Part shown: in pieces, positions 1 through 64,000 of the stretch | How the letters are laid out: every line of letters starts with the position of its first letter | Position numbering within the stretch: the first letter of the stretch is position 1 | From: Vibrio sp. JC009 | GTDB lineage: Bacteria > Pseudomonadota > Gammaproteobacteria > Enterobacterales > Vibrionaceae | DNA length: 64,000 nt | NCBI RefSeq assembly: GCF_029016485.1 | Contig: NZ_CP092106.1 | Span: 2,480,001 to 2,544,000, forward strand | Direction of reading: 5' to 3' | Made by a program: the position numbers and the translations under genes | The notes under the pieces: generated by a model | Database searches by the model: none | What the model saw: only the letters and a program-made list of their open reading frames with translations | What the model was told of the DNA's origin: nothing

Positions 1-491
1 ACCGTCAACAGCGGCCTGATAATCTGACCTTCAGAAAAAGTCATCCTTTCCGGCATAGAAGATAAGCCTTTAGGCCCGCTTCCCCGCTTAAGAGCCAGCA
101 GGAAGGTCTCCGTCTGGTCACTCAGATGCTGGCCTGTTATCAGGGTGTCATCCGCTTCAACAAAACGGGAAAGCACTTCATAGCGCTTATCACGCGCTTC
201 CTGCTCAATACTGGTCTGGGCATCAATTTCCAGTTTAACCCGCTCCACAACCAGATTTATCCCGCACTCATGGCAGCACTGGTGACAAAACTCTGCCCAC
301 TCGTCTGCATTTTCACTCAAACCATGGTGAATATGTACCGCTGTATATCTGTTTTCCGGATGGCGGGACTTATATTCAGATAAAAGATGCAGCAGAACCA
401 CAGAGTCAATACCACCGCTGAGCGCAAGAACAAGGGTCCCGCCCTTCGGGTGATACTTATCAAGAATGGAAGAAAAGCCTGGTAGCAACAA
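1..491 (-). CDS. tilS: tRNA(Ile)-lysidine synthase TilS, N-terminal part (runs off window)
   Basis: Only the N-terminal ~163 codons are present; the rest lies left of position 1. The reading frame shows the PP-loop ATP-pyrophosphatase motif LALSGGIDS (about residues 22-30) followed by VVLLHLL, then HIHHGLS and TGQHLSDQTETFLLALKRGSG, which are the TilS/MesJ N-terminal motifs. The family attaches lysine to C34 of the AUA-reading tRNA-Ile in the cytoplasm. No ATG precedes the motif; a TTG at 489-491 (a second TTG follows at 486-488) lies behind a GAGG, so I take TTG as start, with uncertainty of one codon. It is the last gene of the minus-strand cluster and lies after the terminator that ends accA. 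Confidence 0.9.
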   Translation of the reverse strand, partial: MLLPGFSSILDKYHPKGGTLVLALSGGIDSVVLLHLLSEYKSRHPENRYTAVHIHHGLSENADEWAEFCHQCCHECGINLVVERVKLEIDAQTSIEQEARDKRYEVLSRFVEADDTLITGQHLSDQTETFLLALKRGSGPKGLSSMPERMTFSEGQIIRPLLT

Positions 492-503
492 AATAACCTC
501 AAT

Positions 504-533
504 AAAAAAGCGAGCCCTGATATGACTCGCTTT
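504..533 (-). terminator. Intrinsic terminator after accA
   Basis: Read on the minus strand, arms AAAGCGAG (526-533) and CTCGCTTT (507-514) enclose an 11-nt loop and are followed by T residues. It lies 22 bases after the accA stop and just before tilS, so tilS may depend on read-through or its own promoter. Confidence 0.7.
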
Positions 534-555
534 ATTCTATCTGTTTAAGCTGCGA

Positions 556-1515
556 TTAACAGTAGCCGTAGTTCATCAGCCTACGGTAACGGCGCTCAAG
601 AATGATATCTGTATCGAACTGATCCAGATCTTCCAGTTGCTGCACAAGAATGTTTTTCAGGTTTACCGCCATTTTCACCGGATCGCGGTGAGCACCACCA
701 AGAGGCTCTTCAATAATCTCATCGATCAGACCAAGCTCTTTCAGTCTTGGCGCGGTCAGGCCCATTGCTTCCGCAGCCTGTGGGGCTTTGTCTGAGTCAC
801 GCCAAAGAATAGAGGCACAACCTTCAGGAGAAATAACAGAGTACGTAGAGTACTGAAGCATGTTCACATAATCACCAACACCAATTGCCAGTGCGCCACC
901 AGAACCGCCTTCACCCACAACATTGACAATCACCGGCACCTTAAGACCTGCCATCACTTTCAGGTTCTTAGCAATCGCTTCGGACTGTCCGCGCTCTTCT
1001 GCGCCCACACCAGGGTAAGCACCCGCAGTGTCAATAAAAGTAATCACCGGCATTTTAAAACGCTCTGCCATTTCCATCAGACGAAGGGCCTTACGGTACC
1101 CTTCCGGCTTTGGCATACCAAAGTTACGTATTACTTTTTCTTTAGTCTCACGACCCTTCTGATGGCCGATAACCATGACAGGACGGCCGTACAGACGAGC
1201 CATACCGCCAACAATCGCTTTATCATCAGCGTATGCGCGGTCACCCGCCAGTTCATCAAATTCTGTAAAAATATTATCAATATAATCCAGCGTGTACGGA
1301 CGCTGCGGGTGACGGGCCAGCTGAGCAACCTGCCATGCACCTAAGTCACCAAAGATTTTTTTCTTGAGTTCCAGACTCTTCTCTTCTAATTGCTGAATCT
1401 CTTTATCCAGATCAACGGAAGCATCACCACCATGACGTGAAACATCTCTCAGTGCTTCAATCTTTGCTTCCAGCTCTGCGATAGGCTTTTCAAATTCTAG
1501 AAAGTTTAAGCTCAT
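556..1515 (-). CDS. accA: Acetyl-CoA carboxylase carboxyltransferase subunit alpha
   Basis: 319 residues, the usual AccA length. AccA with AccD forms the carboxyltransferase that moves CO2 from biotin to acetyl-CoA to make malonyl-CoA, the first committed step of fatty acid synthesis. The N-terminus [19 protein letters not shown] is the typical AccA coiled segment; the crotonase-like core shows [21 protein letters not shown] and [11 protein letters not shown] (about residues 160-210), which form the CoA and oxyanion sites. It follows dnaE by 46 bases on the same strand, as in many gammaproteobacteria, and ends at a terminator. Confidence 0.98.
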
Positions 1516-1561
1516 CTATGAGTCCTTAGTTATACAGTCGCTACATCTGAGCAACTGGATT

Positions 1562-4500
1562 TTAGTTAAATTCGAGTTCTACCTGATTTTTGCCAAGTAA
1601 CTGTTTTAAATCATCCAGCAGTGCATCATCCGGGGTTACGCGCCATTCTGTTCCCAAAACAATTTTAGCACGCGCATCCTGACGCTGATAATACACATTT
1701 ACCGGTACAGTTCCCGCTCTGTACGGCTCCAGTGCCTTACTGAAGCGCTCAAAAAACTGTTCGTCTATCTGTGACTGCTCTACGGATACCGACAAACTGC
1801 GCACGTATTTTTCACGGGCTTCGCTGATATCCAGAACTTCGCGGGCGGACATTTTAAGCCCACCATTGAAGTCATCAAAGCTGACCTGTCCGGAAACGAG
1901 CAAAATTTTGTCTTTTTCCAGCAATTCAGCGTAGCGATCCAGCACATCGGAGAACATCATCACCTCCATACGGCCGGATCTGTCATCCAGTGTCATGATA
2001 CCAATTCTGGTACCACGCTTGGTTGTCATCACTCTGGCAGCGATAACCAGTCCTGAAAGTGTTACCGACTGGTCTCTTCTTGTCGGCACCGCATCTTTTA
2101 ATCGACAACTGGTATAACGACTTAGTTCCTTTATGTAAGCGTTTATTGGGTGTCCGGTCAAATATAAACCCAATGTTTCCCGCTCGCCTTCAAGCCAGAC
2201 TTTTTCCGGCCACTCGGGAACCTGGGCATAGGCCTGCTCAACCTCTTCCGGTGCTTCGGTCAGTACACCGAACATATCGGTCTGGCCGAAGGCTTCTGCC
2301 TGATGATGCTGACCGGCGGCTTTTACGGCATCATCCAGCGATGCCATCATAGCTGCGCGGTGAGGGCCCAGTCTGTCCAGCGCCCCTGCCTGAATCAGCT
2401 TCTCTATTACCCGCTTATTGACCTTTTTCAGATCAATCCGGGCACAGAAGTCAAACAGATCCTTAAAGTGACCATCTCTGTTTCTCGACTCAATGATGAC
2501 TTCAATCGGGCCTTCACCCACGCCTTTGATAGCGCCGATGCCGTAAACAACAGCGCCATTTTCATCAACATTAAAGCGGTACAGTCCTGAGTTAATATCC
2601 GGCGGAAGCACCTTAAGCCCCATACGGAAACACTCGTCCACCAGACCAACCACCTTCTCGGTGTTATCCATATCGGCTGTCATTACCGCAGCCATAAACT
2701 CAGCCGGATAATGGGTCTTCAGCCAGAGCGTCTGGTAAGAAACCAGCGCATAGGCAGCGGAGTGCGATTTGTTAAAGCCGTAACCGGCGAACTTCTCCAC
2801 CAGGTCGAAGATTTTCATGGCCAGTTCGCCATTCACGCCGTTATTAATGGCACCTTCTTCAAATACGGCACGCTGCTTTGCCATCTCTTCAGGCTTTTTC
2901 TTACCCATTGCACGACGCAGCATATCCGCACCGCCAAGTGTATAACCGGCCAGTATCTGGGCAATCTGCATTACCTGCTCCTGATACAGGATAATGCCGT
3001 AAGTCGGATCCAGCGTCTCTTTCAGAGATTCGTGCTGCCAGGTTTCATCCGGATAAGAGATGGCTTCGCGGCCATGCTTACGGTCGATAAAGTTATCTAC
3101 CATGCCCGACTGAAGCGGTCCCGGACGGAACAGGGCCACCAGTGCGATAATATCTTCAAAACAGTCCGGCTGAAGGCGCTTGATAAGCTCCTTCATACCG
3201 CGCGATTCAAGCTGGAATACCGCAGTAGTTTCTGAGTTTTGCAGCAGGCGGAAAGACTTAGCGTCATCCAGCGGGATGGACTCAATCCGGACCGGATCCA
3301 GCCCTTCTTTCGCAAGGCGCGGGTTAATCAGGCCCAGAGCCCAGTCGATGATGGTCAGGGTTCTCAGACCCAGAAAGTCAAACTTAACCAGCCCGGCGGT
3401 TTCTACATCGTTTTTATCAAACTGAGTAACCGGGAAGTTGCCCTCTGAATCACAGTAGATAGGCGCAAAGTCAGTAATTGTGGTGGGTGAAATTACCACG
3501 CCACCAGCGTGCTTACCCGCATTTCGTGTCACACCCTCAAGGATGCGGCACATATCAATCAGTTCTTTAACTTCTTCGTCAGCTTCATAAATTTCCGGAA
3601 GCTGTGGCTCTGCCTTAAAGGCTTTTTCCAGCGTCATACCCGGATCAGGCGGCACCAGTTTAGAGATACGGTCAACAAAGCCGTAGGGATGACCAAGAAC
3701 CCGGCCGACGTCGCGTATTACCGCTTTAGCAGCCATGGTACCAAAGGTGATAATCTGAGATACCGCATCACGGCCGTACATCTCGGCTACGTGGTCAATC
3801 ACCTGGTCGCGCTTATCCATACAGAAATCGACATCAAAGTCGGGCATGGAAACACGTTCCGGGTTCAGGAATCGTTCGAAAAGCAGGTCATATTCCAGCG
3901 GATCAAGATCGGTAATTTTTAGCGCATAGGCAACCAGAGAGCCGGCACCTGAACCACGCCCCGGTCCTACCGGCACATCGTTATCCTTAGACCACTGGAT
4001 AAACTCCATTACGATAAGGAAGTAGCCCGGGAAGCCCATATTGTTGATAACTTCCAGCTCGATCTGCAGGCGATCTTCGTATTCAGGCCGACGTTTTTCT
4101 CTCTCTTCCGGGTCCGGGAAAAGAAACTCAAGACGCTCTTCCAGCCCTTCTTCGGACTTCTTGATAAGAAACTCTGTTTCTTCCATCCCTTCGGTAGGGA
4201 AAGCCGGCAGGAAGTACTCTCCAAGGCGAACCGTAACATTACAGCGCTTGGCAATTTCCACTGAGTTCTCCAGCGCTTCAGGAATGTCTGCAAAGAGTTC
4301 ACACATCTCCTCTTCGGTACGAAGATACTGCTGAGCACTGTAGTTTTTCGGACGGCGCGGATCTTCCAGCGTATAACCGTCATGGATGGCAACCCGGATT
4401 TCGTGAGCATCAAACTGCTCTTCTGTCAGGAACACCACATCATTGGTGGCCACCACCGGCAACTCAGCCTTTTCTGCAAGCTCAAGTGCAAAGTGAAGAT

Positions 4501-5041
4501 ACGTCTCTTCATCGGCACGGCCTGTCCGGGTTAGTTCCAGATAGAATCTGTCTTTAAAGTGCTCCTGATAAAAGTTGACACACTTCTCCACCAGAGGCTG
4601 ATTGCCTTTTAACAGCGCTTTACCAATCTCACCGTCTTTACCGCCGGAGAGGATAATCAGGCCTTCGCTATGGTTAGCCAGCCAGGCTTTATCAATAACA
4701 GGCTGATGCTGAACATGCCCGCGCTGGTATGCCTCGGAGATCAGCAGAGTAAGATTGTTATAACCGGTATTGTTGGTAGACAGGACGGTAAGCTTAGTCA
4801 GCTCTTCACCAAACTCATCAGACTGCATGGTAAAGTCAGCACCAATAATCGGCTTGATACCGCACCCATGCGCAGTATTGTAAAACTTCACCAAGCCACA
4901 AAGGTTAGTGAAATCCGTCAGAGCCATCGCCGGCATACCTAACTCAGCAACTTTCTTAACCAGCGGCGGAACCTTGGAAAGGCCATCGACCATGGAGAAG
5001 TCGCTGTGGATGCGGAGGTGAACAAATTTGGGATCTGACAT
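1562..5041 (-). CDS. dnaE: DNA polymerase III alpha subunit
   Basis: 1159 residues, matching the replicative DnaE type of gammaproteobacteria. The N-terminal PHP domain starts with [13 protein letters not shown] (residues 8-20). The polymerase palm carries PDFDVDF (about 400), with the two metal-binding aspartates, and [10 protein letters not shown] ahead of it; KHAGG and KSHSAAYA motifs follow. The C-terminal ~250 residues contain the OB fold ([18 protein letters not shown]) and the tau-binding end. It lies between rnhB and accA, the conserved order. A repeat element (5077-5170) occupies the short rnhB-dnaE gap, so dnaE may have its own transcription start there; that is inference. Confidence 0.98.
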
Positions 5042-5076
5042 TAATTGTTTACTCGAATAATCTGTATCTTAAGAGG

Positions 5077-5170
5077 CGATAGGGCTATGGGGTGGGCTTC
5101 GCCCTGGGGGGCTATAGGAGGGTAGGAACCCTAAGCCCCTATAGCCCCATTACCTCATAGCCCGATAACC
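5077..5170. repeat. Octamer/core-hairpin intergenic element, copy a
   Basis: Fills the rnhB-dnaE gap. It contains GGGCTATGGGG and TAGCCCC-type units at both ends and, on the minus strand, the core AGGGCGAAGCCC followed by ACCCC (positions about 5091-5110), the same core hairpin as in copies b, e, f, g and h but in reverse orientation and without a long tandem array. Confidence 0.75.
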
Positions 5171-5175
5171 TATAC

Positions 5176-5784
5176 CTACATTAGCCCTAACGCTTTTTTA
5201 ACCGGCTTAAAACTCTTCCTATGCTCCCCAATCACCCCATGCTTTTCAATCGCTTCGAAGTGCGCTTTAGTCGGGTAGCCTTTGTGTTTGGCAAAGCCGA
5301 ATTGTGGGTATTTTGCGTCCAGCTCGATCATCTCCTGATCGCGGATGACTTTAGCAATAATAGATGCTGCGCTTATTTCTGCTACCCGCAGGTCGCCTTT
5401 TACCACCGCTTCACCGGCCATTTTTAGCTCAGGGACCCGGTTGCCGTCGATCAGTACATAGTCAGGGGTAATGGAAAGTCCTTCAACCGCTCTCTGCATT
5501 GCCAGCATGGTGGCGTGGAGAATATTCAGCTCATCAATTTCTGCCGGAGAGCAGCGGCCCACTGACCATGCCAGCGCTTTTTGCTGAATTTCAGGAAACA
5601 GTGCCAGACGCTTTTTGTCTGACAGCTTCTTTGAATCCGTCAGCCCTTCAATGGGATTAGCAGGGTCAAGGATAACCGCAGCTGTGACCACATCGCCCAC
5701 AAGCGGGCCTCTTCCTACCTCATCTACCCCGGCAAAAAGTGTGTAACCCTGAGGGTATTCAAATGGCGGAAGATCTTTAGACAT
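5176..5784 (-). CDS. rnhB: Ribonuclease HII
   Basis: About 202 residues. RNase HII removes ribonucleotides from RNA/DNA hybrids and misincorporated ribonucleotides from DNA. The motif [15 protein letters not shown] near the N-terminus supplies the DE pair of the DEDD active site; [10 protein letters not shown] and [13 protein letters not shown] follow. Adjacent ATGs at 5787 and 5784 are both possible; I chose 5784 because a GGA lies seven bases ahead of it. The start overlaps the end of lpxB by a few bases, so the two are translationally coupled. Confidence 0.95.
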
Positions 5785-6925
5785 CATTTTTTCCAATTAA
5801 ATTTAATACTGCAGTTGCCGCCTGAGTGTCGGCATCTCTTTTAATCCACTGATGCATCTCAGTGAACTTATTAATCACTTCGCTGTTGTCTGAGCTCAGC
5901 AGTCGGTCTGCCTCGGCAAACAGATTGTCTGAATGGCACTCTTCCAGAATGTACTCTTTAACGATTTCCCGCTCAGCAAGAATATTTGGCAGAGAGACAA
6001 ATTCGGTTTTAACCAGCCTTCTGGCAATAAAAGCTGTGATTGGATTGACATTGTAAGCAACCACCATCGGCCTTTTGATCAGCATACACTCAAGTGCAAC
6101 CGTACCTGACGCCAGCATAACTGCGTCCGATGCCTGAATCACTTTTGTTGCCGTTCCGTCCACAAGGGTAAAGTTCAGCTCAGGGGCCAGCTCTTTCCAT
6201 TTTTGCTCAAACTGTTCACGTCGTTTACTGTTTACCAGTGCGACCACAAAACCAAGTTCAGGGTATTTCTGGTTTAGCTTCTGACAGGTTTCGATAAAGG
6301 GCTCGGATAGCATTTTCAGCTCTGCGCCACGGCTGCCCGGCAGTACTGCCAGCCATTTTTTATCCTGCTCAAGAGCCAGTTCTTCCCGTGCCTGCTCTTT
6401 ATCCGAGTGCATCGGAATAGCATCAGCCAGCGTATGGCCAACAAACTCACAGGGCACACCAAATTTGTCACAAAATGCTTTTTCAAACGGCAGGAAAGCC
6501 AGCACCAGATTGGTCGCTTCTTTGATCTTAAAGATACGCTTCTGACGCCATGCCCAGACGGAAGGGCAGACATAGTGAACCGTTTTAATACCGGCCAGTT
6601 TAAGGTCTTTTTCTAAACGGAGATTAAAATCAGGCGCATCAATGCCAATAAAGACATCCGGCGGATTATCGGTAAAGAATTTTACCAGCTCGGCTTTTAC
6701 ATGAAACAGACGGCGGAGGCGGCCAAGGACTTCTACAATCCCCATCACTGCCAGCTCTTCCATATCAAAAAGAGATTTGCAGCCCTGAGCAATCATCTTA
6801 GGACCACCGATCCCTACAAACTCTGCATCAGGATGCTTTTCTTTGATGGCCTTGATCAACCCTTCACCCAGGGTATCTCCGGACAGTTCTCCGGCTACAA
6901 CACCGATTCTTAATGGACGTGTCAT
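5777..6925 (-). CDS. lpxB: Lipid-A-disaccharide synthase
   Basis: 382 residues. LpxB condenses UDP-2,3-diacylglucosamine with lipid X to give the lipid A disaccharide at the inner membrane. Visible family features are the start [21 protein letters not shown], the GIDAPDFN motif (about residues 97-104), and LPGSRGAE in the C-terminal half of the GT19 fold. It is the last of the lpxD-fabZ-lpxA-lpxB run. A GGAAATCACG sequence precedes the ATG, and the heptamer repeat array between lpxA and lpxB ends right at this ribosome-binding region. Confidence 0.97.
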
Positions 6926-6934
6926 CGTGATTTC

Positions 6935-7026
6935 CAGCTGTCAGCTGTCAGCTATCCGCTGTCAGTTCCAGTAAGCAAAACTCTTATTGTTCTCCTTCTG
7001 AAAGCTGACAGCTGAAAGCTGAAAGC
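6935..7026. repeat. AGCTNNN heptamer inverted array, lpxA-lpxB gap
   Basis: Left block 6935-6969 is built of AGCTGTC/AGCTATC heptamers; right block 6998-7026 is built of GCTGAAA/GCTGACA heptamers. The two blocks are largely complementary and enclose about 28 bases, so the transcript of this intercistronic gap can form a long hairpin. The element fills almost the entire space between the lpxA stop and the lpxB ribosome-binding site. Confidence 0.8.
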
Positions 7027-7028
7027 CA

Positions 7029-7817
7029 TTATCGAATAATGCCGCGTTCAGATTTATCCAGAAAATCCAGGAAGAGTTGAACAGCCTTAAATTCTGCCGC
7101 TTCTTTGGCAATCTCAGCCTTGGCTTCTTCCAGTGTATTACCGGAGCGGTACAGAGACTTGTAGGCACGGCGGATTGCGTGGATCTCTTTCTTTTCAAAA
7201 CCACGGCGCTTCAGGCCTTCGATATTGATACCGAAAGGTTCACAGTGGTTACCCTGAGCCATAACGTACGGAGGAACGTCCTGAACCACGATAGAGCCGC
7301 CACCCAGCATACAGTGATCGCCAATATGGCAGAACTGGTGAATTGCGGACATGCCACCAATAATGGCCTGATTACCGATTTTCACATGACCGGCCAGGGT
7401 TGCATTGTTAGCAAAGATACAGCGGTCACCGATAATGCAGTCATGGGCAACATGGGCATTGATCATAAACAGGTTGTCGCTGCCTACTTTTGTGATACCG
7501 GCATCCTGAATGGTTCCACGGTGCATGGTTACGCTTTCACGAATCGTATTCCGGTCACCGATTTCAAGGCGGGTATCTTCACCGGCGTATTTCAGATCCT
7601 GACACTCTTCACCAATTGAAGCGAACTGAAAAATCCGGTTGTCTTCACCAATGGTTGTCGGACCTTTCACAACCACATGAGACAGAAGCTCAGTGCCGGC
7701 ACCAATCTTTACTTTGCTGTCAACAAAGCAGAACGGACCAATTTTTACATTGGCTCCGATAACTGCTCCCTCTTCTACCACCGCTGTTGGGTGGATTTGA
7801 GCGGTTTCATGAATCAT
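7029..7817 (-). CDS. lpxA: UDP-N-acetylglucosamine acyltransferase
   Basis: 262 residues from the ATG at 7817, the usual LpxA size; a longer frame upstream exists but would overlap fabZ. LpxA transfers the first hydroxyacyl chain from ACP to UDP-GlcNAc, the first step of lipid A synthesis. The protein begins [21 protein letters not shown] and consists of left-handed beta-helix hexapeptide repeats; [12 protein letters not shown] carries the catalytic histidine, and an alpha-helical C-terminal domain follows. Its start lies one base downstream of the fabZ stop, indicating coupling within the lpxD-fabZ-lpxA-lpxB operon. Confidence 0.96.
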
Positions 7818-7818
7818 A

Positions 7819-8277
7819 TTAAATCTCTCGACGTGCACACTTAAGGTCAGCAGAACAAACTACTTCACCGTCAACTTTTGCTACACCGGTAAATACAGCG
7901 ATACCGCGTCGCTCTTTGATTAGTTCAACTTCAAGAACCATCTGGTCTCCAGGCATAACCGGCTTGCGGAACTTCGCATTATCAACGCCTGCAAACAGGT
8001 AGAGTTCGTTCTCTCCTGCTTCGCCAAAAGTTTCAAAACCAAGAAGCCCTGTAGCCTGAGCCATGGCTTCAAGAATCAATACGCCAGGGAAAACCGGAAG
8101 CTGAGGGAAATGGCCGGTAAACTGAGGTTCATTAACAGAGACGTTTTTCAGAGCTGTCAGGTACTTACCTTTTTCATAGTCTGTCACTCGGTCAATTAAC
8201 AGAAATGGATAGCGGTGAGGAAGCAGTTCCTTAATTCGGGTGATATCCATTGTTTTCTTTTCAGTAGTCAAAGCCAT
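7819..8277 (-). CDS. fabZ: 3-hydroxyacyl-ACP dehydratase FabZ
   Basis: 152 residues from the ATG at 8277 ([12 protein letters not shown]). FabZ dehydrates beta-hydroxyacyl-ACP in fatty acid elongation. The hotdog-fold motifs [14 protein letters not shown] (with the catalytic His) and [21 protein letters not shown] (with the catalytic Glu) are both intact. An in-frame extension of 18 residues upstream has hydrophobic, non-family sequence and was not used. Located between lpxD and lpxA, the standard arrangement, where acyl-ACP is shared between fatty acid and lipid A synthesis. Confidence 0.96.
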
Positions 8278-8317
8278 ATTCCTATATAAAAAATTAATCT
8301 GTTTGCAAGTATAAACG

Positions 8318-8346
8318 AAAAAGGCCCGCAATTTGCAGACCCTTTG
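8318..8346 (-). terminator. Possible attenuating hairpin between lpxD and fabZ
   Basis: On the minus strand an imperfect hairpin AAAGGGTCTGCA / TGCGGGCCTTT with loop AAT is followed by a short T run. The stem has an internal mismatch loop, so it may be only a weak terminator or a processing site. Confidence 0.35.
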
Positions 8347-8402
8347 AAAAAAACAGCGAAGAACAGTGAGTTAATCCAGTATTCTTCCGAAGTCTGAGTG
8401 CC

Positions 8403-9422
8403 TTAGGATTCGAGCTTCTTCTCAACCTCTTTCAGGCGCTTATTCATATCGTCGATTCTGTGGACCCGGGCAGCCGTTTTGCGCCACTCTTTATTTGGTT
8501 GCAGAGGAATACCCGAAGAGTACACACCCTTCTCATCGATTCCGCGCATCACCATTCCCATACCGGTAATGGTCACGCCATCTGCAATCTCAATATGTCC
8601 GTTAATCACAGTACCGCCACCGATAATACAGTATTTGCCGATCTTAGTGCTGCCGGCGACAATAGTACCTCCGGCCATGGCTGTACCATATCCGATGTGT
8701 ACATTGTGAGCGATTTGTAGCTGGTTATCGAGAATCACATTATCTTCGATAACCGTATCATCCAGTGCGCCACGGTCAATGGTGGTACAGGCACCAATCT
8801 CAACGCGGTTACCGATTTTCACAGAGCCGGTCTGAGGGATTTTCACCCACTCACCTTTCTCATTAGCATAGCCAAAGCCATCAGAGCCAATAACCGTACT
8901 GGACTGAACCAGACAAGACTCACCGATAGCAACATCGTGGTAAACAGAAACATTAGCCCACAGTTTAGTGTTGGCACCAATAGAGGCATTTTTACCAACA
9001 AAGCAACCCGCACCAATTGAGACATTATCACCAAGGACAACGCCGGACTCGATAGTCGCATTTGCACCAACAGAAACATTTTCACCAAGCGTCACATCCC
9101 CGGCAATCACTGCAGAGTCAGAGATACCGGCAGCAGGAGCAGGCGTTGTATCCAATGCCTGAGCTACCTTTGCATACGCCAGGTAAGGATCATCAACAAC
9201 CAGCGCATTAGTCACGCACAGTTCTGCCTCAGACTCTTTTACCATGACAGCAGAAGCCTTACAGTCAGCCAGGTGCTTTTTGTATTTCGGGTTAGAGAGA
9301 AATGTCACCTCTCCCTCACCGGCTTTATCCATGGCTACCACACGAGAGATAACAACAGAATCATCTCCCTGAACAGTGCCACCTACAATTGTTGCTAATT
9401 CTGCAAGAGTATATGCTGTCAT
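8403..9422 (-). CDS. lpxD: UDP-3-O-(3-hydroxyacyl)glucosamine N-acyltransferase
   Basis: 339 residues, usual size. LpxD adds the second hydroxyacyl chain in lipid A synthesis. The N-terminal uridine-binding domain ([18 protein letters not shown]) is followed from about residue 100 by a long series of hexapeptide repeats of a left-handed beta-helix; [17 protein letters not shown] contains the catalytic-site histidine region, and a C-terminal helix ([14 protein letters not shown]) closes the protein. It lies four bases downstream of skp, in the bamA-skp-lpxD order. Confidence 0.97.
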
Positions 9423-9426
9423 AGTG

Positions 9427-9936
9427 TTACTTCAGTTCCGCCAGTACTTTTTCTGTTAGGTTCGCATCCTGTGTTGCATAAACAAGCATGGAACCATCCA
9501 CAACGATGTCATAGCCTTCTTTTTCAGCGACTTTGTCTACCGCAGACTGTACCAGCTTCATCATCTCCTGCTTCGCTTTGATCTCCAGACCTTTTGCTTT
9601 TTTAGCAAAAGCTTCCTGTTTGATCTTACCTTCAGCCTGAAGAGATGAGATTTCAATCTTCAGTTTTTGAATACCCTCGTCACCCAGCAGAGCGCCATCT
9701 CTTTCAATTTTCTGTGCTTTTGTCTTAATTGCAGCACCGATCTTATCCAGTTCAGCTCTGTCATCCTTCAGCTCATTCTGCAGGTCAGTGATGATAGACT
9801 CCCTCTGAGGCAGCTGCTTGATGATATAGTTAGTACCAACATAACCAATCTTCTGCGCTGCTTCTGCCGCGTTGGCAAACAGAGAAGAACTAAGAATAAC
9901 AAGGCCGATACCAGCCGCTTTTACCATCTTTTTCAA
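9427..9936 (-). CDS. skp: Periplasmic chaperone Skp (OmpH)
   Basis: About 169 residues from a TTG start. Skp is a trimeric periplasmic holdase that carries unfolded outer-membrane proteins to BamA. The frame from TTG at 9934-9936 gives [20 protein letters not shown], then ANAAEA, a clear Sec signal peptide; [13 protein letters not shown] follows as in OmpH proteins, then a Lys/Glu-rich coiled-coil tentacle region and the C-terminal [10 protein letters not shown] strand. AAGGAAAT lies eight bases ahead of the TTG, and this start avoids overlap with bamA; an in-frame ATG at 9927 is the alternative. Confidence 0.93.
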
Positions 9937-9949
9937 AGCATATTTCCTT

Positions 9950-12361
9950 TTAGAATGTTCTGCCGATAGTGAAGGTGAAGAACTCTTCATCATCACCTTC
10001 ATATTTTTCAACTGGCTTAGCAATCGAGAAGACTAATGGACCCATAGGAGACATCCATTGTAGTGCCGCACCATAAGAAGAACGATAATTTGTTGGATCT
10101 GAGTAGTCGTAGTAATACTCGTCACCGTAAGCAACATTGTCATCTGACAGGTAGTTAAACTCTGTATCCCAGACACTCGCCATATCGTAGAAGATACTGG
10201 TACGAATCTGACTACGGGTCTCTTCAGATGCAAATGGTGTCGGTACGATCAGCTCAATACTTGCCAGTGCAACGGCGTTACCACCAACAGAGTCGTCTGT
10301 TGCAATGTAGTTCGGGTTGTTGCCGATCCCTTCGTCATACACTGCTTTCGGACCGGCACTGTTAGAGCCAAAGCCACGAAGCGTTGTAAAGCCGCCCGCA
10401 AAGTAGTTCTCATAAAACGGGAACAGGTTGTCATTGCCGTTTTTACTACCGTATCCGTTACCATAACCTAACCGGCCACGCATAAGAAGCGTAAAATCGT
10501 GCTTATCCGTCAACGGGATATACTGTCTGACATCATACTGGGTTTTGAAATAAGGTACGTCAGAACCAGGTGTGGTCATTGTATAAAAAGCTTTCTGGTA
10601 GTTACCTGCTGTCGGGAAGTAGCCCCGGTTAAGGTTGTTACGGGTCCAGGTAAGCGTGACGTCAAAGTCATTTACTATCAGATCGCCACCGTCCATATTC
10701 TCAGCCTGAGCTTCCAGGAACTGCTCAATCTGTACATAGGAATCCAGGTTGGAGATTTTGTTGTAGGTGTAACCTACACCAATTTCAAAACGGTTAAGCT
10801 CATCAAACGGGAAACCCCAGGTTAAGCGGCCACCGATACTTTCGTTGGTATAGTCAACAATACCCGCTTCGGATGCTTCAAACTGGTTAAAGTAGATCTT
10901 ACCACCAAGGCTGACACCATCCAGGTTCCAGTACGGGTCACGGTACTCCAGGCTGACGTTTTTCTGGTAGTCGTTCATCATGGCGCTGACGCCAATCCGG
11001 TTACCCGTTCCGGCAAAGTTATCCTGTTGCAGACCAACCTGGAAACTCATACCAGACTCAGTACCATAGCCAACACCAAAGTTGATGCTGCCTGAGTTCG
11101 CCTCAGAAACGGTGTAAACCAGATCCACCTGATCATCGGTACCCGGAACACGAACGGTCTGAACATTAACCTGATCGAAGAAGCCAAGCCTGTTCAGACG
11201 AGTCTTACCTGTCTCAATGGATTTAGAGTTCAGCCAACTGCCTTCCATCTGACGCATTTCACGACGAAGTACTTCATCTTTAGTGACTGTGTTGCCGGTA
11301 AAACGGATATCCCGTACATAGATACGCTTGCCTGGCTCAACATGGATATTTAGCTTAACCGTCTGCTTCTCATCATCAAACTCAGGAACTGTCGTTACCT
11401 TAGGGTAGGCGTAACCAGCTTCACCCAGAATACGCTTAACATCTTCCTCAAGCTTGGTCACCTGAGAGCCGTTATAAAGATCACCGGGCATAAAGGTAAG
11501 CATGCGCTCAAATTCGGCTTCTTTGCTAATAAGGTTGCCTTTAAAGTCAACACCACTCACCTTGTACTGCTTACCCTCTTCCAGAGTCAAAGTGATGTAA
11601 ACACCTTTTTTATCCGGAGAGATAGCCACCTGAGTAGAGTCCACTTTAAATTTCAGGTAACCCTGATCTAAGTAGTAAGACTTAAGCTTTTCGATATCAG
11701 CCGCCAGAACCTGCTTCTGATACTTATCATTGGCAAGGAAGTTCCACCAGGCTACATCCACATTCAGATCAAAGCGGGATCTCAGCTCATCATCGTCAAA
11801 AATTTCGTTACCGATAAAGTTTATCTGCTGGATCTTAGCCGACACGCCTTCAGTAAATACAAATTTCAGATCAGAACGATTTCGCGGCAGAGGTGTCACA
11901 ACGGCTTTTACTGAAGCGTTGTACTTACCTACGCTGTAATAGAAATCTTCCAGACCTTTTTCTATATTGCTCAGCGTGGTTCGGTCAAGCGCCTCACCAA
12001 CACGAATGCCGGACGCATCCAGATTCTGCTGAAGCTGTTCATCTTCAATCGCTTTATTACCCGAGAATGCGATGCTGGCGATGGTTGGCCGCTCTTTTAC
12101 CTGAACAACCAGTACATCATCATCTCTGAGAACTTTGACGTCCTCATAGTTTCCTGAGCTGTACAGTGCGTTAATGATGTCTGATACACCCTTAGGGTCC
12201 AGAGTATCACCAACCCTGACTGGCATTTTCAGCAAGGCCGCACCCAGTGCAACACGCTGCAGGCCTTCTACCCTGATGTCCTGTACTACAAACTCTTCGG
12301 CACTCTGTACTGCTGTGCTTGCAACAATAAGAGTAGTGAGCAGTAATTGCTTAATAGCCAT
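9950..12361 (-). CDS. bamA: Outer membrane protein assembly factor BamA
   Basis: 803 residues. BamA is the core of the BAM complex that folds beta-barrels into the outer membrane. A signal peptide (MAIKQLLLTTLIVASTAVQS, cut before AEEF) precedes five POTRA domains (to about residue 420) and a 16-strand barrel. The conserved loop motif appears as TTLRGFGSNSAGP (VRGF equivalent), and the protein ends in GRTF with the C-terminal aromatic of outer-membrane proteins. It lies between rseP and skp, matching the envelope-biogenesis cluster. Confidence 0.98.
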   Translation of the reverse strand: MAIKQLLLTTLIVASTAVQSAEEFVVQDIRVEGLQRVALGAALLKMPVRVGDTLDPKGVSDIINALYSSGNYEDVKVLRDDDVLVVQVKERPTIASIAFSGNKAIEDEQLQQNLDASGIRVGEALDRTTLSNIEKGLEDFYYSVGKYNASVKAVVTPLPRNRSDLKFVFTEGVSAKIQQINFIGNEIFDDDELRSRFDLNVDVAWWNFLANDKYQKQVLAADIEKLKSYYLDQGYLKFKVDSTQVAISPDKKGVYITLTLEEGKQYKVSGVDFKGNLISKEAEFERMLTFMPGDLYNGSQVTKLEEDVKRILGEAGYAYPKVTTVPEFDDEKQTVKLNIHVEPGKRIYVRDIRFTGNTVTKDEVLRREMRQMEGSWLNSKSIETGKTRLNRLGFFDQVNVQTVRVPGTDDQVDLVYTVSEANSGSINFGVGYGTESGMSFQVGLQQDNFAGTGNRIGVSAMMNDYQKNVSLEYRDPYWNLDGVSLGGKIYFNQFEASEAGIVDYTNESIGGRLTWGFPFDELNRFEIGVGYTYNKISNLDSYVQIEQFLEAQAENMDGGDLIVNDFDVTLTWTRNNLNRGYFPTAGNYQKAFYTMTTPGSDVPYFKTQYDVRQYIPLTDKHDFTLLMRGRLGYGNGYGSKNGNDNLFPFYENYFAGGFTTLRGFGSNSAGPKAVYDEGIGNNPNYIATDDSVGGNAVALASIELIVPTPFASEETRSQIRTSIFYDMASVWDTEFNYLSDDNVAYGDEYYYDYSDPTNYRSSYGAALQWMSPMGPLVFSIAKPVEKYEGDDEEFFTFTIGRTF

Positions 12362-12428
12362 ACCTGTTCTGATTATTCCTTACTACGTATTCTTTTTTTT
12401 GCCTGCCGGTTCTACCAAAGCGTTGATA

Positions 12429-13787
12429 TCACAGGCGCATAAAGTCATTAAAAATTGCGATAGCCATTAACGAAAAGACAATGGCTCCCCCAATACGAAA
12501 CCCTGCTTCCTGAACCTTTTCCGGAACAGGCCGGCGAATAACGGCTTCGATCGCGTAAAACAGTAAATGTCCGCCATCCAGAATCGGCAACGGCATTAAA
12601 TTAATGATTCCAAGGTTAACACTGATCATCGCAAGGAAGCCGAGGAAATAGACAAGACCAAAGTCTGCCGTCGCACCTGCCCCTTTTGCGATAGAGATAG
12701 GTCCGCTTAAATTCTCAATTCCCACATGCCCGACAACCAGCTTCTTAAGCATGGTAAAAGTCAGCCCGATAACCTGGCCGGTCTTTTCTACCGCTTTACC
12801 TACCGATTCGAATAAACCATATTTGATTTCAATGCGGTACTCTTCAGGCCATTCAGCCATTTCAGGAGCAATACCGGCAAAACCGATAGTTTTCCCGCCT
12901 GAAACTACTTTGGCTTCAGGAACTAAAATAAGTTCCCTGTTTAATCCGGATCGTTCAACTAATACTTTAATTTCGTTATTGGGTTCACTGCGAATGGTAT
13001 CTGCCACCGACTCCCAGTCTGCTACCGGCTCACCATTTATGCTAAGCAGCTTGTCACCCACCTGAAATCCGGCTTCTTCTGCAGCTCCACCTTCAGAAAC
13101 CAGAGCAATGGTGGTGAAAATTTCCGGTCTGTAGGGAAGAAAGCCCAGCGTCTTCATTACCGAGTCCGTTTCCGGGTTAAACTCCCAGTCGCGGATATCC
13201 AGCATCTTGCGTTCCTGAAGACCTATATTGCCTTCAGGCGCAACCGTAAGCTCAATTTCTTTATCACCGATATGAGAAATCAATCCCATATTTACCGACT
13301 CCCAGTCACGGGTCGGAACACCGGCAACAGAGGTAATCTCCATCCCCGGAGTGATTTGCGCCTCAGCCACAATAGATGCCGGAGTCACTTCGCCAATAAC
13401 AGGTTTTACCGCCGGCACGCCGATAAGAAAGATTAACCAGTAGGCAAAAATAGCAAAGACAAAATTAAACACAGGACCGGCCGAGACAATGGCACTTCTC
13501 TGCCAAAGCGGTTTTTGATCGAACGCAAACGGCCTTTCCTCTTCTGTAAGCGTATCAAGACGACCGTCAAGCATCTTAACAAAGCCACCAAGAGGAATAA
13601 TTGAGATGGTATATTCGGTACCGTCTTTACCTATCTTTTTCCAGATAGAGCGGCCAAAACCGATGGAGAATTTCTCTACCCTGACGCCGCACTTACGCGC
13701 AACCCAGAAGTGGCCGTATTCGTGAACGGCTACGAGTATTCCCAGCGCAATGATAAAGCTCACTGCATTCCATAAAAAACCTGTCAT
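12429..13787 (-). CDS. rseP: Site-2 intramembrane zinc protease RseP
   Basis: 452 residues. RseP cleaves the anti-sigma factor RseA after DegS and also cleaves remnant signal peptides. The zinc site HEYGH is at residues 22-26 in the first membrane segment; two PDZ domains occupy the middle (about 115-310), and the second ligand motif [11 protein letters not shown] lies in the C-terminal membrane segment. It starts within the last four bases of ispC (ATGA overlap), so the two genes are translationally coupled. Envelope-stress control of bamA/skp downstream would fit the position; that is inference. Confidence 0.97.
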
Positions 13788-14992
13788 GATAAACGTTCTC
13801 TGATGACTTCTTCTGCCAGCCTTCGGGACATTTTATCCACCTCAATCAAGCTTTCCAAGCTATCTGAGCTCAGTTGCTCTGTTCCTGAACAGGCTCGCTC
13901 TACTACCTGTTCATTGACAGCGGCTATATCGGTAAAGTTCAGCTTATTCTTCAAAAAAGCATCCACAGCCACTTCATTAGCAGCATTTAGTGAGGTTGTC
14001 GCATGCTGGCCTTCATAACAGGCATCAATGGCTAGCTTAAGGCAAGGGTATCTTGCATAGTCAGGTTCAAGGAAGGTTAACTCTCCTACCCTGGTAAAGT
14101 CTAAAGGCGCAACGCCAGCGGAAACCCGCTCCGGGTAAGACATGGTCAGCGCTATCGGCGTGCACATATCCGGCTCACCCATCTGAGCCAGTACGGAACC
14201 GTCTTTGTACTGAACCATAGAGTGAATAACAGACTGTGGATGGATAATTACCTTAAGCTGCTCTTTACTGCAGTTAAACAGCCACTTAGCTTCAATATAT
14301 TCCAGCCCCTTATTCATCATGGTCGCTGAATCTACTGAGATTTTAGGTCCCATTGACCAGTTAGGGTGCGCAATGGCCTGCTCTGGCGTCACACTGGCAA
14401 GCTCGGCAATATCGGTATAGCGGAATGGCCCGCCTGAACCTGTCAGCAGGATAGTTTCAATGCCATTTGCCTGCAGGTCACAACTGCCAAGGCTGGTTTG
14501 AATGGATTCTGGCAGGCACTGGAAAATCGCATTGTGCTCGCTGTCCACAGGCAATAGCTCGGCACCATATTCTTCTACCGCATCAATAAACAGCTGCCCG
14601 GACATAACCAGCGCTTCTTTATTTGCCAGCAGAACTCTTTTACCTGCTTTAACTGCCGCCATGGTAGGAAGCAGACCTGCTGCACCAACAATAGCGGCCA
14701 TCACCATATCCACTTCCTTAAGCGAAGCAATATGACACATGCCTTCCACACCGGCGACAACTTCAGTGCTGATATTCAGGCTTTTCAGCTGTTTTTCCAG
14801 CTCATATGCCGCAGCCTTATCTGCCATTGCCGCGTATTTAGGCCGCCAGGTAAGACAAAGCTGCACCATCTGCGAAACGTTTGTTCCGGCAGCAAGCGCT
14901 GTCACTTCAAACTTATCAGGATTTTCAGCAACTACCTTCAGGGTACTGGTTCCTATTGAACCTGTTGCTCCCAGTATTGTTATCTTACGCAT
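13784..14992 (-). CDS. ispC: 1-deoxy-D-xylulose 5-phosphate reductoisomerase
   Basis: 402 residues. IspC (Dxr) converts DXP to MEP with NADPH, the committed step of the non-mevalonate isoprenoid route; dxs and ispA of the same route are at 44249-47028. Seen: [13 protein letters not shown] (NADPH-binding start), [24 protein letters not shown] with the metal-binding Asp/Glu, and [21 protein letters not shown]. Overlaps rseP by four bases. Confidence 0.97.
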
Positions 14993-15047
14993 TCAGTAAA
15001 CTATCTAGTCGTCAGTATTGGAAATATCGGTGCTTATCTTAAGCCGG

Positions 15048-15890
15048 TTAAAGTGTAAAATAGAGCAGCGTAAAAACAGGAAATGCAGCGGTCAGGCTGT
15101 CTATTCTGTCCAGCATGCCACCATGGCCCGGTATAATCTGGCTGCTGTCTTTGATACCAGACACACGCTTAAACATACTCTCCACCAGGTCACCAAGCAC
15201 AGAAATCACCACAGTCACAAAAGTAATCAGAGCCATAACGCCGGTGCTGGAAAAGGAAAGCTCAAAGAAGTAATTCGCCACGCCTCCGACAATCAGGGCA
15301 CAGGCAATACCGCCAAGCAATCCTTCAATTGTCTTATTCGGGCTAACTTTCGGCGCCATTTTATGCTTACCGAATGATTTACCGGCAAAGTAGGCTCCGC
15401 TGTCAGCGGCCCAGACGATCAGGCAGACAAAAAATACCAGTTTTGCACCATAGTAGGGTTCATTCACAATGTCCTGGGCCCGAAGCAGTACCACGCTCCA
15501 GAAGAAAGGGATCAGGGTCAGCATACCAAACACCTGCCTTGAAACTCTTGAGCCTTCCCATGTAGCCGCAGACCTGGGGTAAGTGATAGCCAACGCACTT
15601 GCCAGCACCCACCATATGACGGCAATAATCAGCGTAAAGGTATGCTCAGGAGCGATAATATTCAGGCTCATCACATCGGAGGGAAGGGCCAGATAACTAA
15701 AGGCAAAACAGATCAAAGTTGGAATCATTGCCATGTAGCGGGAACGGCTGTTGACAAACTGAGCCCACTCCCAGAAACCAATGACGGTAACCGCAGCCAT
15801 CAGAAGAATGAAAAGAGGGAGCGATAGTTCGAAAATGGCTAATACCGCCAGAGGAGCCAGAATAAGGGCGGTAATTATTCGTTGCTTCAA
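15048..15890 (-). CDS. cdsA: Phosphatidate cytidylyltransferase
   Basis: 280 residues, mostly hydrophobic, with about eight membrane segments. CdsA makes CDP-diacylglycerol from phosphatidate and CTP, the precursor of all phospholipids. The C-terminal CdsA signature is visible as SMFKRVSGIKDSSQIIPGHG followed by GMLDRIDSL. The start lies ten bases after the uppS stop, indicating one operon uppS-cdsA-ispC-rseP-bamA. Confidence 0.96.
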   Translation of the reverse strand: MKQRIITALILAPLAVLAIFELSLPLFILLMAAVTVIGFWEWAQFVNSRSRYMAMIPTLICFAFSYLALPSDVMSLNIIAPEHTFTLIIAVIWWVLASALAITYPRSAATWEGSRVSRQVFGMLTLIPFFWSVVLLRAQDIVNEPYYGAKLVFFVCLIVWAADSGAYFAGKSFGKHKMAPKVSPNKTIEGLLGGIACALIVGGVANYFFELSFSSTGVMALITFVTVVISVLGDLVESMFKRVSGIKDSSQIIPGHGGMLDRIDSLTAAFPVFTLLYFTL

Positions 15891-15900
15891 GAGTGTTACC

Positions 15901-16653
15901 TTATATGTCCATTAGTGCTTTGACCTGCTCACCGGTGCAGCCAAAACGTCTTTCTCTGTTTACAAACCACGAGACTGCTTCTGACAGGCTCTGTTCATCA
16001 AAATCAGGCCAGAACTCCTGAGTGAAATACATTTCTGCGTAGGCCAGTTGCCACAGCATAAAGTTACTGATACGGCACTCGCCACTGGTTCTGATCAGCA
16101 AGTCCACTTCCGGCAGATCTGACATGGTCAGGTAGTCACCTATCAGACCTTCAGAAATATCGTCCAGATCGATTTCGTTCTGTTTCACTTTTCTGGCAAT
16201 AGAGCGCGTTGCTTCAGTGATATCCCATTTACCACCATAGTTCGCCGCAACATTAACCACCATACCAGTATTACTCGCGGTTAGCTGCTCAGCTTCCTGA
16301 ATTTTCTTTTGCAGACGCTCGCTAAAGCGGCTCTTATCACCAATAACCCTAAGCTGAAGGTTATTCTTATGCAGAGTACCCACTTCTTTAGAAAGTGCGG
16401 TGATAAAAAGATCCATCAACAAATTCACTTCTTCCGCAGGCCGCTTCCAGTTCTCACTGCTAAAGGCAAACAGGGTAATCGCTTTTACCCCCAGCTTTGC
16501 TGCGCCGGAAATGGTTTTTCTTACTGCTTTAGCACCAGCTCTGTGACCGAATACCCTGGGCTTACCTTTGGATTTTGCCCAGCGGCCGTTGCCGTCCATA
16601 ATGACAGCAATATGCTTAGGCAGGTCTTCTGATGATAATTGTTGTTCAGACAT
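15901..16653 (-). CDS. uppS: Undecaprenyl diphosphate synthase
   Basis: 250 residues. This cis-prenyltransferase extends FPP with IPP to undecaprenyl diphosphate, the lipid carrier for peptidoglycan and O-antigen. Motifs: [13 protein letters not shown] with the catalytic Asp at about residue 20, [21 protein letters not shown], and [20 protein letters not shown] near the C-terminus. The canonical motif reads SGE(x)RxSNF, which is kept. It starts 43 bases after a strong hairpin terminator that follows frr. Confidence 0.97.
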
Positions 16654-16695
16654 ACGGATAGTTGATTTAGAGATCGAAAGGGGATGATAACATAG

Positions 16696-16728
16696 AAAAA
16701 ACGCTGCACTGCCTGTGCAGCGTTTTTA
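16696..16728 (-). terminator. Strong terminator between frr and uppS
   Basis: Perfect 11-bp stem AAACGCTGCAC (16699-16709) with GTGCAGCGTTT (16715-16725) and a five-base loop; T runs on both flanks make it usable in either direction. On the minus strand it ends the tsf/pyrH/frr transcript before uppS. Confidence 0.85.
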
Positions 16729-16752
16729 TGTGACGATAGACGTAGAGGATGA

Positions 16753-17310
16753 TTAAACTTCCATCAGCTCTTTTTCTTTAGCTGCAAGAGTTTCGTCAAC
16801 TTTCTTCACTGCTGCGTCTGTGATTTTCTGAATCTCGTCCTGTGCTTTACGATCTTCATCTTCAGAGATCTCTTTCTCTTTAAGAAGCGCTTTAAGATCA
16901 CCGTTAGCATCACGACGGATGTTACGGATAGCCACACGGCCATTTTCAGCTTCAGCACGTACAATCTTAACCAGATCCTTACGACGCTCTTCTGTTAGCG
17001 GTGGTAGCGGAACACGGATTACAGTACCTGCTGACATTGGGTTCAGACCAAGGTCTGACATCATGATCGCTTTTTCAACTTTAGGAGCAAGCTCTTTATC
17101 AAATACCGTGATTGCCAGAGTACGGGCATCTTCAGCAATTACGTTAGCAACCTGGTTCAGAGGCGTAGCTGCACCATAGTACTCTACAGAAATACCAGAA
17201 AGCAGACTTGGGTGTGCACGGCCGGTACGAACTTTAGTCAGGTTATTTTTCAGCGCTTCTACGCTCTTTTCCATGCGCTCTTGAGCGTCTTGTTTGATTT
17301 CGTTAATCAC
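16753..17310 (-). CDS. frr: Ribosome recycling factor
   Basis: 185 residues, the exact family length. RRF with EF-G splits the post-termination ribosome. The start [20 protein letters not shown] and [12 protein letters not shown] are the RRF helix-1 and hinge motifs; [16 protein letters not shown] sits in domain II/III as expected, and the C-terminal helix ends in AKEKELMEV. It lies 34 bases downstream of pyrH, the conserved rpsB-tsf-pyrH-frr order. Confidence 0.98.
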
Positions 17311-17344
17311 GTTTTCACCTTAATTTTTAATTATCGGGGCTATA

Positions 17345-18079
17345 TTACTCAGCAGGCTCTGTAATCAGAGTGCCTTCAGCTTCGCCCATTACCACGCGAC
17401 GTAGTGCGCCTGGTTTATTCATATTGAATACGCGGATTGGCATTTTGTGGTCACGAGCCAGTGTAAATGCAGCTAAATCCATTACTTTTAGTTCTTTTTC
17501 AAGAACAGCGCTGTAAGTCAGACTATCATACAACTCTGCATCTGGGTTTGCTACCGGATCCGCGTTATATACGCCATCTACTTTCGTTGCTTTTAGAACT
17601 ACGTCAGCTTCAATCTCAATACCGCGAAGACATGCTGCCGAGTCTGTAGTAAAGAACGGGTTACCAGTACCTGCAGAGAAAATAACCACACGGCCCTGAC
17701 GCAGCTGAGCAATCGCATCCGCCCAGTTGTAGTCATCACAAACGCCCTGCAGAGGAATTGCAGACATTACACGAGCATTCACATAAGCACGGTGCAGCGC
17801 ATCACGCATTGCCAGGCCATTCATCACAGTTGCCAGCATACCCATGTGGTCACCAACAACACGATTCATACCCGCTTCAGCCAGACCCGCACCACGGAAC
17901 AGGTTACCGCCACCAATTACAAGGCCTACCTGAACGCCCAGCTCTACCAGCTCTTTTACTTCCTGAGCCATACGGTCAAGAACAGCAGGATCGATACCAA
18001 AGCCTTCTTCACCCTGAAGAGCTTCACCACTTAGTTTTAGCAGAATACGTTGATACGCAGGTTTTGGATTTGTCGCCAT
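17345..18079 (-). CDS. pyrH: Uridylate kinase
   Basis: 244 residues. Hexameric UMP kinase of the amino acid kinase fold, making UDP for nucleic acids and sugar nucleotides; in gammaproteobacteria activated by GTP and inhibited by UTP. Visible: [13 protein letters not shown] (ATP/phosphate loop), [23 protein letters not shown], and [16 protein letters not shown]. The start behind GGTAAACTCC follows repeat copy b and the tsf terminator, so pyrH-frr may have a promoter of their own in the 263-base gap. Confidence 0.97.
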
Positions 18080-18130
18080 GGAGTTTACCTTCCATTAATA
18101 ATGGTTGTTGATTAACAGTGATGAATAGGA

Positions 18131-18240
18131 ACTGGGGGCCCCAAGGCTATGGGGCTATGGGGCTATGGGGCTATGGGGCTATGGAAAGCTTCCCTCATTG
18201 CCCTATCACCCTCAAGGGCGAAGCCCGTCCCTATAGCCCT
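18131..18240. repeat. Octamer/core-hairpin intergenic element, copy b
   Basis: Five tandem GGCTATGG units occupy 18145-18184. They are followed by a 20-base spacer, CCCTATCACCCTC, and the core AGGGCGAAGCCCGTCC (18213-18228) and then CTATAGCCC. The element sits between tsf and pyrH on the minus-strand ribosomal operon, with the G-rich strand on plus. Confidence 0.85.
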
Positions 18241-18287
18241 AAATTCATATTCATCACTACTAACCGAAGTTACTTAATTATACTTTT

Positions 18288-18325
18288 TTCAAAAAAAACC
18301 GCAGCCTAAGCCACGGTCTTTTTAC
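18288..18325 (-). terminator. Terminator after tsf
   Basis: On the minus strand ACCGTGGC - TTAG - GCTGCGGT forms an eight-pair stem that includes two G-U pairs, followed by eight T residues. It starts about 20 bases after the tsf stop. Confidence 0.8.
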
Positions 18326-18342
18326 TAGCTAACGCTCAAGGA

Positions 18343-19185
18343 TTAACCTTTCTGAGCCGCTGCTACTTCTTCAGCGAAGCTCATTTCTTCGCCTTTATCG
18401 ATACCTTCACCCACTTCTAGGCGAACGAAAGTAGATACTGCAGCGCCACGCTCTTTAAGGATTTCGCCAACAGATTTCTTAGGTTCCATAACGAAAGCCT
18501 GACCAGTCAGAGAGATTTCGCCAGTGAATTTCTTCATACGGCCGATAACCATTTTCTCTGCGATTTCAGCTGGCTTGCCTTCGTTCATTGCGATTTCAAC
18601 CTGAACCGCTTTCTCTTTTTCTACTACGTCAGCTGGTACGTCTTCTGGGTTAACGTACTCAGGACGAGAAGCAGCAACGTGCATTGCAACGTGCTTAAGA
18701 GTTTCAGCTTCGCCTTCACCAGCAACAACAACACCGATTTTCTCACCGTGACGGTAAGAAGCTAGTGCAGCACCTTCAACGTACTGTACGCGACGGATGC
18801 TTACGTTTTCGCCGATTTTAGCAACTAGAGCAACGCGAGTTTCTTCGAACTTAGCCTGTAGCTCTTCAGCAGTTGCTTTAGTAGCAAGTGCGTCTTCAGC
18901 AACTTCGTTTGCGAATGCTGTGAAGTTAGCATCTTTTGCTACGAAGTCAGTCTGGCAGTTAACTTCAAGAAGTGCAGCAACACCATCAGCTTCTTTGATG
19001 ATGATAGTACCTTCAGCCGCTACGTTACCTGCTTTCTTAGCAGCTTTAGCAGCACCGCTTTTACGCATGTTTTCGATTGCAACTTCGATGTCACCGTTAG
19101 TTTCAACAAGCGCTTTTTTACATTCCATCATACCTGCGCCAGTACGTTCGCGCAGTTCTTTTACTAGAGCAGCAGTAACAGCCAT
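18343..19185 (-). CDS. tsf: Elongation factor Ts
   Basis: 280 residues. EF-Ts exchanges GDP for GTP on EF-Tu. The N-terminal UBA-like domain holds [16 protein letters not shown] (about residues 10-25), a hallmark, and CQTDFVAK (about 76-83) marks the core N-subdomain that contacts EF-Tu. The codon use is strongly biased, as for rpsB and fusA, consistent with high expression. It lies downstream of rpsB in the conserved operon, followed by a terminator. Confidence 0.98.
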
Positions 19186-19220
19186 TCTCTATTCCTCAGT
19201 TGGTTCTGGATAAGATAAAA

Positions 19221-19248
19221 ATCAGGGGCCCTAATCTTGGCCCCTGAT
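19221..19248 (-). terminator. Perfect hairpin with T run between rpsB and tsf
   Basis: Arms ATCAGGGGCC (19221-19230) and GGCCCCTGAT (19239-19248) are perfectly complementary with an eight-base loop; on the minus strand the stem is followed by TTTTTATC. This looks like a partial terminator or attenuator inside the rpsB-tsf operon, which would lower tsf relative to rpsB. Confidence 0.65.
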
Positions 19249-19258
19249 GCTAACTATA

Positions 19259-19327
19259 ACTTAGTTTGGTTTAAACCATGTTTCAGGAAATCTTTTTCCT
19301 TTAAAACTTAGCTGAGCCAAACTAAGT
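19259..19327. other. 11-bp inverted repeat in the rpsB-tsf spacer
   Basis: ACTTAGTTTGG (19259-19269) is the exact reverse complement of CCAAACTAAGT (19317-19327), with 47 bases between. It immediately follows rpsB on the minus strand and lies ahead of the terminator-like hairpin; it could be a long-range stem controlling access to that hairpin. Confidence 0.6.
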
Positions 19328-19353
19328 AAGACGTCAGAGTCCGCTATCAGCGA

Positions 19354-20091
19354 TTACTCAGCAGCTTCTTCTACGAAACCGTCAGCTTCAGCAGCTACAG
19401 CAGCAACGTCTTGGTTACGACCTTCAACAACTGCCTGGCCAGCAGCGTTCAGGTAAAGCTGTACAGCACGGATAGCATCGTCGTTACCAGGGATGATGAA
19501 GTCAACACCGTCTGGGTCAGAGTTAGTATCTACTACAGCGTATACTGGGATACCAAGGTTGTTAGCTTCTTTAACTGCGATGTGCTCGTGATCAGCGTCG
19601 ATTACGAACAGAGCGTCAGGTAGACCGCCCATGTCTTTGATACCACCAAGAGATTTCTCTAGCTTCTCCATTTCACGAGTACGCATTAGAGCTTCTTTCT
19701 TAGTTAGCTTGTCGAAAGTACCGTCTTGAGACTGAACTTCAAGATCTTTTAGACGCTTGATAGACTGACGAACAGTTTTGTAGTTTGTTAGCATACCGCC
19801 TAACCAGCGGTTGTTAACGTAGTACTGGCCGCTAGCGATAGCAGCTTCTTTAACAGCTTCAGATGCAGCGCGTTTTGTACCTACGAAAAGAACTTTACCT
19901 TTCTTCTCGCCAACTTTACCAAGCTCAGCAAGAGCTTCGTTGAACATTGGTACAGTTTTTTCCAGGTTGATGATATGAACTTTGTTACGAGCGCCAAAGA
20001 TGAATGGCTTCATTTTTGGGTTCCAGTAACGAGTCTGGTGACCGAAGTGAACACCAGCTTTTAGCATATCGCGCATTGATACAGTTGCCAT
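19354..20091 (-). CDS. rpsB: 30S ribosomal protein S2
   Basis: 245 residues. S2 binds the 30S head-body junction late in assembly. [20 protein letters not shown] is the typical start; [22 protein letters not shown] and [20 protein letters not shown] are family motifs. The C-terminal tail is acidic ([11 protein letters not shown]). It heads the minus-strand cluster and is preceded by the conserved autoregulatory leader. Codon use is strongly biased as in highly expressed genes. Confidence 0.99.
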
Positions 20092-20272
20092 TTTAAAATC
20101 CTCTATGGGGTTAGGCCTCCACGTCCCCCATGAATCCGACCTCTAACATAAAGTTGAAGCACCCCGGAACATGTGTCGAAACGTGTGTGATTTAAAGATA
20201 ATTTGTGTGTTGAAGTGAAAACAGCTTCGCCATCTTTTATCAAAATGAAGAAAACAGTTCTGACTTCGGCGC
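20092..20272 (-). promoter_or_regulatory. rpsB 5' leader (S2 autoregulation type)
   Basis: On the minus strand the 20 bases before the rpsB ATG include AGAGGATTTTAAA, preceded by GGGGGACGTGGAGGCC and a pairing TAACCCCA segment. This matches what I know of the conserved gammaproteobacterial rpsB leader, where S2 represses its own mRNA through a hairpin next to the ribosome-binding site. The leader is about 180 bases if the promoter at 20280 is used. Seen: the motif and pairing. Known from the family: the repression mechanism. Confidence 0.65.
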
Positions 20273-20310
20273 GCTTTATATCATAATTCAGGGCTAAATA
20301 GCCAGTAAAA
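20268..20310 (-). promoter_or_regulatory. rpsB promoter with GC-rich discriminator
   Basis: On the minus strand TATGAT (20280-20285) is followed by ATAAAGCGCGCCG, a GC-rich discriminator typical of stringently controlled ribosomal promoters. A weak -35 (TTACTG) lies 17 bases upstream. Predicted start near 20273. Confidence 0.55.
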
Positions 20311-20483
20311 ACCCCGTATTGATGCGATTTTTTATCTGTGTCTTATCCTTGAATAAAACGAGATTCCTAAATGATAACGGAATTCAATTGCGCTTAACTC
20401 ACTCACTGGTAAAATAGTCGCCCATTGTTGTAGGGTAATCCCTAAAATGACAACTCGATAGCTGAGTGTCGATCACCGCTCTA

Positions 20484-20592
20484 GGGCTGATGAGCAGGTA
20501 TTGATAAGCAGACCCTCTTTGCCATGGATGGCAAAGCGGAGCTCCATGGAAGGATTAATGCGTGTCTGTGTTCAATACCTGTTCGTCAGCCC
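20484..20592 (+). repeat. 109-nt long-hairpin element, copy 1 (upstream of map)
   Basis: Outer arms 20484-20504 and 20572-20592 pair at 19 of 21 positions, the two exceptions allowing G-U pairs. Inside is a second hairpin TTTGCCAT-GG-ATGGCAAA, then GAGCTCCATGGAAGG. A similar sequence in reverse orientation is at 25858-25965. Copy 1 ends 37 bases before the map ATG in the same orientation. An open frame beginning in the element (MEGLMRVCVQYL) runs in frame into map. Confidence 0.85.
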
Positions 20593-20629
20593 GGCCAGCA
20601 TGTACATATGTTCGAGAAGACGAAAACCA

Positions 20630-21493
20630 ATGACCATTAATATTAAAAATGAACAAGAAATAGAAAAAATGAGAGCTGCCGGTAAGCTGGCCGCTGAAGT
20701 TCTGGAAATGATCGAGCCTTATGTGAAGCCAGGCGTAAACACAGAAGAACTTGATCAGATTTGCCACAAGTTCATTTTAGATAATGGTGCCTACCCTGCT
20801 CCTCTGGACTACCACGGTTTTCCTAAATCAATCTGTACCTCGGTAAACCATATCGTCTGTCACGGTATCCCGGCGACAGAAGATGCCATCGGCTCAACAG
20901 GTAAAGGCAAACCAGGCATACTGAAAGATGGCGATATCCTGAATATCGACATTACCGTAATCATTCCTGACGATGAAAACGCTTCTCTGGAAACCCGTCC
21001 CAAGGGCTACCACGGTGATACCTCCAAAATGTTCCTGGTAGGTGACGTTGCACCCGCGAACAAAAGACTGTGCATGGTAGCGCAGGAGTCACTGTACATC
21101 GGCATGAAAACAGTGAAACCGGGTTCAACCGTTGGCGATATCGGTACCGCAATCCAGAAGTACATCAAAGGCGTAACACCGCGCTTCTCCATCGTTAAAG
21201 ACTTCTGCGGCCACGGCATCGGCGCTGAATTCCACGAAGAGCCACAGGTTGTTCACTACAAAAACAACGACCGCAGAGTGCTAAAACCAGGCATGATCTT
21301 CACCATCGAGCCAATGATTAACGCCGGCAAATTCGGCTGTAGCGTAGACAGCGAAGACGACTGGACCGTATACACAGGCGACGGCAAAAACTCAGCCCAA
21401 TGGGAACACACCATCCTGGTAACCGAAACAGGATGTGAAGTACTGACCCTGCGCCAGGAAGAATCCATCCCCCGCATCATGGTAAACAAGTAA
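20630..21493 (+). CDS. map: Methionine aminopeptidase type I
   Basis: 287 residues from the ATG at 20630 (MTINIKNEQEIEKMRAAG). It removes the initiator Met from nascent proteins. All five metal ligands are visible: D in NIDITV, D in HGDTSKMF, H in CGHGIGAEFH, E in FTIEPMI, and E in QWEHTI. Compared with the short E. coli enzyme as I recall it, there is an extra ~15-residue loop (PDDENASLETRP) between the first two metal aspartates. An in-frame extension to 20501 exists but covers the hairpin repeat and has no family sequence. Divergent from rpsB, the usual arrangement. Confidence 0.96.
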   Translation: MTINIKNEQEIEKMRAAGKLAAEVLEMIEPYVKPGVNTEELDQICHKFILDNGAYPAPLDYHGFPKSICTSVNHIVCHGIPATEDAIGSTGKGKPGILKDGDILNIDITVIIPDDENASLETRPKGYHGDTSKMFLVGDVAPANKRLCMVAQESLYIGMKTVKPGSTVGDIGTAIQKYIKGVTPRFSIVKDFCGHGIGAEFHEEPQVVHYKNNDRRVLKPGMIFTIEPMINAGKFGCSVDSEDDWTVYTGDGKNSAQWEHTILVTETGCEVLTLRQEESIPRIMVNK

Positions 21494-21501
21494 TTTATCT
21501 C

Positions 21502-21590
21502 CCCGGAAGTCGCATCCGCAATTTCCGGGCCCCCATAACCCTATAACCCTATAACCCTATAACCCTATAACCCTATAACCCTATAACCCA
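21502..21590. repeat. Octamer element, copy c (map-glnD gap)
   Basis: Hairpin CCCGGAA (21502-21508) / TTCCGGG (21523-21529) is followed by seven tandem ATAACCCT units at 21535-21590, the last ending in A. The G-rich strand (AGGGTTAT) is on minus, opposite to copies b, e, f and h. No CGTCC core is present. Confidence 0.85.
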
Positions 21591-21672
21591 GCATAACCAA
21601 CAAACCTTATTCACAAACCCCACCCCACCTGCTAAATTGTCCGCATCAGCTAAATTGCACGGAATGCAGCAA

Positions 21673-24300
21673 ATGCCCTATCTATCCCCCCTGAAGTTAA
21701 AAGACTTCCAAATCAAACCCATTGAACTTCGTCAGGAACTGGAACTACTTACCGAGTATCAGAGAAAAGAGTTTCTCAATCAGGCTCCGGTTACCGAACT
21801 GGTTTATGCCCGTTCTGTGTATATGGACCAACTGCTGCAAAGACTCTGGCAGTACTTTAGCTTCGAGCAATACTCCTCACTGAGCCTGGTTGCTGTTGGC
21901 GGCTATGGTCGTGGTGAACTTCATCCGTTGTCAGACATCGATATCCTGGTACTTTCCGATACAGATATCCCTGCGGAAGTAGGAGCAAAAGTCAGCGAGT
22001 TTATTACCCTGTTATGGGACCTGAGACTGGAAGTGGGCCACGCGGTCCGCTCTGTCGAAGAGTGCGTCAGTATAGGTAAAGATGACCTTACCGTTGCCAC
22101 AAACCTTCAGGAAATTCGCCTGCTGTGCGGCAGTGAAGAGACCTTTGAAAAACTTAGCTCTCAGATTCACTCATTACAATTCTGGCCAAGTGAAACCTTC
22201 TTTGAAGCGAAGGTTCAGGAGCAAAAATCCCGTCACGCCCGATTTAACGACACCACTTACAACCTTGAACCCGATATCAAATCCACACCGGGCGGTCTGC
22301 GCGATATTCATACCCTGGGCTGGATAGCCAGAAGGCACTTTGGCGCGACAACGCTTCAGGAAATGAGCCAGCACGGCTTTCTCACCGATGGCGAGTACCG
22401 CGAACTGCAGGAATGCCAGGACTACCTCTGGCGGGTCAGATTTGCGCTTCATCTGGAACTGAAACGCTACGATAACAGACTGACCTTTGCCCATCAGGCT
22501 AAGGTTGCAGAAAACCTCGGTTTTACCGGAGAAGGCAATACACCGGTCGAAATGATGATGAAAGAGTTCTACCGGACGCTGCGCCGGGTAGCAGAGCTCA
22601 ACAAAATGCTGATTAAACTCTTCAGCACAGCGATTCTGGATCAGGGCGAAGAAATCGCACCAGAAATCATTGATGAGGACTTTCAGCGCCGCGGGGCTTA
22701 TATCGAAGCCCGCAAACCGGCGCTGTTTCAGGCAAGGCCGGAAACCATTCTGGATATGTTTATCCATATCGCAAATGATTCCAGCATTGAAGGCGTCTAC
22801 CCCTCCACCATGAGACAGCTCAGAACCGCCAGAAGACGCCTTAACCGCTTCCTGCATACTATCCCGGAAGCCAGAGAAAAGTTTCTTGAGCTTTGCCGTC
22901 ATCCGAATGCCCTGCACAAGGCATTCAGTCTGATGCACAAGCTCGGCGTGCTAGCTGCTTACCTTCCTCAATGGAGCCAGATTGTCGGACAGATGCAGTT
23001 TGACCTTTTCCACGTCTATACCGTGGACGAGCACAGCATGCGCCTACTGAAAAACATTCACTCATTCAGCTTCGCTAAAAACCACAATAAACACCCTATC
23101 TGCTGTGAAGTCTATCCGCGTATTCAGAAAAAAGAGCTGCTGATTATTGCTGCCATCTTCCACGATATAGGTAAAGGCCGTAACGGAGATCATTCAGAAA
23201 TAGGCGCTGTTGAAGCCTACGATTTCTGCCTGGAACTTGGCCTGTCCAAACCGGAAGCAAAACTGGTTTCCTGGGTTGTGCAGAACCACCTTCTGATGTC
23301 AATGACAGCGCAGCGCAGGGATATCTATGACCCGGATGTCATTGCTGAATTTGCCAAAACAGTCAGAGACGAAACCTATCTGGATTTTCTGGTCTGTCTG
23401 ACAGTTTCTGATATCTGTGCCACTAACCCCGAACTGTGGAACAGCTGGAAACGCACCCTGCTTACAGAACTTTATCACTCCACTCAAAGAGCCCTGAGAA
23501 GAGGCCTGGAAAACCCGGTAGATGTACGTGACCGAATCCGCCACAACCAGCAGATGGCCTCCGCGCTGCTTCGTAAAGAAGGTTTTACCGCCAGAGAGAT
23601 CGAACTGCTATGGCAACGCTTTAAAGCCGATTATTTCTTAAGGCATACCCATAAACAGATTGCCTGGCACGCTACCCATTTATTGCGCATGGAAGATCCA
23701 GCCCAGTCACTGATCCTGATGAGTAAAAAAGCCACCCGGGGCGGAACAGAGGTCTTTGTCTACTCCAGAGATCAGGCCGCTCTGTTTGCTATGGTTGTAG
23801 CAGAGCTGGACAGAAGGAACTTTAACATTCATGACGCTCAGATAATGAGCAGCAAAGACGGCTATGTGCTGGATACCTTTATGGTGCTGGATCAGCATGG
23901 CGACCCGGTCGAAGTTGAAAGACACGAAATGATTATTAATGGTCTTTTAAAAATACTCAAAGATGCCAAGCTGGACAAAATCCGGGTACGCAGAACGCCA
24001 ACCAAGCTGATGCATTTTCACGTTAAAACCCGGGTGGATTTTCTGCCAACCAAAACCAAAAAAAGAACGCTTATGGAACTGGTTGCCCTTGATACTCCGG
24101 GGCTGCTTGCCACCATAGGCTCTACCTTCGCTGAGCTGAATATCAACCTGCACGCTGCTAAAGTTTCCACAATAGGTGAACGGGCAGAAGACCTGTTTAT
24201 TTTGACTTCATCTGAAGGAGACCGGCTTCCTGAAGATGAACAGATAAAACTAAGAGAAATGTTAGTGAAAAATATCGCGGAACTTGCACCAACGCAGTAG
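21673..24300 (+). CDS. glnD: PII uridylyltransferase / uridylyl-removing enzyme GlnD
   Basis: About 875 residues. GlnD senses glutamine and adds or removes UMP on PII, steering nitrogen control. The nucleotidyltransferase motif GGYGRGELHPLSDIDIL is at about 76-92; the HD domain shows IFHDIGKGRNGDHSEIG at about 495; two ACT domains lie at about 693-770 and 800-875, sensing glutamine. The start is uncertain: ATG 21664 has no spacing to a ribosome-binding site, ATG 21673 has GGA nine bases ahead and is chosen; a TTG at 21637 is less likely. Downstream of map, as in relatives. Confidence 0.95.
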   Translation: MPYLSPLKLKDFQIKPIELRQELELLTEYQRKEFLNQAPVTELVYARSVYMDQLLQRLWQYFSFEQYSSLSLVAVGGYGRGELHPLSDIDILVLSDTDIPAEVGAKVSEFITLLWDLRLEVGHAVRSVEECVSIGKDDLTVATNLQEIRLLCGSEETFEKLSSQIHSLQFWPSETFFEAKVQEQKSRHARFNDTTYNLEPDIKSTPGGLRDIHTLGWIARRHFGATTLQEMSQHGFLTDGEYRELQECQDYLWRVRFALHLELKRYDNRLTFAHQAKVAENLGFTGEGNTPVEMMMKEFYRTLRRVAELNKMLIKLFSTAILDQGEEIAPEIIDEDFQRRGAYIEARKPALFQARPETILDMFIHIANDSSIEGVYPSTMRQLRTARRRLNRFLHTIPEAREKFLELCRHPNALHKAFSLMHKLGVLAAYLPQWSQIVGQMQFDLFHVYTVDEHSMRLLKNIHSFSFAKNHNKHPICCEVYPRIQKKELLIIAAIFHDIGKGRNGDHSEIGAVEAYDFCLELGLSKPEAKLVSWVVQNHLLMSMTAQRRDIYDPDVIAEFAKTVRDETYLDFLVCLTVSDICATNPELWNSWKRTLLTELYHSTQRALRRGLENPVDVRDRIRHNQQMASALLRKEGFTAREIELLWQRFKADYFLRHTHKQIAWHATHLLRMEDPAQSLILMSKKATRGGTEVFVYSRDQAALFAMVVAELDRRNFNIHDAQIMSSKDGYVLDTFMVLDQHGDPVEVERHEMIINGLLKILKDAKLDKIRVRRTPTKLMHFHVKTRVDFLPTKTKKRTLMELVALDTPGLLATIGSTFAELNINLHAAKVSTIGERAEDLFILTSSEGDRLPEDEQIKLREMLVKNIAELAPTQ

Positions 24301-24375
24301 ATTAATCCGATTTAAAAATTCAAATATAGATCTTGTCCACAAGTCTAAATCCTGAACTCAATATCTGCTATCTGC

Positions 24376-24408
24376 CTTACCCTTAGACTGCTACAGTTTA
24401 AGGGTAAG
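24376..24408. other. 10-bp perfect hairpin after glnD
   Basis: CTTACCCTTA (24376-24385) pairs with TAAGGGTAAG (24399-24408). No T run follows, so it is a weak terminator candidate or a structured leader for the next gene 41 bases on. Confidence 0.5.
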
Positions 24409-24448
24409 AGTAAAATTTAAGATTATTTAGCACTTAAAGAGGCTGCCT

Positions 24449-24712
24449 ATGTTTCCTTATCTTAAAGGGCTGGGTATTCAGGATCCTACCCAAATTGAGC
24501 GCTATACATTGCGTCAGGAAGCTCACAAGGATGTGTTAAAGATCTACTTTCACAAGAAGAAAGGAGAATGGTTCGCGAAAAGCATCCAGTACCGGTATCC
24601 GAGGCAGAGAAAACAGCTTCTGATCGATAGCGGAACTCACAGGTATAAAGAAGTCACGGAAATCAACCGGCACCTGACGCTTATTGTCGACGAACTGACC
24701 ATGCTCGCCTAA
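24449..24712 (+). CDS. Short UPF0325 (DUF3461/YaeH-like) protein
   Basis: 87 residues. The sequence [20 protein letters not shown], then [25 protein letters not shown] and YRYPRQRK, matches what I know of the N-terminal two thirds of E. coli YaeH (about 128 residues). The C-terminal helical part of that family is missing: the frame ends at VDELTMLA and a terminator follows 20 bases later, with no frameshifted continuation visible. Function unknown. A GAGG lies before the ATG. Follows glnD, where yaeH-like genes are also found in relatives near map/glnD. Confidence 0.85.
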
Positions 24713-24734
24713 ACCTCTGATGAACTCCTAACCT

Positions 24735-24771
24735 CAAAGGCCTTTTAGTTATTCAGCTAAAGGGCCTTTTC
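24735..24771. terminator. Bidirectional terminator, UPF0325 gene / truC
   Basis: AAAGGCCTTTTAG (24736-24748) pairs with CTAAAGGGCCTTT (24757-24769) with one bulge; T runs follow on the plus strand and A residues precede. It sits between two converging genes. Confidence 0.85.
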
Positions 24772-24779
24772 TTTTGCCG

Positions 24780-25517
24780 TTAAATTATGTTACTCCAGCC
24801 AAACTCTGAAATCAGACGACTCCAGACTTCATCAAACCCAGCTTTAATCACCAGTTTTTCACCGGAAAACGGATGTACAAAACTCAGCTCAGAGGCATGA
24901 AGCAGTAATCGGTGCGCATCATAATGTTCCCTGAACAAGCGGTTATGTTTACCGTCACCATGGGTAGTATCACCGACAATCGGGTGGCTCAGATGGTGCA
25001 TATGCCGGCGCAACTGATGCTTTCGCCCGGTTTTAGGCTTAAGCTCCAGCAGACAATAACGGCTGGTCGGAAAACGTCCGGTAGAATAAGGCACTTCAAC
25101 TTTACCCAGCGGACGGTATTCAGTTACCGCTTCTTTCGCTTCCTTATCCTGATCGGCAAATTTATCGGCGATCTTATCCAGCTCTTCCTTCAGCGGATAA
25201 TCCAGCACATCCCCTTCTTCAATCCAGCCGCGCACAATGGCATGGTAGGTTTTCTGCATCTCATGAGCAGCAAACATAGGCATAACCTTAGAGGCCACTT
25301 CGCTGGAAAGCGCAAAAAACAGCACACCGGAAGTGGGCCTGTCCAGTCTGTGGAGAGGAAAAACATGCTGACCAATCTGGTCTCTTAACGTCTGCATCAC
25401 AAAGCGGGTTTCATGCTTATCCAGCCAGGAGCGGTGCACCAGCATTCCTGCGGGCTTGTTTACCGCAACCAGGTACTCATCCTGATAAACAATTTCCAGT
25501 AACTCTTGTTGTTCCAT
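24780..25517 (-). CDS. truC: tRNA pseudouridine(65) synthase TruC
   Basis: 245 residues from the ATG at 25517 (MEQQELLEIVYQDEYLVAVN). TruC makes pseudouridine at position 65 of tRNA-Ile1 and tRNA-Asp. It is an RluA-family enzyme: FPLHRLDRPTSGVLFF carries the catalytic Asp, and KPKTGRKHQLRRHMHHLSHP is the C-terminal RluA motif. The upstream frame adds three residues that overlap yqcC more; the chosen start overlaps the yqcC stop by one base (TAATG), so translation is coupled. Confidence 0.95.
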   Translation of the reverse strand: MEQQELLEIVYQDEYLVAVNKPAGMLVHRSWLDKHETRFVMQTLRDQIGQHVFPLHRLDRPTSGVLFFALSSEVASKVMPMFAAHEMQKTYHAIVRGWIEEGDVLDYPLKEELDKIADKFADQDKEAKEAVTEYRPLGKVEVPYSTGRFPTSRYCLLELKPKTGRKHQLRRHMHHLSHPIVGDTTHGDGKHNRLFREHYDAHRLLLHASELSFVHPFSGEKLVIKAGFDEVWSRLISEFGWSNII

Positions 25518-25831
25518 TACTGGCATACCTCATCAATGGCTTTAAGCTTATGGATTAATTCCACTTTGCTTTCATCGCCTTTCCAGGACTCTTCAAAATA
25601 GGGCGCAATCGCAAAACCACAGGGCATTGGCTGTTCATGCTCAATCAGGTTCAGCATCTTAGGAATAAAAATCCACTGAAGCCACTGCTCGGGTTTCAGG
25701 GTATCAATAGCAAACGGCTCCCGGCTGGACAATAGCTCCGGAGCCGGAGAAGCACTCCCCCACATTGACTGCTGCCGCAAAAGCAGCTCAAGATCGATAA
25801 GATGTTGTTTAAGATGAACGATATTTGTCAT
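25517..25831 (-). CDS. yqcC: YqcC family protein (DUF446)
   Basis: 104 residues, function unknown. PEQWLQWIFIPKMLNLIE is the YqcC signature; the protein is small, soluble, helical and rich in Glu and Leu. It is always near truC in enterobacteria and vibrios, and here its stop overlaps the truC start. The ATG is preceded by GGTGATTA. The 109-nt hairpin element copy 2 ends 26 bases upstream of this start, in the same orientation. Confidence 0.88.
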   Translation of the reverse strand: MTNIVHLKQHLIDLELLLRQQSMWGSASPAPELLSSREPFAIDTLKPEQWLQWIFIPKMLNLIEHEQPMPCGFAIAPYFEESWKGDESKVELIHKLKAIDEVCQ

Positions 25832-25857
25832 TAATCACCTGCAAATGGGGTTCAGCG

Positions 25858-25965
25858 GGTCAGCAGACAGATACCGAACACAAACACGCATGAATACGTC
25901 CATGTAGCTCGATCTCGCCATCCATGGCGAGGACGGTTTGCTTATCGGTATCTACCTGCTGACTC
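25858..25965 (-). repeat. 109-nt long-hairpin element, copy 2 (upstream of yqcC)
   Basis: Arms 25858-25878 and 25945-25965 pair at 18 of 21 positions. Read on the minus strand it aligns along its whole length with copy 1 at 20484-20592: inner hairpin CTCGCCAT-GG-ATGGCGAG shows paired changes relative to TTTGCCAT-GG-ATGGCAAA, followed by GAGCTACATGGACG and ATGCGTGTTTGTGTTC. A small frame MDVFMRVCVRYLSADP ends at TGA four bases before the yqcC ATG. Confidence 0.85.
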
Positions 25966-26053
25966 AGATTACTGTGCGACTTGCACTTGAATTTTGCGCT
26001 AAGAGTACCATCTATAACTAAATAATCTCAAACTAATGAGCTTAGTGTAAGTA

Positions 26054-27103
26054 ATGGAAAATAGCCAAACCCTCAGTGAGCTGCTGGAAAACAGCGGATG
26101 CCAGTATAAAGTCTTTGATTTAGGCCGCCGTATTCAGCCTATTGAAAACGAACAGTTTTCGAAAATTGAATCGGGGCATCAGCCCTACCCGTATCCCATG
26201 CAGCGACAGGCTCACCTGGCTATCGCATACTGGAATGAAACCAAACAGCCCTGGATCTGGTTTCTGCAGTTTCCGCTTGATGAAAGAGGCCTGTTTAAGC
26301 AGTCGGATATCGGCAACTTTATTAAGTATGTTGTGGAAGCCATGGGCAGCCGTCTGGTGAAAGAACTGGATGAGGAAACCGAGCAGACTCTGGCAAATAA
26401 TCCCTACACATTTAAGCCAAAAGAGGACAAATTAGCCGTATTTCACAGCATGATCAGAGCATCGATGCAGATGCAGACCAGCCAGTATTATCAGCATGCG
26501 CAGGATTATTTCTCCGGAAAACTGGGCTGGAGCAACTGGCAGACCGTTGGCCTTCAGGGAATCACTGATATCTGCACCCGGACGGGACAGGATCAGAATG
26601 CGCTGAATCTGCAAAAAGCACTTCGCCACCTGCCAAACGAGCCGCTTTACGCTTTGCTTGGTGCACTGGAACATGTTGAACTGCCGGAAAAACTGGCTCA
26701 AAAGTTAACCGATATGTCTCTTGAACTGTGTAGTGAAAAAGAGCCGGACCTGTTTCTGCTCTCCGCACTGGTGCGCTCCCTGTCCGGAGCACCAAAAGAA
26801 CTACTGGAACAAGTGGTTAAAGCCATATTAGCCAGTCCGCTGCTCAGCCATCAGGAAGTGCTTATCGGCATAGCCGGCAGAGCATGGCAGTCGCTGGAAA
26901 ATAGTCAGCTTGCTGAAACCTTCCTGCTTCGTCTGGCACAAACAGGTAATCAGACTCTGTTCAACCAGCTTTTTGCTGATCTGGTGATGATTCCGAATCT
27001 GCGCCTTGTTTTTCTGCCGCTGCTGCACAGCAACCCGTCTAAAGAGCTGGCTCAGGCTCTGCTTAAGCTACAACAAGCCACCCGCACAGGTACGATACAC
27101 TAA
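26054..27103 (+). CDS. DUF3549 family protein
   Basis: 349 residues, no signal peptide or membrane segment. I recognise it as the Vibrio-type DUF3549 protein by IQPIENEQFSKIESGHQPYP and WNETKQPWIWFLQFPLDERG near the N-terminus; the C-terminal half is made of Leu-rich helices, possibly HEAT-like. Function unknown. The stop overlaps the start of the next gene (TAATG), so the two form an operon. It lies divergent from yqcC-truC. Confidence 0.8.
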   Translation: MENSQTLSELLENSGCQYKVFDLGRRIQPIENEQFSKIESGHQPYPYPMQRQAHLAIAYWNETKQPWIWFLQFPLDERGLFKQSDIGNFIKYVVEAMGSRLVKELDEETEQTLANNPYTFKPKEDKLAVFHSMIRASMQMQTSQYYQHAQDYFSGKLGWSNWQTVGLQGITDICTRTGQDQNALNLQKALRHLPNEPLYALLGALEHVELPEKLAQKLTDMSLELCSEKEPDLFLLSALVRSLSGAPKELLEQVVKAILASPLLSHQEVLIGIAGRAWQSLENSQLAETFLLRLAQTGNQTLFNQLFADLVMIPNLRLVFLPLLHSNPSKELAQALLKLQQATRTGTIH

Positions 27104-27405
27104 TGATGGGAAATCTGTTCGCAATTATCGGCCTCAGCTTTGCCTGCTTTCTGTTCTGGCAGCAAAGAAGACAGTCCGAACTGGCAAAGGCGGCGATTGC
27201 AAGACGTTGTGACCAGTTGGATCTGCAGCTATTGAGCGTGGCATTTTCAGCCCATAAACTGATTACGCCCGATAGAAAATGGCGCTGGCATACGGTTTAT
27301 CAGTTTGAGTTTTCTGCACTTGGGGATGATTGCTATCAGGGGCGGCTGATTATGCAGGGATTCCGCCCGGCTCATTTTCAGATCCCGCCTTATCGTATTG
27401 ATTAA
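27103..27405 (+). CDS. DUF3301 family small membrane protein
   Basis: 100 residues. An N-terminal membrane helix (GNLFAIIGLSFACFLFWQQ) is followed by a short charged stretch and a compact domain with HTVYQFEFSALGDDCYQG, typical of DUF3301. Function unknown. Starts on the last base of the DUF3549 stop, so co-translation is likely; a second ATG follows directly. Confidence 0.8.
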   Translation: MMGNLFAIIGLSFACFLFWQQRRQSELAKAAIARRCDQLDLQLLSVAFSAHKLITPDRKWRWHTVYQFEFSALGDDCYQGRLIMQGFRPAHFQIPPYRID

Positions 27406-27528
27406 GCTATTCGTATTTGATAGTTCAGACATACATAGCGATTTTTCATTTGACCAGTTTTGGACTCGCAGGAATACAGGGTGTAATATCAGAAAAATTA
27501 ATTCATTACCCAAATAAGAGCGTTACAG

Positions 27529-27810
27529 ATGGACACTAAAGATGTATCTGCAGAGATAGAAAGAGTACTGCAGGAACTTAGCAACCAGAATAAGCAACCA
27601 ACCGTTGCTCTGGTTAAAGCAAGATTATCATCCCCAGTTCCTATGCCGGCAATTATTGCGGCAATCAAAAGCTGGAAGGGCTCGAATCGTGTTCCAAAAA
27701 TAGAAGTTGCAGCGAAAACTGAAGGAGCCGCAGAAGAGCGCATTGCCAGGCTTGAAACTCTGGTTGCTGAACTTAGCGCAAGAATTGAAAAATTAGAGAA
27801 AGAACAATGA
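27529..27810 (+). CDS. Small protein with N-terminal helix-turn-helix-like part and C-terminal coiled coil
   Basis: 93 residues, conserved hypothetical. Residues 1-50 ([20 protein letters not shown], then [17 protein letters not shown]) look like the N-terminal winged-helix part of KfrA-like DNA-binding proteins; residues 65-93 ([20 protein letters not shown]) form a perfect heptad coiled coil. The DNA-binding idea is inference from pattern only. It overlaps the next gene by four bases (ATGA), so they are coupled. Confidence 0.8.
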
Positions 27811-28253
27811 GAATCTGGGTTGATGCCGATGCCTGTCCAAAGGTAATCCGTGAAACGCTGTTCAGAGCAGCAGAGCGCACCGGGAAAGAGTGCTGTTTCG
27901 TGGCAAACCACCGAATTCCGGTTCCTGCCCGCAGTAATATCCGCAGCATTCAGGTAGAAAGCGGCTTTGATATTGCAGACAACGAGATAGTAAGAAGAGT
28001 CGAAGAGGGCGATCTGGTGATCACCTCCGATATTCCGCTGGCAGATGAAGTGATCACCAAAGGTGGTATGGCGTTGAGCCCAAGGGGCGAGCTCTATACT
28101 AAGGAGACCATCAAAGCCAGACTGAATATCCGCGACTTTATGGACACAATGCGCGCCAGCGGAGTCCAGACCGGCGGGCCAGCAGCGCTCTCGCAAACCG
28201 AGCGCAGGGAGTTTGCTAATCATCTGGACCGGATATTGGCGAAAGCAAGATAA
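27807..28253 (+). CDS. yaiI: YaiI/YqxD family protein (DUF188, UPF0178)
   Basis: 148 residues. Start [20 protein letters not shown] and [20 protein letters not shown], then [20 protein letters not shown], are the UPF0178 motifs, resembling a PIN-like fold with conserved Asp residues (DADACP, DNEIV, TSDIPLA). Biochemical role not known to me. Coupled to the coiled-coil gene by an ATGA overlap. Confidence 0.9.
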
Positions 28254-28255
28254 CT

Positions 28256-28300
28256 TTCAGCCATCAGCTATTAGAGGGGAAAGCTGACGGCTGATAGCCT
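28256..28300. repeat. AGCTNNN heptamer inverted pair after yaiI
   Basis: TTTCAGCCATCAGCTATTAG faces AAAGCTGACGGCTGATAGCC across four to five bases. Same family as 6935-7026 and 49523-49677; here it begins four bases after the yaiI stop and may act as a 3' hairpin. Confidence 0.7.
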
Positions 28301-28336
28301 GACTCTTATACACAAATATTAAAGTGACCAGAGAAC

Positions 28337-28525
28337 GGTTCTCCCCCTTGAGTAAAAAAGCCTAACTGGTTGATAAAGTTAACAGAAGGGGGAGTTAGAG
28401 GGGGTTGGTTATACAAAATTTAACTAAATCGTAGAACCTTAAGCCTCGAAGAAACAACCCCTCCCAGCCTCCCCTTCGATGCTACTTCTTCGAAAATCCG
28501 GCCTTTCGAGGCCAAGGGGAGGAGC
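28337..28525. repeat. Two-hairpin GC-rich element, copy 1 (long loops)
   Basis: Four conserved blocks in order: GGTTCTCCCCCTT (28337-28349), AAGGGGGAGTTAGAGGGGG (from 28386), AACCCCTCCCAGCCTCCCC (from 28456), AAGGGGAGGAGC (28514-28525). Blocks 1-2 and 3-4 pair as two hairpins; blocks 2 and 3 can also pair with each other. Loops are 36, 49 and 37 bases, against about 3, 15 and 3 in the copy at 59005-59092. Confidence 0.8.
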
Positions 28526-28552
28526 ATACTTTGACTCCTTACACTTGTGTAA

Positions 28553-28625
28553 ATACCAATCCCAGTAATTATCTGTTCATCCTTGCTTGTCAAAATCGCT
28601 AATAGCTAATTACTGGTATTGGTAT
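28553..28625. repeat. Inverted repeat with ATACCAAT ends
   Basis: ATACCAATCCCAGTAATTA (28553-28571) is complementary to TAATTACTGGTATTGGTAT (28607-28625) except for one position, with a 35-base spacer. It has the look of a small MITE. It ends 18 bases before the DUF2310 gene stop. The 28254-28643 gap otherwise holds only the two repeats listed before it. Confidence 0.7.
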
Positions 28626-28643
28626 AAGAGCAGACTGACAGCT

Positions 28644-29420
28644 TTACTTCAAATGATCCCAGGAAATATTCGAAACAATCCGGCAGTTATCGCATTTAAA
28701 GTAAAAAATATCATGCAGCGGTTCATCCAGTAGCCACTCGCCACCGCACTTAGGACATTTACGGCTGCGTTCAGCTTCCAGACTTTCGCCACCAACCCGG
28801 TACTGATAATAGTAAGTAGGGATCTTAGTGATATATTCGATCCGGCCGCGTAAATCCCAGCCCCGGCGGAACAGGTCACTCTCCGTTGACGTGATCTCTT
28901 TTAAAGCCGCATGCTCAGCTTTGCAGCCACCGGCCATCTGCAGTTCATCGCAGGCCTGCCACTCCGTCTGCCATTTAACCACAGCTTTATGGTCGCCATT
29001 CAGCGTCGGCCCATTTCTGTACAGAGGGATAGGAAGCAGGGTTTCACCACTTCTGAGCGGCGAGCAGGTGTGAACATAGGTGGTATAGAGAACCTGCCAG
29101 CCCGGTCTCTCTTCTTCAGCGACCTGTTCAGAGTTTAGATCTCTTCCCAGCACCCTCACCTTTGGCGATAAAAGCGCAGCACCAGATAACTCCTTGATAC
29201 AGAAATTAACATAGTCCGAATGATTGTCCGGATGAAGGCTGTCTTCCTCAGGGCAGACAACCCTTACAGAAAAAGTGCCCTCTCCCATGGCGATGGGAAA
29301 CTCTCTGCCAAGCACCTGCCCGTTATATCTGAGCGCTTCCATCAGGCCATTAATTGCTCTGTCCACGGCGCTGACGGTTGTATTGTCAAAGCATTCAAAA
29401 ATCAGTTCTGTTACATACAT
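28644..29420 (-). CDS. DUF2310 family zinc-ribbon protein
   Basis: 258 residues. Recognised as the DUF2310 'Zn-ribbon-containing, possibly nucleic-acid-binding' family: the N-terminal ~180 residues (MYVTELIFECFDNTTVSAVD, RVLGRDLNSEQ) are followed by a C-terminal zinc ribbon with CPKCGGEW and CDNCR, 24 residues apart. Function is unknown; nucleic-acid binding is only a family guess. It is 12 bases downstream of syd and likely in one transcript with it. Confidence 0.85.
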   Translation of the reverse strand: MYVTELIFECFDNTTVSAVDRAINGLMEALRYNGQVLGREFPIAMGEGTFSVRVVCPEEDSLHPDNHSDYVNFCIKELSGAALLSPKVRVLGRDLNSEQVAEEERPGWQVLYTTYVHTCSPLRSGETLLPIPLYRNGPTLNGDHKAVVKWQTEWQACDELQMAGGCKAEHAALKEITSTESDLFRRGWDLRGRIEYITKIPTYYYQYRVGGESLEAERSRKCPKCGGEWLLDEPLHDIFYFKCDNCRIVSNISWDHLK

Positions 29421-29432
29421 AAATCTGTCAGC

Positions 29433-29978
29433 CTAAATCTCTGGAGTTAATTCGGTCAGAAACTCTTCCAGACTGCCTGCCAGAACATCCCTCTTATCCG
29501 TACCCAAACGCTCAAGGATGACGTTACCGGTGATATTGCAGATAGAAATCACATCCAGCTCCGCGTCAGTTGCCCCGATAAAGACCGTTGGTTTGAGCTT
29601 CAGACGTTTTTGGGTTACCAGATGACCAATAATATTTTCCTGCAGACGGACAAAATCGTCATCGCTCCACACCTGAAGCAGAGTAAACTCATTGCCACGC
29701 CAGCTCACATCCATATCAGAGCAGTACTGCGAGCCATAAAAACTCTTAATATCGTCATGCAGGCTAAGCTCCAGACCTTGTTCCAGATTTGAAAAGTCTG
29801 CCCTTTCATTCCTTGCAACAGGTTTCCAGTACACATTATCATCTTCTGTTCTGACAACACACGGAGAGGCCATTCCGGCTAGCTCTTCACTTTTCGGTAG
29901 TGATTGATATTTATTTTCCCAGCTCTCGATATAAAACTGAGAAAATGCGATTAATTTATTGGTAATCGTTTGTGTCAT
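29433..29978 (-). CDS. syd: SecY-interacting protein Syd
   Basis: 181 residues, the usual size. Syd binds cytoplasmic loops of SecY and is thought to check abnormal SecYEG complexes at the inner membrane. Characteristic parts: the start with [17 protein letters not shown]-type VYWKPV, the acidic/aromatic [19 protein letters not shown] and [20 protein letters not shown]. Divergent from queF, the conserved syd/queF arrangement. Confidence 0.92.
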
Positions 29979-30051
29979 GTACGCCCCTGATGACAGTGAA
30001 TCAGCTATTCAGTAGAATTAGTGACATTCTAGTCGATAATGTAATTTTAGT

Positions 30052-30897
30052 ATGAGCAAATATTCTAACGCAAAAGAGCTTGCGGGTCTGACTCTTGGCC
30101 AAAAAACTGAATACCAAAACCAGTATGATGCAGGATTGCTGCAACCCGTACCAAGAAGCCTTAACCGCGACGATCTGTCTCTTGGCGAAGAATTACCCTT
30201 TCTGGGGTACGACATCTGGACGCTTTACGAACTGTCCTGGCTGAACTCAAAAGGCCTGCCACAGGTCGCTGTTGGCGAAGTTTCTATACCGGCGTCCAGC
30301 TCAAACTTAATTGAATCTAAATCTTTCAAGTTATACCTGAACAGCTTTAACCAGACAAAATTTGCTGACTGGGAAACCGTTCAGAAAACACTTAAAGAAG
30401 ATCTGAGTCAGTGCGCAGAAGGAGACGTGTCAGTAAAACTGAATGCCCTCGGCCACTACACAAATCAGCCTGTTGTAAATATGCAGGGTGAATGCATCGA
30501 TGATCTGGATATTGAAATATCGGACTATGAGTTCAATTCCGATCTGCTCAAGGATGCAACTCTGGAGAACGAAATTACAGAAACTCTGCACAGCCACCTG
30601 CTGAAATCTAACTGCCTGATCACTAATCAGCCAGACTGGGGTAGCGTGGAAATTTCTTATACCGGCAAGCAGATAAACCGGGAAGCGCTGTTAAGATATA
30701 TCGTCTCTTTCCGGGAACACAATGAATTTCATGAGCAGTGTGTAGAGCGGATTTTCACTGATATTCAAAAATACTGCAGCCCGGACTCTCTGACCGTTTA
30801 TGCCAGATATACCCGACGAGGGGGGCTGGATATTAACCCGTTCCGCTCTTCAACCGCCAGCGGGCCAAAGCACAACAACAGACTGGCTCGTCAATAA
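30052..30897 (+). CDS. queF: NADPH-dependent 7-cyano-7-deazaguanine reductase QueF
   Basis: 281 residues, the long bimodular QueF type. It reduces preQ0 to preQ1 in queuosine synthesis. The QueF motif [17 protein letters not shown] is at about 88-104 and the catalytic Cys lies in [20 protein letters not shown] (about residue 186). The C-terminal module ends with [16 protein letters not shown]. The start is an ATG behind TTTTAGT with little Shine-Dalgarno. Divergent from syd. Confidence 0.96.
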
Positions 30898-30922
30898 CAA
30901 ACTTTACGTAGTGATACCTTTA

Positions 30923-33187
30923 ATGCTGTATAGAATTATTTCTTTATTACTGGTTACTTTTCTGCTTAGTTTCAGCCTGAATGTTAGGGCTGAAACCAGC
31001 ACTCCCTTGCTGGATGATGCAGTCAAGCTGATTGAAATTAATCCGCAGCAATCACTGGACATTGCCTACCGGTACCTCTCATCACGCAAGTTAGTTACCG
31101 AACAAAATGCTAAGGGACGTACCATGGGGCGCGACGATTCCGAAGCGGACCTTCGCACACCAATTACGACCATTGAAGCGCTTCTTATTGTTTCCCGCTC
31201 TCATCTGGCTCTGAAAAACGGCCCGCAGGCTCTTGAGTATGCCGATCAGGCAGAAGCGATCGCAAGAAAGTACGGGCTGTTCAGTCTGACAACCGAAGCG
31301 CAGATCCATAAAGCTTCAGTTCTGTGGCAAACCAGCCTGAGCGATGACAAAGTCCGGCCGCTGCTCACTCTTATTGAAGAGTCCCTGAAAAAATCGCAAC
31401 TTGATAAGCTGTCAATAAACAAGTTCTGGTATCAGCTCACCGTTCAGAAAGCACAAATCGCCTCTTCACTCAATCAGACAGAGCCTGCTGATAATCTATT
31501 TGAACAGGCTAAAGTCTATCTGAGTGAATTCAACGACCCGCATATTCAGATATCGTATGCTCAGGAGCTGGGTAAGCATAATCTGCGTTATATGCGCTTT
31601 AATCAGGCATTATACAGCCTTCTTGGCGCATACTGGCAGGCTGTCGAAAAAGATCTGCCGGATTCGCTGGCAAAAACAAACCGCATGCTGGCAGATCTCT
31701 ACATAAAAAGAAATGCACTGGATAAGGCGCTTGATCACCTGTCTCAGGCCGCTGACTTTTACGACAACTACGGGGACTCACCTGTACTCTCTGGCGTATT
31801 GAATGATATGGCGAATATCTACTATCAGCAGGGAAGATATAACCTGGCGCTGGTTTATTACTTTAATGTTCTGGACGGCGAATCTATGCAAAGCAGCCTG
31901 GAGAAAGTGATAGAACTGCGGTTAAACCTGGCAAACACCTATTTACAACTATATAACTATCCACTTGCAGAGCAATATGTAAACAATGCAGAGTCACTAT
32001 TAAGTTTCACGCTTTATGAAGGCATGAAAGCGCGCTCTCTGCTCATTCAGGCTGAACTGGATAGCCAGCTGAACCAGAAAGAACAAGGTATTAATAAAGC
32101 GCTAAAGGCCCTTGAATTAGGCAAAAAAGTCAGCGACCGTGAAATAGAAATAGCAGCTCATCTTTTATTATCTTCTATTTATCATGATATCAGCGATTAT
32201 AAAAACGCCCTCAGCCATTTACAAACATATAACAATTTAACTTTCCAGAAGAGAAATCAACTATCAGAAATAACCGAAGAAGACTTTGTTCAGCAGCAGC
32301 AATTTATAGGTAAGTCTATTCACTATAAGAGCCAGGAAGAACAATTAACGGAAAGCAGAAAAGAAATAGCCAGATATCGCAACATTGGCACTGCGGTACT
32401 CCTGCTTTCAGCTTTATTATTTGCTCTCTTTCTATATAGAGGAGTGATAATTAGAAGAATGAAAACTCAGCTCAGTGAGTTATATAAAGACCACTATACT
32501 CACCCAAGATCGGGCCTGAGAAACCTGCGCCTTCTTAATGTAAAACTGCCCTCTTCACTGGAGAAAAGCAGTGCCAACTTTGAGCAATGGCAGACAGGGG
32601 AACTTATCCATGAACCTTTGCATGATAAATTACGCTTTATCATGATTGATTTACCTTTTCTGAAAACCACTTATCTTAAAAAAGGATATAAAGCCGGACT
32701 TGAGCTGGAAAGAAACTTCGGTGAATTTATTAAGTCAAAGATAGAAAGCCCGGCTAGGCTTTACCACTTCTCTGATGCTATGTTCCTGTACGTTACGCCA
32801 AACACCAATCCGCAAGAAGGTGCAGAACAACTGTTTGAAAAATTCAACCAGTGGATAGCAGAATTTGAGCCGGAGCAGGATATAGAAAAAGTACTGCGCG
32901 CCGGTATTGCAGACTATCCTTTCTTGCCGAAAGCCTATACCGCCATAAATGATAAAGAGCTGATTGACATATTACTAATGGCGCTGGATATGGCACGCAA
33001 ACTAACCATTGAGCATAGTGGCAACCATTGGGTTAATCTGAAAGCTATCGATAACGCGCCAGCGGCCAGTTTTGCGGGTGATGACATACGGGCTGCATGT
33101 GAAAAAGCAGCCGGGAAAGGGTTAATTAAAATACATTCTTCTTATAAAATTGAGGAAGACATCATAGATCTTGAATCGACTGATTAA
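30923..33187 (+). CDS. Periplasmic TPR / transmembrane / degenerate GGDEF receptor-like protein
   Basis: 754 residues from ATG 30923, chosen because it begins a signal peptide (MLYRIISLLLVTFLLSFSLN, then VRAE). An open frame continues upstream into queF but without support. Residues ~25-450 contain tandem TPR-type helical pairs (YLYIKRNALDKALDHLSQAA, DMANIYYQQGRYNLALVYYF, NLANTYLQLYNYPLAEQYV). A membrane helix follows at about 487-508, then RRMKTQ and a C-terminal domain with GGDEF-like fold elements (about 520-700) in which the active-site motif is replaced by LYHFSDAMFLY. So it cannot be a catalytic cyclase; it may sense in the periplasm and signal to the adjacent cyclase. Function not established. 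Confidence 0.8.
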   Translation: MLYRIISLLLVTFLLSFSLNVRAETSTPLLDDAVKLIEINPQQSLDIAYRYLSSRKLVTEQNAKGRTMGRDDSEADLRTPITTIEALLIVSRSHLALKNGPQALEYADQAEAIARKYGLFSLTTEAQIHKASVLWQTSLSDDKVRPLLTLIEESLKKSQLDKLSINKFWYQLTVQKAQIASSLNQTEPADNLFEQAKVYLSEFNDPHIQISYAQELGKHNLRYMRFNQALYSLLGAYWQAVEKDLPDSLAKTNRMLADLYIKRNALDKALDHLSQAADFYDNYGDSPVLSGVLNDMANIYYQQGRYNLALVYYFNVLDGESMQSSLEKVIELRLNLANTYLQLYNYPLAEQYVNNAESLLSFTLYEGMKARSLLIQAELDSQLNQKEQGINKALKALELGKKVSDREIEIAAHLLLSSIYHDISDYKNALSHLQTYNNLTFQKRNQLSEITEEDFVQQQQFIGKSIHYKSQEEQLTESRKEIARYRNIGTAVLLLSALLFALFLYRGVIIRRMKTQLSELYKDHYTHPRSGLRNLRLLNVKLPSSLEKSSANFEQWQTGELIHEPLHDKLRFIMIDLPFLKTTYLKKGYKAGLELERNFGEFIKSKIESPARLYHFSDAMFLYVTPNTNPQEGAEQLFEKFNQWIAEFEPEQDIEKVLRAGIADYPFLPKAYTAINDKELIDILLMALDMARKLTIEHSGNHWVNLKAIDNAPAASFAGDDIRAACEKAAGKGLIKIHSSYKIEEDIIDLESTD

Positions 33188-33286
33188 ATTATCATCAATT
33201 ATTAATAATTTTAAATGCAGTGACAAAAATATTTGTTATTATTTATCGGTTAAATCTTATTAGGGGTATTTTTACACTTTGTCTTT

Positions 33287-34861
33287 ATGAGTGAAATAGA
33301 AGTAGATGCTCATCCTGAATTCATTCAGAAACTTGAACATCTGAAGTTAAAGTTACAACAGGCACGTCTCGCTCAACGCGATACCTCACTGAAAAGCACG
33401 AGAGAACTCAAAGTTCTTAAGCGTGTTATTGCCAATCTTGGTAATGCGTGTGTTGGATATCATGAAAAGCTTGACCAGGAAGTAACTTCTATACAAAAAT
33501 CTCTGGAACAGAAGCACGATATTAGTAAGCTTATCCCTAAGCTTGCTATACTTGAACGTGCGCTTAAAGAAAATACCCGTAAAATGGAAACTGAAAAAAG
33601 TCACTTAGACGAACGTATAAAGAACAGCGGAGAGACCCTCCAACGAGTACCAGGCCTGCCAGCCCAGCTAAAACGCGACCTGAGGAACTTACTAAGTTTT
33701 CCATCATCAAGAAGCTCATCCCAGCTTGATCAAGCCATACGTCTTCTCGGAATTTACGAGAACGCAATGAAAATCATCACCTCCAATTCTGCCCATTCTC
33801 TGGCGCATGATGGTGAGTTTAACAGTGAGCTTCTCAATAAGATTTCCGAGCAATTACAATCCCTTATAACTGAGATAGATTTTGACGGAGAGTCAGGCTT
33901 TTTACTCAGTGATATCCGGATTAAGCTGCTTGACGGAGTCAGTGCAGAAGCCCTGCTTGAATTGACAATTCAGGTATTAAAGCTGGTTATTGAGGGCACT
34001 CATTTCGAAAGAAAGACCTCTGAGAAGTTTCTCGGTCAGGTTACCGGTTCCCTCACGCAGGTCATCGGCGGTAATGTCAAAAACATAGAACAAGCCGATT
34101 CATACTCCGGTCACCGAGCTCAGATGGCTAATGAGCTGCACTCCTTATCCCAGGAAAGCCAGGCTGCACTTGATAAAGCACCCGAGCTCGAAGCAGCAAG
34201 ATCGGCACTGAACCCTCTTCTTGAGCAGATAAACATGCTGTCTGAACGCTTACAGCATAATGAGCAGAGAGAGCAGATGCTGCTTGAGCGGATGAAACAC
34301 AACCAAAGACAGCTGGAAAGTCTTCAGGAACTGGCTCAGAACCATAAGCGCCGCCTGGATGAGCAGTCCAAACGTCTGCTGCAGGATCCTCTGACCAATG
34401 TATTCAACCGTACTGCATTTATAGAAAAACTTGAAGTTGAATACCATAAGTGGATTCGTACCCAGCATCCGCTGCATCTGATGCTGATCGATATCGACAG
34501 CTTTAAGTCTCTTAATGACAGCTTTGGCTATACCGCCGGCGATAAAGCGCTGAAAATTATCGCAAGAACCATCTCAAAAGAGCTTGGTGAGAAAGACATT
34601 ATTGCCCGCTTCTCTGGTGAGGAGTTTATCCTTATTCTTCCGGAATCGGGAGAGAATGGCGTCAGAAGCCTTTCTGAAAAGCTTCAGCTTCAGATAAGCA
34701 AGCTGCCATTTAAGTTCAGGGATCAAAATATCACTGTCACCGCTTCTATCTCTATGACAATGTTACAGGATTCAGATACCCCTGAGCTGGTTCTTGAAAG
34801 GCTTAACGCTGCCCTTAATGAAGCAAAAATGAAAGGCAGTAACCAGTCTATCTTTAAATAG
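33287..34861 (+). CDS. Diguanylate cyclase (GGDEF) with long helical N-terminus
   Basis: 524 residues, no membrane segment. The N-terminal ~360 residues are helical and end in a coiled coil (LLEQINMLSERLQHNEQREQ). The GGDEF domain begins DPLTNVFNRTAFIEKL; LMLIDIDSFKSLNDSFGYTAGD binds metal and substrate, and the signature is ARFSGEEFILILPE (SGEEF at 443-447), a GGEEF variant with Ser in place of the first Gly. The RxxD product-inhibition site is absent: the equivalent position reads GEKD. It probably makes c-di-GMP in the cytoplasm, but activity with SGEEF needs testing. It lies 100 bases after the degenerate receptor on the same strand. Confidence 0.88.
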   Translation: MSEIEVDAHPEFIQKLEHLKLKLQQARLAQRDTSLKSTRELKVLKRVIANLGNACVGYHEKLDQEVTSIQKSLEQKHDISKLIPKLAILERALKENTRKMETEKSHLDERIKNSGETLQRVPGLPAQLKRDLRNLLSFPSSRSSSQLDQAIRLLGIYENAMKIITSNSAHSLAHDGEFNSELLNKISEQLQSLITEIDFDGESGFLLSDIRIKLLDGVSAEALLELTIQVLKLVIEGTHFERKTSEKFLGQVTGSLTQVIGGNVKNIEQADSYSGHRAQMANELHSLSQESQAALDKAPELEAARSALNPLLEQINMLSERLQHNEQREQMLLERMKHNQRQLESLQELAQNHKRRLDEQSKRLLQDPLTNVFNRTAFIEKLEVEYHKWIRTQHPLHLMLIDIDSFKSLNDSFGYTAGDKALKIIARTISKELGEKDIIARFSGEEFILILPESGENGVRSLSEKLQLQISKLPFKFRDQNITVTASISMTMLQDSDTPELVLERLNAALNEAKMKGSNQSIFK

Positions 34862-34986
34862 CAAGCCCAGCCTCTTTCTATTATCCCCGCGTCACCTCAA
34901 AACTGCCTTAAATATGTTGGAGTTACCCTCTTTTCGTTATATGGTTAACATAAATATAACAATACTTCCTATATGAAGGAGGAACC

Positions 34987-36354
34987 ATGATTACCCATAT
35001 TAGCCCTGCGGGCAGCATGGATATGCTTTCCCAGCTCGAAGTAAAACGGCTGAAAAAAGAAGCCACCAGCGATCTTTACCAGTTATACCGAAACTGTACC
35101 CTGGCTGTGCTGAACTCCGGCAGTCATACCGACAATTCCAACGAACTGCTGAGCAAGCACCTCGACTTTGACGTAGACGTAGTCAGCCGGGAAAGAGGAA
35201 TCAAGCTTGAGCTGAATAATCCCCCGGAAGATGCCTTTGTCGACGGGACCATTATCAAAGGGATTCAGGAACACCTGTTTTCTGTTCTCAGGGATATTGT
35301 GTACGTCAATATGCATGTAGCACAGATGCATCAGGAAAATCAGCACGACCCCGTCCATCTTACCAATCTGGTTTTTGCCATACTGAGAAACGCCGGCGCA
35401 CTGCACCCAGGCATAGATCCCAACCTGGTTGTCTGCTGGGGCGGACACTCCATTAATCCGGTTGAATACCAGTACACCCGCGAAGTGGGCCACGAGCTTG
35501 GACTCAGGGAGCTGAATATATGTACCGGATGCGGACCGGGCGCTATGGAAGGCCCGATGAAGGGCGCAGCCATCGGACACGCTAAGCAACGATATGGCCA
35601 CCAGCGCTATATTGGCCTGACTGAGCCATCCATAATTGCAGCTGAGCCGCCAAACCCCATCGTTAACGAACTGATTATCATGCCTGATATCGAAAAGAGG
35701 CTGGAAGCCTTTGTTCGTATGGCGCACGGGATTGTAATCTTCCCCGGAGGCCCGGGCACAGCAGAGGAGCTGCTCTATATTCTGGGAATAATGATGCACC
35801 CGGATAATATCGACCAGCCTATGCCTATTGTTCTCACCGGCCCTAAAGAGAGCGAGGCCTACTTCCGCTCGCTGGATAAATTTATCGGCGAAACTCTGGG
35901 CAAAAACGCTCAGAGGCAGTACACCATTGTGGTTGATGATCCGGCTAAAGCCGCCCAGATCATTAAAGAAGCCATGCCGGAAGTAAGAGAGCACCGCAAG
36001 GAAACGGAAGATGCTTACAGTTATAACTGGTCACTGAAGGTCCCGGCAGAGTTCCAGTACCCATTTGATCCGACCCATGAAAGCATGGCTGCACTGGATT
36101 TACATCTGGCGCAACCACCTGAAGCTCTGGCGTCGAACCTGCGTAAAGCCTTCTCGGGCATTGTGGCAGGTAATGTGAAATCAGACGGGATAAGAGAGAT
36201 CGAAAAACACGGTCCCTTTACCCTGAATGGCGATCCGGTTCTGATGAAAAAAATGGATACACTTCTGCAAGATTTCGTCGATCAGTTCAGAATGAAGCTA
36301 CCGGGTTCGGAATATGTTCCGTGTTATACCATCGCTGACTCGCATGAGGCTTAG
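34987..36354 (+). CDS. ppnN: Nucleotide 5'-monophosphate nucleosidase PpnN
   Basis: 455 residues. PpnN (YgdH) cleaves purine and pyrimidine monophosphates to base and ribose 5-phosphate and is activated by (p)ppGpp in E. coli. The LOG/lysine-decarboxylase-like core has [14 protein letters not shown] and the PGGxGTxxE motif as [14 protein letters not shown]. Preceded by AAGGAGGAACC, a very strong ribosome-binding site, and followed by a clear terminator. It lies next to xni, as in enterobacteria. Confidence 0.96.
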
Positions 36355-36397
36355 TTCTTTTTCCTGAGCCTGTGAATTAATCCGATACTTGTTATAG

Positions 36398-36427
36398 AAT
36401 AAGGGCTTTCCAAAGCCCTTATTTTTT
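36398..36427 (+). terminator. Terminator after ppnN
   Basis: AATAAGGGCTTT (36398-36409) pairs perfectly with AAAGCCCTTATT (36412-36423) followed by TTTTT. It ends ppnN 14 bases before the xni ATG. Confidence 0.85.
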
Positions 36428-36437
36428 ACTGATATAC

Positions 36438-37211
36438 ATGCCTATCCACTTAGTGATCATCGATGCATTAAACCTGATTCGCCGGGTACACTCTGTGCAG
36501 CCTGATCCCACAGATATAACAAGAACCATAGAGACCACCAAACGGACTCTTAACCGTATTATCTCAGAATCACAGCCGACTCATATTATTGCGGTATTTG
36601 ACCATCACCTGCAGGACAGAGGCTGGCGGGCAGAGATACTGCCCACCTACAAGCAGAACAGAAAGCCGATGCCGGAACCTCTGCTTAACGGCCTGGACAG
36701 CATTCAGGACGCATGGTGGGAGCTGGGCATTGATTCACTACTATCAGAAGGTGATGAAGCCGATGATCTGGTCGCAACACTGGCAGTAAAGGTGGCCGGT
36801 CACGGAGAAAAGGTGACCATAGTCTCCACCGATAAAGGCTACTGCCAGCTTCTGGCTCCCACACTTCAGATCAGAGACTACTTCCAGCACCGCTGGCTGG
36901 ACACTCCGTTTATCGAAAACGAATTCGGCGTCTCCCCCTCACAGCTCGCAGACTACTGGGGCATGACAGGCGTTAGCTCAAGCCAGGTGCCGGGTATCCC
37001 CGGCGTAGGACCAAAAGCAGCCAAAGAGATACTAAACCAGTTCCCGGATATTGAAACTGCGTATAACTCCGAAGAACTTGCGCCGAAATACCGCAAAAAG
37101 TTCGATGAACATATTGAAATGGCGAGGGTGTGTAAGCGGGTTTCTACGCTTAAGACGGATATTGAGCTTGGGTTTAATTTGCAGGATATAAGGTTTACGG
37201 GGAAAGGATAA
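36438..37211 (+). CDS. xni: Flap endonuclease Xni (ExoIX)
   Basis: 257 residues. Xni is related to the 5' nuclease domain of DNA polymerase I and acts on flap DNA. LVIIDALNLIRRVHS, AVFDHHLQDRGWRAEILPTY, EGDEADDLVATLA and STDKGYCQLL supply the acidic metal-binding residues of the FEN fold, and VPGIPGVGPKAAKEIL is the helix-hairpin-helix. Xni enzymes lack one of the lysines found in Pol I, as known for the family. The C-terminus ends 3 bases before a repeat element. Confidence 0.94.
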   Translation: MPIHLVIIDALNLIRRVHSVQPDPTDITRTIETTKRTLNRIISESQPTHIIAVFDHHLQDRGWRAEILPTYKQNRKPMPEPLLNGLDSIQDAWWELGIDSLLSEGDEADDLVATLAVKVAGHGEKVTIVSTDKGYCQLLAPTLQIRDYFQHRWLDTPFIENEFGVSPSQLADYWGMTGVSSSQVPGIPGVGPKAAKEILNQFPDIETAYNSEELAPKYRKKFDEHIEMARVCKRVSTLKTDIELGFNLQDIRFTGKG

Positions 37212-37305
37212 AGAGGGCGATGGGTTATGGGGGCGTTCGCTTCGCTCGCTAGAGGGCAATAGGGTAAGGATCAACCCCATAGCCCCATAGCCCCATAATA
37301 TCCCG
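37206..37305. repeat. Octamer/core-hairpin intergenic element, copy d
   Basis: GGTTATGGGGGCG (37220s) leads to the type II core in reverse orientation (plus strand CGTTCGCTTCGCTCGCTAG at 37235-37253), then GGGCAATAGGG and three CCCCATAG units (37274-37297). It sits between convergent xni and rlmM. Confidence 0.75.
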
Positions 37306-37312
37306 ACTAACT

Positions 37313-38404
37313 TTACCTAGGCGATATATTCGACAAACACTGCACATGCACCGTAATCTCTTCCCGGTCATGATACAGATGCTTAGCCTGCAGCTTAAAC
37401 TTCACCCCATTTTCAATCAGGAAAAGCTTAAGGTTTTCGATATCTTCCAGCACCTCATCGTAGCGGCCTTTCATTGGCAGTTTCAGGTTGAAGATAGCCT
37501 CTTTTGCCCAACCGCTGATGATCCACTCACCCATTAGCTGAGCGACGCGGGAAGGTTTTTCTACCATGTCACACACCAGCCAGGTGACGTTTTTCTTGGC
37601 TGGTTCAAACTTAAAGCCATCTTCCATATGGTGCTTCACCTGACCGGTTTCCATCAAGCTGTCTGCCATCATGCCGTTGTCCACCGAATGGACAAACATG
37701 GAGCGCTTAACCAGCTGATAGGTCCAGCCACCCGGGCAGGCGCCTAAATCGACACCCCACATACCGGATGCAAGGCGCTCATCCCACTCATTTTTCGGGA
37801 TAAATACATGAAAGGCTTCTTCCAGCTTCAGAGTAGAGCGGCTTGGTGCATCTGCCGGGAACTTAAGGCGAGGAATACCCATAAAGAACTGCGAATTATT
37901 GCCCGTTAAGGAGTAACCAACAAAACAGTGTCCCGACTCAACAAAGCAGACATGCAGAACCGGCTTTTTCGGGTTCTCTTTGTTAAACAGAATGCCTTTA
38001 CCGCGCAGTGCCTGACGAAGAGGCACAGTAAATTTGCGGCAGAACTTAAGCAGCTCTTTTGCTTCATTGGTATCCGGTGTCTCAATACGAATATCGCCAC
38101 AACGCGGGAAGGCTTCAATATCAGCCAGCTCCTGCAGAATCGGAGAGATACGGTCAGATGAGGGTAAATCGGTAAACTCAGCGGCTACAGCAAACATCTG
38201 GCGGGCAAAGATCAGCGAGCTGAATTCAAGCTCTTTTACCAGCTTTTCAGCATCACCTTCCTGGTAACACTCAAACAGAACGAAACCTGAATTGTTCTTA
38301 ACGCGTGGAAATCCGTATACCTCAAGATTGGTCGCTTTATCCTGGATTTCACCTGCGCACTCCTTTTCAAATCCGGAGCGGCAATAGAGCATTAACTGTT
38401 TCAC
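37313..38404 (-). CDS. rlmM: 23S rRNA 2'-O-ribose C2498 methyltransferase RlmM
   Basis: 363 residues. RlmM (YgdE) methylates the ribose of C2498 in 23S rRNA with SAM. The N-terminal THUMP-like region is followed by the Rossmann methyltransferase domain: [15 protein letters not shown] (SAM motif I), VDNGMMAD, and [37 protein letters not shown] precedes it. [18 protein letters not shown] holds the catalytic Lys region. The start [20 protein letters not shown] is typical. Convergent with xni. Confidence 0.95.
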
Positions 38405-38508
38405 TGTGTTACCTCATTTTCTTTTTGACCTGTTAGCCAAATAAGTTAGTTTCATAGCCGCAAAGCGGATGCAAGATCATATAGCAATTTGCCGCGATGA
38501 AAAGCTTT

Positions 38509-39402
38509 TTATCTCTGCTCACTGGCCGCCTTAGCCAGCATCCAGTCACGAAACTTTGCCACCCTGCCGCTATCGGCATTTTTGTCATGGCAGACGACAT
38601 AAAACGCATTCTTACTGACCAGCACTTCATCAAAGGGGGCCACCAGACGACCTGCATCGATCTCCGGCCGGGCTAACACATTGTTTCCAAGGGCAATCCC
38701 CTGACCGTGAGCGGCAGCCTGCAATACCATTGTCGAGTGACTGAAAATAGGTCCGTGGTTTACATTAACCCCTTCAATTTCATTTTGTTTTACAAACTGC
38801 TTCCAGTCCTTTCGCGATGTATCGTGCAAAAGTGTAAATCGCCCAAGATCTTCTAATGATTCTAATGGGTTATCACCAAGCATAAACCGGGGAGAACACA
38901 GAGGAACCAGGTACTCCTGATAGAGTTTATCGGCTTTTAAACCCGGCCAGCTCCCTCTGCCATAGTAGATGGCGACGTCCACATCATCGGTCAGAGAGCC
39001 TTCATCCAGATCAACCGCTTTAATCCGCACATCTATATCCGGCTCTTTCTGATTAAAGTCAGCCAGTCTCGGCACCAGCCACTGAATAGCAAAACTGGGA
39101 GGAAGACTAATGGTTAATGCCCCCTTTTCACTTCTTTCCAGAACTTTATCCGTCGCATCGGCTATTGAAGTGAATATATCTTTTATATCCAGAAAATAAC
39201 TTTGCCCTTCTTCTGTGAGCAAAAGAGAGCGATTTCTGCGCCTGAATAACTTGATGCCCAGGTACTCTTCCAGGGCCTTTATCTGATGGCTCACCGCCGC
39301 CTGAGTAACAAACAGCTCTTCCGCAGCCCTTGTAAAACTTAGCTGTCTGGCAGCGGCTTCAAATACTCGCAGTGAATTAAGAGGGGGTAATCGTCTGGAC
39401 AT
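38509..39402 (-). CDS. gcvA: LysR-type regulator GcvA
   Basis: 297 residues from the ATG at 39402 (MSRRLPPLNSLRVFEAAARQ). GcvA activates or represses the glycine cleavage genes gcvTHP and activates gcvB. The N-terminal winged helix (SFTRAAEELFVTQAAVSHQIKALE within residues 20-45) is the LysR DNA-binding domain, and the rest is the effector-binding fold. An in-frame upstream ATG at 39438 was rejected as lacking family sequence. The divergent gcvB small RNA gene next door confirms the call. Confidence 0.93.
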   Translation of the reverse strand: MSRRLPPLNSLRVFEAAARQLSFTRAAEELFVTQAAVSHQIKALEEYLGIKLFRRRNRSLLLTEEGQSYFLDIKDIFTSIADATDKVLERSEKGALTISLPPSFAIQWLVPRLADFNQKEPDIDVRIKAVDLDEGSLTDDVDVAIYYGRGSWPGLKADKLYQEYLVPLCSPRFMLGDNPLESLEDLGRFTLLHDTSRKDWKQFVKQNEIEGVNVNHGPIFSHSTMVLQAAAHGQGIALGNNVLARPEIDAGRLVAPFDEVLVSKNAFYVVCHDKNADSGRVAKFRDWMLAKAASEQR

Positions 39403-39516
39403 AATGTATCTCATCAATAAGGACAGAAGGCTCGACATCTATCCATTAGTTTTTTTTATGCGAAACATTATAAATTGTCCATTGCGGATCAGCCAGAGAA
39501 ATTCTATATTTCCCCC

Positions 39517-39728
39517 CGCAACGAAGCCGGAACGGCATGATTCCTCCTGAATCAATCGGCTTATTGTTGCGATGTTGTGTTTGCAAAACTCAATTTTGAG
39601 TTAGGTAGATTTCTACCAACCTGTTATGTATTTACACCTTAGATATGTAACACATACTTCCTGTATTATTTTTGACCTGTCTGTCAAAAAGATTATTTAT
39701 GCACTGCCTGATGGCGGTGCTTTTTTTT
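39517..39728 (+). ncRNA. gcvB: GcvB small regulatory RNA
   Basis: About 212 bases. It contains GCCGGAACG near the 5' end, GTTGCGATGTTGTGTTTGCA, the GU-rich seed region that matches E. coli GcvB R1, then ACTTCCTGTATT with CCTGTCTGTC, and the terminator GCACTGCC-TGAT-GGCGGTGC followed by eight T residues. These blocks occur in the same order as in E. coli GcvB. It is divergent to gcvA, the conserved position. GcvB is an Hfq-dependent repressor of amino-acid and peptide transporter mRNAs. A TATATT -10 lies at 39505-39510. Ends are estimated to within a few bases. Confidence 0.9.
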
Positions 39729-39740
39729 GCTTAAAATTTA

Positions 39741-39927
39741 GGGTTATGGGGTTATGGGGTTATGGGGTTATGGGGTTATGGGGTTATGGGGTTATGGGGT
39801 TATGGGGTTATGGGGTTATGGGGTTATGCAAGATTTGATTCGACTGCACATGATGTCAAACTTTTTTAGCTTTTCCCTATAGCCCTATCCCCTAAAGGGC
39901 AAAGCCCGTCCCCATAGCCTATACCCC
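39741..39927. repeat. Octamer/core-hairpin intergenic element, copy e
   Basis: Eleven perfect tandem GGGTTATG units (39741-39828), then a conserved middle (ATGCAAGATTTGATTCGACT, then GCACATGATGTCAAACTT), then CCCTATAGCCCTAT and the core AGGGCAAAGCCCGTCC (39896-39911). Except for array length it is nearly identical to copy f on the other side of thiI, in the same orientation. Confidence 0.95.
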
Positions 39928-39933
39928 AGATTC

Positions 39934-39961
39934 AAAAAAAGGATACCGAAGCATCCTTTTT
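39934..39961 (-). terminator. Terminator after thiI
   Basis: AAAAAGGAT (39936-39944) pairs with ATCCTTTTT (39953-39961), loop of eight bases; both flanks are A/T runs so it can work in both directions. Confidence 0.7.
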
Positions 39962-39987
39962 CAACAAAACAAAATGATAAGTAAAAG

Positions 39988-41436
39988 TTACGGCCTATAA
40001 ACCTTAACATTCTCAAACCCCTGCTCCTTCAAATACAGCGCCTGAAGCTTACTCATCACTCCGCGGTCACAGTACAGAAGGTAGGATTTGGACTGGTCTA
40101 AGTCGCCAAACTTAGTCGCTAGCTTATAGAACGGAAGATGTTTCACTTCTACGCCGTCGATTTCCAGCGGGTTTTCATCTTCTTCGTCCGGGCTGCGGAT
40201 ATCCAGTACGATGGCGTGCTCGTGCACTGCATCAACCAGTTCAACTTCCGGAGCCTGCTCCTGGGTTTCTTTTTCGATATCGCGGATATCCATTACGCGG
40301 GCGTTATAAACCACCTGCTCAAGTACAGAGAAATCGAACTTCTCTTCTTCCGCTTCCAGCTTAGCTTTCACCGCTTTTACGGTTGGCTTTCTGGAGATAA
40401 CACCGCAGTATTCCGGCATAACTTTGGCAAAATCTTCTGTACCGATATCGCGGGACAGGTTGATAATGTCTTCTTTATCCCAGTTGATAAGCGGACGTAG
40501 AATCAGAGTATCGGTTACACCATCGATATGGCGAAGGTTTGTCAGTGTCTGGCTGGACACCTGACCCAGCGCTTCACCGGTAACCAGAGCCTGAATGCCA
40601 AACTTCTCAGCAAGCATACCACCGGCACGCATAAACATACGCTTAAGCACAACGCCCATCTGACCGTCGTCTACCTTCTCCAGGATTTCAGCAACCACTG
40701 GTTCAAAATCCACGGCGATAAACTTCACCTTGGCCGAAGAGCCGTACTTGTTCCACAGGAAGTGAGCCACCTGCTTAACACCGATTTCATGCGCGGGACC
40801 GCCAAGGTTAAAGAAGCAGTAATGGGTCTTAGAACCGCGTTTGATATGCAGGTAACTTGAAACACCTGAATCAAAGCCGCCTGAAATCAGGCTAAGAACA
40901 TCTTCCTGAGTGCCCAGAGGGAAACCGCCCAGACCTTTATGACGTGCGATAACCTGATTCAGCTTGTCGCTGGCAATTTCAATATTGACCGTCACATCCG
41001 GGTTATGTAGTTTTACTTTTGCACTTTCAACCGCCTGATTCAGGCCGCCACCAACATAGCGCTCAAGTTCGATAGAAGTAAATTCATGCTTACCGCGACG
41101 CTTAACACGCACCACAAAAGTCTTGTCTTGAATCTTGCTGCGGCTTAGCTCAAGCACCTGCTCGTAGATATCGTGCATATCCTTAAATTCAGACTGCTGA
41201 ACTTCAAGGCTATGGTGAATACCCGGAGTCTGAGTCAGGATAGTTAAAACTTGTTGGTAATACTCATCACTGTTAGCCGTTACCTCAATATGGTCACGAC
41301 GGTTGAACACAGCAACAGATTCCGTTTGGCGCTGGATGATGTTTCTCAGGTTACATTCCAGAATTCGGGTAAATCGCTTACGTACCGATTCACTCTTAAC
41401 AAAAATCTCCGGATGAGGCTTAACAATAAATTTCAT
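39988..41436 (-). CDS. thiI: tRNA 4-thiouridine synthase / thiamine sulfurtransferase ThiI
   Basis: 482 residues from ATG 41436 ([20 protein letters not shown]). It adenylates U8 of tRNA and transfers sulfur; it also serves thiazole synthesis. Domains: N-terminal ferredoxin-like and THUMP (to ~165), PP-loop domain with [11 protein letters not shown] (about 180-190), and a C-terminal rhodanese domain with [10 protein letters not shown], whose Cys falls at residue 456, the position of the catalytic Cys in E. coli. A 14-residue upstream extension is not supported. The gene is flanked on both sides by direct copies of the same repeat element. Confidence 0.97.
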
Positions 41437-41500
41437 AGGTTGCTTCGCTGTACAAAAATCAGGCGCGCGATTATACACGAGTTTGGGTGTCGGAGGAATA

Positions 41501-41886
41501 GGGTTATGGGGTTATGGGGTTATGGGGTTATGGGGTTATGGGGTTATGGGGTTATGGGGTTATGGGGTTATGGGGTTATGGGGTTATGGGGTTATGGGGT
41601 TATGGGGTTATGGGGTTATGGGGTTAGGGGGTTATGGGGTTATGGGGTTATGGGGTTATGGGGTTATGGGGTTATGGGGTTATGGGGTTATGGGGTTATG
41701 GGGTTATGGGGTTATGGGGTTATGGGGTTATGGGGTTATGGGGTTATGGGGTTATGGGGTTATGGGGTTATGGGGTTATGGGGTTATGCAAGATTTGATT
41801 CGACTGCACATAATGTCAAGCTTTTTTAGCCTTTCCCTATAGCCCTATTCCCCTAAAGGGCAAAGCCCGTCCCCATAACCTATACT
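41501..41886. repeat. Octamer/core-hairpin intergenic element, copy f (36-unit array)
   Basis: 288 bases (41501-41788) of tandem GGGTTATG, exactly 36 units, with a single unit change (TTAGGGGG near 41627). The GGGG blocks are spaced by four bases and fit the G-quadruplex pattern many times over. Then follow the same middle, CCCTATAGCCCTAT and core AGGGCAAAGCCCGTCC (about 41856-41871) as in copy e. Reading frames inside the array (MGLWGYGV repeats) are by-products of the period. Confidence 0.97.
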
Positions 41887-41912
41887 ACAGAATCAAAAAA
41901 AAATGGATTGGA

Positions 41913-41941
41913 TGAAAAAGCGGACTCTCGCCCGCTTTTTC
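41913..41941 (-). terminator. Terminator after pomB
   Basis: AAAAAGCGG (from 41916) pairs with CCGCTTTTT (ends 41940) around a seven-to-eight-base loop, directly after the pomB stop at 41944. Confidence 0.75.
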
Positions 41942-41943
41942 TA

Positions 41944-42912
41944 TTACTGCTGATTATTCCCCTGCACACTCACCTCATCGCTAAAGTGAGGTTTACCCTG
42001 CAGGATACCGATTTCCACTCGCCGGTTTTGTGCCCGCAGAATCGGGGTTGAGTTATCGTTAAGCGGCTCTGTATCTGCCATACCCTGAACTCTCAGGCGG
42101 GAGTGATTGAAGCCTTTCACTTTTTCCATCTCATGTGCAACGGAAACGGCACGCTGAGAGGAGAGATCCCAGTTAGAGCGGTAAAGCTCGGAGTCCAGCA
42201 CCTGGTTATCTGTATGGCCAGAAATTCTGACGACGCCCGGAACATCTTTAACCAAGTCAGCTATCTGCCTTACCAGCGGTCTGAACTTAGGCTGAAGGAA
42301 AGCAGAACCTGCCGGGAAGGCACCCTTCTCGCGAATCCGGATAATGATCTCCTGACCCAGGTTTTCTACTTCAATCGCACCCTGGTCAATTTCACGCTCC
42401 AGCGCTTTCTTGATACTTTCTTCCAGAGAATCTGTCTCTTCCGCGGCGGACTGAGCCTGGTCAGTCTGCTCCTGTTCAATATCCTTCGCGGCATCCTCAC
42501 TCTGACTCATCTTGGTTGAAGTTTCCGGCGACTGTCCGCCCGTCATCTTACCCTGCTCGCGGTTTTTACCACCGGCACGGTCAGACTCACCCTCATGGAA
42601 ATCCAGAGTCTGCTGAGTAATATCGATAGTCTGCTGCATAATAACGTCGATAGGCGTCGGCTCAGGCCTGCCCGGACGGAACTCCTGAGCGATCACACTG
42701 GTACCTTTAGGGATATCTTTTACCTCAAGGCGGTTTTGCACACCGAAGGCAAATTTCATGGAACCGGCAATCTGTTTAAACTTCAGTACGTCCATTTCTG
42801 AGAACGACAGCAGAAGTACGAAAAAGCACATCAAAAGTGACATCAGGTCGGCGAACGTACCCATCCACGCGGGGAGACCGGGTGGCGGGCATTTGCAATC
42901 TTCTTCTTCCAT
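41944..42912 (-). CDS. pomB: Sodium-driven flagellar motor protein PomB
   Basis: 322 residues. PomB is the MotB-type stator subunit of the Na+-driven polar flagellar motor. After MEEEDCKCPPPGLPAWMGTF, one membrane helix (ADLMSLLMCFFVLLLSFSEM) carries the essential Asp of the ion path. A long hydrophilic linker (about 90-190) precedes a C-terminal OmpA-type peptidoglycan-binding domain with RISGHTDNQVLDSELYRSNW and VQGMADTEPLNDN. Starts 15 bases after the pomA stop. Confidence 0.95.
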   Translation of the reverse strand: MEEEDCKCPPPGLPAWMGTFADLMSLLMCFFVLLLSFSEMDVLKFKQIAGSMKFAFGVQNRLEVKDIPKGTSVIAQEFRPGRPEPTPIDVIMQQTIDITQQTLDFHEGESDRAGGKNREQGKMTGGQSPETSTKMSQSEDAAKDIEQEQTDQAQSAAEETDSLEESIKKALEREIDQGAIEVENLGQEIIIRIREKGAFPAGSAFLQPKFRPLVRQIADLVKDVPGVVRISGHTDNQVLDSELYRSNWDLSSQRAVSVAHEMEKVKGFNHSRLRVQGMADTEPLNDNSTPILRAQNRRVEIGILQGKPHFSDEVSVQGNNQQ

Positions 42913-42927
42913 TGCGGCTACTCCCCG

Positions 42928-43692
42928 TTACTCACTGTCAACATCAAGAACGCGCTTCTTCTCGTTCAGATAGTTCTTCAGATAGCCATCAATAACACGC
43001 GGGTTCTGTCCATCCTGAATCGCTAACACGCCATCCATAATCAATCTGCGGTTTAGTTTTTCCTGCTCTTTACGTAAGGATAGTTTATCGGCAATCGGGA
43101 AGAACAACATGTTTGCCAGAATCGCACCATAAAGCGTTGTCAAAAGGGCAACCGCCATCGCAGGACCAATGGACTTAGGGTCATCCATGTTTGAAAGCAT
43201 GGCTACCAGACCAACCAGGGTACCGATCATTCCCATCGCCGGTGCTACGTCACCAAACTGACGGAAAGCCTCACTACCCTGAGTATGTCGCTCTTCTGTC
43301 AGCGCGATATCCTTTGACATCGCAGCGCGCACAACCTCAGCGTCATGACCATCTACCAGAAGGTCGATACCTTTTTGCATAAAGCTGCTGGTTATTTCCA
43401 TCTCTTCTAACGCAAGAAAACCGCCTTTACGTGCCGCATCGGCCATCTCTACAATTTTCGCGATCAGATCTTCCGGCTCGTCGGTCTTGAACATAAACGC
43501 CTTACCGGCGATCTTAAAGGCAGAGAAAAACTGCCCCATGGTGAATTTCATTAATACTACACAACAGGATCCCCCTACCACGATAAGTATCGACGTGACG
43601 TCGACAAACATACCAATGCTGCCACCAAGAATCATAGCCATGATTACGAAGGCAAAGGCACCTATCAAACCTATTAACGTTGCTAAATCCAC
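42928..43692 (-). CDS. pomA: Sodium-driven flagellar motor protein PomA
   Basis: 254 residues with four membrane helices: MDLATLIGLIGAFAFVIMAM near the start, the second at about 30-50, and two in the C-terminal half (APAMGMIGTLVGLVAMLSNM and VALLTTLYGAILANMLFFP). PomA with PomB forms the stator; the cytoplasmic loop (about 80-150) contacts the rotor. The pair pomA-pomB is one operon, placed next to xseB-ispA-dxs, as known for Vibrio. Confidence 0.96.
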   Translation of the reverse strand: MDLATLIGLIGAFAFVIMAMILGGSIGMFVDVTSILIVVGGSCCVVLMKFTMGQFFSAFKIAGKAFMFKTDEPEDLIAKIVEMADAARKGGFLALEEMEITSSFMQKGIDLLVDGHDAEVVRAAMSKDIALTEERHTQGSEAFRQFGDVAPAMGMIGTLVGLVAMLSNMDDPKSIGPAMAVALLTTLYGAILANMLFFPIADKLSLRKEQEKLNRRLIMDGVLAIQDGQNPRVIDGYLKNYLNEKKRVLDVDSE

Positions 43693-43993
43693 TGAGCACC
43701 TCTTATGCTGTTACTTTCTACCGGACTTCTCTTTATCCGTTCAGCGTGAATGTTCATTCTATCGGCAAGAAACCGAGTTGTTTTAGGCATTTATTTGCAA
43801 AAGCATCACATTTTGCAAAAAAAGAGCCAGAAAACAGACTCTGACAACACCAGAATAAGCGTTACCGGGCTAAATTCCAAGTTAACACTCTCGAATAATA
43901 GCTATCACTCAGTCAGCAAATTATAATAGAGCTATTTGACCGGGCTTAACCTCTGAGGTAAGTTTCGTCCACTTCCCAAAAAGCAGAACGATT
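43693..43993. promoter_or_regulatory. Divergent promoter region pomA / xseB
   Basis: 301-base gap without an ORF. It holds a perfect inverted repeat TTTGCAAAA (43794-43802) / TTTTGCAAA (43811-43819) with spacer GCATCACA, operator-like, and TATAAT at 43922-43927 suitable as the -10 of xseB. No regulator can be assigned from sequence. Confidence 0.45.
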
Positions 43994-44248
43994 ATGGCAA
44001 GCAAAAAACCTGAAAACATGACCTTCGAAGCCACCCTTGAGGAGCTGGATACGTTAGTAGAACAGCTTGAAAGCGGTGACCTTGCACTTGATGATGCTTT
44101 AAAAAAATTCGAAAGGGGAATATCGCTGGCAAGAGCCGGTCAATCAAAGCTGACGGAAGCAGAACAGAGAGTGTCTATTCTGCTCAGCAATGATGATCAG
44201 GCGCAGCTGTCTCCATTTCATCCATCCGGCCAGAGTGACGAAGAATAA
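43994..44248 (+). CDS. xseB: Exodeoxyribonuclease VII small subunit
   Basis: 84 residues. XseB forms helical pairs that bind XseA in exonuclease VII. MTFEATLEELDTLVEQLESG and LDDALKKFERGISLARAGQ are the family motifs. The stop is followed directly by the ispA ATG, so the three genes xseB-ispA-dxs form the conserved operon. Confidence 0.95.
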   Translation: MASKKPENMTFEATLEELDTLVEQLESGDLALDDALKKFERGISLARAGQSKLTEAEQRVSILLSNDDQAQLSPFHPSGQSDEE

Positions 44249-45133
44249 ATGCTGAATAACCTTCCGCTCTATCAGGAGCGTAACAGCCAACAGCTCAAGA
44301 TTTGGCTGGATAAACTTGATCATCAAAATGAGTCCCTGATTCAGGCAATGCGCTACGGACTGGTTCTGGGTGGCAAGCGGGCAAGGCCGTTTCTTGTCTA
44401 TGCCACAGGTGAAATGCTGGGATGCAGGTTAGAAGATCTTGATACTCCGGCATCTGCTATCGAGTGCATTCATGCCTATTCGCTGATCCATGATGACCTT
44501 CCTGCAATGGATGACGATGAATTAAGACGCGGCAAACCCACCTGTCATATCGAGTTTGATGAAGCGACTGCGATTCTTACCGGTGATGCTCTACAGACTC
44601 TGGCCTTTTCCATTTTGTCTGAAGGACACTTATCTTCTGAAGGCAAGTCTATGCGTGTCAAAATGATACAGTTTCTTGCACAGGCATCTGGCGCTCAGGG
44701 AATGTGCCTTGGTCAGGCCCTTGATCTTGGGGCCGAAAACCGCGCTGTCAGCCTGAATGAATTGGAGATAATTCACAGGAATAAGACAGGTGCACTGATA
44801 AAATGTGCCATTCGTATGGGAGCTTTATCTGCCGGAGAGAAAGGAGCTGAAATCCTTCCGGCGCTGGATAAGTATGCGGATACCGTAGGCCTTGCATTTC
44901 AGGTTCAGGATGACATCCTTGATATCATCGGCGATACCGAAACACTGGGTAAGCCTCAGGGTTCAGATCAGGAGCTGCATAAATCCACTTATCCTGCCCT
45001 GCTTGGACTGGAAGGTGCCAGAAAAAAAGCTGACGATCTTTTGGCTCAGGCACTTCATGCATTGGACACGATCCCGTACAATACTCAGTCACTCGAAGAG
45101 TTCGCCCGATATGTTGTCGAGCGCAAAAGTTAA
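44249..45133 (+). CDS. ispA: Farnesyl diphosphate synthase
   Basis: 294 residues. IspA condenses DMAPP/GPP with IPP to FPP. The first Asp-rich motif is [14 protein letters not shown] (from about residue 82), the second is [13 protein letters not shown], and [14 protein letters not shown] precedes. The product feeds uppS (15901-16653) for undecaprenyl diphosphate. Directly joined to xseB (no gap) and 23 bases before dxs. Confidence 0.97.
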
Positions 45134-45156
45134 TACACAATAAGAAAGCGCCATAT

Positions 45157-47028
45157 ATGACTCTTGATATTTCCAGATATCCCACGCTCGCTCTGGCTGA
45201 AACGCCGGACGAGTTACGTACGCTGCCAAAAGAGACTCTGCCTAAGCTCTGTGATGAGTTGCGTACTTATCTGCTTAACTCCGTCAGCCAGTCCAGCGGA
45301 CACTTAGCGTCAGGTTTAGGTACTGTAGAGCTAACTGTTGCTCTGCATTACGTTTACGAAACCCCGTTCGACCGTCTTATCTGGGATGTGGGCCACCAGG
45401 CTTATCCGCATAAAATCCTGACAGGGCGAAGAGATCAGCTACCGACAATACGGCAGAAAGACGGTTTGCACCCTTTCCCATGGCGCGAAGAAAGTGAATA
45501 TGACGTACTTTCGGTGGGTCACTCCTCGACCTCTATCAGCGCAGCCTTAGGCATGGCTATCTCAGCTGAAAAAGAAGGCAAAGGGCGTAAGGTTGTCAGT
45601 GTTATCGGCGATGGTGCTATTACTGCTGGTATGGCTTTTGAGGCGATGAACCACGCCGGTGATATCCATAACGATATGCTGGTTGTACTTAACGATAACG
45701 AGATGTCTATTTCAGAAAATGTTGGCGCACTGAATAACCATCTTGCACAGGTGCTGTCCGGCAGTCTGTATACCTCCATTCGTGAAGGCGGTAAAAAAGT
45801 CCTTTCCGGCGTTCCGCCAATTAAAGAACTGGTCAAGCGCACGGAAGAGCACCTTAAAGGTATGGTCGTTCCGGGCACTATGTTTGAAGAGCTTGGCTTT
45901 AACTATATCGGACCTGTAGATGGTCATGATGTTAATGAACTGGTTAAGACGCTGAAAAATATGCGCGGTCTGAAGGGCCCTCAGTTCCTGCATATCATGA
46001 CTAAAAAAGGCAAAGGCTACGAGCCGGCGGAAAAGGATCCTATCGGTTACCACGGCGTTCCGCGCTTTGATCCTAACGGCAGCAGCCTGCCAAAGAGCAA
46101 CGGCACCAAACCGACCTTCTCTAAAGTATTCGGCGACTTCCTGTGCGATATGGCAGCTCAGGATGAAAAGCTAATGGCAATCACGCCGGCAATGCGCGAA
46201 GGCTCAGGCATGGTCCGCTTTTCTAAGGAATACCCTGAACAGTTTTTTGATGTTGCTATTGCCGAGCAGCATGCAGTCACTCTGGCAACAGGTATGGCGA
46301 TTGCAGGCAACAAACCTATTGTGGCAATTTATTCCACCTTCCTGCAACGCGGCTATGACCAGCTAATCCATGATGTCGCCATTATGGATCTTCCGGTTAT
46401 GTTTGCCATCGACCGTGCAGGTATTGTCGGACAGGACGGTCAGACCCACCAGGGTGCATTCGACCTCAGCTTTATGCGCTGTATTCCTAATATGATGATT
46501 ATGGCGCCAAGTGATGAAAACGAGTGCCGTCAGATGCTCTACACAGGCCACCAGCATAACGGCCCGAGCGCTGTGCGCTACCCACGCGGGACCAGCATCG
46601 GCGCAGAAATCCAGAAAGAGATGACTGCACTGGAAATCGGCAAAGGCCGCATTGTCCGCCAAAGCGAGTCTAAGAAAGTCGCGGTGCTAAGCTTCGGCAC
46701 CATGCTGGAAAGCACGTTAACCGCAGCAGAAGCCCTTGATGCAACCGTTGCGGATATGCGCTTTGTTAAGCCTCTGGATGAAGCTCTGATAACCGAACTG
46801 GCTCAAACCCACGACGTACTGGTAACCGTAGAAGAAAACGTCATCGCAGGCGGCGCAGGCGCCGGTGTGCTTGAGTTTATGATGAAGGAAAAACTGATTA
46901 AACCGGTACTGAATCTTGGTTTGCCTGATGAGTTTGTTTCGCAGGGAACGCAGGAGGAAGTTCTGGCGGAGCTTGGACTGGATGCGGAAGGGATTTTGGA
47001 ATCTATTCGAGCTTATATGGATAAGTAG
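45157..47028 (+). CDS. dxs: 1-deoxy-D-xylulose-5-phosphate synthase
   Basis: 623 residues. Dxs joins pyruvate and glyceraldehyde 3-phosphate with TPP, the first step of the MEP route. The TPP-binding motif is [20 protein letters not shown] (about 150-170), with [16 protein letters not shown] ahead; the transketolase-like domain shows [13 protein letters not shown] and the C-terminal domain [13 protein letters not shown]. Upstream ispA and the distant ispC belong to the same pathway. The stop is followed at once by a repeat element. Confidence 0.98.
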
Positions 47029-47029
47029 G

Positions 47030-47190
47030 GTGGATGGGGACGGACTTCGTCCTATAGGCCCTGGGCCCTGGGTTGTTCATTGGTACTTTCAGCACTGCAA
47101 TAAAAAAGCTCATCATCACGATGAGCTTTTTTATTGCCTCTTCCCAGGGCCCAGTAGCGAGCGAAGCGAACGTCCTAGGGCCTAAAAAAC
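47030..47190. repeat. CCCTGGG-type element with both core types, copy g
   Basis: Between convergent dxs and fusA2. The left part holds the type I core in reverse (plus strand GGGGACGGACTTCGTCCTAT, 47037-47056), then two CCCTGGG units. In the middle is the 18-bp terminator hairpin. On the right CCCAGGGCCCAGTAGC leads into the type II core TAGCGAGCGAAGCGAACGTC (47155-47174) and CTAGGGCC. So this element flanks a terminator symmetrically with two cores. Confidence 0.8.
47097..47137. terminator. 18-bp perfect bidirectional terminator dxs / fusA2
   Basis: GCAATAAAAAAGCTCATC (47097-47114) is exactly complementary to GATGAGCTTTTTTATTGC (47120-47137), loop ATCAC. Confidence 0.9.
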
Positions 47191-47225
47191 AAAAACCCCC
47201 AACAGCTCTCGCCATCAGGGGTTTC
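47189..47225 (-). terminator. Terminator after the second EF-G gene
   Basis: On the minus strand AAACCCC (47218-47224) pairs with GGGGTTT (47194-47200), with a loop of about 17 bases and TTTGTTTTTT after. Confidence 0.6.
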
Positions 47226-47249
47226 AAAGTTATCAGAATAAAGCGCTAA

Positions 47250-49334
47250 TTACTTAGCGTTTTCTTCCTTAACTTTAGCAATTACTTCGTCAGCAACGTT
47301 TTGTGGACATGCTGAGTAGTGGCTGAACTCCATAGAGAACTGACCACGGCCAGAAGTGATTGTACGTAGGTGACCGATGTAACCAAACATTTCTGATAGA
47401 GGAACGTCTGCTTTAATGCGAACACCTGTTACACCAGCTTCCTGGTCTTTGATCATGCCACGACGACGGTTAAGGTCACCGATTACGTCACCAACGTGAT
47501 CTTCTGGAGTGAACACGTCAACCTTCATAACTGGCTCAAGAAGTTGTGCACCAGCTTTAGGGATAGACTGACGGAATGCACCTTTCGCTGCGATTTCGAA
47601 CGCGATTGCTGAGGAGTCAACTGCGTGGAAACCACCGTCGAATAGTTCAACTTCAACGTCTAGTACAGGGAATCCAGCAAGAACACCCTGGTCCATCATC
47701 ATTTCGAAGCCTTTTTCTACTGCAGGCCAGAATTCTTTAGGTACGTTACCACCAACAACTGTTGAAGAGAACTTGAAGCCGCTGCCAGCTTCGCCTGGCT
47801 TGATGCGGTAGTCGATCTTACCGAACTGACCAGAACCACCAGACTGCTTCTTGTGCGTGTAGCTATCTTCAACTTCCTGAGTGATAGTTTCACGGTAAGC
47901 TACCTGTGGCTGACCAACTTCCAGCTCAACGCCGTAAGTACGCTTCAGGATGTCTACCTTGATGTCCAGGTGAAGTTCACCCATACCTTTCAGGATAGTT
48001 TCGCCTGAATCTTCATCAGTCTCAACCTGGAATGATGGATCTTCTGCAACCATTTTACCGATCGCGATACCCATTTTCTCAGAACCGCCCTTATCTTTAG
48101 GCTTAACAGCAATAGAGATTACTGGTTCTGGGAAGATCATTGGCTCAAGAGTACATTCGTTCTTAGGATCACATAGAGTGTGACCAGTCTGAACGTTCTT
48201 CATACCAACTACAGCGATGATGTCACCAGCCTGTGCAGAGCTGATTTCGTTACGCTCGTCTGCGTGCATCTCAACCATACGGCCGATACGCTCTGTTTTA
48301 CCAGTTGCAGAGTTAAGGATTGTGTCACCTTTCTTCATCACACCAGAGTATACGCGGATGAAAGTTAGTGCACCAAAGCGGTCGTCCATGATCTTGAACG
48401 CAAGAGCACGTAGCGGCTCGCTTGGATCAACTTTAGCAACTTCACCAGTAGCTTCACCAGTGTCTTTGTCTGTTAGAGGCTGTGGATCAACTTCTGTTGG
48501 AGCAGGTAGGTAATCTACAACTGCGTCAAGCATTGGCTGCATACCTTTGTTCTTGAATGCAGAACCACAGAAAGTTGGGAAGAACGCCAGATCACGAGTA
48601 CCTTTACGGATACATTCTTTGATCTGCTCGATAGTTGGTTCTTCACCTTCCATGTATGCCATCATTAGGTCATCGTCCTGCTCAACAGCAGTCTCGATTA
48701 GCATTTCACGGTATTCTTCCGCTTTTTCAGCGTACTCAGCTGGAATTTCTTCAACTGTGTAGTTTTCTGGAAGACCTGTGTCATCCCAGATCAGTGCTTT
48801 CTGGTTTAGTACGTCGATAACACCAACGAAGTCGTCTTCGATACCGATAGGCAGAGTCATAACAAGTGGGTTCGCACCAAGTACGTTTTTCACTTGCTCA
48901 ACAACGCGGTAGAAGTCTGCACCCATACGGTCCAGTTTGTTTACGAAGATCAGACGTGCTACTTCTGATTCGTTAGCGTAACGCCAGTTAGTTTCTGACT
49001 GAGGTTCAACACCACCAGAACCACAGAATACGCCCACACCACCATCAAGTACTTTAAGTGAACGGTAAACTTCAACTGTAAAGTCAACGTGTCCAGGAGT
49101 ATCGATGATGTTTAGACGGTGGTCTTTCCAGAAACAAGTTGTTGCTGCAGACTGGATTGTAATACCACGTTCAGCTTCCTGCTCCATGAAGTCAGTAGTT
49201 GCTGCGCCGTCGTGTACCTCACCAGTACGGTGGATTTTACCAGTTAGCTTTAGGATTCGCTCGGTAGAAGTAGTTTTACCCGCGTCTACGTGAGCAAAAA
49301 TACCAATGTTTCTGTATTTTGATAAGTCAGTCAT
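47250..49334 (-). CDS. fusA2: Elongation factor G, second copy (EF-G 2)
   Basis: 694 residues. The P-loop is [11 protein letters not shown] (residues 14-24), with DTPGHVD and NKLDRMGAD as the other GTP-binding motifs; GERGITIQ-type switch I is present as [13 protein letters not shown], then domains II-V, with [13 protein letters not shown] at the C-terminus. I name it the second EF-G because its neighbours are radA and dxs, not rpsL-rpsG-tufA; the standard fusA must be elsewhere. Codon use is biased as for highly expressed genes. Vibrio genomes are known to carry a radA-linked second EF-G; whether it drives translocation or recycling here is not shown. Confidence 0.9.
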
Positions 49335-49522
49335 TGTCTTACTCTGTTAATAAGGTATAAAAATGCGCGCAGAGTATAACACAATCCGTCAGGACTGATA
49401 CCCCTACGAGCATATGAGTGAAAAAAAATCCATTTATACCAATCCTTCCCACCAATTCAGCGATAATACAGACTGATATGTGGTCAAATAGGTAAATTTA
49501 AGTGTAGTTTGTAATTTTAAAA
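49335..49522 (-). promoter_or_regulatory. fusA2 promoter region
   Basis: On the minus strand TATACT (49373-49378) is followed by CTGCGCGC (49365-49370 region), a GC-rich discriminator resembling that of rpsB. No convincing -35. The remaining gap up to radA holds only the heptamer repeats and A/T-rich sequence. Confidence 0.45.
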
Positions 49523-49677
49523 TAGCTATCAGCTATCAGCTATCAGCGTTACTCTTACTCTATATATGGCAACTATAAATAATATAATTTACATATGAAT
49601 GAATATAAGGACAAAAACCACACAATCAAGGTGTCATATCCAAAAAACTGAAAGCTGACGGCTGATAGCTGAAAGCT
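49523..49677. repeat. AGCTNNN heptamer inverted array, fusA2-radA gap
   Basis: Left block: three AGCTATC units plus AGC (49524-49547). Right block (49648-49677): GCTGAAA GCTGACG GCTGATA GCTGAAA. About 100 bases of A/T-rich sequence lie between. The right block ends at the radA stop codon. Confidence 0.8.
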
Positions 49678-51057
49678 CTACAATTCATCAAAGGCTTCAA
49701 TTGCCTCGGACAACTTCTTGACCCCATGAATCTGCATCCCCTGAATGCCGCCCTTTGGCATATTAGCAGCCGGGACAATCGCTTTCTTAAAGCCATGCTT
49801 AAAGGCTTCATTCAATCTTTCCTGCCCGCTTGGTACAGGGCGGATTTCTCCGGCAAGCCCCACCTCTCCGAAGATAACCACATCTTTAGGCAGAGATCTG
49901 TCCCTGAAGCTGGAGAGCAGGGCCATGATTAGTGCAAGGTCTGCACTGGTTTCTGTTACCTTTACACCGCCAACCACATTAACGAACACATCCTGATCCG
50001 CCATCTGCAGGCCACCATGTTTATGCAGTACAGCAAGAAGCAGGGATAAGCGGTTCTGTTCCAGACCAACGGCAACCCGTCTTGGGTTTGCCAGTTGCGA
50101 ATAGTCCACCAGCGCCTGAATCTCCACCAGAAGCGGACGGGTACCTTCCCAGACAACCATAACCGAGCTGCCTGAAGTCTCTTCCTCTCCGCGGGAAAGG
50201 AAAATCGCCGATGGATTGCTGACCTCTTTCAGACCCTGCCCTGTCATGGCAAACACGCCAAGCTCGTTCACTGCTCCAAAACGGTTTTTATGGCTGCGAA
50301 GTGTTCTGAAGCGGCTGTCAGTGCCGCCATCTAAAAGTACTGAGCAGTCGATAATATGTTCCAGCACTTTAGGACCGGCCAGCGTGCCATCCTTAGTTAC
50401 GTGACCGACAATAAAGACGGCAACATTATTCTGCTTTGCGTAGCGGGTCAGTGCCGTTGCCGACTCTCTGACCTGGGCAACACTGCCCGGCGAAGACTGA
50501 ACGTCCCCCACATGCATCACCTGAATGGAGTCAATCACCATAATGCGCGGCTGCTCTTTCTCTGCAACCTGACAGATCTTATCTACATTGGTTTCTGAGA
50601 GCATTTTCAGATGCTCTTTCGGCAGCCCCAGACGAGATGCCCGCATAGCCACCTGCTGAAGGGATTCTTCGCCCGTCACATAAAGAGTCGGCATTTGAGA
50701 TGACAACCAGCACATTGTCTGAAGCAATAAAGTCGACTTACCGGCACCCGGACTACCACCGATCAGAATTGCGGCCCCCGGGACCACACCGCCACCCAGC
50801 ACCCTGTCCAGCTCTTTAAAGCCGCTGGTAAAGCGCGGCACTTCCTGAAGATCGATTTCAGACAGCACCTGAACCCTGGATTCAGTCGCCGTTCCCGCAT
50901 AGCCGGAGAGCCTTTCATTTCGTGCAACCGTTGGCGAAGCGGCAAGTCTGACCTCTGTAATGGTATTCCAGGCACCGCAGGCATTACACTGCCCCTGCCA
51001 GCGCGGAAAATCTGCGCCACAATCATTACAAACATAAGCTCTTTTCACTTTCGCCAT
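49678..51057 (-). CDS. radA: DNA repair protein RadA (Sms)
   Basis: 459 residues. RadA promotes branch migration in recombination. A C4 zinc finger (C10, C13, C24, C27), Walker A GGSPGAGKSTLLLQ (about 96-109), the RadA-specific SHKNRFGAVNELGVF, and a C-terminal Lon-protease-like domain (GLAGEIRPVPSGQERLNEA) are all visible. Divergent from the PilZ gene and downstream of nothing else on this strand; a 132-base A/T-rich gap separates the two starts. Confidence 0.97.
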   Translation of the reverse strand: MAKVKRAYVCNDCGADFPRWQGQCNACGAWNTITEVRLAASPTVARNERLSGYAGTATESRVQVLSEIDLQEVPRFTSGFKELDRVLGGGVVPGAAILIGGSPGAGKSTLLLQTMCWLSSQMPTLYVTGEESLQQVAMRASRLGLPKEHLKMLSETNVDKICQVAEKEQPRIMVIDSIQVMHVGDVQSSPGSVAQVRESATALTRYAKQNNVAVFIVGHVTKDGTLAGPKVLEHIIDCSVLLDGGTDSRFRTLRSHKNRFGAVNELGVFAMTGQGLKEVSNPSAIFLSRGEEETSGSSVMVVWEGTRPLLVEIQALVDYSQLANPRRVAVGLEQNRLSLLLAVLHKHGGLQMADQDVFVNVVGGVKVTETSADLALIMALLSSFRDRSLPKDVVIFGEVGLAGEIRPVPSGQERLNEAFKHGFKKAIVPAANMPKGGIQGMQIHGVKKLSEAIEAFDEL

Positions 51058-51189
51058 CGCTTAAATACCACTCTATTCTATAAAAGGAGATTTAATTAAT
51101 TTTTCTGTCAATATAAACATGATATTTTTACTTAACTTTATAAAATATCTGCCGTTAACCTAGACAAGAAGAACACTCTAACAGAAAAC

Positions 51190-53538
51190 ATGCAGCAATC
51201 TGAAATTCTCTCTCTCGTTGAGCGACTCATCCCCGTGTACGGCGCACCTGATTTTGAGGACGTTCTGACACAACTGACAACTGATGCCCCGCCATCAGCG
51301 AAAGTGCTCGCCAAAATGGAACTGAACAGGATTATGGCCCCCTGTATCAAATCCATCGATCTTCGCGGCAGAGTTCAGGGAGAGTGCAGAGAGTACGAGC
51401 TGGACGGAAGAAAACACTGGCTGGATGATATCGCCCTGAATTCCTACCACAGGAAAATAAAGCGCTTTGGCGGATATACCGAAGGCGTGTGGGAAGCTCT
51501 GGTGAACGGGCGAAAGAACTCCCGGGTTACGCACAATGACTCAAAACACAGAACCAACGAAAGCCTGACCGATCCGGACAGCCCGTTCAAGGTTGAACCC
51601 ATTCATCTGGGGTTCTCACTTAAACGGGTGGAAAAGCGCCTTAAGATGTCTACTCAGATAAAAATTTCGCTGAGTAATGACCTTGAGATACACGCCACCA
51701 GTAATGATATTTCACCATCCGGCCTTAAGCTGAAAGTCCCCAGCGCCTTTGAACTTAACCTTGGGGATACCTTCGATGCCTTTTTTACTGAGCTGCACGA
51801 ACAGACAAACCTTGAAGAGCTCATTCAGGGAATAAGCTACCGGATTATCGGCATTGACGAAAACACGGATAATGAAAGTATCCGCTGGGTACGGGCTATC
51901 CGGCTGACCGAGACGGATGTGATAGACCGCGCCATCATAATTACGCTCGACTCGCATGCGAAAAAGACGCACCACAACAACCAGGATAAAATCATCCGCG
52001 CGCGTACTCACTCCTACGAGAATGCATTTATCCGCCACACCACTGCGCTGCCGCTGTTCTTTAACGGCGCAGAATTAAAATATGCCCTGCTTAATGAAAG
52101 CAATCAGGATACCTGGGAATACTGGCATGATGAAAGAAACCAGCAGTCGCTGGGCCACCTTTTTAATCCCGAAAGGATGGCTGAACTGACCAAGGCGGGT
52201 ATCAGAAACAGCAGTAATGTTATCTATTCCTTTGTCCACCAGCACCAGGGCAAAGACCTGCACTATTCCATGATGCTGCCGGAGGCTAACCGTGAAGAGA
52301 GACAGCTTTTCTGGCATCTGGGTGCAAGACGAAACAGCTGGAAAGTGTTCCGGCTGAATATGTTTGAGTTAAATGCTGAAGAAGTTGCCAACTTTATTAA
52401 CTCCACACCTGAATATGAAAAAAACAAGCTTGAGCTGACTCATGTGGGAATACTGCAGGAGATATCGGGTCTGGAAACACGGCGGGACTACCTTCTGACA
52501 GAAAAGCCAAATATTGAAACCAACTTGCTTAACCGGTTCCGGCATCCCAGAAAAGTGACCGGCGCACCTAAAGGCACCTACTTCGATATTATTTCCCGCA
52601 GAAAAGAGGACAGATACGTTTTCAACTCACCGGTGGAGCTTGTTGTTAACAGTAACCAGGTGGTAAGAGGCAAGACCGTCAACTTCTCCAGTCAGGGATT
52701 AAATATCCGCCTGGCATCACCAATACTGGTCAGCAAAAACGCGCTGGCTCAGGTAAGTTTTATCGAGTTGCAGCTGTACGACTCTTCTACCCCGCTAACC
52801 AAGGTTCCGTACAGTATCGTCAGGGTGTCTCCCGATGGTTTAAACCTGCAGGTAAAAATAGAAGACAGCAGCAGAACCACCCGCACCATTACTTTTCTGA
52901 AAAAGCTGATAACACACAACAAAGAGAAGCTGACTCAGCTTCCGGAGTATTTGCCCAGTGCCGACTTACTGGACAGCATGTATGACAGCGTATTAACCCG
53001 CCTGACAAGCACACCTGTGTATGTCGCCAAAGTCAGGCAGAACCTTCAGCCTGTGGCGATAGGAGTAAACTACCCTCTGGCATCGCATCTGAAAATATTT
53101 AAAACCATCGGACATGCAGAGCACTTTTCTCTGGAGCCGTTTTTTAAGAAAAGAAGCAACCGGCTGCTTAAAATCCCTTTGCGCCCGATAGAGAATCCAA
53201 AGCCTATTTATAGCGAACTCTATCTGGCCGTGATTAAGAACAAAAGCGGCGATATAGAAGCCATTCACACCCGGCTTGATAGTGAATTCAACTCTCTGAA
53301 AGAGAGAATCCTGTTTATCAAGAAATCTAAACAGCTGGGAGAGTTTTTCGCTTTCCGCATATCCGGCCTGCCTGTGACTGCCGATAAATCAGAGCTGCTT
53401 AATAAGAAACTTGCTGAGCTGTCAGGGGTGAGCGCGCACCATGCACGGAATCTTGAGAAAGAGATACGGTCTATGGCGGGGTATTGTGAGTTGATTGATA
53501 TATCGGAAGAAGTGCTTATTCGGTTGGAATTGACGTAG
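51190..53538 (+). CDS. plzC: PilZ domain c-di-GMP receptor, PlzC-like
   Basis: 782 residues, no membrane segment. Two PilZ-like units: the first (about 143-245) has EKRLKMSTQIKISL and NDISPSGLKL, lacking a clean RxxxR; the second (about 468-590) has the full c-di-GMP motif, ISRRKEDRYVF (R471 and R475) plus NFSSQGLNI (N498, S500, G503). Position between radA and serB matches V. cholerae VC2344, which is known as PlzC. It is therefore probably a c-di-GMP receptor, and two GGDEF-type genes are also in this window. The stop codon TAG overlaps the first bases of repeat copy h. Confidence 0.88.
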   Translation: MQQSEILSLVERLIPVYGAPDFEDVLTQLTTDAPPSAKVLAKMELNRIMAPCIKSIDLRGRVQGECREYELDGRKHWLDDIALNSYHRKIKRFGGYTEGVWEALVNGRKNSRVTHNDSKHRTNESLTDPDSPFKVEPIHLGFSLKRVEKRLKMSTQIKISLSNDLEIHATSNDISPSGLKLKVPSAFELNLGDTFDAFFTELHEQTNLEELIQGISYRIIGIDENTDNESIRWVRAIRLTETDVIDRAIIITLDSHAKKTHHNNQDKIIRARTHSYENAFIRHTTALPLFFNGAELKYALLNESNQDTWEYWHDERNQQSLGHLFNPERMAELTKAGIRNSSNVIYSFVHQHQGKDLHYSMMLPEANREERQLFWHLGARRNSWKVFRLNMFELNAEEVANFINSTPEYEKNKLELTHVGILQEISGLETRRDYLLTEKPNIETNLLNRFRHPRKVTGAPKGTYFDIISRRKEDRYVFNSPVELVVNSNQVVRGKTVNFSSQGLNIRLASPILVSKNALAQVSFIELQLYDSSTPLTKVPYSIVRVSPDGLNLQVKIEDSSRTTRTITFLKKLITHNKEKLTQLPEYLPSADLLDSMYDSVLTRLTSTPVYVAKVRQNLQPVAIGVNYPLASHLKIFKTIGHAEHFSLEPFFKKRSNRLLKIPLRPIENPKPIYSELYLAVIKNKSGDIEAIHTRLDSEFNSLKERILFIKKSKQLGEFFAFRISGLPVTADKSELLNKKLAELSGVSAHHARNLEKEIRSMAGYCELIDISEEVLIRLELT

Positions 53539-53683
53539 GGGTTATGGGGTTATGGGGTTATGGGGTTATGGGGTTATGGGGTTATGGGGTTATGCAAAGT
53601 TTGAACAGACTGCGCATGCAGTCAAGCTTTCCCCATAGCCCTATAACCCTCTAGGACGGAGTCCGTCCCTATTAACCCCAACT
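53538..53683. repeat. Octamer/core-hairpin intergenic element, copy h
   Basis: Seven tandem GGGGTTAT units from 53538. The middle is AAGTTTGAACAGACTGCGCA then TGCAGTCAAGCTT, with inner arms GACTGC/GCAGTC and outer AAGTTTGA/TCAAGCTT. Then CCCATAGCCCTATAACCCTCT and core AGGACGGAGTCCGTCC (53653-53668). Compared with e and f the core stem has changed from GGGC/GCCC to GGAC/GTCC, a paired change. Confidence 0.95.
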
Positions 53684-54652
53684 AACCTTCTGCTGCCGAG
53701 CCAAAACCCCCGAAAGAATACAGATAATCCCACCTAACGCCCCAAACCGAACGGCTGTCTGTGCTTGTTCTACTACCTTAGGTTTTGCATGGTAGGCTAC
53801 ACCCAGTCCTGCTGCGCTCATCATGACCAGATCGTTGGCGCCGTCGCCTACTGCGATGGTGTTTTCAATACCGATGCCGTATTTTTCTGCCAGTTCAGCA
53901 ACGATGTCGGCCTTTGTCTGGGCTGTGACTACATCGCCAACAACATTGCCTGTCAGGGTGCCGTCAATAATTTCCAGTACATTGGATTTGGCAAAATCCA
54001 GGTTAAGGTGCGCTTTTACATGATCAGAGAAGTAAGTAAAGCCGCCTGATGCTACCGCTGTTTTCCAGCCGTATGACTGAAGAGTGGCAATTAACTCTTC
54101 CACTTCTGGCATAAAGGGTAAATCTTTACGGACTTCTTCCAGAATAGACTCTGGAGCATCTTTCAAAGTCGCAACACGCTGTCTCAGGCTCTGTTCGAAA
54201 TCCAGCTCGCCCTGCATTGCCCGCTCTGTTACGGCAGAAACTTCCTCGCCTACTCCGGCAAGCTTTGCGATTTCGTCGATGCACTCAATCTGAATTGCGG
54301 TTGAATCCATATCCAGAACAATCAGACCCGGCTTGGACAGATCCGGTACATCGGTCAGATCCGCATAATCGATTTCCAGAGACTGCAGAATCTTCTCATG
54401 CTCCGCAGTAAGCTCACCCGCCATCAGGGCAACGTCGTACTTACCCACTTTCCAGATATCCAGTACCGGGTTGTATTTACCGGTAAAAAAGTCGATATCT
54501 TCAAAGTGAGTCGGAGAGAGATGAGCCGAGAACACAACCCAGCTGGCTTTTTTCTTATCAAGTTGTGAAGAAAACCGGGTTTCAGGTAAACGGTTAATTA
54601 ATGTTGTGTGTTTTTTAATGTCTAGCTTTTTCACTGCTTCCATGCCTGTCAT
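53672..54652 (-). CDS. serB: Phosphoserine phosphatase
   Basis: 326 residues. SerB makes serine from phosphoserine. The HAD nucleophile motif is VLDMDSTAIQIECIDEIA (D114, D116, T118); GGFTYFSDHVKAHL supplies motif II and VGDGANDLVMMSAAGLGVAY motif III. The N-terminal ~100 residues are a regulatory-type extension as in E. coli SerB. The C-terminus ends in a short hydrophobic stretch (LGGIICILSGVLA). Divergent from ytjB, the conserved arrangement. Confidence 0.97.
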   Translation of the reverse strand: MTGMEAVKKLDIKKHTTLINRLPETRFSSQLDKKKASWVVFSAHLSPTHFEDIDFFTGKYNPVLDIWKVGKYDVALMAGELTAEHEKILQSLEIDYADLTDVPDLSKPGLIVLDMDSTAIQIECIDEIAKLAGVGEEVSAVTERAMQGELDFEQSLRQRVATLKDAPESILEEVRKDLPFMPEVEELIATLQSYGWKTAVASGGFTYFSDHVKAHLNLDFAKSNVLEIIDGTLTGNVVGDVVTAQTKADIVAELAEKYGIGIENTIAVGDGANDLVMMSAAGLGVAYHAKPKVVEQAQTAVRFGALGGIICILSGVLARQQKVSWG

Positions 54653-54750
54653 ATTTACAATTGAACCAACGTTACCCTATTGCAATTTCAAAAGGCAAGA
54701 GCCAATATGTCTAAAAAGACAAAAATGATCTTATCAACACTGGTTACACT

Positions 54751-55356
54751 ATGAAAAACTCTCTATTTTCTCTGCGGCTGTTTATAAAAGGTATCGCCAT
54801 TATTTTGCTGATACTCATGTTTCTGTATACAGCGCAAAATAGTGTAGTCATCAGCAAGGGTAACGAAAAAATCCAGAGCCACCAGCTAGAAACGCTTACT
54901 AAGGTTCTTGCCACTCAGGCTGCGCTGTCCGCCAGTGATATGATCGCCAACAATGATCAGGTTCGCCTGTTAAAGCTGACTGACCAGTTGGCAAAAGAAA
55001 AGCTGGTGTTTGATGCCACTATTTATGATGCTGAGGGGGTGAAACTGGCCTCCAGTGAAAATGCGGTTTCAGCAAGAGAGATCCTTGGTCTTGATACACC
55101 TCTTGAAACCGCCAGTATCGGCCGACTTCAGTTGGTTGAACCCGTATTCCACGATAATGCACAAATCGGCTACGTCCGCATCACCTTTGAAAAAGGCCGG
55201 GTAACCGCCTTCTCCGATCACCACTACCGCAACAGCGACCGCTATATGTACACCATGATTTTGATGGGCTTTGCCAGTGGCCTGCTGCTTGCTATGATTT
55301 TAAGACGCAAACGTAAACCGAAGGGTGAGAATTTGCTTTTGAAGCAGGCTAAATAA
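54751..55356 (+). CDS. ytjB: YtjB/SmpA-type membrane protein
   Basis: 201 residues. An N-terminal membrane helix (FIKGIAIILLILMFLYTAQN), a periplasmic domain of about 135 residues, and a second helix (YTMILMGFASGLLLAMIL) followed by a basic tail RRKRKPKG. The divergent position beside serB matches E. coli ytjB (old name smp). Function unknown; overall shape resembles a small periplasmic sensor. Confidence 0.85.
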   Translation: MKNSLFSLRLFIKGIAIILLILMFLYTAQNSVVISKGNEKIQSHQLETLTKVLATQAALSASDMIANNDQVRLLKLTDQLAKEKLVFDATIYDAEGVKLASSENAVSAREILGLDTPLETASIGRLQLVEPVFHDNAQIGYVRITFEKGRVTAFSDHHYRNSDRYMYTMILMGFASGLLLAMILRRKRKPKGENLLLKQAK

Positions 55357-55359
55357 AAG

Positions 55360-55391
55360 GGGCTATAGGGCTATAGGGCTATAGGGCTATA
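55360..55391. repeat. Octamer array, copy i (no core)
   Basis: Four perfect tandem GGGCTATA units starting four bases after the ytjB stop. No CGTCC core follows. Confidence 0.85.
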
Positions 55392-55410
55392 CAATTATGA
55401 CTCTCATTAA

Positions 55411-55441
55411 AAAAGCCAGCAAGTCGAAACTGCTGGCTTTC
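55411..55441. terminator. Bidirectional terminator ytjB / deoD
   Basis: AAAGCCAGCA (55412-55421) is exactly complementary to TGCTGGCTTT (55431-55440), loop of nine bases. Confidence 0.85.
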
Positions 55442-55500
55442 TGATAGCTAATAGCTAATAGCTAATAGCTAATAGCTAATAGCTAATAGCTAATAGCTAA
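55441..55500. repeat. Heptamer array CTAATAG x7 before the deoD stop
   Basis: CTGATAG followed by seven perfect CTAATAG units and CTAA. The array starts at the base of the terminator and ends two bases before the deoD stop codon. No facing block; this is the only locus of the AGCT heptamer family with a one-sided array. Confidence 0.9.
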
Positions 55501-55502
55501 GA

Positions 55503-56222
55503 TTACTGCTTATCACCAATAAGTACAGAATCCAGAGCGATTTCCATCATTTCGTTGAATGTGGTTGCGCGCTCTTCAGATGTTGTCTGCTCACCCGTTT
55601 TGATGTGGTCAGATACAGTACAGATAGCCAGAGCTTTTGCTCCGTATTCAGCAGCAACGCCGTAGATACCAGCCGCTTCCATTTCAACACCAACGATGCC
55701 GTACTTGTCCATTACGTCGAACATTTCAGGATCTGGCGTGTAGAATAGCTCAGCCGAGAACAGGTTACCTACTTTAACGTCGATACCGCGAGCCTTCGCC
55801 GCTTCTTCTGCCGCTTTAACCATGTTGTAGTCAGCGATAGCTGCAAAGTCGTGGTTCTTAAAGCGGATACGGTTTACTTTAGAGTCAGTACAAGCACCCA
55901 TACCGATAACAACGTCACGAACTTTAATGTCTTCGTTTACCGCACCACAGCTACCAACACGGATGATTTTCTTCACACCGTAGTCTTTGATTAGCTCTGT
56001 CACATAGATAGAACAAGACGGGATACCCATACCGTGACCCATTACAGAGATCTTACGGCCTTTATAAGTACCAGTGAAACCGAACATATTACGTACATCA
56101 CATACCTGAACTACGTCTTCCAGGAAAGTCTCTGCAATATATTTTGCGCGTAGCGGGTCACCCGGCATCAGAACAACGTCAGCGAAATCACCCATTTCAG
56201 CGTTAATGTGTGGAGTAGCCAT
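55503..56222 (-). CDS. deoD: Purine nucleoside phosphorylase DeoD
   Basis: 239 residues, exact size of the hexameric DeoD type. It cleaves purine (deoxy)nucleosides with phosphate. [20 protein letters not shown] starts the protein; [19 protein letters not shown] and [18 protein letters not shown] (phosphate and base site) and TVSDHI are visible. Last gene of the nupC-deoCABD run. The 137-base gap to deoB is filled by repeat copy j, so the deoB-deoD transcript carries it. Confidence 0.98.
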
Positions 56223-56261
56223 TAATTAGTTTCCTATTAGTTTTAAATCTTAAGATTAAGG

Positions 56262-56354
56262 GGCCCTGGGTTTCTCGGCCCTGGGTAAAAGATCCTATTC
56301 CCAGGGCCCAGTAGGGAGCGGAGCGACCGTCCCAGGGCCCAGGGCCCAGGGCCT
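56262..56354. repeat. CCCAGGG-type element with type II core, copy j
   Basis: GGGCCCTGGG and GGCCCTGGG on the left, ATTCCCAGGGCCCAGTAGGG leading into core AGCGGAGCGACCGTCC (56317-56332), then three CCCAGGG units. Lies inside the deo operon between deoB and deoD. Confidence 0.85.
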
Positions 56355-56359
56355 TTCTT

Positions 56360-57586
56360 TTACTTCAAAAAGCTCTTTCCGTACTCCATATCTGAAGTAC
56401 CAAAATATTCCGCCAGGCTCTGACCAATATCCGCAAATGTTTCGCGGCGCCCCAGAGAACCGGCTTCAATCTTCTTACCATATACCAGAACAGGGATATG
56501 TTCACGAGTATGGTCGGTACCCTGCCATGTTGGATCACAACCGTGGTCCGCAGTCAGGATAAGTACATCATCTTCTTCCAGAATTTCAAGAACTTCCGGA
56601 AGACGGCGATCAAAATATTCAAGCGCAGCTGCATAACCGGCTACATCACGGCGGTGACCGTAAGATGAGTCAAAGTCTACGAAGTTGGTAAAGATAATAG
56701 TGTTATCATCTTTAGCTTCTTTAATCTGCTCAAGCGTTGCATCAAACAGATCCGGGATACCCGTCTTCTTCACTTTTTGGGTGATACCACAGTTCGCGTA
56801 AATATCAGCAATCTTACCGATAGAAATTACTTCACCCTGCTTCTCATCAACCAGTTTCTGAAGAATTGTTGCCGCAGGCGGCTCTACAGACAGGTCACGG
56901 CGGTTACCGGTACGGGCAAACTCACCCGCTTTCGGGCCGATAAACGGACGTGCGATAACACGGCCAATGTTGTAATCCTCAAGCTCTTCACGCGCAATCT
57001 GGCAAAGCTCCAAAAGGCGGTCCAGGCCAAAGGTATCTTCGTGACAGGCAATCTGGAACACTGAGTCAGCAGAAGTATAGAAGATAGGCTTTCCTGTCTT
57101 CATATGCTCTTCACCCAGCTCATCCAGCACTACTGTGCCCGATGAGTGGCAGTTACCCAGAAATCCGTCCAGGCCGGCACGCTCAAGAATTCTGTCAGTC
57201 AGCTCTTTCGGGAAGCTGTTTTCTTTATCGCTGAAATAGCCCCATTCAAAAAGAACCGGAACACCTGCAATTTCCCAGTGACCAGACGGTGTGTCTTTAC
57301 CTGAAGAAAGCTCGGCAGCGTGGCCGTAAGCACCGATAATTTCCGCATCCTTATCCAGACCAACCGGGAAGTTGCCGGTTGACTCTTCAGAAGCCAGGCC
57401 AAGACCAAGCTTAGACAGGTTAGGAAGCGTCAGAGGGCCTTTGCGCTCTTCGTTATCTGCAAGCCCTTTTGCACACTGCTCAGCGATATGACCCAGTGTA
57501 TCTGAGCCAACATCACCAAACTTGTCAGCATCGGCAGTCGCACCGATACCAAATGAATCTAATACTAAAATAATTGATCTTTTCAT
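56360..57586 (-). CDS. deoB: Phosphopentomutase
   Basis: 408 residues from ATG 57586 ([20 protein letters not shown]). DeoB interconverts (deoxy)ribose 1- and 5-phosphates; alkaline-phosphatase superfamily with two Mn. Metal motifs include [20 protein letters not shown] and [20 protein letters not shown]. The ATG at 57598 is four codons earlier; GGAGAG lies six bases ahead of the chosen one. Follows deoA by 27 bases. Confidence 0.96.
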
Positions 57587-57613
57587 CTTTCTCTCCATCG
57601 GATGTGTTTTGAC

Positions 57614-58945
57614 TTAAACGTCTTCAGCGCGAATTTCGCGGTAAACATCCGGGGTTGCTACATACGGCTCGCTGCCAACTTTAATCGCCTGCTTAAGTGC
57701 GTTTGCAGCTTCATTCCACTGCGCTTCATTTCTGGCGTGGATCACTGCCAGCGGCTTCTCATTGTCCGCCGTTTCACCTAAGCGGATAAAGCTGTCAAAG
57801 CCCACCGCATAATCAATACTATCTGTTGCCACACGGCGGCCACCGCCCATGCCCACAACAGCCATACCAATTGCTCGAGTATCCATTGCTGAAACAATAC
57901 CACTGTTATCAGCGTAAACAGGCTTAATAATTTCAGCCTTATCTAAGTAATTATTATAGTTCTCAACAAAATCAGCAGGGCCACCAAGACCGGCTACCAT
58001 CTTGCCAAAACTTTCTGCGGCTTTGCCGTTATCCAGCACAGCCTGCAGTTTAACTCTCGCATCCTGAGAATCTTTTGCTAAGTTTGCCAGAACCAGCATT
58101 TCAGCACAGGACGCCATAGTCACTTCATACAGACGAGGGTTACGGTATTCACCCGTCAGGAACTGAACCGCTTCACGCACTTCTACCGCATTACCTGCAG
58201 ATGAAGCCAGAACCTGATTCATATCGGTAAGAATCGCCGTAGTCTTTGTGCCCGCACCATTGGCTACTGCAACGATGGACTTCGCCAGCTCTTCTGACGC
58301 CTCGTAAGTCGGCATAAAGGCACCGGATCCCACTTTTACATCCATCACCAGCGACTCAAGACCCGCTGCCAGCTTCTTAGACAGAATAGAGGCTGTGATC
58401 AGTGAGATATTATCAACGGTCGCAGTAATATCACGGGTTGCGTATACACGCTTATCAGCAGGAGCTAAATCACCTGTCTGACCGATAATCGCCACACCCG
58501 CCTCTTTCACCACACGGCCAAACAGTTCATTGTCAGGCGTAATGTTATAACCTGGAATCGATTCCAGCTTATCCAGCGTACCGCCGGTATGACCCAGGCC
58601 ACGACCTGAGATCATTGGCACAAAACCACCACAAGCTGCAACCATAGGGCCCAGCATCAGTGAAGTCACATCACCCACACCGCCGGTTGAGTGTTTATCG
58701 ACAATAGGACCACCAAAATCCATATGGTCCCAGTTCATCACCATGCCGGAATCACGCATTGCACATGTCAGCGCGATACGCTCGGGCATCGTCATTTCAT
58801 TAAAAAATACAGCCATAGCAAACGCCGCAATCTGACCTTCAGATACGGTTTCCTTTGCTACACCCTGAATAAAGAAATTGATTTCATCAGCGGTCAGTAC
58901 TTCGCCGTCACGCTTCTTGCGGATAATTTCCTGAGGAAGATACAT
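57614..58945 (-). CDS. deoA: Thymidine phosphorylase
   Basis: 443 residues. DeoA splits thymidine to thymine and 2-deoxyribose 1-phosphate. [20 protein letters not shown] is the phosphate-binding signature (about 83-102), and [20 protein letters not shown] follows. The C-terminal alpha/beta domain ends with [13 protein letters not shown]. It lies between deoC and deoB; a two-hairpin repeat element lies in its 181-base upstream gap. Confidence 0.98.
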
Positions 58946-59004
58946 TAGAAACTCCCAGCTCTTTTTAGAGCTTTTGTTTGTAGGGTAAATAGAGCGGGAA
59001 GCTT

Positions 59005-59092
59005 GCTCCTCCCCTTATGAAGGGGAGGCTGGGAGGGGTTAACTCCTCGGAACTTAACCCCCTCTAACTCCCCCTTCAAAAGGGGGAGAACC
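59005..59092. repeat. Two-hairpin GC-rich element, copy 2 (short loops)
   Basis: GCTCCTCCCCTT (59005-59016), AAGGGGAGGCTGGGAGGGG (from 59020), AACCCCCTCTAACTCCCCC (from 59056), AAGGGGGAGAACC (59080-59092). Opposite orientation to copy 1 (28337-28525) with the same four blocks. Transcribed within deoC-deoA, it can form two adjacent hairpins or one larger middle stem. Confidence 0.85.
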
Positions 59093-59126
59093 ATTAGTCA
59101 AACTTTTCCCGTTTAACAAAACGAAA

Positions 59127-59903
59127 TTAGTAAGCGCTTGGATCCGCAGTTTCGTCTGTTACTTCTAATGTATTAAGCAGGTTAGTCAGCAGGCTTGATG
59201 CACCAAAGCGGTAGTGCATGTTGTCTGCCCAGTCAGCGCCAAGAATGTCATCTGCCATTGCAAGATACGCCGCTGCATCTTCTGCAGTGCGCACGCCGCC
59301 AGCAGGCTTGAAACCAACTTTTTCAGCAACACCCATATCACGGATAACTTCAAGCATCATACGTGCGTATTCTGGTGTTGCGTTTACAGGCACTTTACCT
59401 GTTGAAGTTTTGATAAAGTCAGCACCCGCTTCGATTGAAATCTGAGAGGCTTTCTTAATAAGTGCTTCTTCTTTTAGCTCACCAGTTTCGATGATAACTT
59501 TCAGAAGAGTGTCGCCACACGCTTCTTTGCACTGTTTAACCAGTTCAAAGCCTGTTTTCTCATCACCGGCGATAAGTGTGCGGTAAGGGAATACTACGTC
59601 AACTTCATCTGCGCCATAGGCAATCGCTGCTTTTGTTTCAGCTACCGCGATTTCGATGTCGTCGTTACCGTGTGGGAAGTTAGTTACGGTCGCAATGCGA
59701 ACCTCTGGTGTACCTTGCTCACGAAGTGTCTTCTTAGCAATAGGAATAAAGCGAGGGTAGATACAGATTGCAGCAGTGTTACCAACTGCCGTTTTTGCGT
59801 CATGACACAGAGCGATCACTTTTTCATCAGTGTCGTTGTCATTTAGCGTGGTTAGATCCATAAGTTTAAGTGCACGTAGAGCTGCAGCTTTTAAATCGCT
59901 CAT
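59127..59903 (-). CDS. deoC: Deoxyribose-phosphate aldolase
   Basis: 258 residues, the size of the gammaproteobacterial DeoC. It cleaves 2-deoxyribose 5-phosphate to glyceraldehyde 3-phosphate and acetaldehyde. The Schiff-base Lys is in [15 protein letters not shown] (about 165), the proton-relay Lys in [10 protein letters not shown] (199), and VDVVF supplies D102. First gene of deoC-deoA-deoB-deoD; preceded by a region with CRP-like and palindromic operators. Confidence 0.98.
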
Positions 59904-60101
59904 TTCTATCTCCGATCAATATATTCAATTTGTTTACCGAAAGCGTACGTCTGCTCATCAATTATAGATGGCAATAACCGCAGCGCTGACGGGCTACGAA
60001 ATGAACGGACTTGGTTCCCTGAAGACTTAGCACCTAAGTACTAATTGCTATCCTTGTCACCGCACAGTACCAGTTTGGTTTATGGTACAACAATCTATCT
60101 T

Positions 60102-60160
60102 TGTGATTGCGGTCTGTTCCATGATACATCTTGTATCATTAAATTATGCGAACGATCACA
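60102..60160 (-). promoter_or_regulatory. deo operator region: CRP-like sites around a perfect palindrome
   Basis: A perfect 8-bp inverted repeat ATGATACA-TCT-TGTATCAT (60121-60139) lies between two CRP-like sequences, TGTGATTGCGGTCTGT (60102-60117) and TATGCGAACGATCACA (60145-60160), whose centres are 43 bases apart. The arrangement resembles the E. coli deo promoter, where CRP pairs flank a second regulator. The palindrome does not match the E. coli DeoR or CytR boxes I know, so the regulator is not assigned. Confidence 0.5.
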
Positions 60161-60196
60161 TTATAGGCATTCTCAGCTAATAAGATAGTGCCGCCC

Positions 60197-60213
60197 AAAA
60201 CGCAAACGGTTTG
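60197..60213. promoter_or_regulatory. LacI-family-like operator half sites
   Basis: ACGCAAACGGTTTGTAT contains CAAAC-G-GTTTG, similar to PurR/CytR-type boxes but with an odd central base. It lies between nupC and the deoC promoter region. Confidence 0.3.
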
Positions 60214-60278
60214 TATCTCAAAAAAGTTTTCGTTCCGGTTAAACCGACCAAAATACGGCACCGAAATAAAAAGCGAAA

Positions 60279-60314
60279 ACACCGCAGCAATCTCTTGCTA
60301 CGGTGTTTTTATCA
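60279..60314 (-). terminator. Terminator after nupC
   Basis: AACACCG, one mismatch, AGCAA pairs with TTGCT, one mismatch, CGGTGTT around TCTC, flanked by T runs; 26 bases after the nupC stop on the minus strand. Confidence 0.75.
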
Positions 60315-60339
60315 AAATTGCATCTGTCTCTTTAGCAAA

Positions 60340-61611
60340 TTACATTGCAAGAGAAATACAGAAACCAGCAATTGTTGCAGCCATCAGGTTAGACAGCGTA
60401 CCAGCACATACTGCTTTGATACCCATACGTGCGATATCGTGACGACGGTTTGGAGCGATACCACCCAGACCACCAAGCAGGATTGCGATAGAAGACAGGT
60501 TAGCGAAACCACACAGTGCGAATGAGATGATCGCAGTTGTCTTCTGAGACATTGCTTCACCCGTTGCAGGTACAAGCTGCGCATTCTCACCAACAAATGG
60601 TACGAAGTTCAGGTATGCAACGAATTCGTTAACGATAGTCTTCTGACCGATGAAAGAACCAGCCAGTGTCGCTTCTTCCCAAGGAACACCGATAAGGAAT
60701 GCAAGAGGAGCAAAGATCCAGCCAAGGATTAGCTCAAGGCTTAGCTGCTCGTAACCGATCCAGCCACCGATGCCACCCAGCATACCGTTGATAAGTGCGA
60801 TAAGGCCGATAAATGCAATCAGCATTGCACCAACGTTCAGCGCAAGACCAAGACCGGCAGATGCACCGCCAGCTGCTGCGTCAATTACGTTAGCAGGCTT
60901 GTCGTCACCACCAGAGATGTCTTCCTCAGAGATTTCATCAATAAACTCTTCAGTTTCCGGCTTGATGATCTTAGCAAACAGAAGACCGCCAGGTGCTGCC
61001 ATGAAAGATGCCGCTACAAGGTATTCCAGTGGTACACCCATAGATGCGTAACCCGCCAGTACACCACCGGCAACAGAAGCCAGACCACCACACATTACAG
61101 CAAACAGCTCAGACTGTGTCATTTTAGCCACAAACGGACGAACAACCAGAGGCGCTTCCGTCTGACCAACGAAAATGTTAGCCGCTGCTGACATAGATTC
61201 CGCACGAGACGTACCCAGTGCTTTTTCCAGCGCGCCACCAAGAATCTTGATAACCCACTGCATTACACCTATGTAGTACAGCACAGAAATAAGTGCAGAG
61301 AAGAAGATTAGTGTTGGCAGTACCTGGAATGCGAAGATGAATCCAAGTCCGTCAACAGAGAAAGTTACCAGGTTACCGAACAGGAACTTAGTACCGTCCT
61401 GACCATAGTTGATAACGTTAGCAACACCAGCAGAGAAACCACCTAAAAGGTCTTTACCCCACGGTACATAAAGAACAAATGCACCCAGTGCAAACTGGAT
61501 TGCGAATGCACCACCTACGGTACGTAAATTAATTGCTTTGCGATTGTCAGATAGCAGTACTGCGATACCAAGCAGAACAACCATACCGACTAGGCTCATA
61601 ACCAGGCTCAT
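60340..61611 (-). CDS. nupC: Nucleoside:cation symporter NupC
   Basis: 423 residues, hydrophobic throughout, about eight to ten membrane helices, concentrative nucleoside transporter (CNT) family. [22 protein letters not shown] is the CNT signature of the first substrate/ion hairpin, and the second half has [12 protein letters not shown] and [20 protein letters not shown]. It imports nucleosides at the inner membrane with Na+ or H+ and lies upstream of deoCABD on the same strand, with its own terminator, so uptake and breakdown are co-located but separately transcribed. Confidence 0.96.
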
Positions 61612-61752
61612 GGTATATGACTTCCTTATAGTTAATTTGGCGTGTTACAAAATGGAGCTAAAAAGCGAGAGCGATTATACGCATGCTCCCCATAAGAAAG
61701 TAATATCAACTTCACACTTTTATACTGTATACACTGACAATTCACTCACCAA

Positions 61753-61768
61753 TGTGAGCAGGCGCACA
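61753..61768 (-). promoter_or_regulatory. CRP binding site upstream of nupC
   Basis: TGTGAGCAGGCGCACA matches TGTGA-N6-TCACA at nine of ten positions. Its centre is about 150 bases upstream of the nupC ATG, in the nupC-yjjV gap, on the promoter side. CRP control of nupC is known in enteric bacteria; here it is inferred. Confidence 0.6.
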
Positions 61769-61812
61769 ATAAACACCGATATCATGCACATAAGAAACAT
61801 TTTTTAACAATC

Positions 61813-62589
61813 TCATTCACAAATACCATACAAACGTTTGCTATTAACAAAAAGCATGTTAGCAACCGTTTGCTCCCCTTCACTTCGAAGCAAGATCAGA
61901 GATTTTAGTACTTCAGCTGTGCGTTTTGGCTGGTTGTTCATTCCCTGATAACCAAAAAGAGGCATATCAGGTGAATCGGTTTCAAGAACCAAAGAAGAGA
62001 GAGGAAGCGCAGAAATCGTCCTTCTTGTTTTTGCTGCTCTTTCATAGGTAATCGTTCCACCAACACCTATATAGAAGCCAAGATTGATAAAGTCCATCGC
62101 CTGCTGCTCACTACCGGTAAAACCATGTATCACCCCTCCGGGCAACGGCTGATGACGTTTAAGTATGCTGATAAGATCCTGATGAGCCTTACGGCAGTGA
62201 AGTATAAGAGGAAGGTTAAACTGCTTAGCCAGTAAGATCTGCTCGGTAAGGAGTTGTTTCTGAAGTGCTTCATCGTTGCGGGAGTGATAAAAGTCCAGTC
62301 CGCATTCACCTATCGCAACGCATTTGTCAGAACGCCCGTCCAGACGCTGCTTTAATAAATGAATATGCGCTGGTTTATGTGTGTCAGTAAAATAGGGGTG
62401 CAAGCCGAGAGCAAAGTATATGTTCTTATCTAACGAAGCTATCTCCTCTACTCTTTCCCAGTTTTCCATACTACAACCCGGAACAAGCATATGACTGACA
62501 CCGGCACTTTTCGCTTCAGCAATAATCTGCGGCAAATCCTGCTTAAACTCTTCCCGATCCAGATGACAATGAGTATCAAACAGTCCCAC
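61813..62589 (-). CDS. yjjV: TatD family hydrolase YjjV
   Basis: 258 residues if it starts at the GTG at 62587-62589 (VGLFDTHCHLDREEF). Metal-dependent deoxyribonuclease/hydrolase family. The metal ligands are visible: DTHCHLD, GECGLDFYHSR, LILHCRKAHQDL, VIHGFTGS and LETDSPDMPLFGYQG. GVGGTITYERAAKTR matches E. coli YjjV rather than TatD. A longer frame up to 62655 has non-family sequence and overlaps the small gene. The GTG lies inside the last codons of the upstream small gene (14-base overlap). Confidence 0.9.
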   Translation of the reverse strand: MGLFDTHCHLDREEFKQDLPQIIAEAKSAGVSHMLVPGCSMENWERVEEIASLDKNIYFALGLHPYFTDTHKPAHIHLLKQRLDGRSDKCVAIGECGLDFYHSRNDEALQKQLLTEQILLAKQFNLPLILHCRKAHQDLISILKRHQPLPGGVIHGFTGSEQQAMDFINLGFYIGVGGTITYERAAKTRRTISALPLSSLVLETDSPDMPLFGYQGMNNQPKRTAEVLKSLILLRSEGEQTVANMLFVNSKRLYGICE

Positions 62590-62746
62590 TGTCGGACTCT
62601 TCTCTGGTTTCTGACTTTTTCTTGTCTGAATAGTCTTCTTTACGCACAGGAACACAACAACGCCCCTGCTCCTGAGTCAGTCCCATGGACTCACACCAGT
62701 TATCGTATTTTTTAACCATATCCCTGAGCTTATCTTTTACTTTCAT
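62576..62746 (-). CDS. Small Cys-containing protein (DUF5363-like), 56 residues
   Basis: A complete frame from ATG 62746 to TGA at 62576, with sequence MKVKDKLRDMVKKYDNWCES then MGLTQEQGRCCVPVRKEDYS and a charged tail. AAAGAGAGGATAAAG precedes the ATG (GAGAGG). It overlaps the yjjV start by 14 bases, so it is likely translated with yjjV. It resembles, from memory, the short vibrio/enterobacterial DUF5363 proteins (KYD.WC..MGL....R.CVP). Three Cys in WC and CC are a possible metal or redox site; function unknown. Confidence 0.75.
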   Translation of the reverse strand: MKVKDKLRDMVKKYDNWCESMGLTQEQGRCCVPVRKEDYSDKKKSETREESDSGTV

Positions 62747-63128
62747 CTTTATCCTCTCTTAATCTGAGCTTTCTATTATTTTGGTTATTAGGTTTCGTCA
62801 TACTCTGTTGGAAAAATGGTGCATCTTCAGAAAAAAGTGCGAATTCTGTCCAAAAATGACGGGTTAACTCCATTTTTTTCCACTGAGTTACATTTTTCCT
62901 CATATTCATGTGATGAATGCGCTTTTTTTTTCAACACGCAAACGTTAAACTCCTCGATTGGCTATATGTAATAAGGGTTTTATCAGTTCAACAGGCTGAA
63001 ATACTAACCCAATAATAACAGTGTTATCGAAACCTTAACGAAAGTTAAAGGGAAACAAAAAGCAATCGTAACATCTGAACATGATGCACAGATGCTATTA
63101 AACCAGGGTACAACATAGGGATCATCCA
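62747..63128 (+). promoter_or_regulatory. Promoter region of the BMP-type binding-protein gene
   Basis: 382-base gap without a gene. It holds a palindrome ATTCAT-GTG-ATGAAT (62904-62918) and ACGCAAACGTTAAACT (62936-62951), which fits the PurR consensus at 12 of 16 positions. The plausible -10 is in GGCTATATGTAATAAG near 62965. TAGGGATCATCCA precedes the GTG start. The leader from there is long (about 150 bases), A/T-rich. Confidence 0.4.
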
Positions 63129-64000
63129 GTGAAAAAAGCTACCATCAAACTTTCTGCACTAGCAATCGCGATGTCTTCTTTTGCTGCTATTGCAGCTCCA
63201 AAACCAGCTGTTGTTTATGATACAGCAGGTAAAAATGACAAGTCTTTTAACCAGGCAGTTTATGAGAATGGAGTTCTTGTATTTAACGAAGAAAAAGGCA
63301 TTAAAGTAAAAGAGTTCGTTCCTTCAAACGAAGCTCAGCGCGAACAGGGTCTGCGTAAACTGGCTAAACGTGGTCACAGCCCAATCGTTGCAGTTGGCTT
63401 TAACATGGCATCAGCTGTGGAAAAAGTGGCAACTGAATTCCCTGACATCAAGTTCACTATCATTGATATGGTTGTTGACAAGCCAAACGTACAGTCAATC
63501 GTATTTAATGAGCATGAAGGCTCTTTCCTTGTGGGTGCGCTGGCAGCAAAAGCATCTAAATCAGGCACTGTAGGCTTTGTGGGTGGTATGGATATCCCAC
63601 TAATCCGTAAGTTCGCATGTGGTTACGAGCAAGGCGCTAAATACGCAAACTCTTCTGCAACTGTTCTTCAGAACATGACAGGTTCTACACCAGCAGCATT
63701 TGCTGACCCGGCGAAAGGTTCTGAGCTGGCTAAGAGCCAGTTCTCTCAGGGCGCTGACGTAATCTACGCAGCAGCAGGTGGTACAGGTATGGGTGTTTAC
63801 CAGGCTGCTAAAGATGCTGGTAAATATGCTATCGGTGTTGACTCAAACCAGAACCACATCCAGCCAGGCACAATGCTGACTTCAATGGTTAAGCGTGTTG
63901 GTGTTGCTGCATACAACACCTGGGCTGAAGATATGGAAGGTAACTGGAAGCCAGGTATCAAAGCTCTTGGTCTGAAAGATGGTGGTGTTGACTGGGCTCT
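63129..64000 (+). CDS. BMP-family ABC transporter substrate-binding protein (partial, runs off window)
   Basis: At least 290 residues from a GTG at 63129; open to the window end. A signal peptide (MKKATIKLSALAIAMSSFAA, then IAAPKPA) precedes the Med/BMP fold: VVYDTAGKNDKSFNQAVYEN, IVAVGFNMASAVEKVA, VFNEHEGSFLVGALAAKASK, VGFVGGMDIPLIRKF and GGTGMGVYQAAK are the PnrA/BMP motifs that bind purine nucleosides. There is no lipobox Cys at the signal cleavage site, so it is a soluble periplasmic protein, unlike the lipoproteins of spirochetes and Gram-positives. Likely the first gene of a nucleoside ABC importer; the ATPase and permease would be to the right. Nearby nupC/deo supports nucleoside as substrate. 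Confidence 0.9.
   Translation, partial: MKKATIKLSALAIAMSSFAAIAAPKPAVVYDTAGKNDKSFNQAVYENGVLVFNEEKGIKVKEFVPSNEAQREQGLRKLAKRGHSPIVAVGFNMASAVEKVATEFPDIKFTIIDMVVDKPNVQSIVFNEHEGSFLVGALAAKASKSGTVGFVGGMDIPLIRKFACGYEQGAKYANSSATVLQNMTGSTPAAFADPAKGSELAKSQFSQGADVIYAAAGGTGMGVYQAAKDAGKYAIGVDSNQNHIQPGTMLTSMVKRVGVAAYNTWAEDMEGNWKPGIKALGLKDGGVDWA

Follow-up and report, generated by a model that had tools for sequence, protein, structure and literature searches.

A REP-like family of intergenic elements in a Vibrio genome joining a short hairpin core to 7–8 bp tandem arrays

Ten repeat loci in the window

The window, a stretch of 64,000 nucleotides, belongs to the larger contig (C1) of a Vibrio close to V. hannami and contains ten loci at which short tandem units, a hairpin core, or both are found. 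All ten had been picked out in a sequence-only reading and are present in the positions given here. That reading placed them all in intergenic DNA, and the elements do lie between the main ORFs; the array at 53538 begins on the final nucleotide of a stop codon, and a listed ORF (41483–41842) is composed of the array of element 6 itself. The two core types that it distinguished were recovered: with up to three mismatches, the type I core has 6 matches in the window against 0.36 expected, and the type II core has 3 against 0.00. These nine cores are spread over eight loci. Seven end in CGTCC, as all had been thought to do, whereas the core at 5090 ends in CACCC and that at 37231 in CGCCC.

Full elements have a polarity: a 7–8 bp G-rich array comes first, then a spacer, next a C-rich arm whose sequence complements the array, and last the core hairpin with its GTCC tail. 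This order is seen in element 5 (39741–39930, + strand), flanked by the GcvB sRNA and thiI, in which a (GGGGTTAT)11 array (39741–39828) is followed by a spacer from 39829, an arm, and a core (39896–39911); its slot is occupied in V. hannami and holds arrays in 5 more Vibrio loci. The spacer recurs in element 6 (41501–41890, + strand), flanked by a pomB-like gene and thiI, where 36 copies of GGGGTTAT (41501–41788) precede a core at 41857–41872; V. hannami has no element here, and no 7–8 bp array was found before thiI among 80 Vibrio loci. Element 8 (53538–53675, + strand), which has no counterpart in V. hannami, comprises a (GGGGTTAT)7 array (53538–53594), a hairpin spacer, an arm, and a core (53653–53668). 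In element 2 (18131–18240, + strand), a (GGGGCTAT)5 array (18145–18184) precedes a C-rich arm and a core on the same strand (18215–18230); the V. hannami slot contains an element in the opposite orientation.

The remaining core-bearing loci vary this plan. Element 4 (37206–37300, − strand) adjoins rlmM and has a type II core (37231–37250, − strand) and a CCCCATAG array (37275–37297); V. hannami carries an element with another unit in this slot, and arrays also occur there in two further Vibrio loci (L170, L193). In element 1 (5077–5175, − strand), the type I core AGGGCGAAGCCCACCC (5090–5105, − strand) is flanked on both sides by GGGCTATA-type and CCCCATAG-type units, and its V. hannami slot is occupied by a (CCTGTAA)n array. 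Element 10 (56262–56354, + strand) consists of GGCCCTGGG units, a CCCAGGGCC arm, a type II core (56313–56332), and a CCCAGGG array (56331–56353). Element 7 (47030–47182, no strand assigned) is an inverted pair in which a type I core (47038–47053, − strand) and a type II core (47156–47175, + strand) stand face to face, with GGCCCTGGG/CCCAGGGCC arms flanking a terminator-like hairpin; a single element can thus have type I at one end and type II at the other.

Two loci, neither with an assigned strand, are array-only, as had been proposed, with no core found at either and no counterpart in V. hannami. Element 3 (21502–21589) contains CCCTATAA units at 21531–21589. Element 9 (55360–55500) has, besides its (GGGCTATA)4 array (55360–55391), a second array that the earlier description lacked, (ATAGCTA)8 at 55444–55500, across a terminator-like hairpin. 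Further core-less arrays, with a different unit (AGCTGAT/CTGAAAG type), lie at 6935–7026 and 49524–49677.

The core hairpin and its array across the genome

The core reads GGRC-NRA-GYCC-GTCC. Its stem, GGRC/GYCC, has 4 bp and a loop of 3; an alternative pairing, GGACG/CGTCC, has 5 bp and a loop of 5. Of the 57 exact copies in the genome, C1 carries 56 and C2 one, a contrast based on the exact whole-genome count, the one-mismatch positions being those among the matches listed. Allowing one mismatch gives 111 cores against 22 for the reversed pattern, and a narrower pattern gives 53 against 1. The tails are GTCC, GTTC, GCCC, and rarer variants; GTAG, unpaired at the hairpin end, is not among them. 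In 1.42 Mb, one stem pair covaries as A-T (53), G-C (39), and G-T (3), with no other combination, in a sample partly fetched with a pattern that requires R and Y at these positions and still admits A-C. Twelve of 95 cores stand in opposite pairs less than 250 bp apart, locus 47030 being the example in the window; in some elements a second inverted core replaces the array, and in most the array replaces the second core.

Of the 111 cores, 40 have an array on their inner side and one has it on its outer side; 38 of the 40 arrays are G-rich on the core strand. Within a locus, array and arm are complementary: across 49 loci, the fit of each arm to its own array is 7.02, compared with 5.90 for shuffled pairings and 6.86 for the best of 2000 shuffles. 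A related spacer is common to 15 loci with differing gene contexts, indicating that spacer, arm, and core have dispersed as a module. Of 32 perfect arrays across 744 kb of C1, 30 have a period of 7–8, the units being mostly of 8 bp, as have 9 of 10 arrays among the 80 Vibrio loci; array and core densities on C1 are biased, since part of its stretches were sampled around known hits.

Position relative to genes and replication was analyzed for 95 of the 111 cores, excluding 10 that lie inside an ORF or lack a neighbor and 6 near rRNA. In 57 cases the core follows a stop codon by no more than 60 bp and is antisense to that gene; 38 cores have no stop codon within 60 bp in the expected sense, and for 14 the core-side gene runs in the other direction. 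With the module 3′ of genes, it is the complementary reading, GGACGGACTTCGTCC, that follows the stop codon, usually by 7–30 nt in gene sense, on a strand that is mostly the lagging-strand template. Cores are in leading sense in 68 of 95 cases (p = 3e-5), and 22 of 30 single cores in convergent slots are on one replication strand (p = 0.016). The bias extends to arrays that adjoin a core (35 of 39); core-less arrays show none (8 of 18). The sequence-only reading had suggested copy number, orientation, and a Y1/HUH gene as checks on its proposal of one dispersed, REP-like family. The genome-wide enrichment bears the proposal out, as do the covarying stem, the inverted pairs, and the location at 3′ ends; the cores are enriched outside the window as well, and they align with the arrays set aside.

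Shared slots in other Vibrio genomes and the search for a mobiliser

The same core is found in other Vibrio species, embedded in different units. The narrower pattern occurs 1 to 5 times in each of the other 17 matching genomes of the family; two core hits in the family (L098, L099) look coding by reading. Outside the family, the exact core occurs once each in 12 of 139 other genomes of the class and the reversed pattern in 15, so these hits are attributed to chance. Loci in our genome with AGGTTGC, GGTTGCA, or GCAGGTG units have a V. hannami-like core context (CCTGTA or CCTGCA preceding the core), and element lineages therefore coexist. This coexistence, together with the flipped 18131 slot in V. 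hannami, leads us to reject one inherited and rewritten element as the sole account.

Six of eight syntenic element loci in V. hannami are co-located with slots of our genome and the other two are not (5 of 7 if one locus that cannot be placed in a slot is set aside); conversely, of the 23 loci in our genome, 6 are matched by one in V. hannami. The slot-class-matched P is 0.0004, and stricter slot definitions give 0.004 and 0.011, where "elements" include core-less arrays, some with other units. Among the 80 Vibrio loci, eight of nine 7–8 bp arrays lie in two convergent slots that hold elements in our genome.

A RAYT elsewhere in the genome had been offered as the possible mover. PF01797 (Y1_Tnp, RAYT) has no match in our genome at E ≤ 0.001, compared with matches in 5 of 14 control genomes, so a mover of that kind encoded in the genome is not supported. 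Seven more genomes carrying the core were tested, and in six of them (V. hannami G296, V. tapetis G303, G057, G024, G260, and G204) PF01797 again has no match. Other candidates fared no better: the sole RVT_1 match is a 490-aa ORF that by reading resembles a group II intron protein, which speaks against arrays being written by a reverse transcriptase; the ORFs that separate the members of 27 close core pairs resemble, again by reading, housekeeping genes rather than a helper; and one element stretch has no match in plasmid or phage records.

Related repeats and possible origins

Cyanobacterial STRR heptamers and small dispersed repeats comprise several heptamer spellings per genome and small dispersed units, and our elements resemble them in both respects, likened by description only. 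In the Neisseria repeat dRS3, CGTC is located 5′ of the hairpin, whereas CGTCC here is 3′ of it. Dispersed, extragenic, short, palindromic, and multi-copy, the core is a REP in the wide sense, and the 12 paired cores have the inverted hairpins with outside tags of a REPIN or BIME. REPs and REPINs of the GTAG super-family, which have RAYT transposases (PMC3733652, PMC3116915; both available in part), share with our elements, in the available part of PMC3733652, a short hairpin with an unpaired tag, inverted pairs, and mainly 3′ positions in convergent or same-direction slots; here, in contrast, the tag is GTCC/GGAC, the stem has 4 bp and the loop 3, a 7–8 bp array is attached, and PF01797 has no match. 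The same part of that paper describes CGTC-tagged families, dRS3 among them, as inverted dimers with no dedicated transposase, with stems of 8–9 bp that open with A-T pairs and loops of 4–5. Our elements share the dimers and CGTC at one end, and they differ from that description in stem (4 bp, or 5 in the alternative register, with no A-T start) and loop (3). Rehm et al. report G-rich heptamers (GGGNATC, GGGGAYT) in Xanthomonas and Nostoc that are likewise tandem, intergenic, and close to stop codons; the part of that report available describes no hairpin core, whereas here 8 bp units are common and several units, some in relatives, have no G runs (PMC4692102).

On balance we favor, at even confidence, REPIN-like elements that are short and non-autonomous and form one family at the 3′ ends of genes, with arrays grown by slippage and a mobiliser other than a Pfam-recognised Y1/RAYT protein. 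Copy number, the dispersal of one spacer to 15 loci, element-free sites in V. hannami, stem covariation, the 40-to-1 polarity, and the strand bias argue for it. Such elements may spread via hairpins in single-stranded DNA, exposed close to gene ends on the lagging-strand template; subsequent growth of the arrays by slippage would give each lineage its own unit, and in RNA the element could provide a structured 3′ end for the upstream gene. The absence of PF01797, the ordinary-looking genes between cores, the 38 of 95 cores off stop codons, and the 14 reversed genes weaken this explanation, as does the sharing of slots with V. hannami more often than chance would give, which random insertion does not predict; it also leaves the single exact core on C2 (1 of 57) unexplained.

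That slot sharing, and the concentration of arrays in two convergent slots, would be expected of selected 3′-end devices, terminator-like or mRNA-end structures of mostly convergent slots that are repeatedly born or rebuilt, their sequence free while array, arm, and hairpin pair. This reading is a serious rival, though the less probable of the two. Hairpin spacers with A/T flanks have stable RNA folds (z = −4.19 at 55391 and −6.63 at 47073; −4.29 and −1.98 for two V. hannami spacers), and the whole-element DNA fold is stable in two of three elements (z = −6.67 and −6.72; the third, 37215–37300, is no better than shuffles at −1.41). However, the 15-locus spacer, tested at 39828–39879, folds no better than shuffles (z = 0.43), its presence at 15 unrelated sites means copying, selection alone leaves the replication-strand bias in convergent slots unexplained, and the 41501 element precedes thiI between co-directional genes. 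A G-quadruplex as the common principle is rejected, as AGCTATC, AGGCATA, CTCTAGCT, and CAATGAGT units have no G runs of three. We hold it somewhat doubtful that the elements form a distinct class, mobile or self-rebuilding at 3′ ends, in which a fixed hairpin core would seed or land in a 7–8 bp iterated stem, the unit being replaced wholesale per lineage while slot, polarity, and architecture are kept, through a single-strand mechanism without RAYT.

It is improbable that these are REPs moved by a RAYT since lost from the lineage or acting from a plasmid or transient DNA. Their hairpin with unpaired tag, inverted pairs, and 3′ location are REP features (PMC3733652, as available in part), and the seventh core-bearing genome tested, G274, combines one exact core with five PF01797 matches; yet the domain is absent from our genome and the other six, two genomes with matches (V. 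albus G297, G298) have no exact cores, and the plasmid and phage records are without a match to the element stretch. It is very improbable that these are simply G-rich heptamer or octamer arrays grown by slippage next to an unrelated core. The dominant 7–8 period, the core-less arrays, and the arrays of Rehm et al. (PMC4692102, in its available part) would suit this reading; it is contradicted by the fixed way in which array, arm, and core are linked, seen in the 40-to-1 side bias and an arm fit above all 2000 shuffles, and by a core enriched in its own right.

The family unites REP hairpins and G-rich heptamer arrays, two separately described classes of repeat, in one polar element, with REP-like dispersal seen in genomes that have no detectable Y1 transposase. 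With slots shared across species whose units differ, one can test whether repeats of this kind act as parasites, as selected terminators, or as both.

Element anatomy and genomic distribution

The ten window loci described by the sequence-only reading are all present, with nine cores spread over eight of them. The core is a short hairpin, GGRC-NRA-GYCC, with a GTCC tail, and in the core sense the elements run from a G-rich array of 7–8 bp units through a spacer and a C-rich arm to the core and a few further C-rich units. Arrays, counted as three or more perfect copies at most 160 bp from a core, accompany 40 of the 111 cores on their inner side and a single core on its outer side; 38 of the 40 inner-side arrays are G-rich on the core strand. 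In a set of 49 loci, of which 40 are own and 9 belong to other species, the arm matches the array unit of its own locus with a mean of 7.02, compared with 5.90 for shuffled units and 6.86 for the best of 2000 shuffles. The third stem pair of the core is A-T in 53 cases, G-C in 39, G-T in 3, and other in 0, in a scan that fixed the other stem letters, required a loop ending in A and allowed three tails, part of the sequence having been retrieved by a pattern already asking for R and Y at that pair. With the tail included, the GGAC form of the core has an alternative pairing of GGACG with CGTCC. Inverted pairs account for 12 of 95 cores, as at window locus 47030.

The 5.21-Mb genome consists of contigs of 3.32 Mb (C1, with the window at 2480001–2544000), 1.88 Mb (C2), and 6.3 kb, and its ThiI protein places it in Vibrio, the closest named matches being V. 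hannami at 94% and V. albus at 91%. Of the 57 exact matches to the core pattern GGRCNRAGYCCGTCC genome-wide, 56 fall on C1 and a single one on C2, although C2 makes up 36% of the genome; some arrays of the same units are present on C2. With up to one mismatch, 111 matches are found versus 22 for the reversed control. At C1:660188–660586 four cores are spaced 128 bp apart, core and flank being amplified in tandem. Six catalogued cores lie near rRNA, as judged by four short probes, and the core at C1:385591 adjoins sequence that by reading appears to begin a 16S rRNA gene.

Other features share the window. Positions 28299–28640 (approximate) are probably a MITE, whose end, CTGACTCTTATACACAAA, resembles the Tn5/IS50 outside end; its internal sequence recurs at 59019–59077 and also adjoins cores at catalogued loci L026 and L034. 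Further 7 bp arrays of the AGCTGAT, CTGAAAG, and ATAGCTA types occur at 6935–7026, 28279–28298, 49524–49677, and 55444–55500, often two facing each other, and no core was found beside these window arrays. GcvB sRNA (39517–39728) directly precedes element 39741, and t44 RNA lies at 20110–20207. Outside the window, at C1:2948859, the sole RVT_1 match in the genome falls within a 490-aa ORF that by reading resembles a group II intron protein.

Dispersal and shared intergenic slots

A related spacer of ~45 nt is common, together with the core, to 15 loci in differing gene contexts across 1.42 Mb of C1, which carry between 3 and 36 GGGGTTAT or GGGGCTAT units. Because this spacer is shared among the loci, the elements have been dispersed by copying. 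The rival explanation, a selected terminator-like device, draws support from the repeated use of slots (intergenic sites between given genes) and from the hairpin spacers of part of the elements, but it leaves the related spacers at 15 sites unexplained, and the copy of this spacer that was tested is not a hairpin (z 0.43).

Comparison of syntenic DNA set 23 own against 8 V. hannami element loci, and at 6 of these 8 the slot is common to both species with different units. Slot-class-matched coincidence, for 5 of 7 placeable loci, gives P values of 0.0004, 0.004, and 0.011 as the slot definition tightens. V. hannami has no element in the slots matching own 41501, 53538, and 55360. Around thiI in 80 Vibrio loci, 9 of 10 perfect arrays have a period of 7–8, 8 of these 9 lying in the two convergent slots that hold own elements; before thiI itself, none of these 80 loci showed an array of 7–8 bp units, the sequences of 24 of them having been inspected directly. 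V. maerlii has a hairpin spacer, a CTCTAGCT array, and a hairpin that by reading appears core-like in both convergent slots near thiI.

A narrower exact core pattern occurs in 18 of 296 family genomes, with 53 own copies and 1 to 5 in the others. Two of the 12 named Vibrio genomes searched carry the core, V. hannami with 8 matches and V. tapetis with 4; the remaining ten have no match. The unit beside the identical core is GGGTTAC in V. hannami, GGGTTAC and AGGCATA in V. tapetis, and AGGCATA in another Vibrio; in another genus, matches with the identical core often adjoin GGTTTCA repeats.

Orientation and mode of spread

In sampled stretches of C1, GC skew switches sign within the 1.60–1.72 Mb interval and also at the contig ends, which places the replication terminus near 1.66 Mb. 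The complementary, GGAC reading of the core has the leading-strand sense in 46 of 56 exact C1 cores and 68 of 95 usable cores. In 57 of the 95 it comes no more than 60 bp after the stop codon of a gene read in the same direction (no more than 30 bp in 56 of these), and the direction of a core-side gene within 500 bp agrees with it in 75 cases and opposes it in 14. Gene direction is balanced in convergent slots, and among the single cores there the leading-strand sense is found in 22 of 30 (p = 0.016), and in 17 of 21 with a GTCC tail (p = 0.007). Core-adjoining arrays are also biased (35 of 39); core-less arrays are not (8 of 18), and 10 further arrays are neutral.

By analogy with the IS200/IS605 and REP systems, spread by a single-strand route is likely, given the hairpin and the bias to the lagging-strand template, but the Y1_Tnp profile PF01797 has no match in the own genome or in 6 of 7 other core-bearing genomes tested. 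Arrays would grow through slippage, as perfect arrays differ greatly in length.

Relation to known repeat families

The features tested place the elements outside the GTAG REP/RAYT family, and stem and loop place them outside the CGTC families. Hairpins of the CGTCATTCC...GGAAT type, at about C1:2331048–2331210, in a V. hannami stretch, and at locus L120, resemble published CGTC REPs and form a family distinct from the elements studied here. The open literature searched (Vibrio REP/RAYT, tandem repeats, and heptamer/octamer repeats; subscription journals lay outside its coverage) yielded no description of the present Vibrio family and no paper matching six literal strings; PMC3733652 contains no word beginning with Vibrio. 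As far as seen, the elements behave like REPINs.
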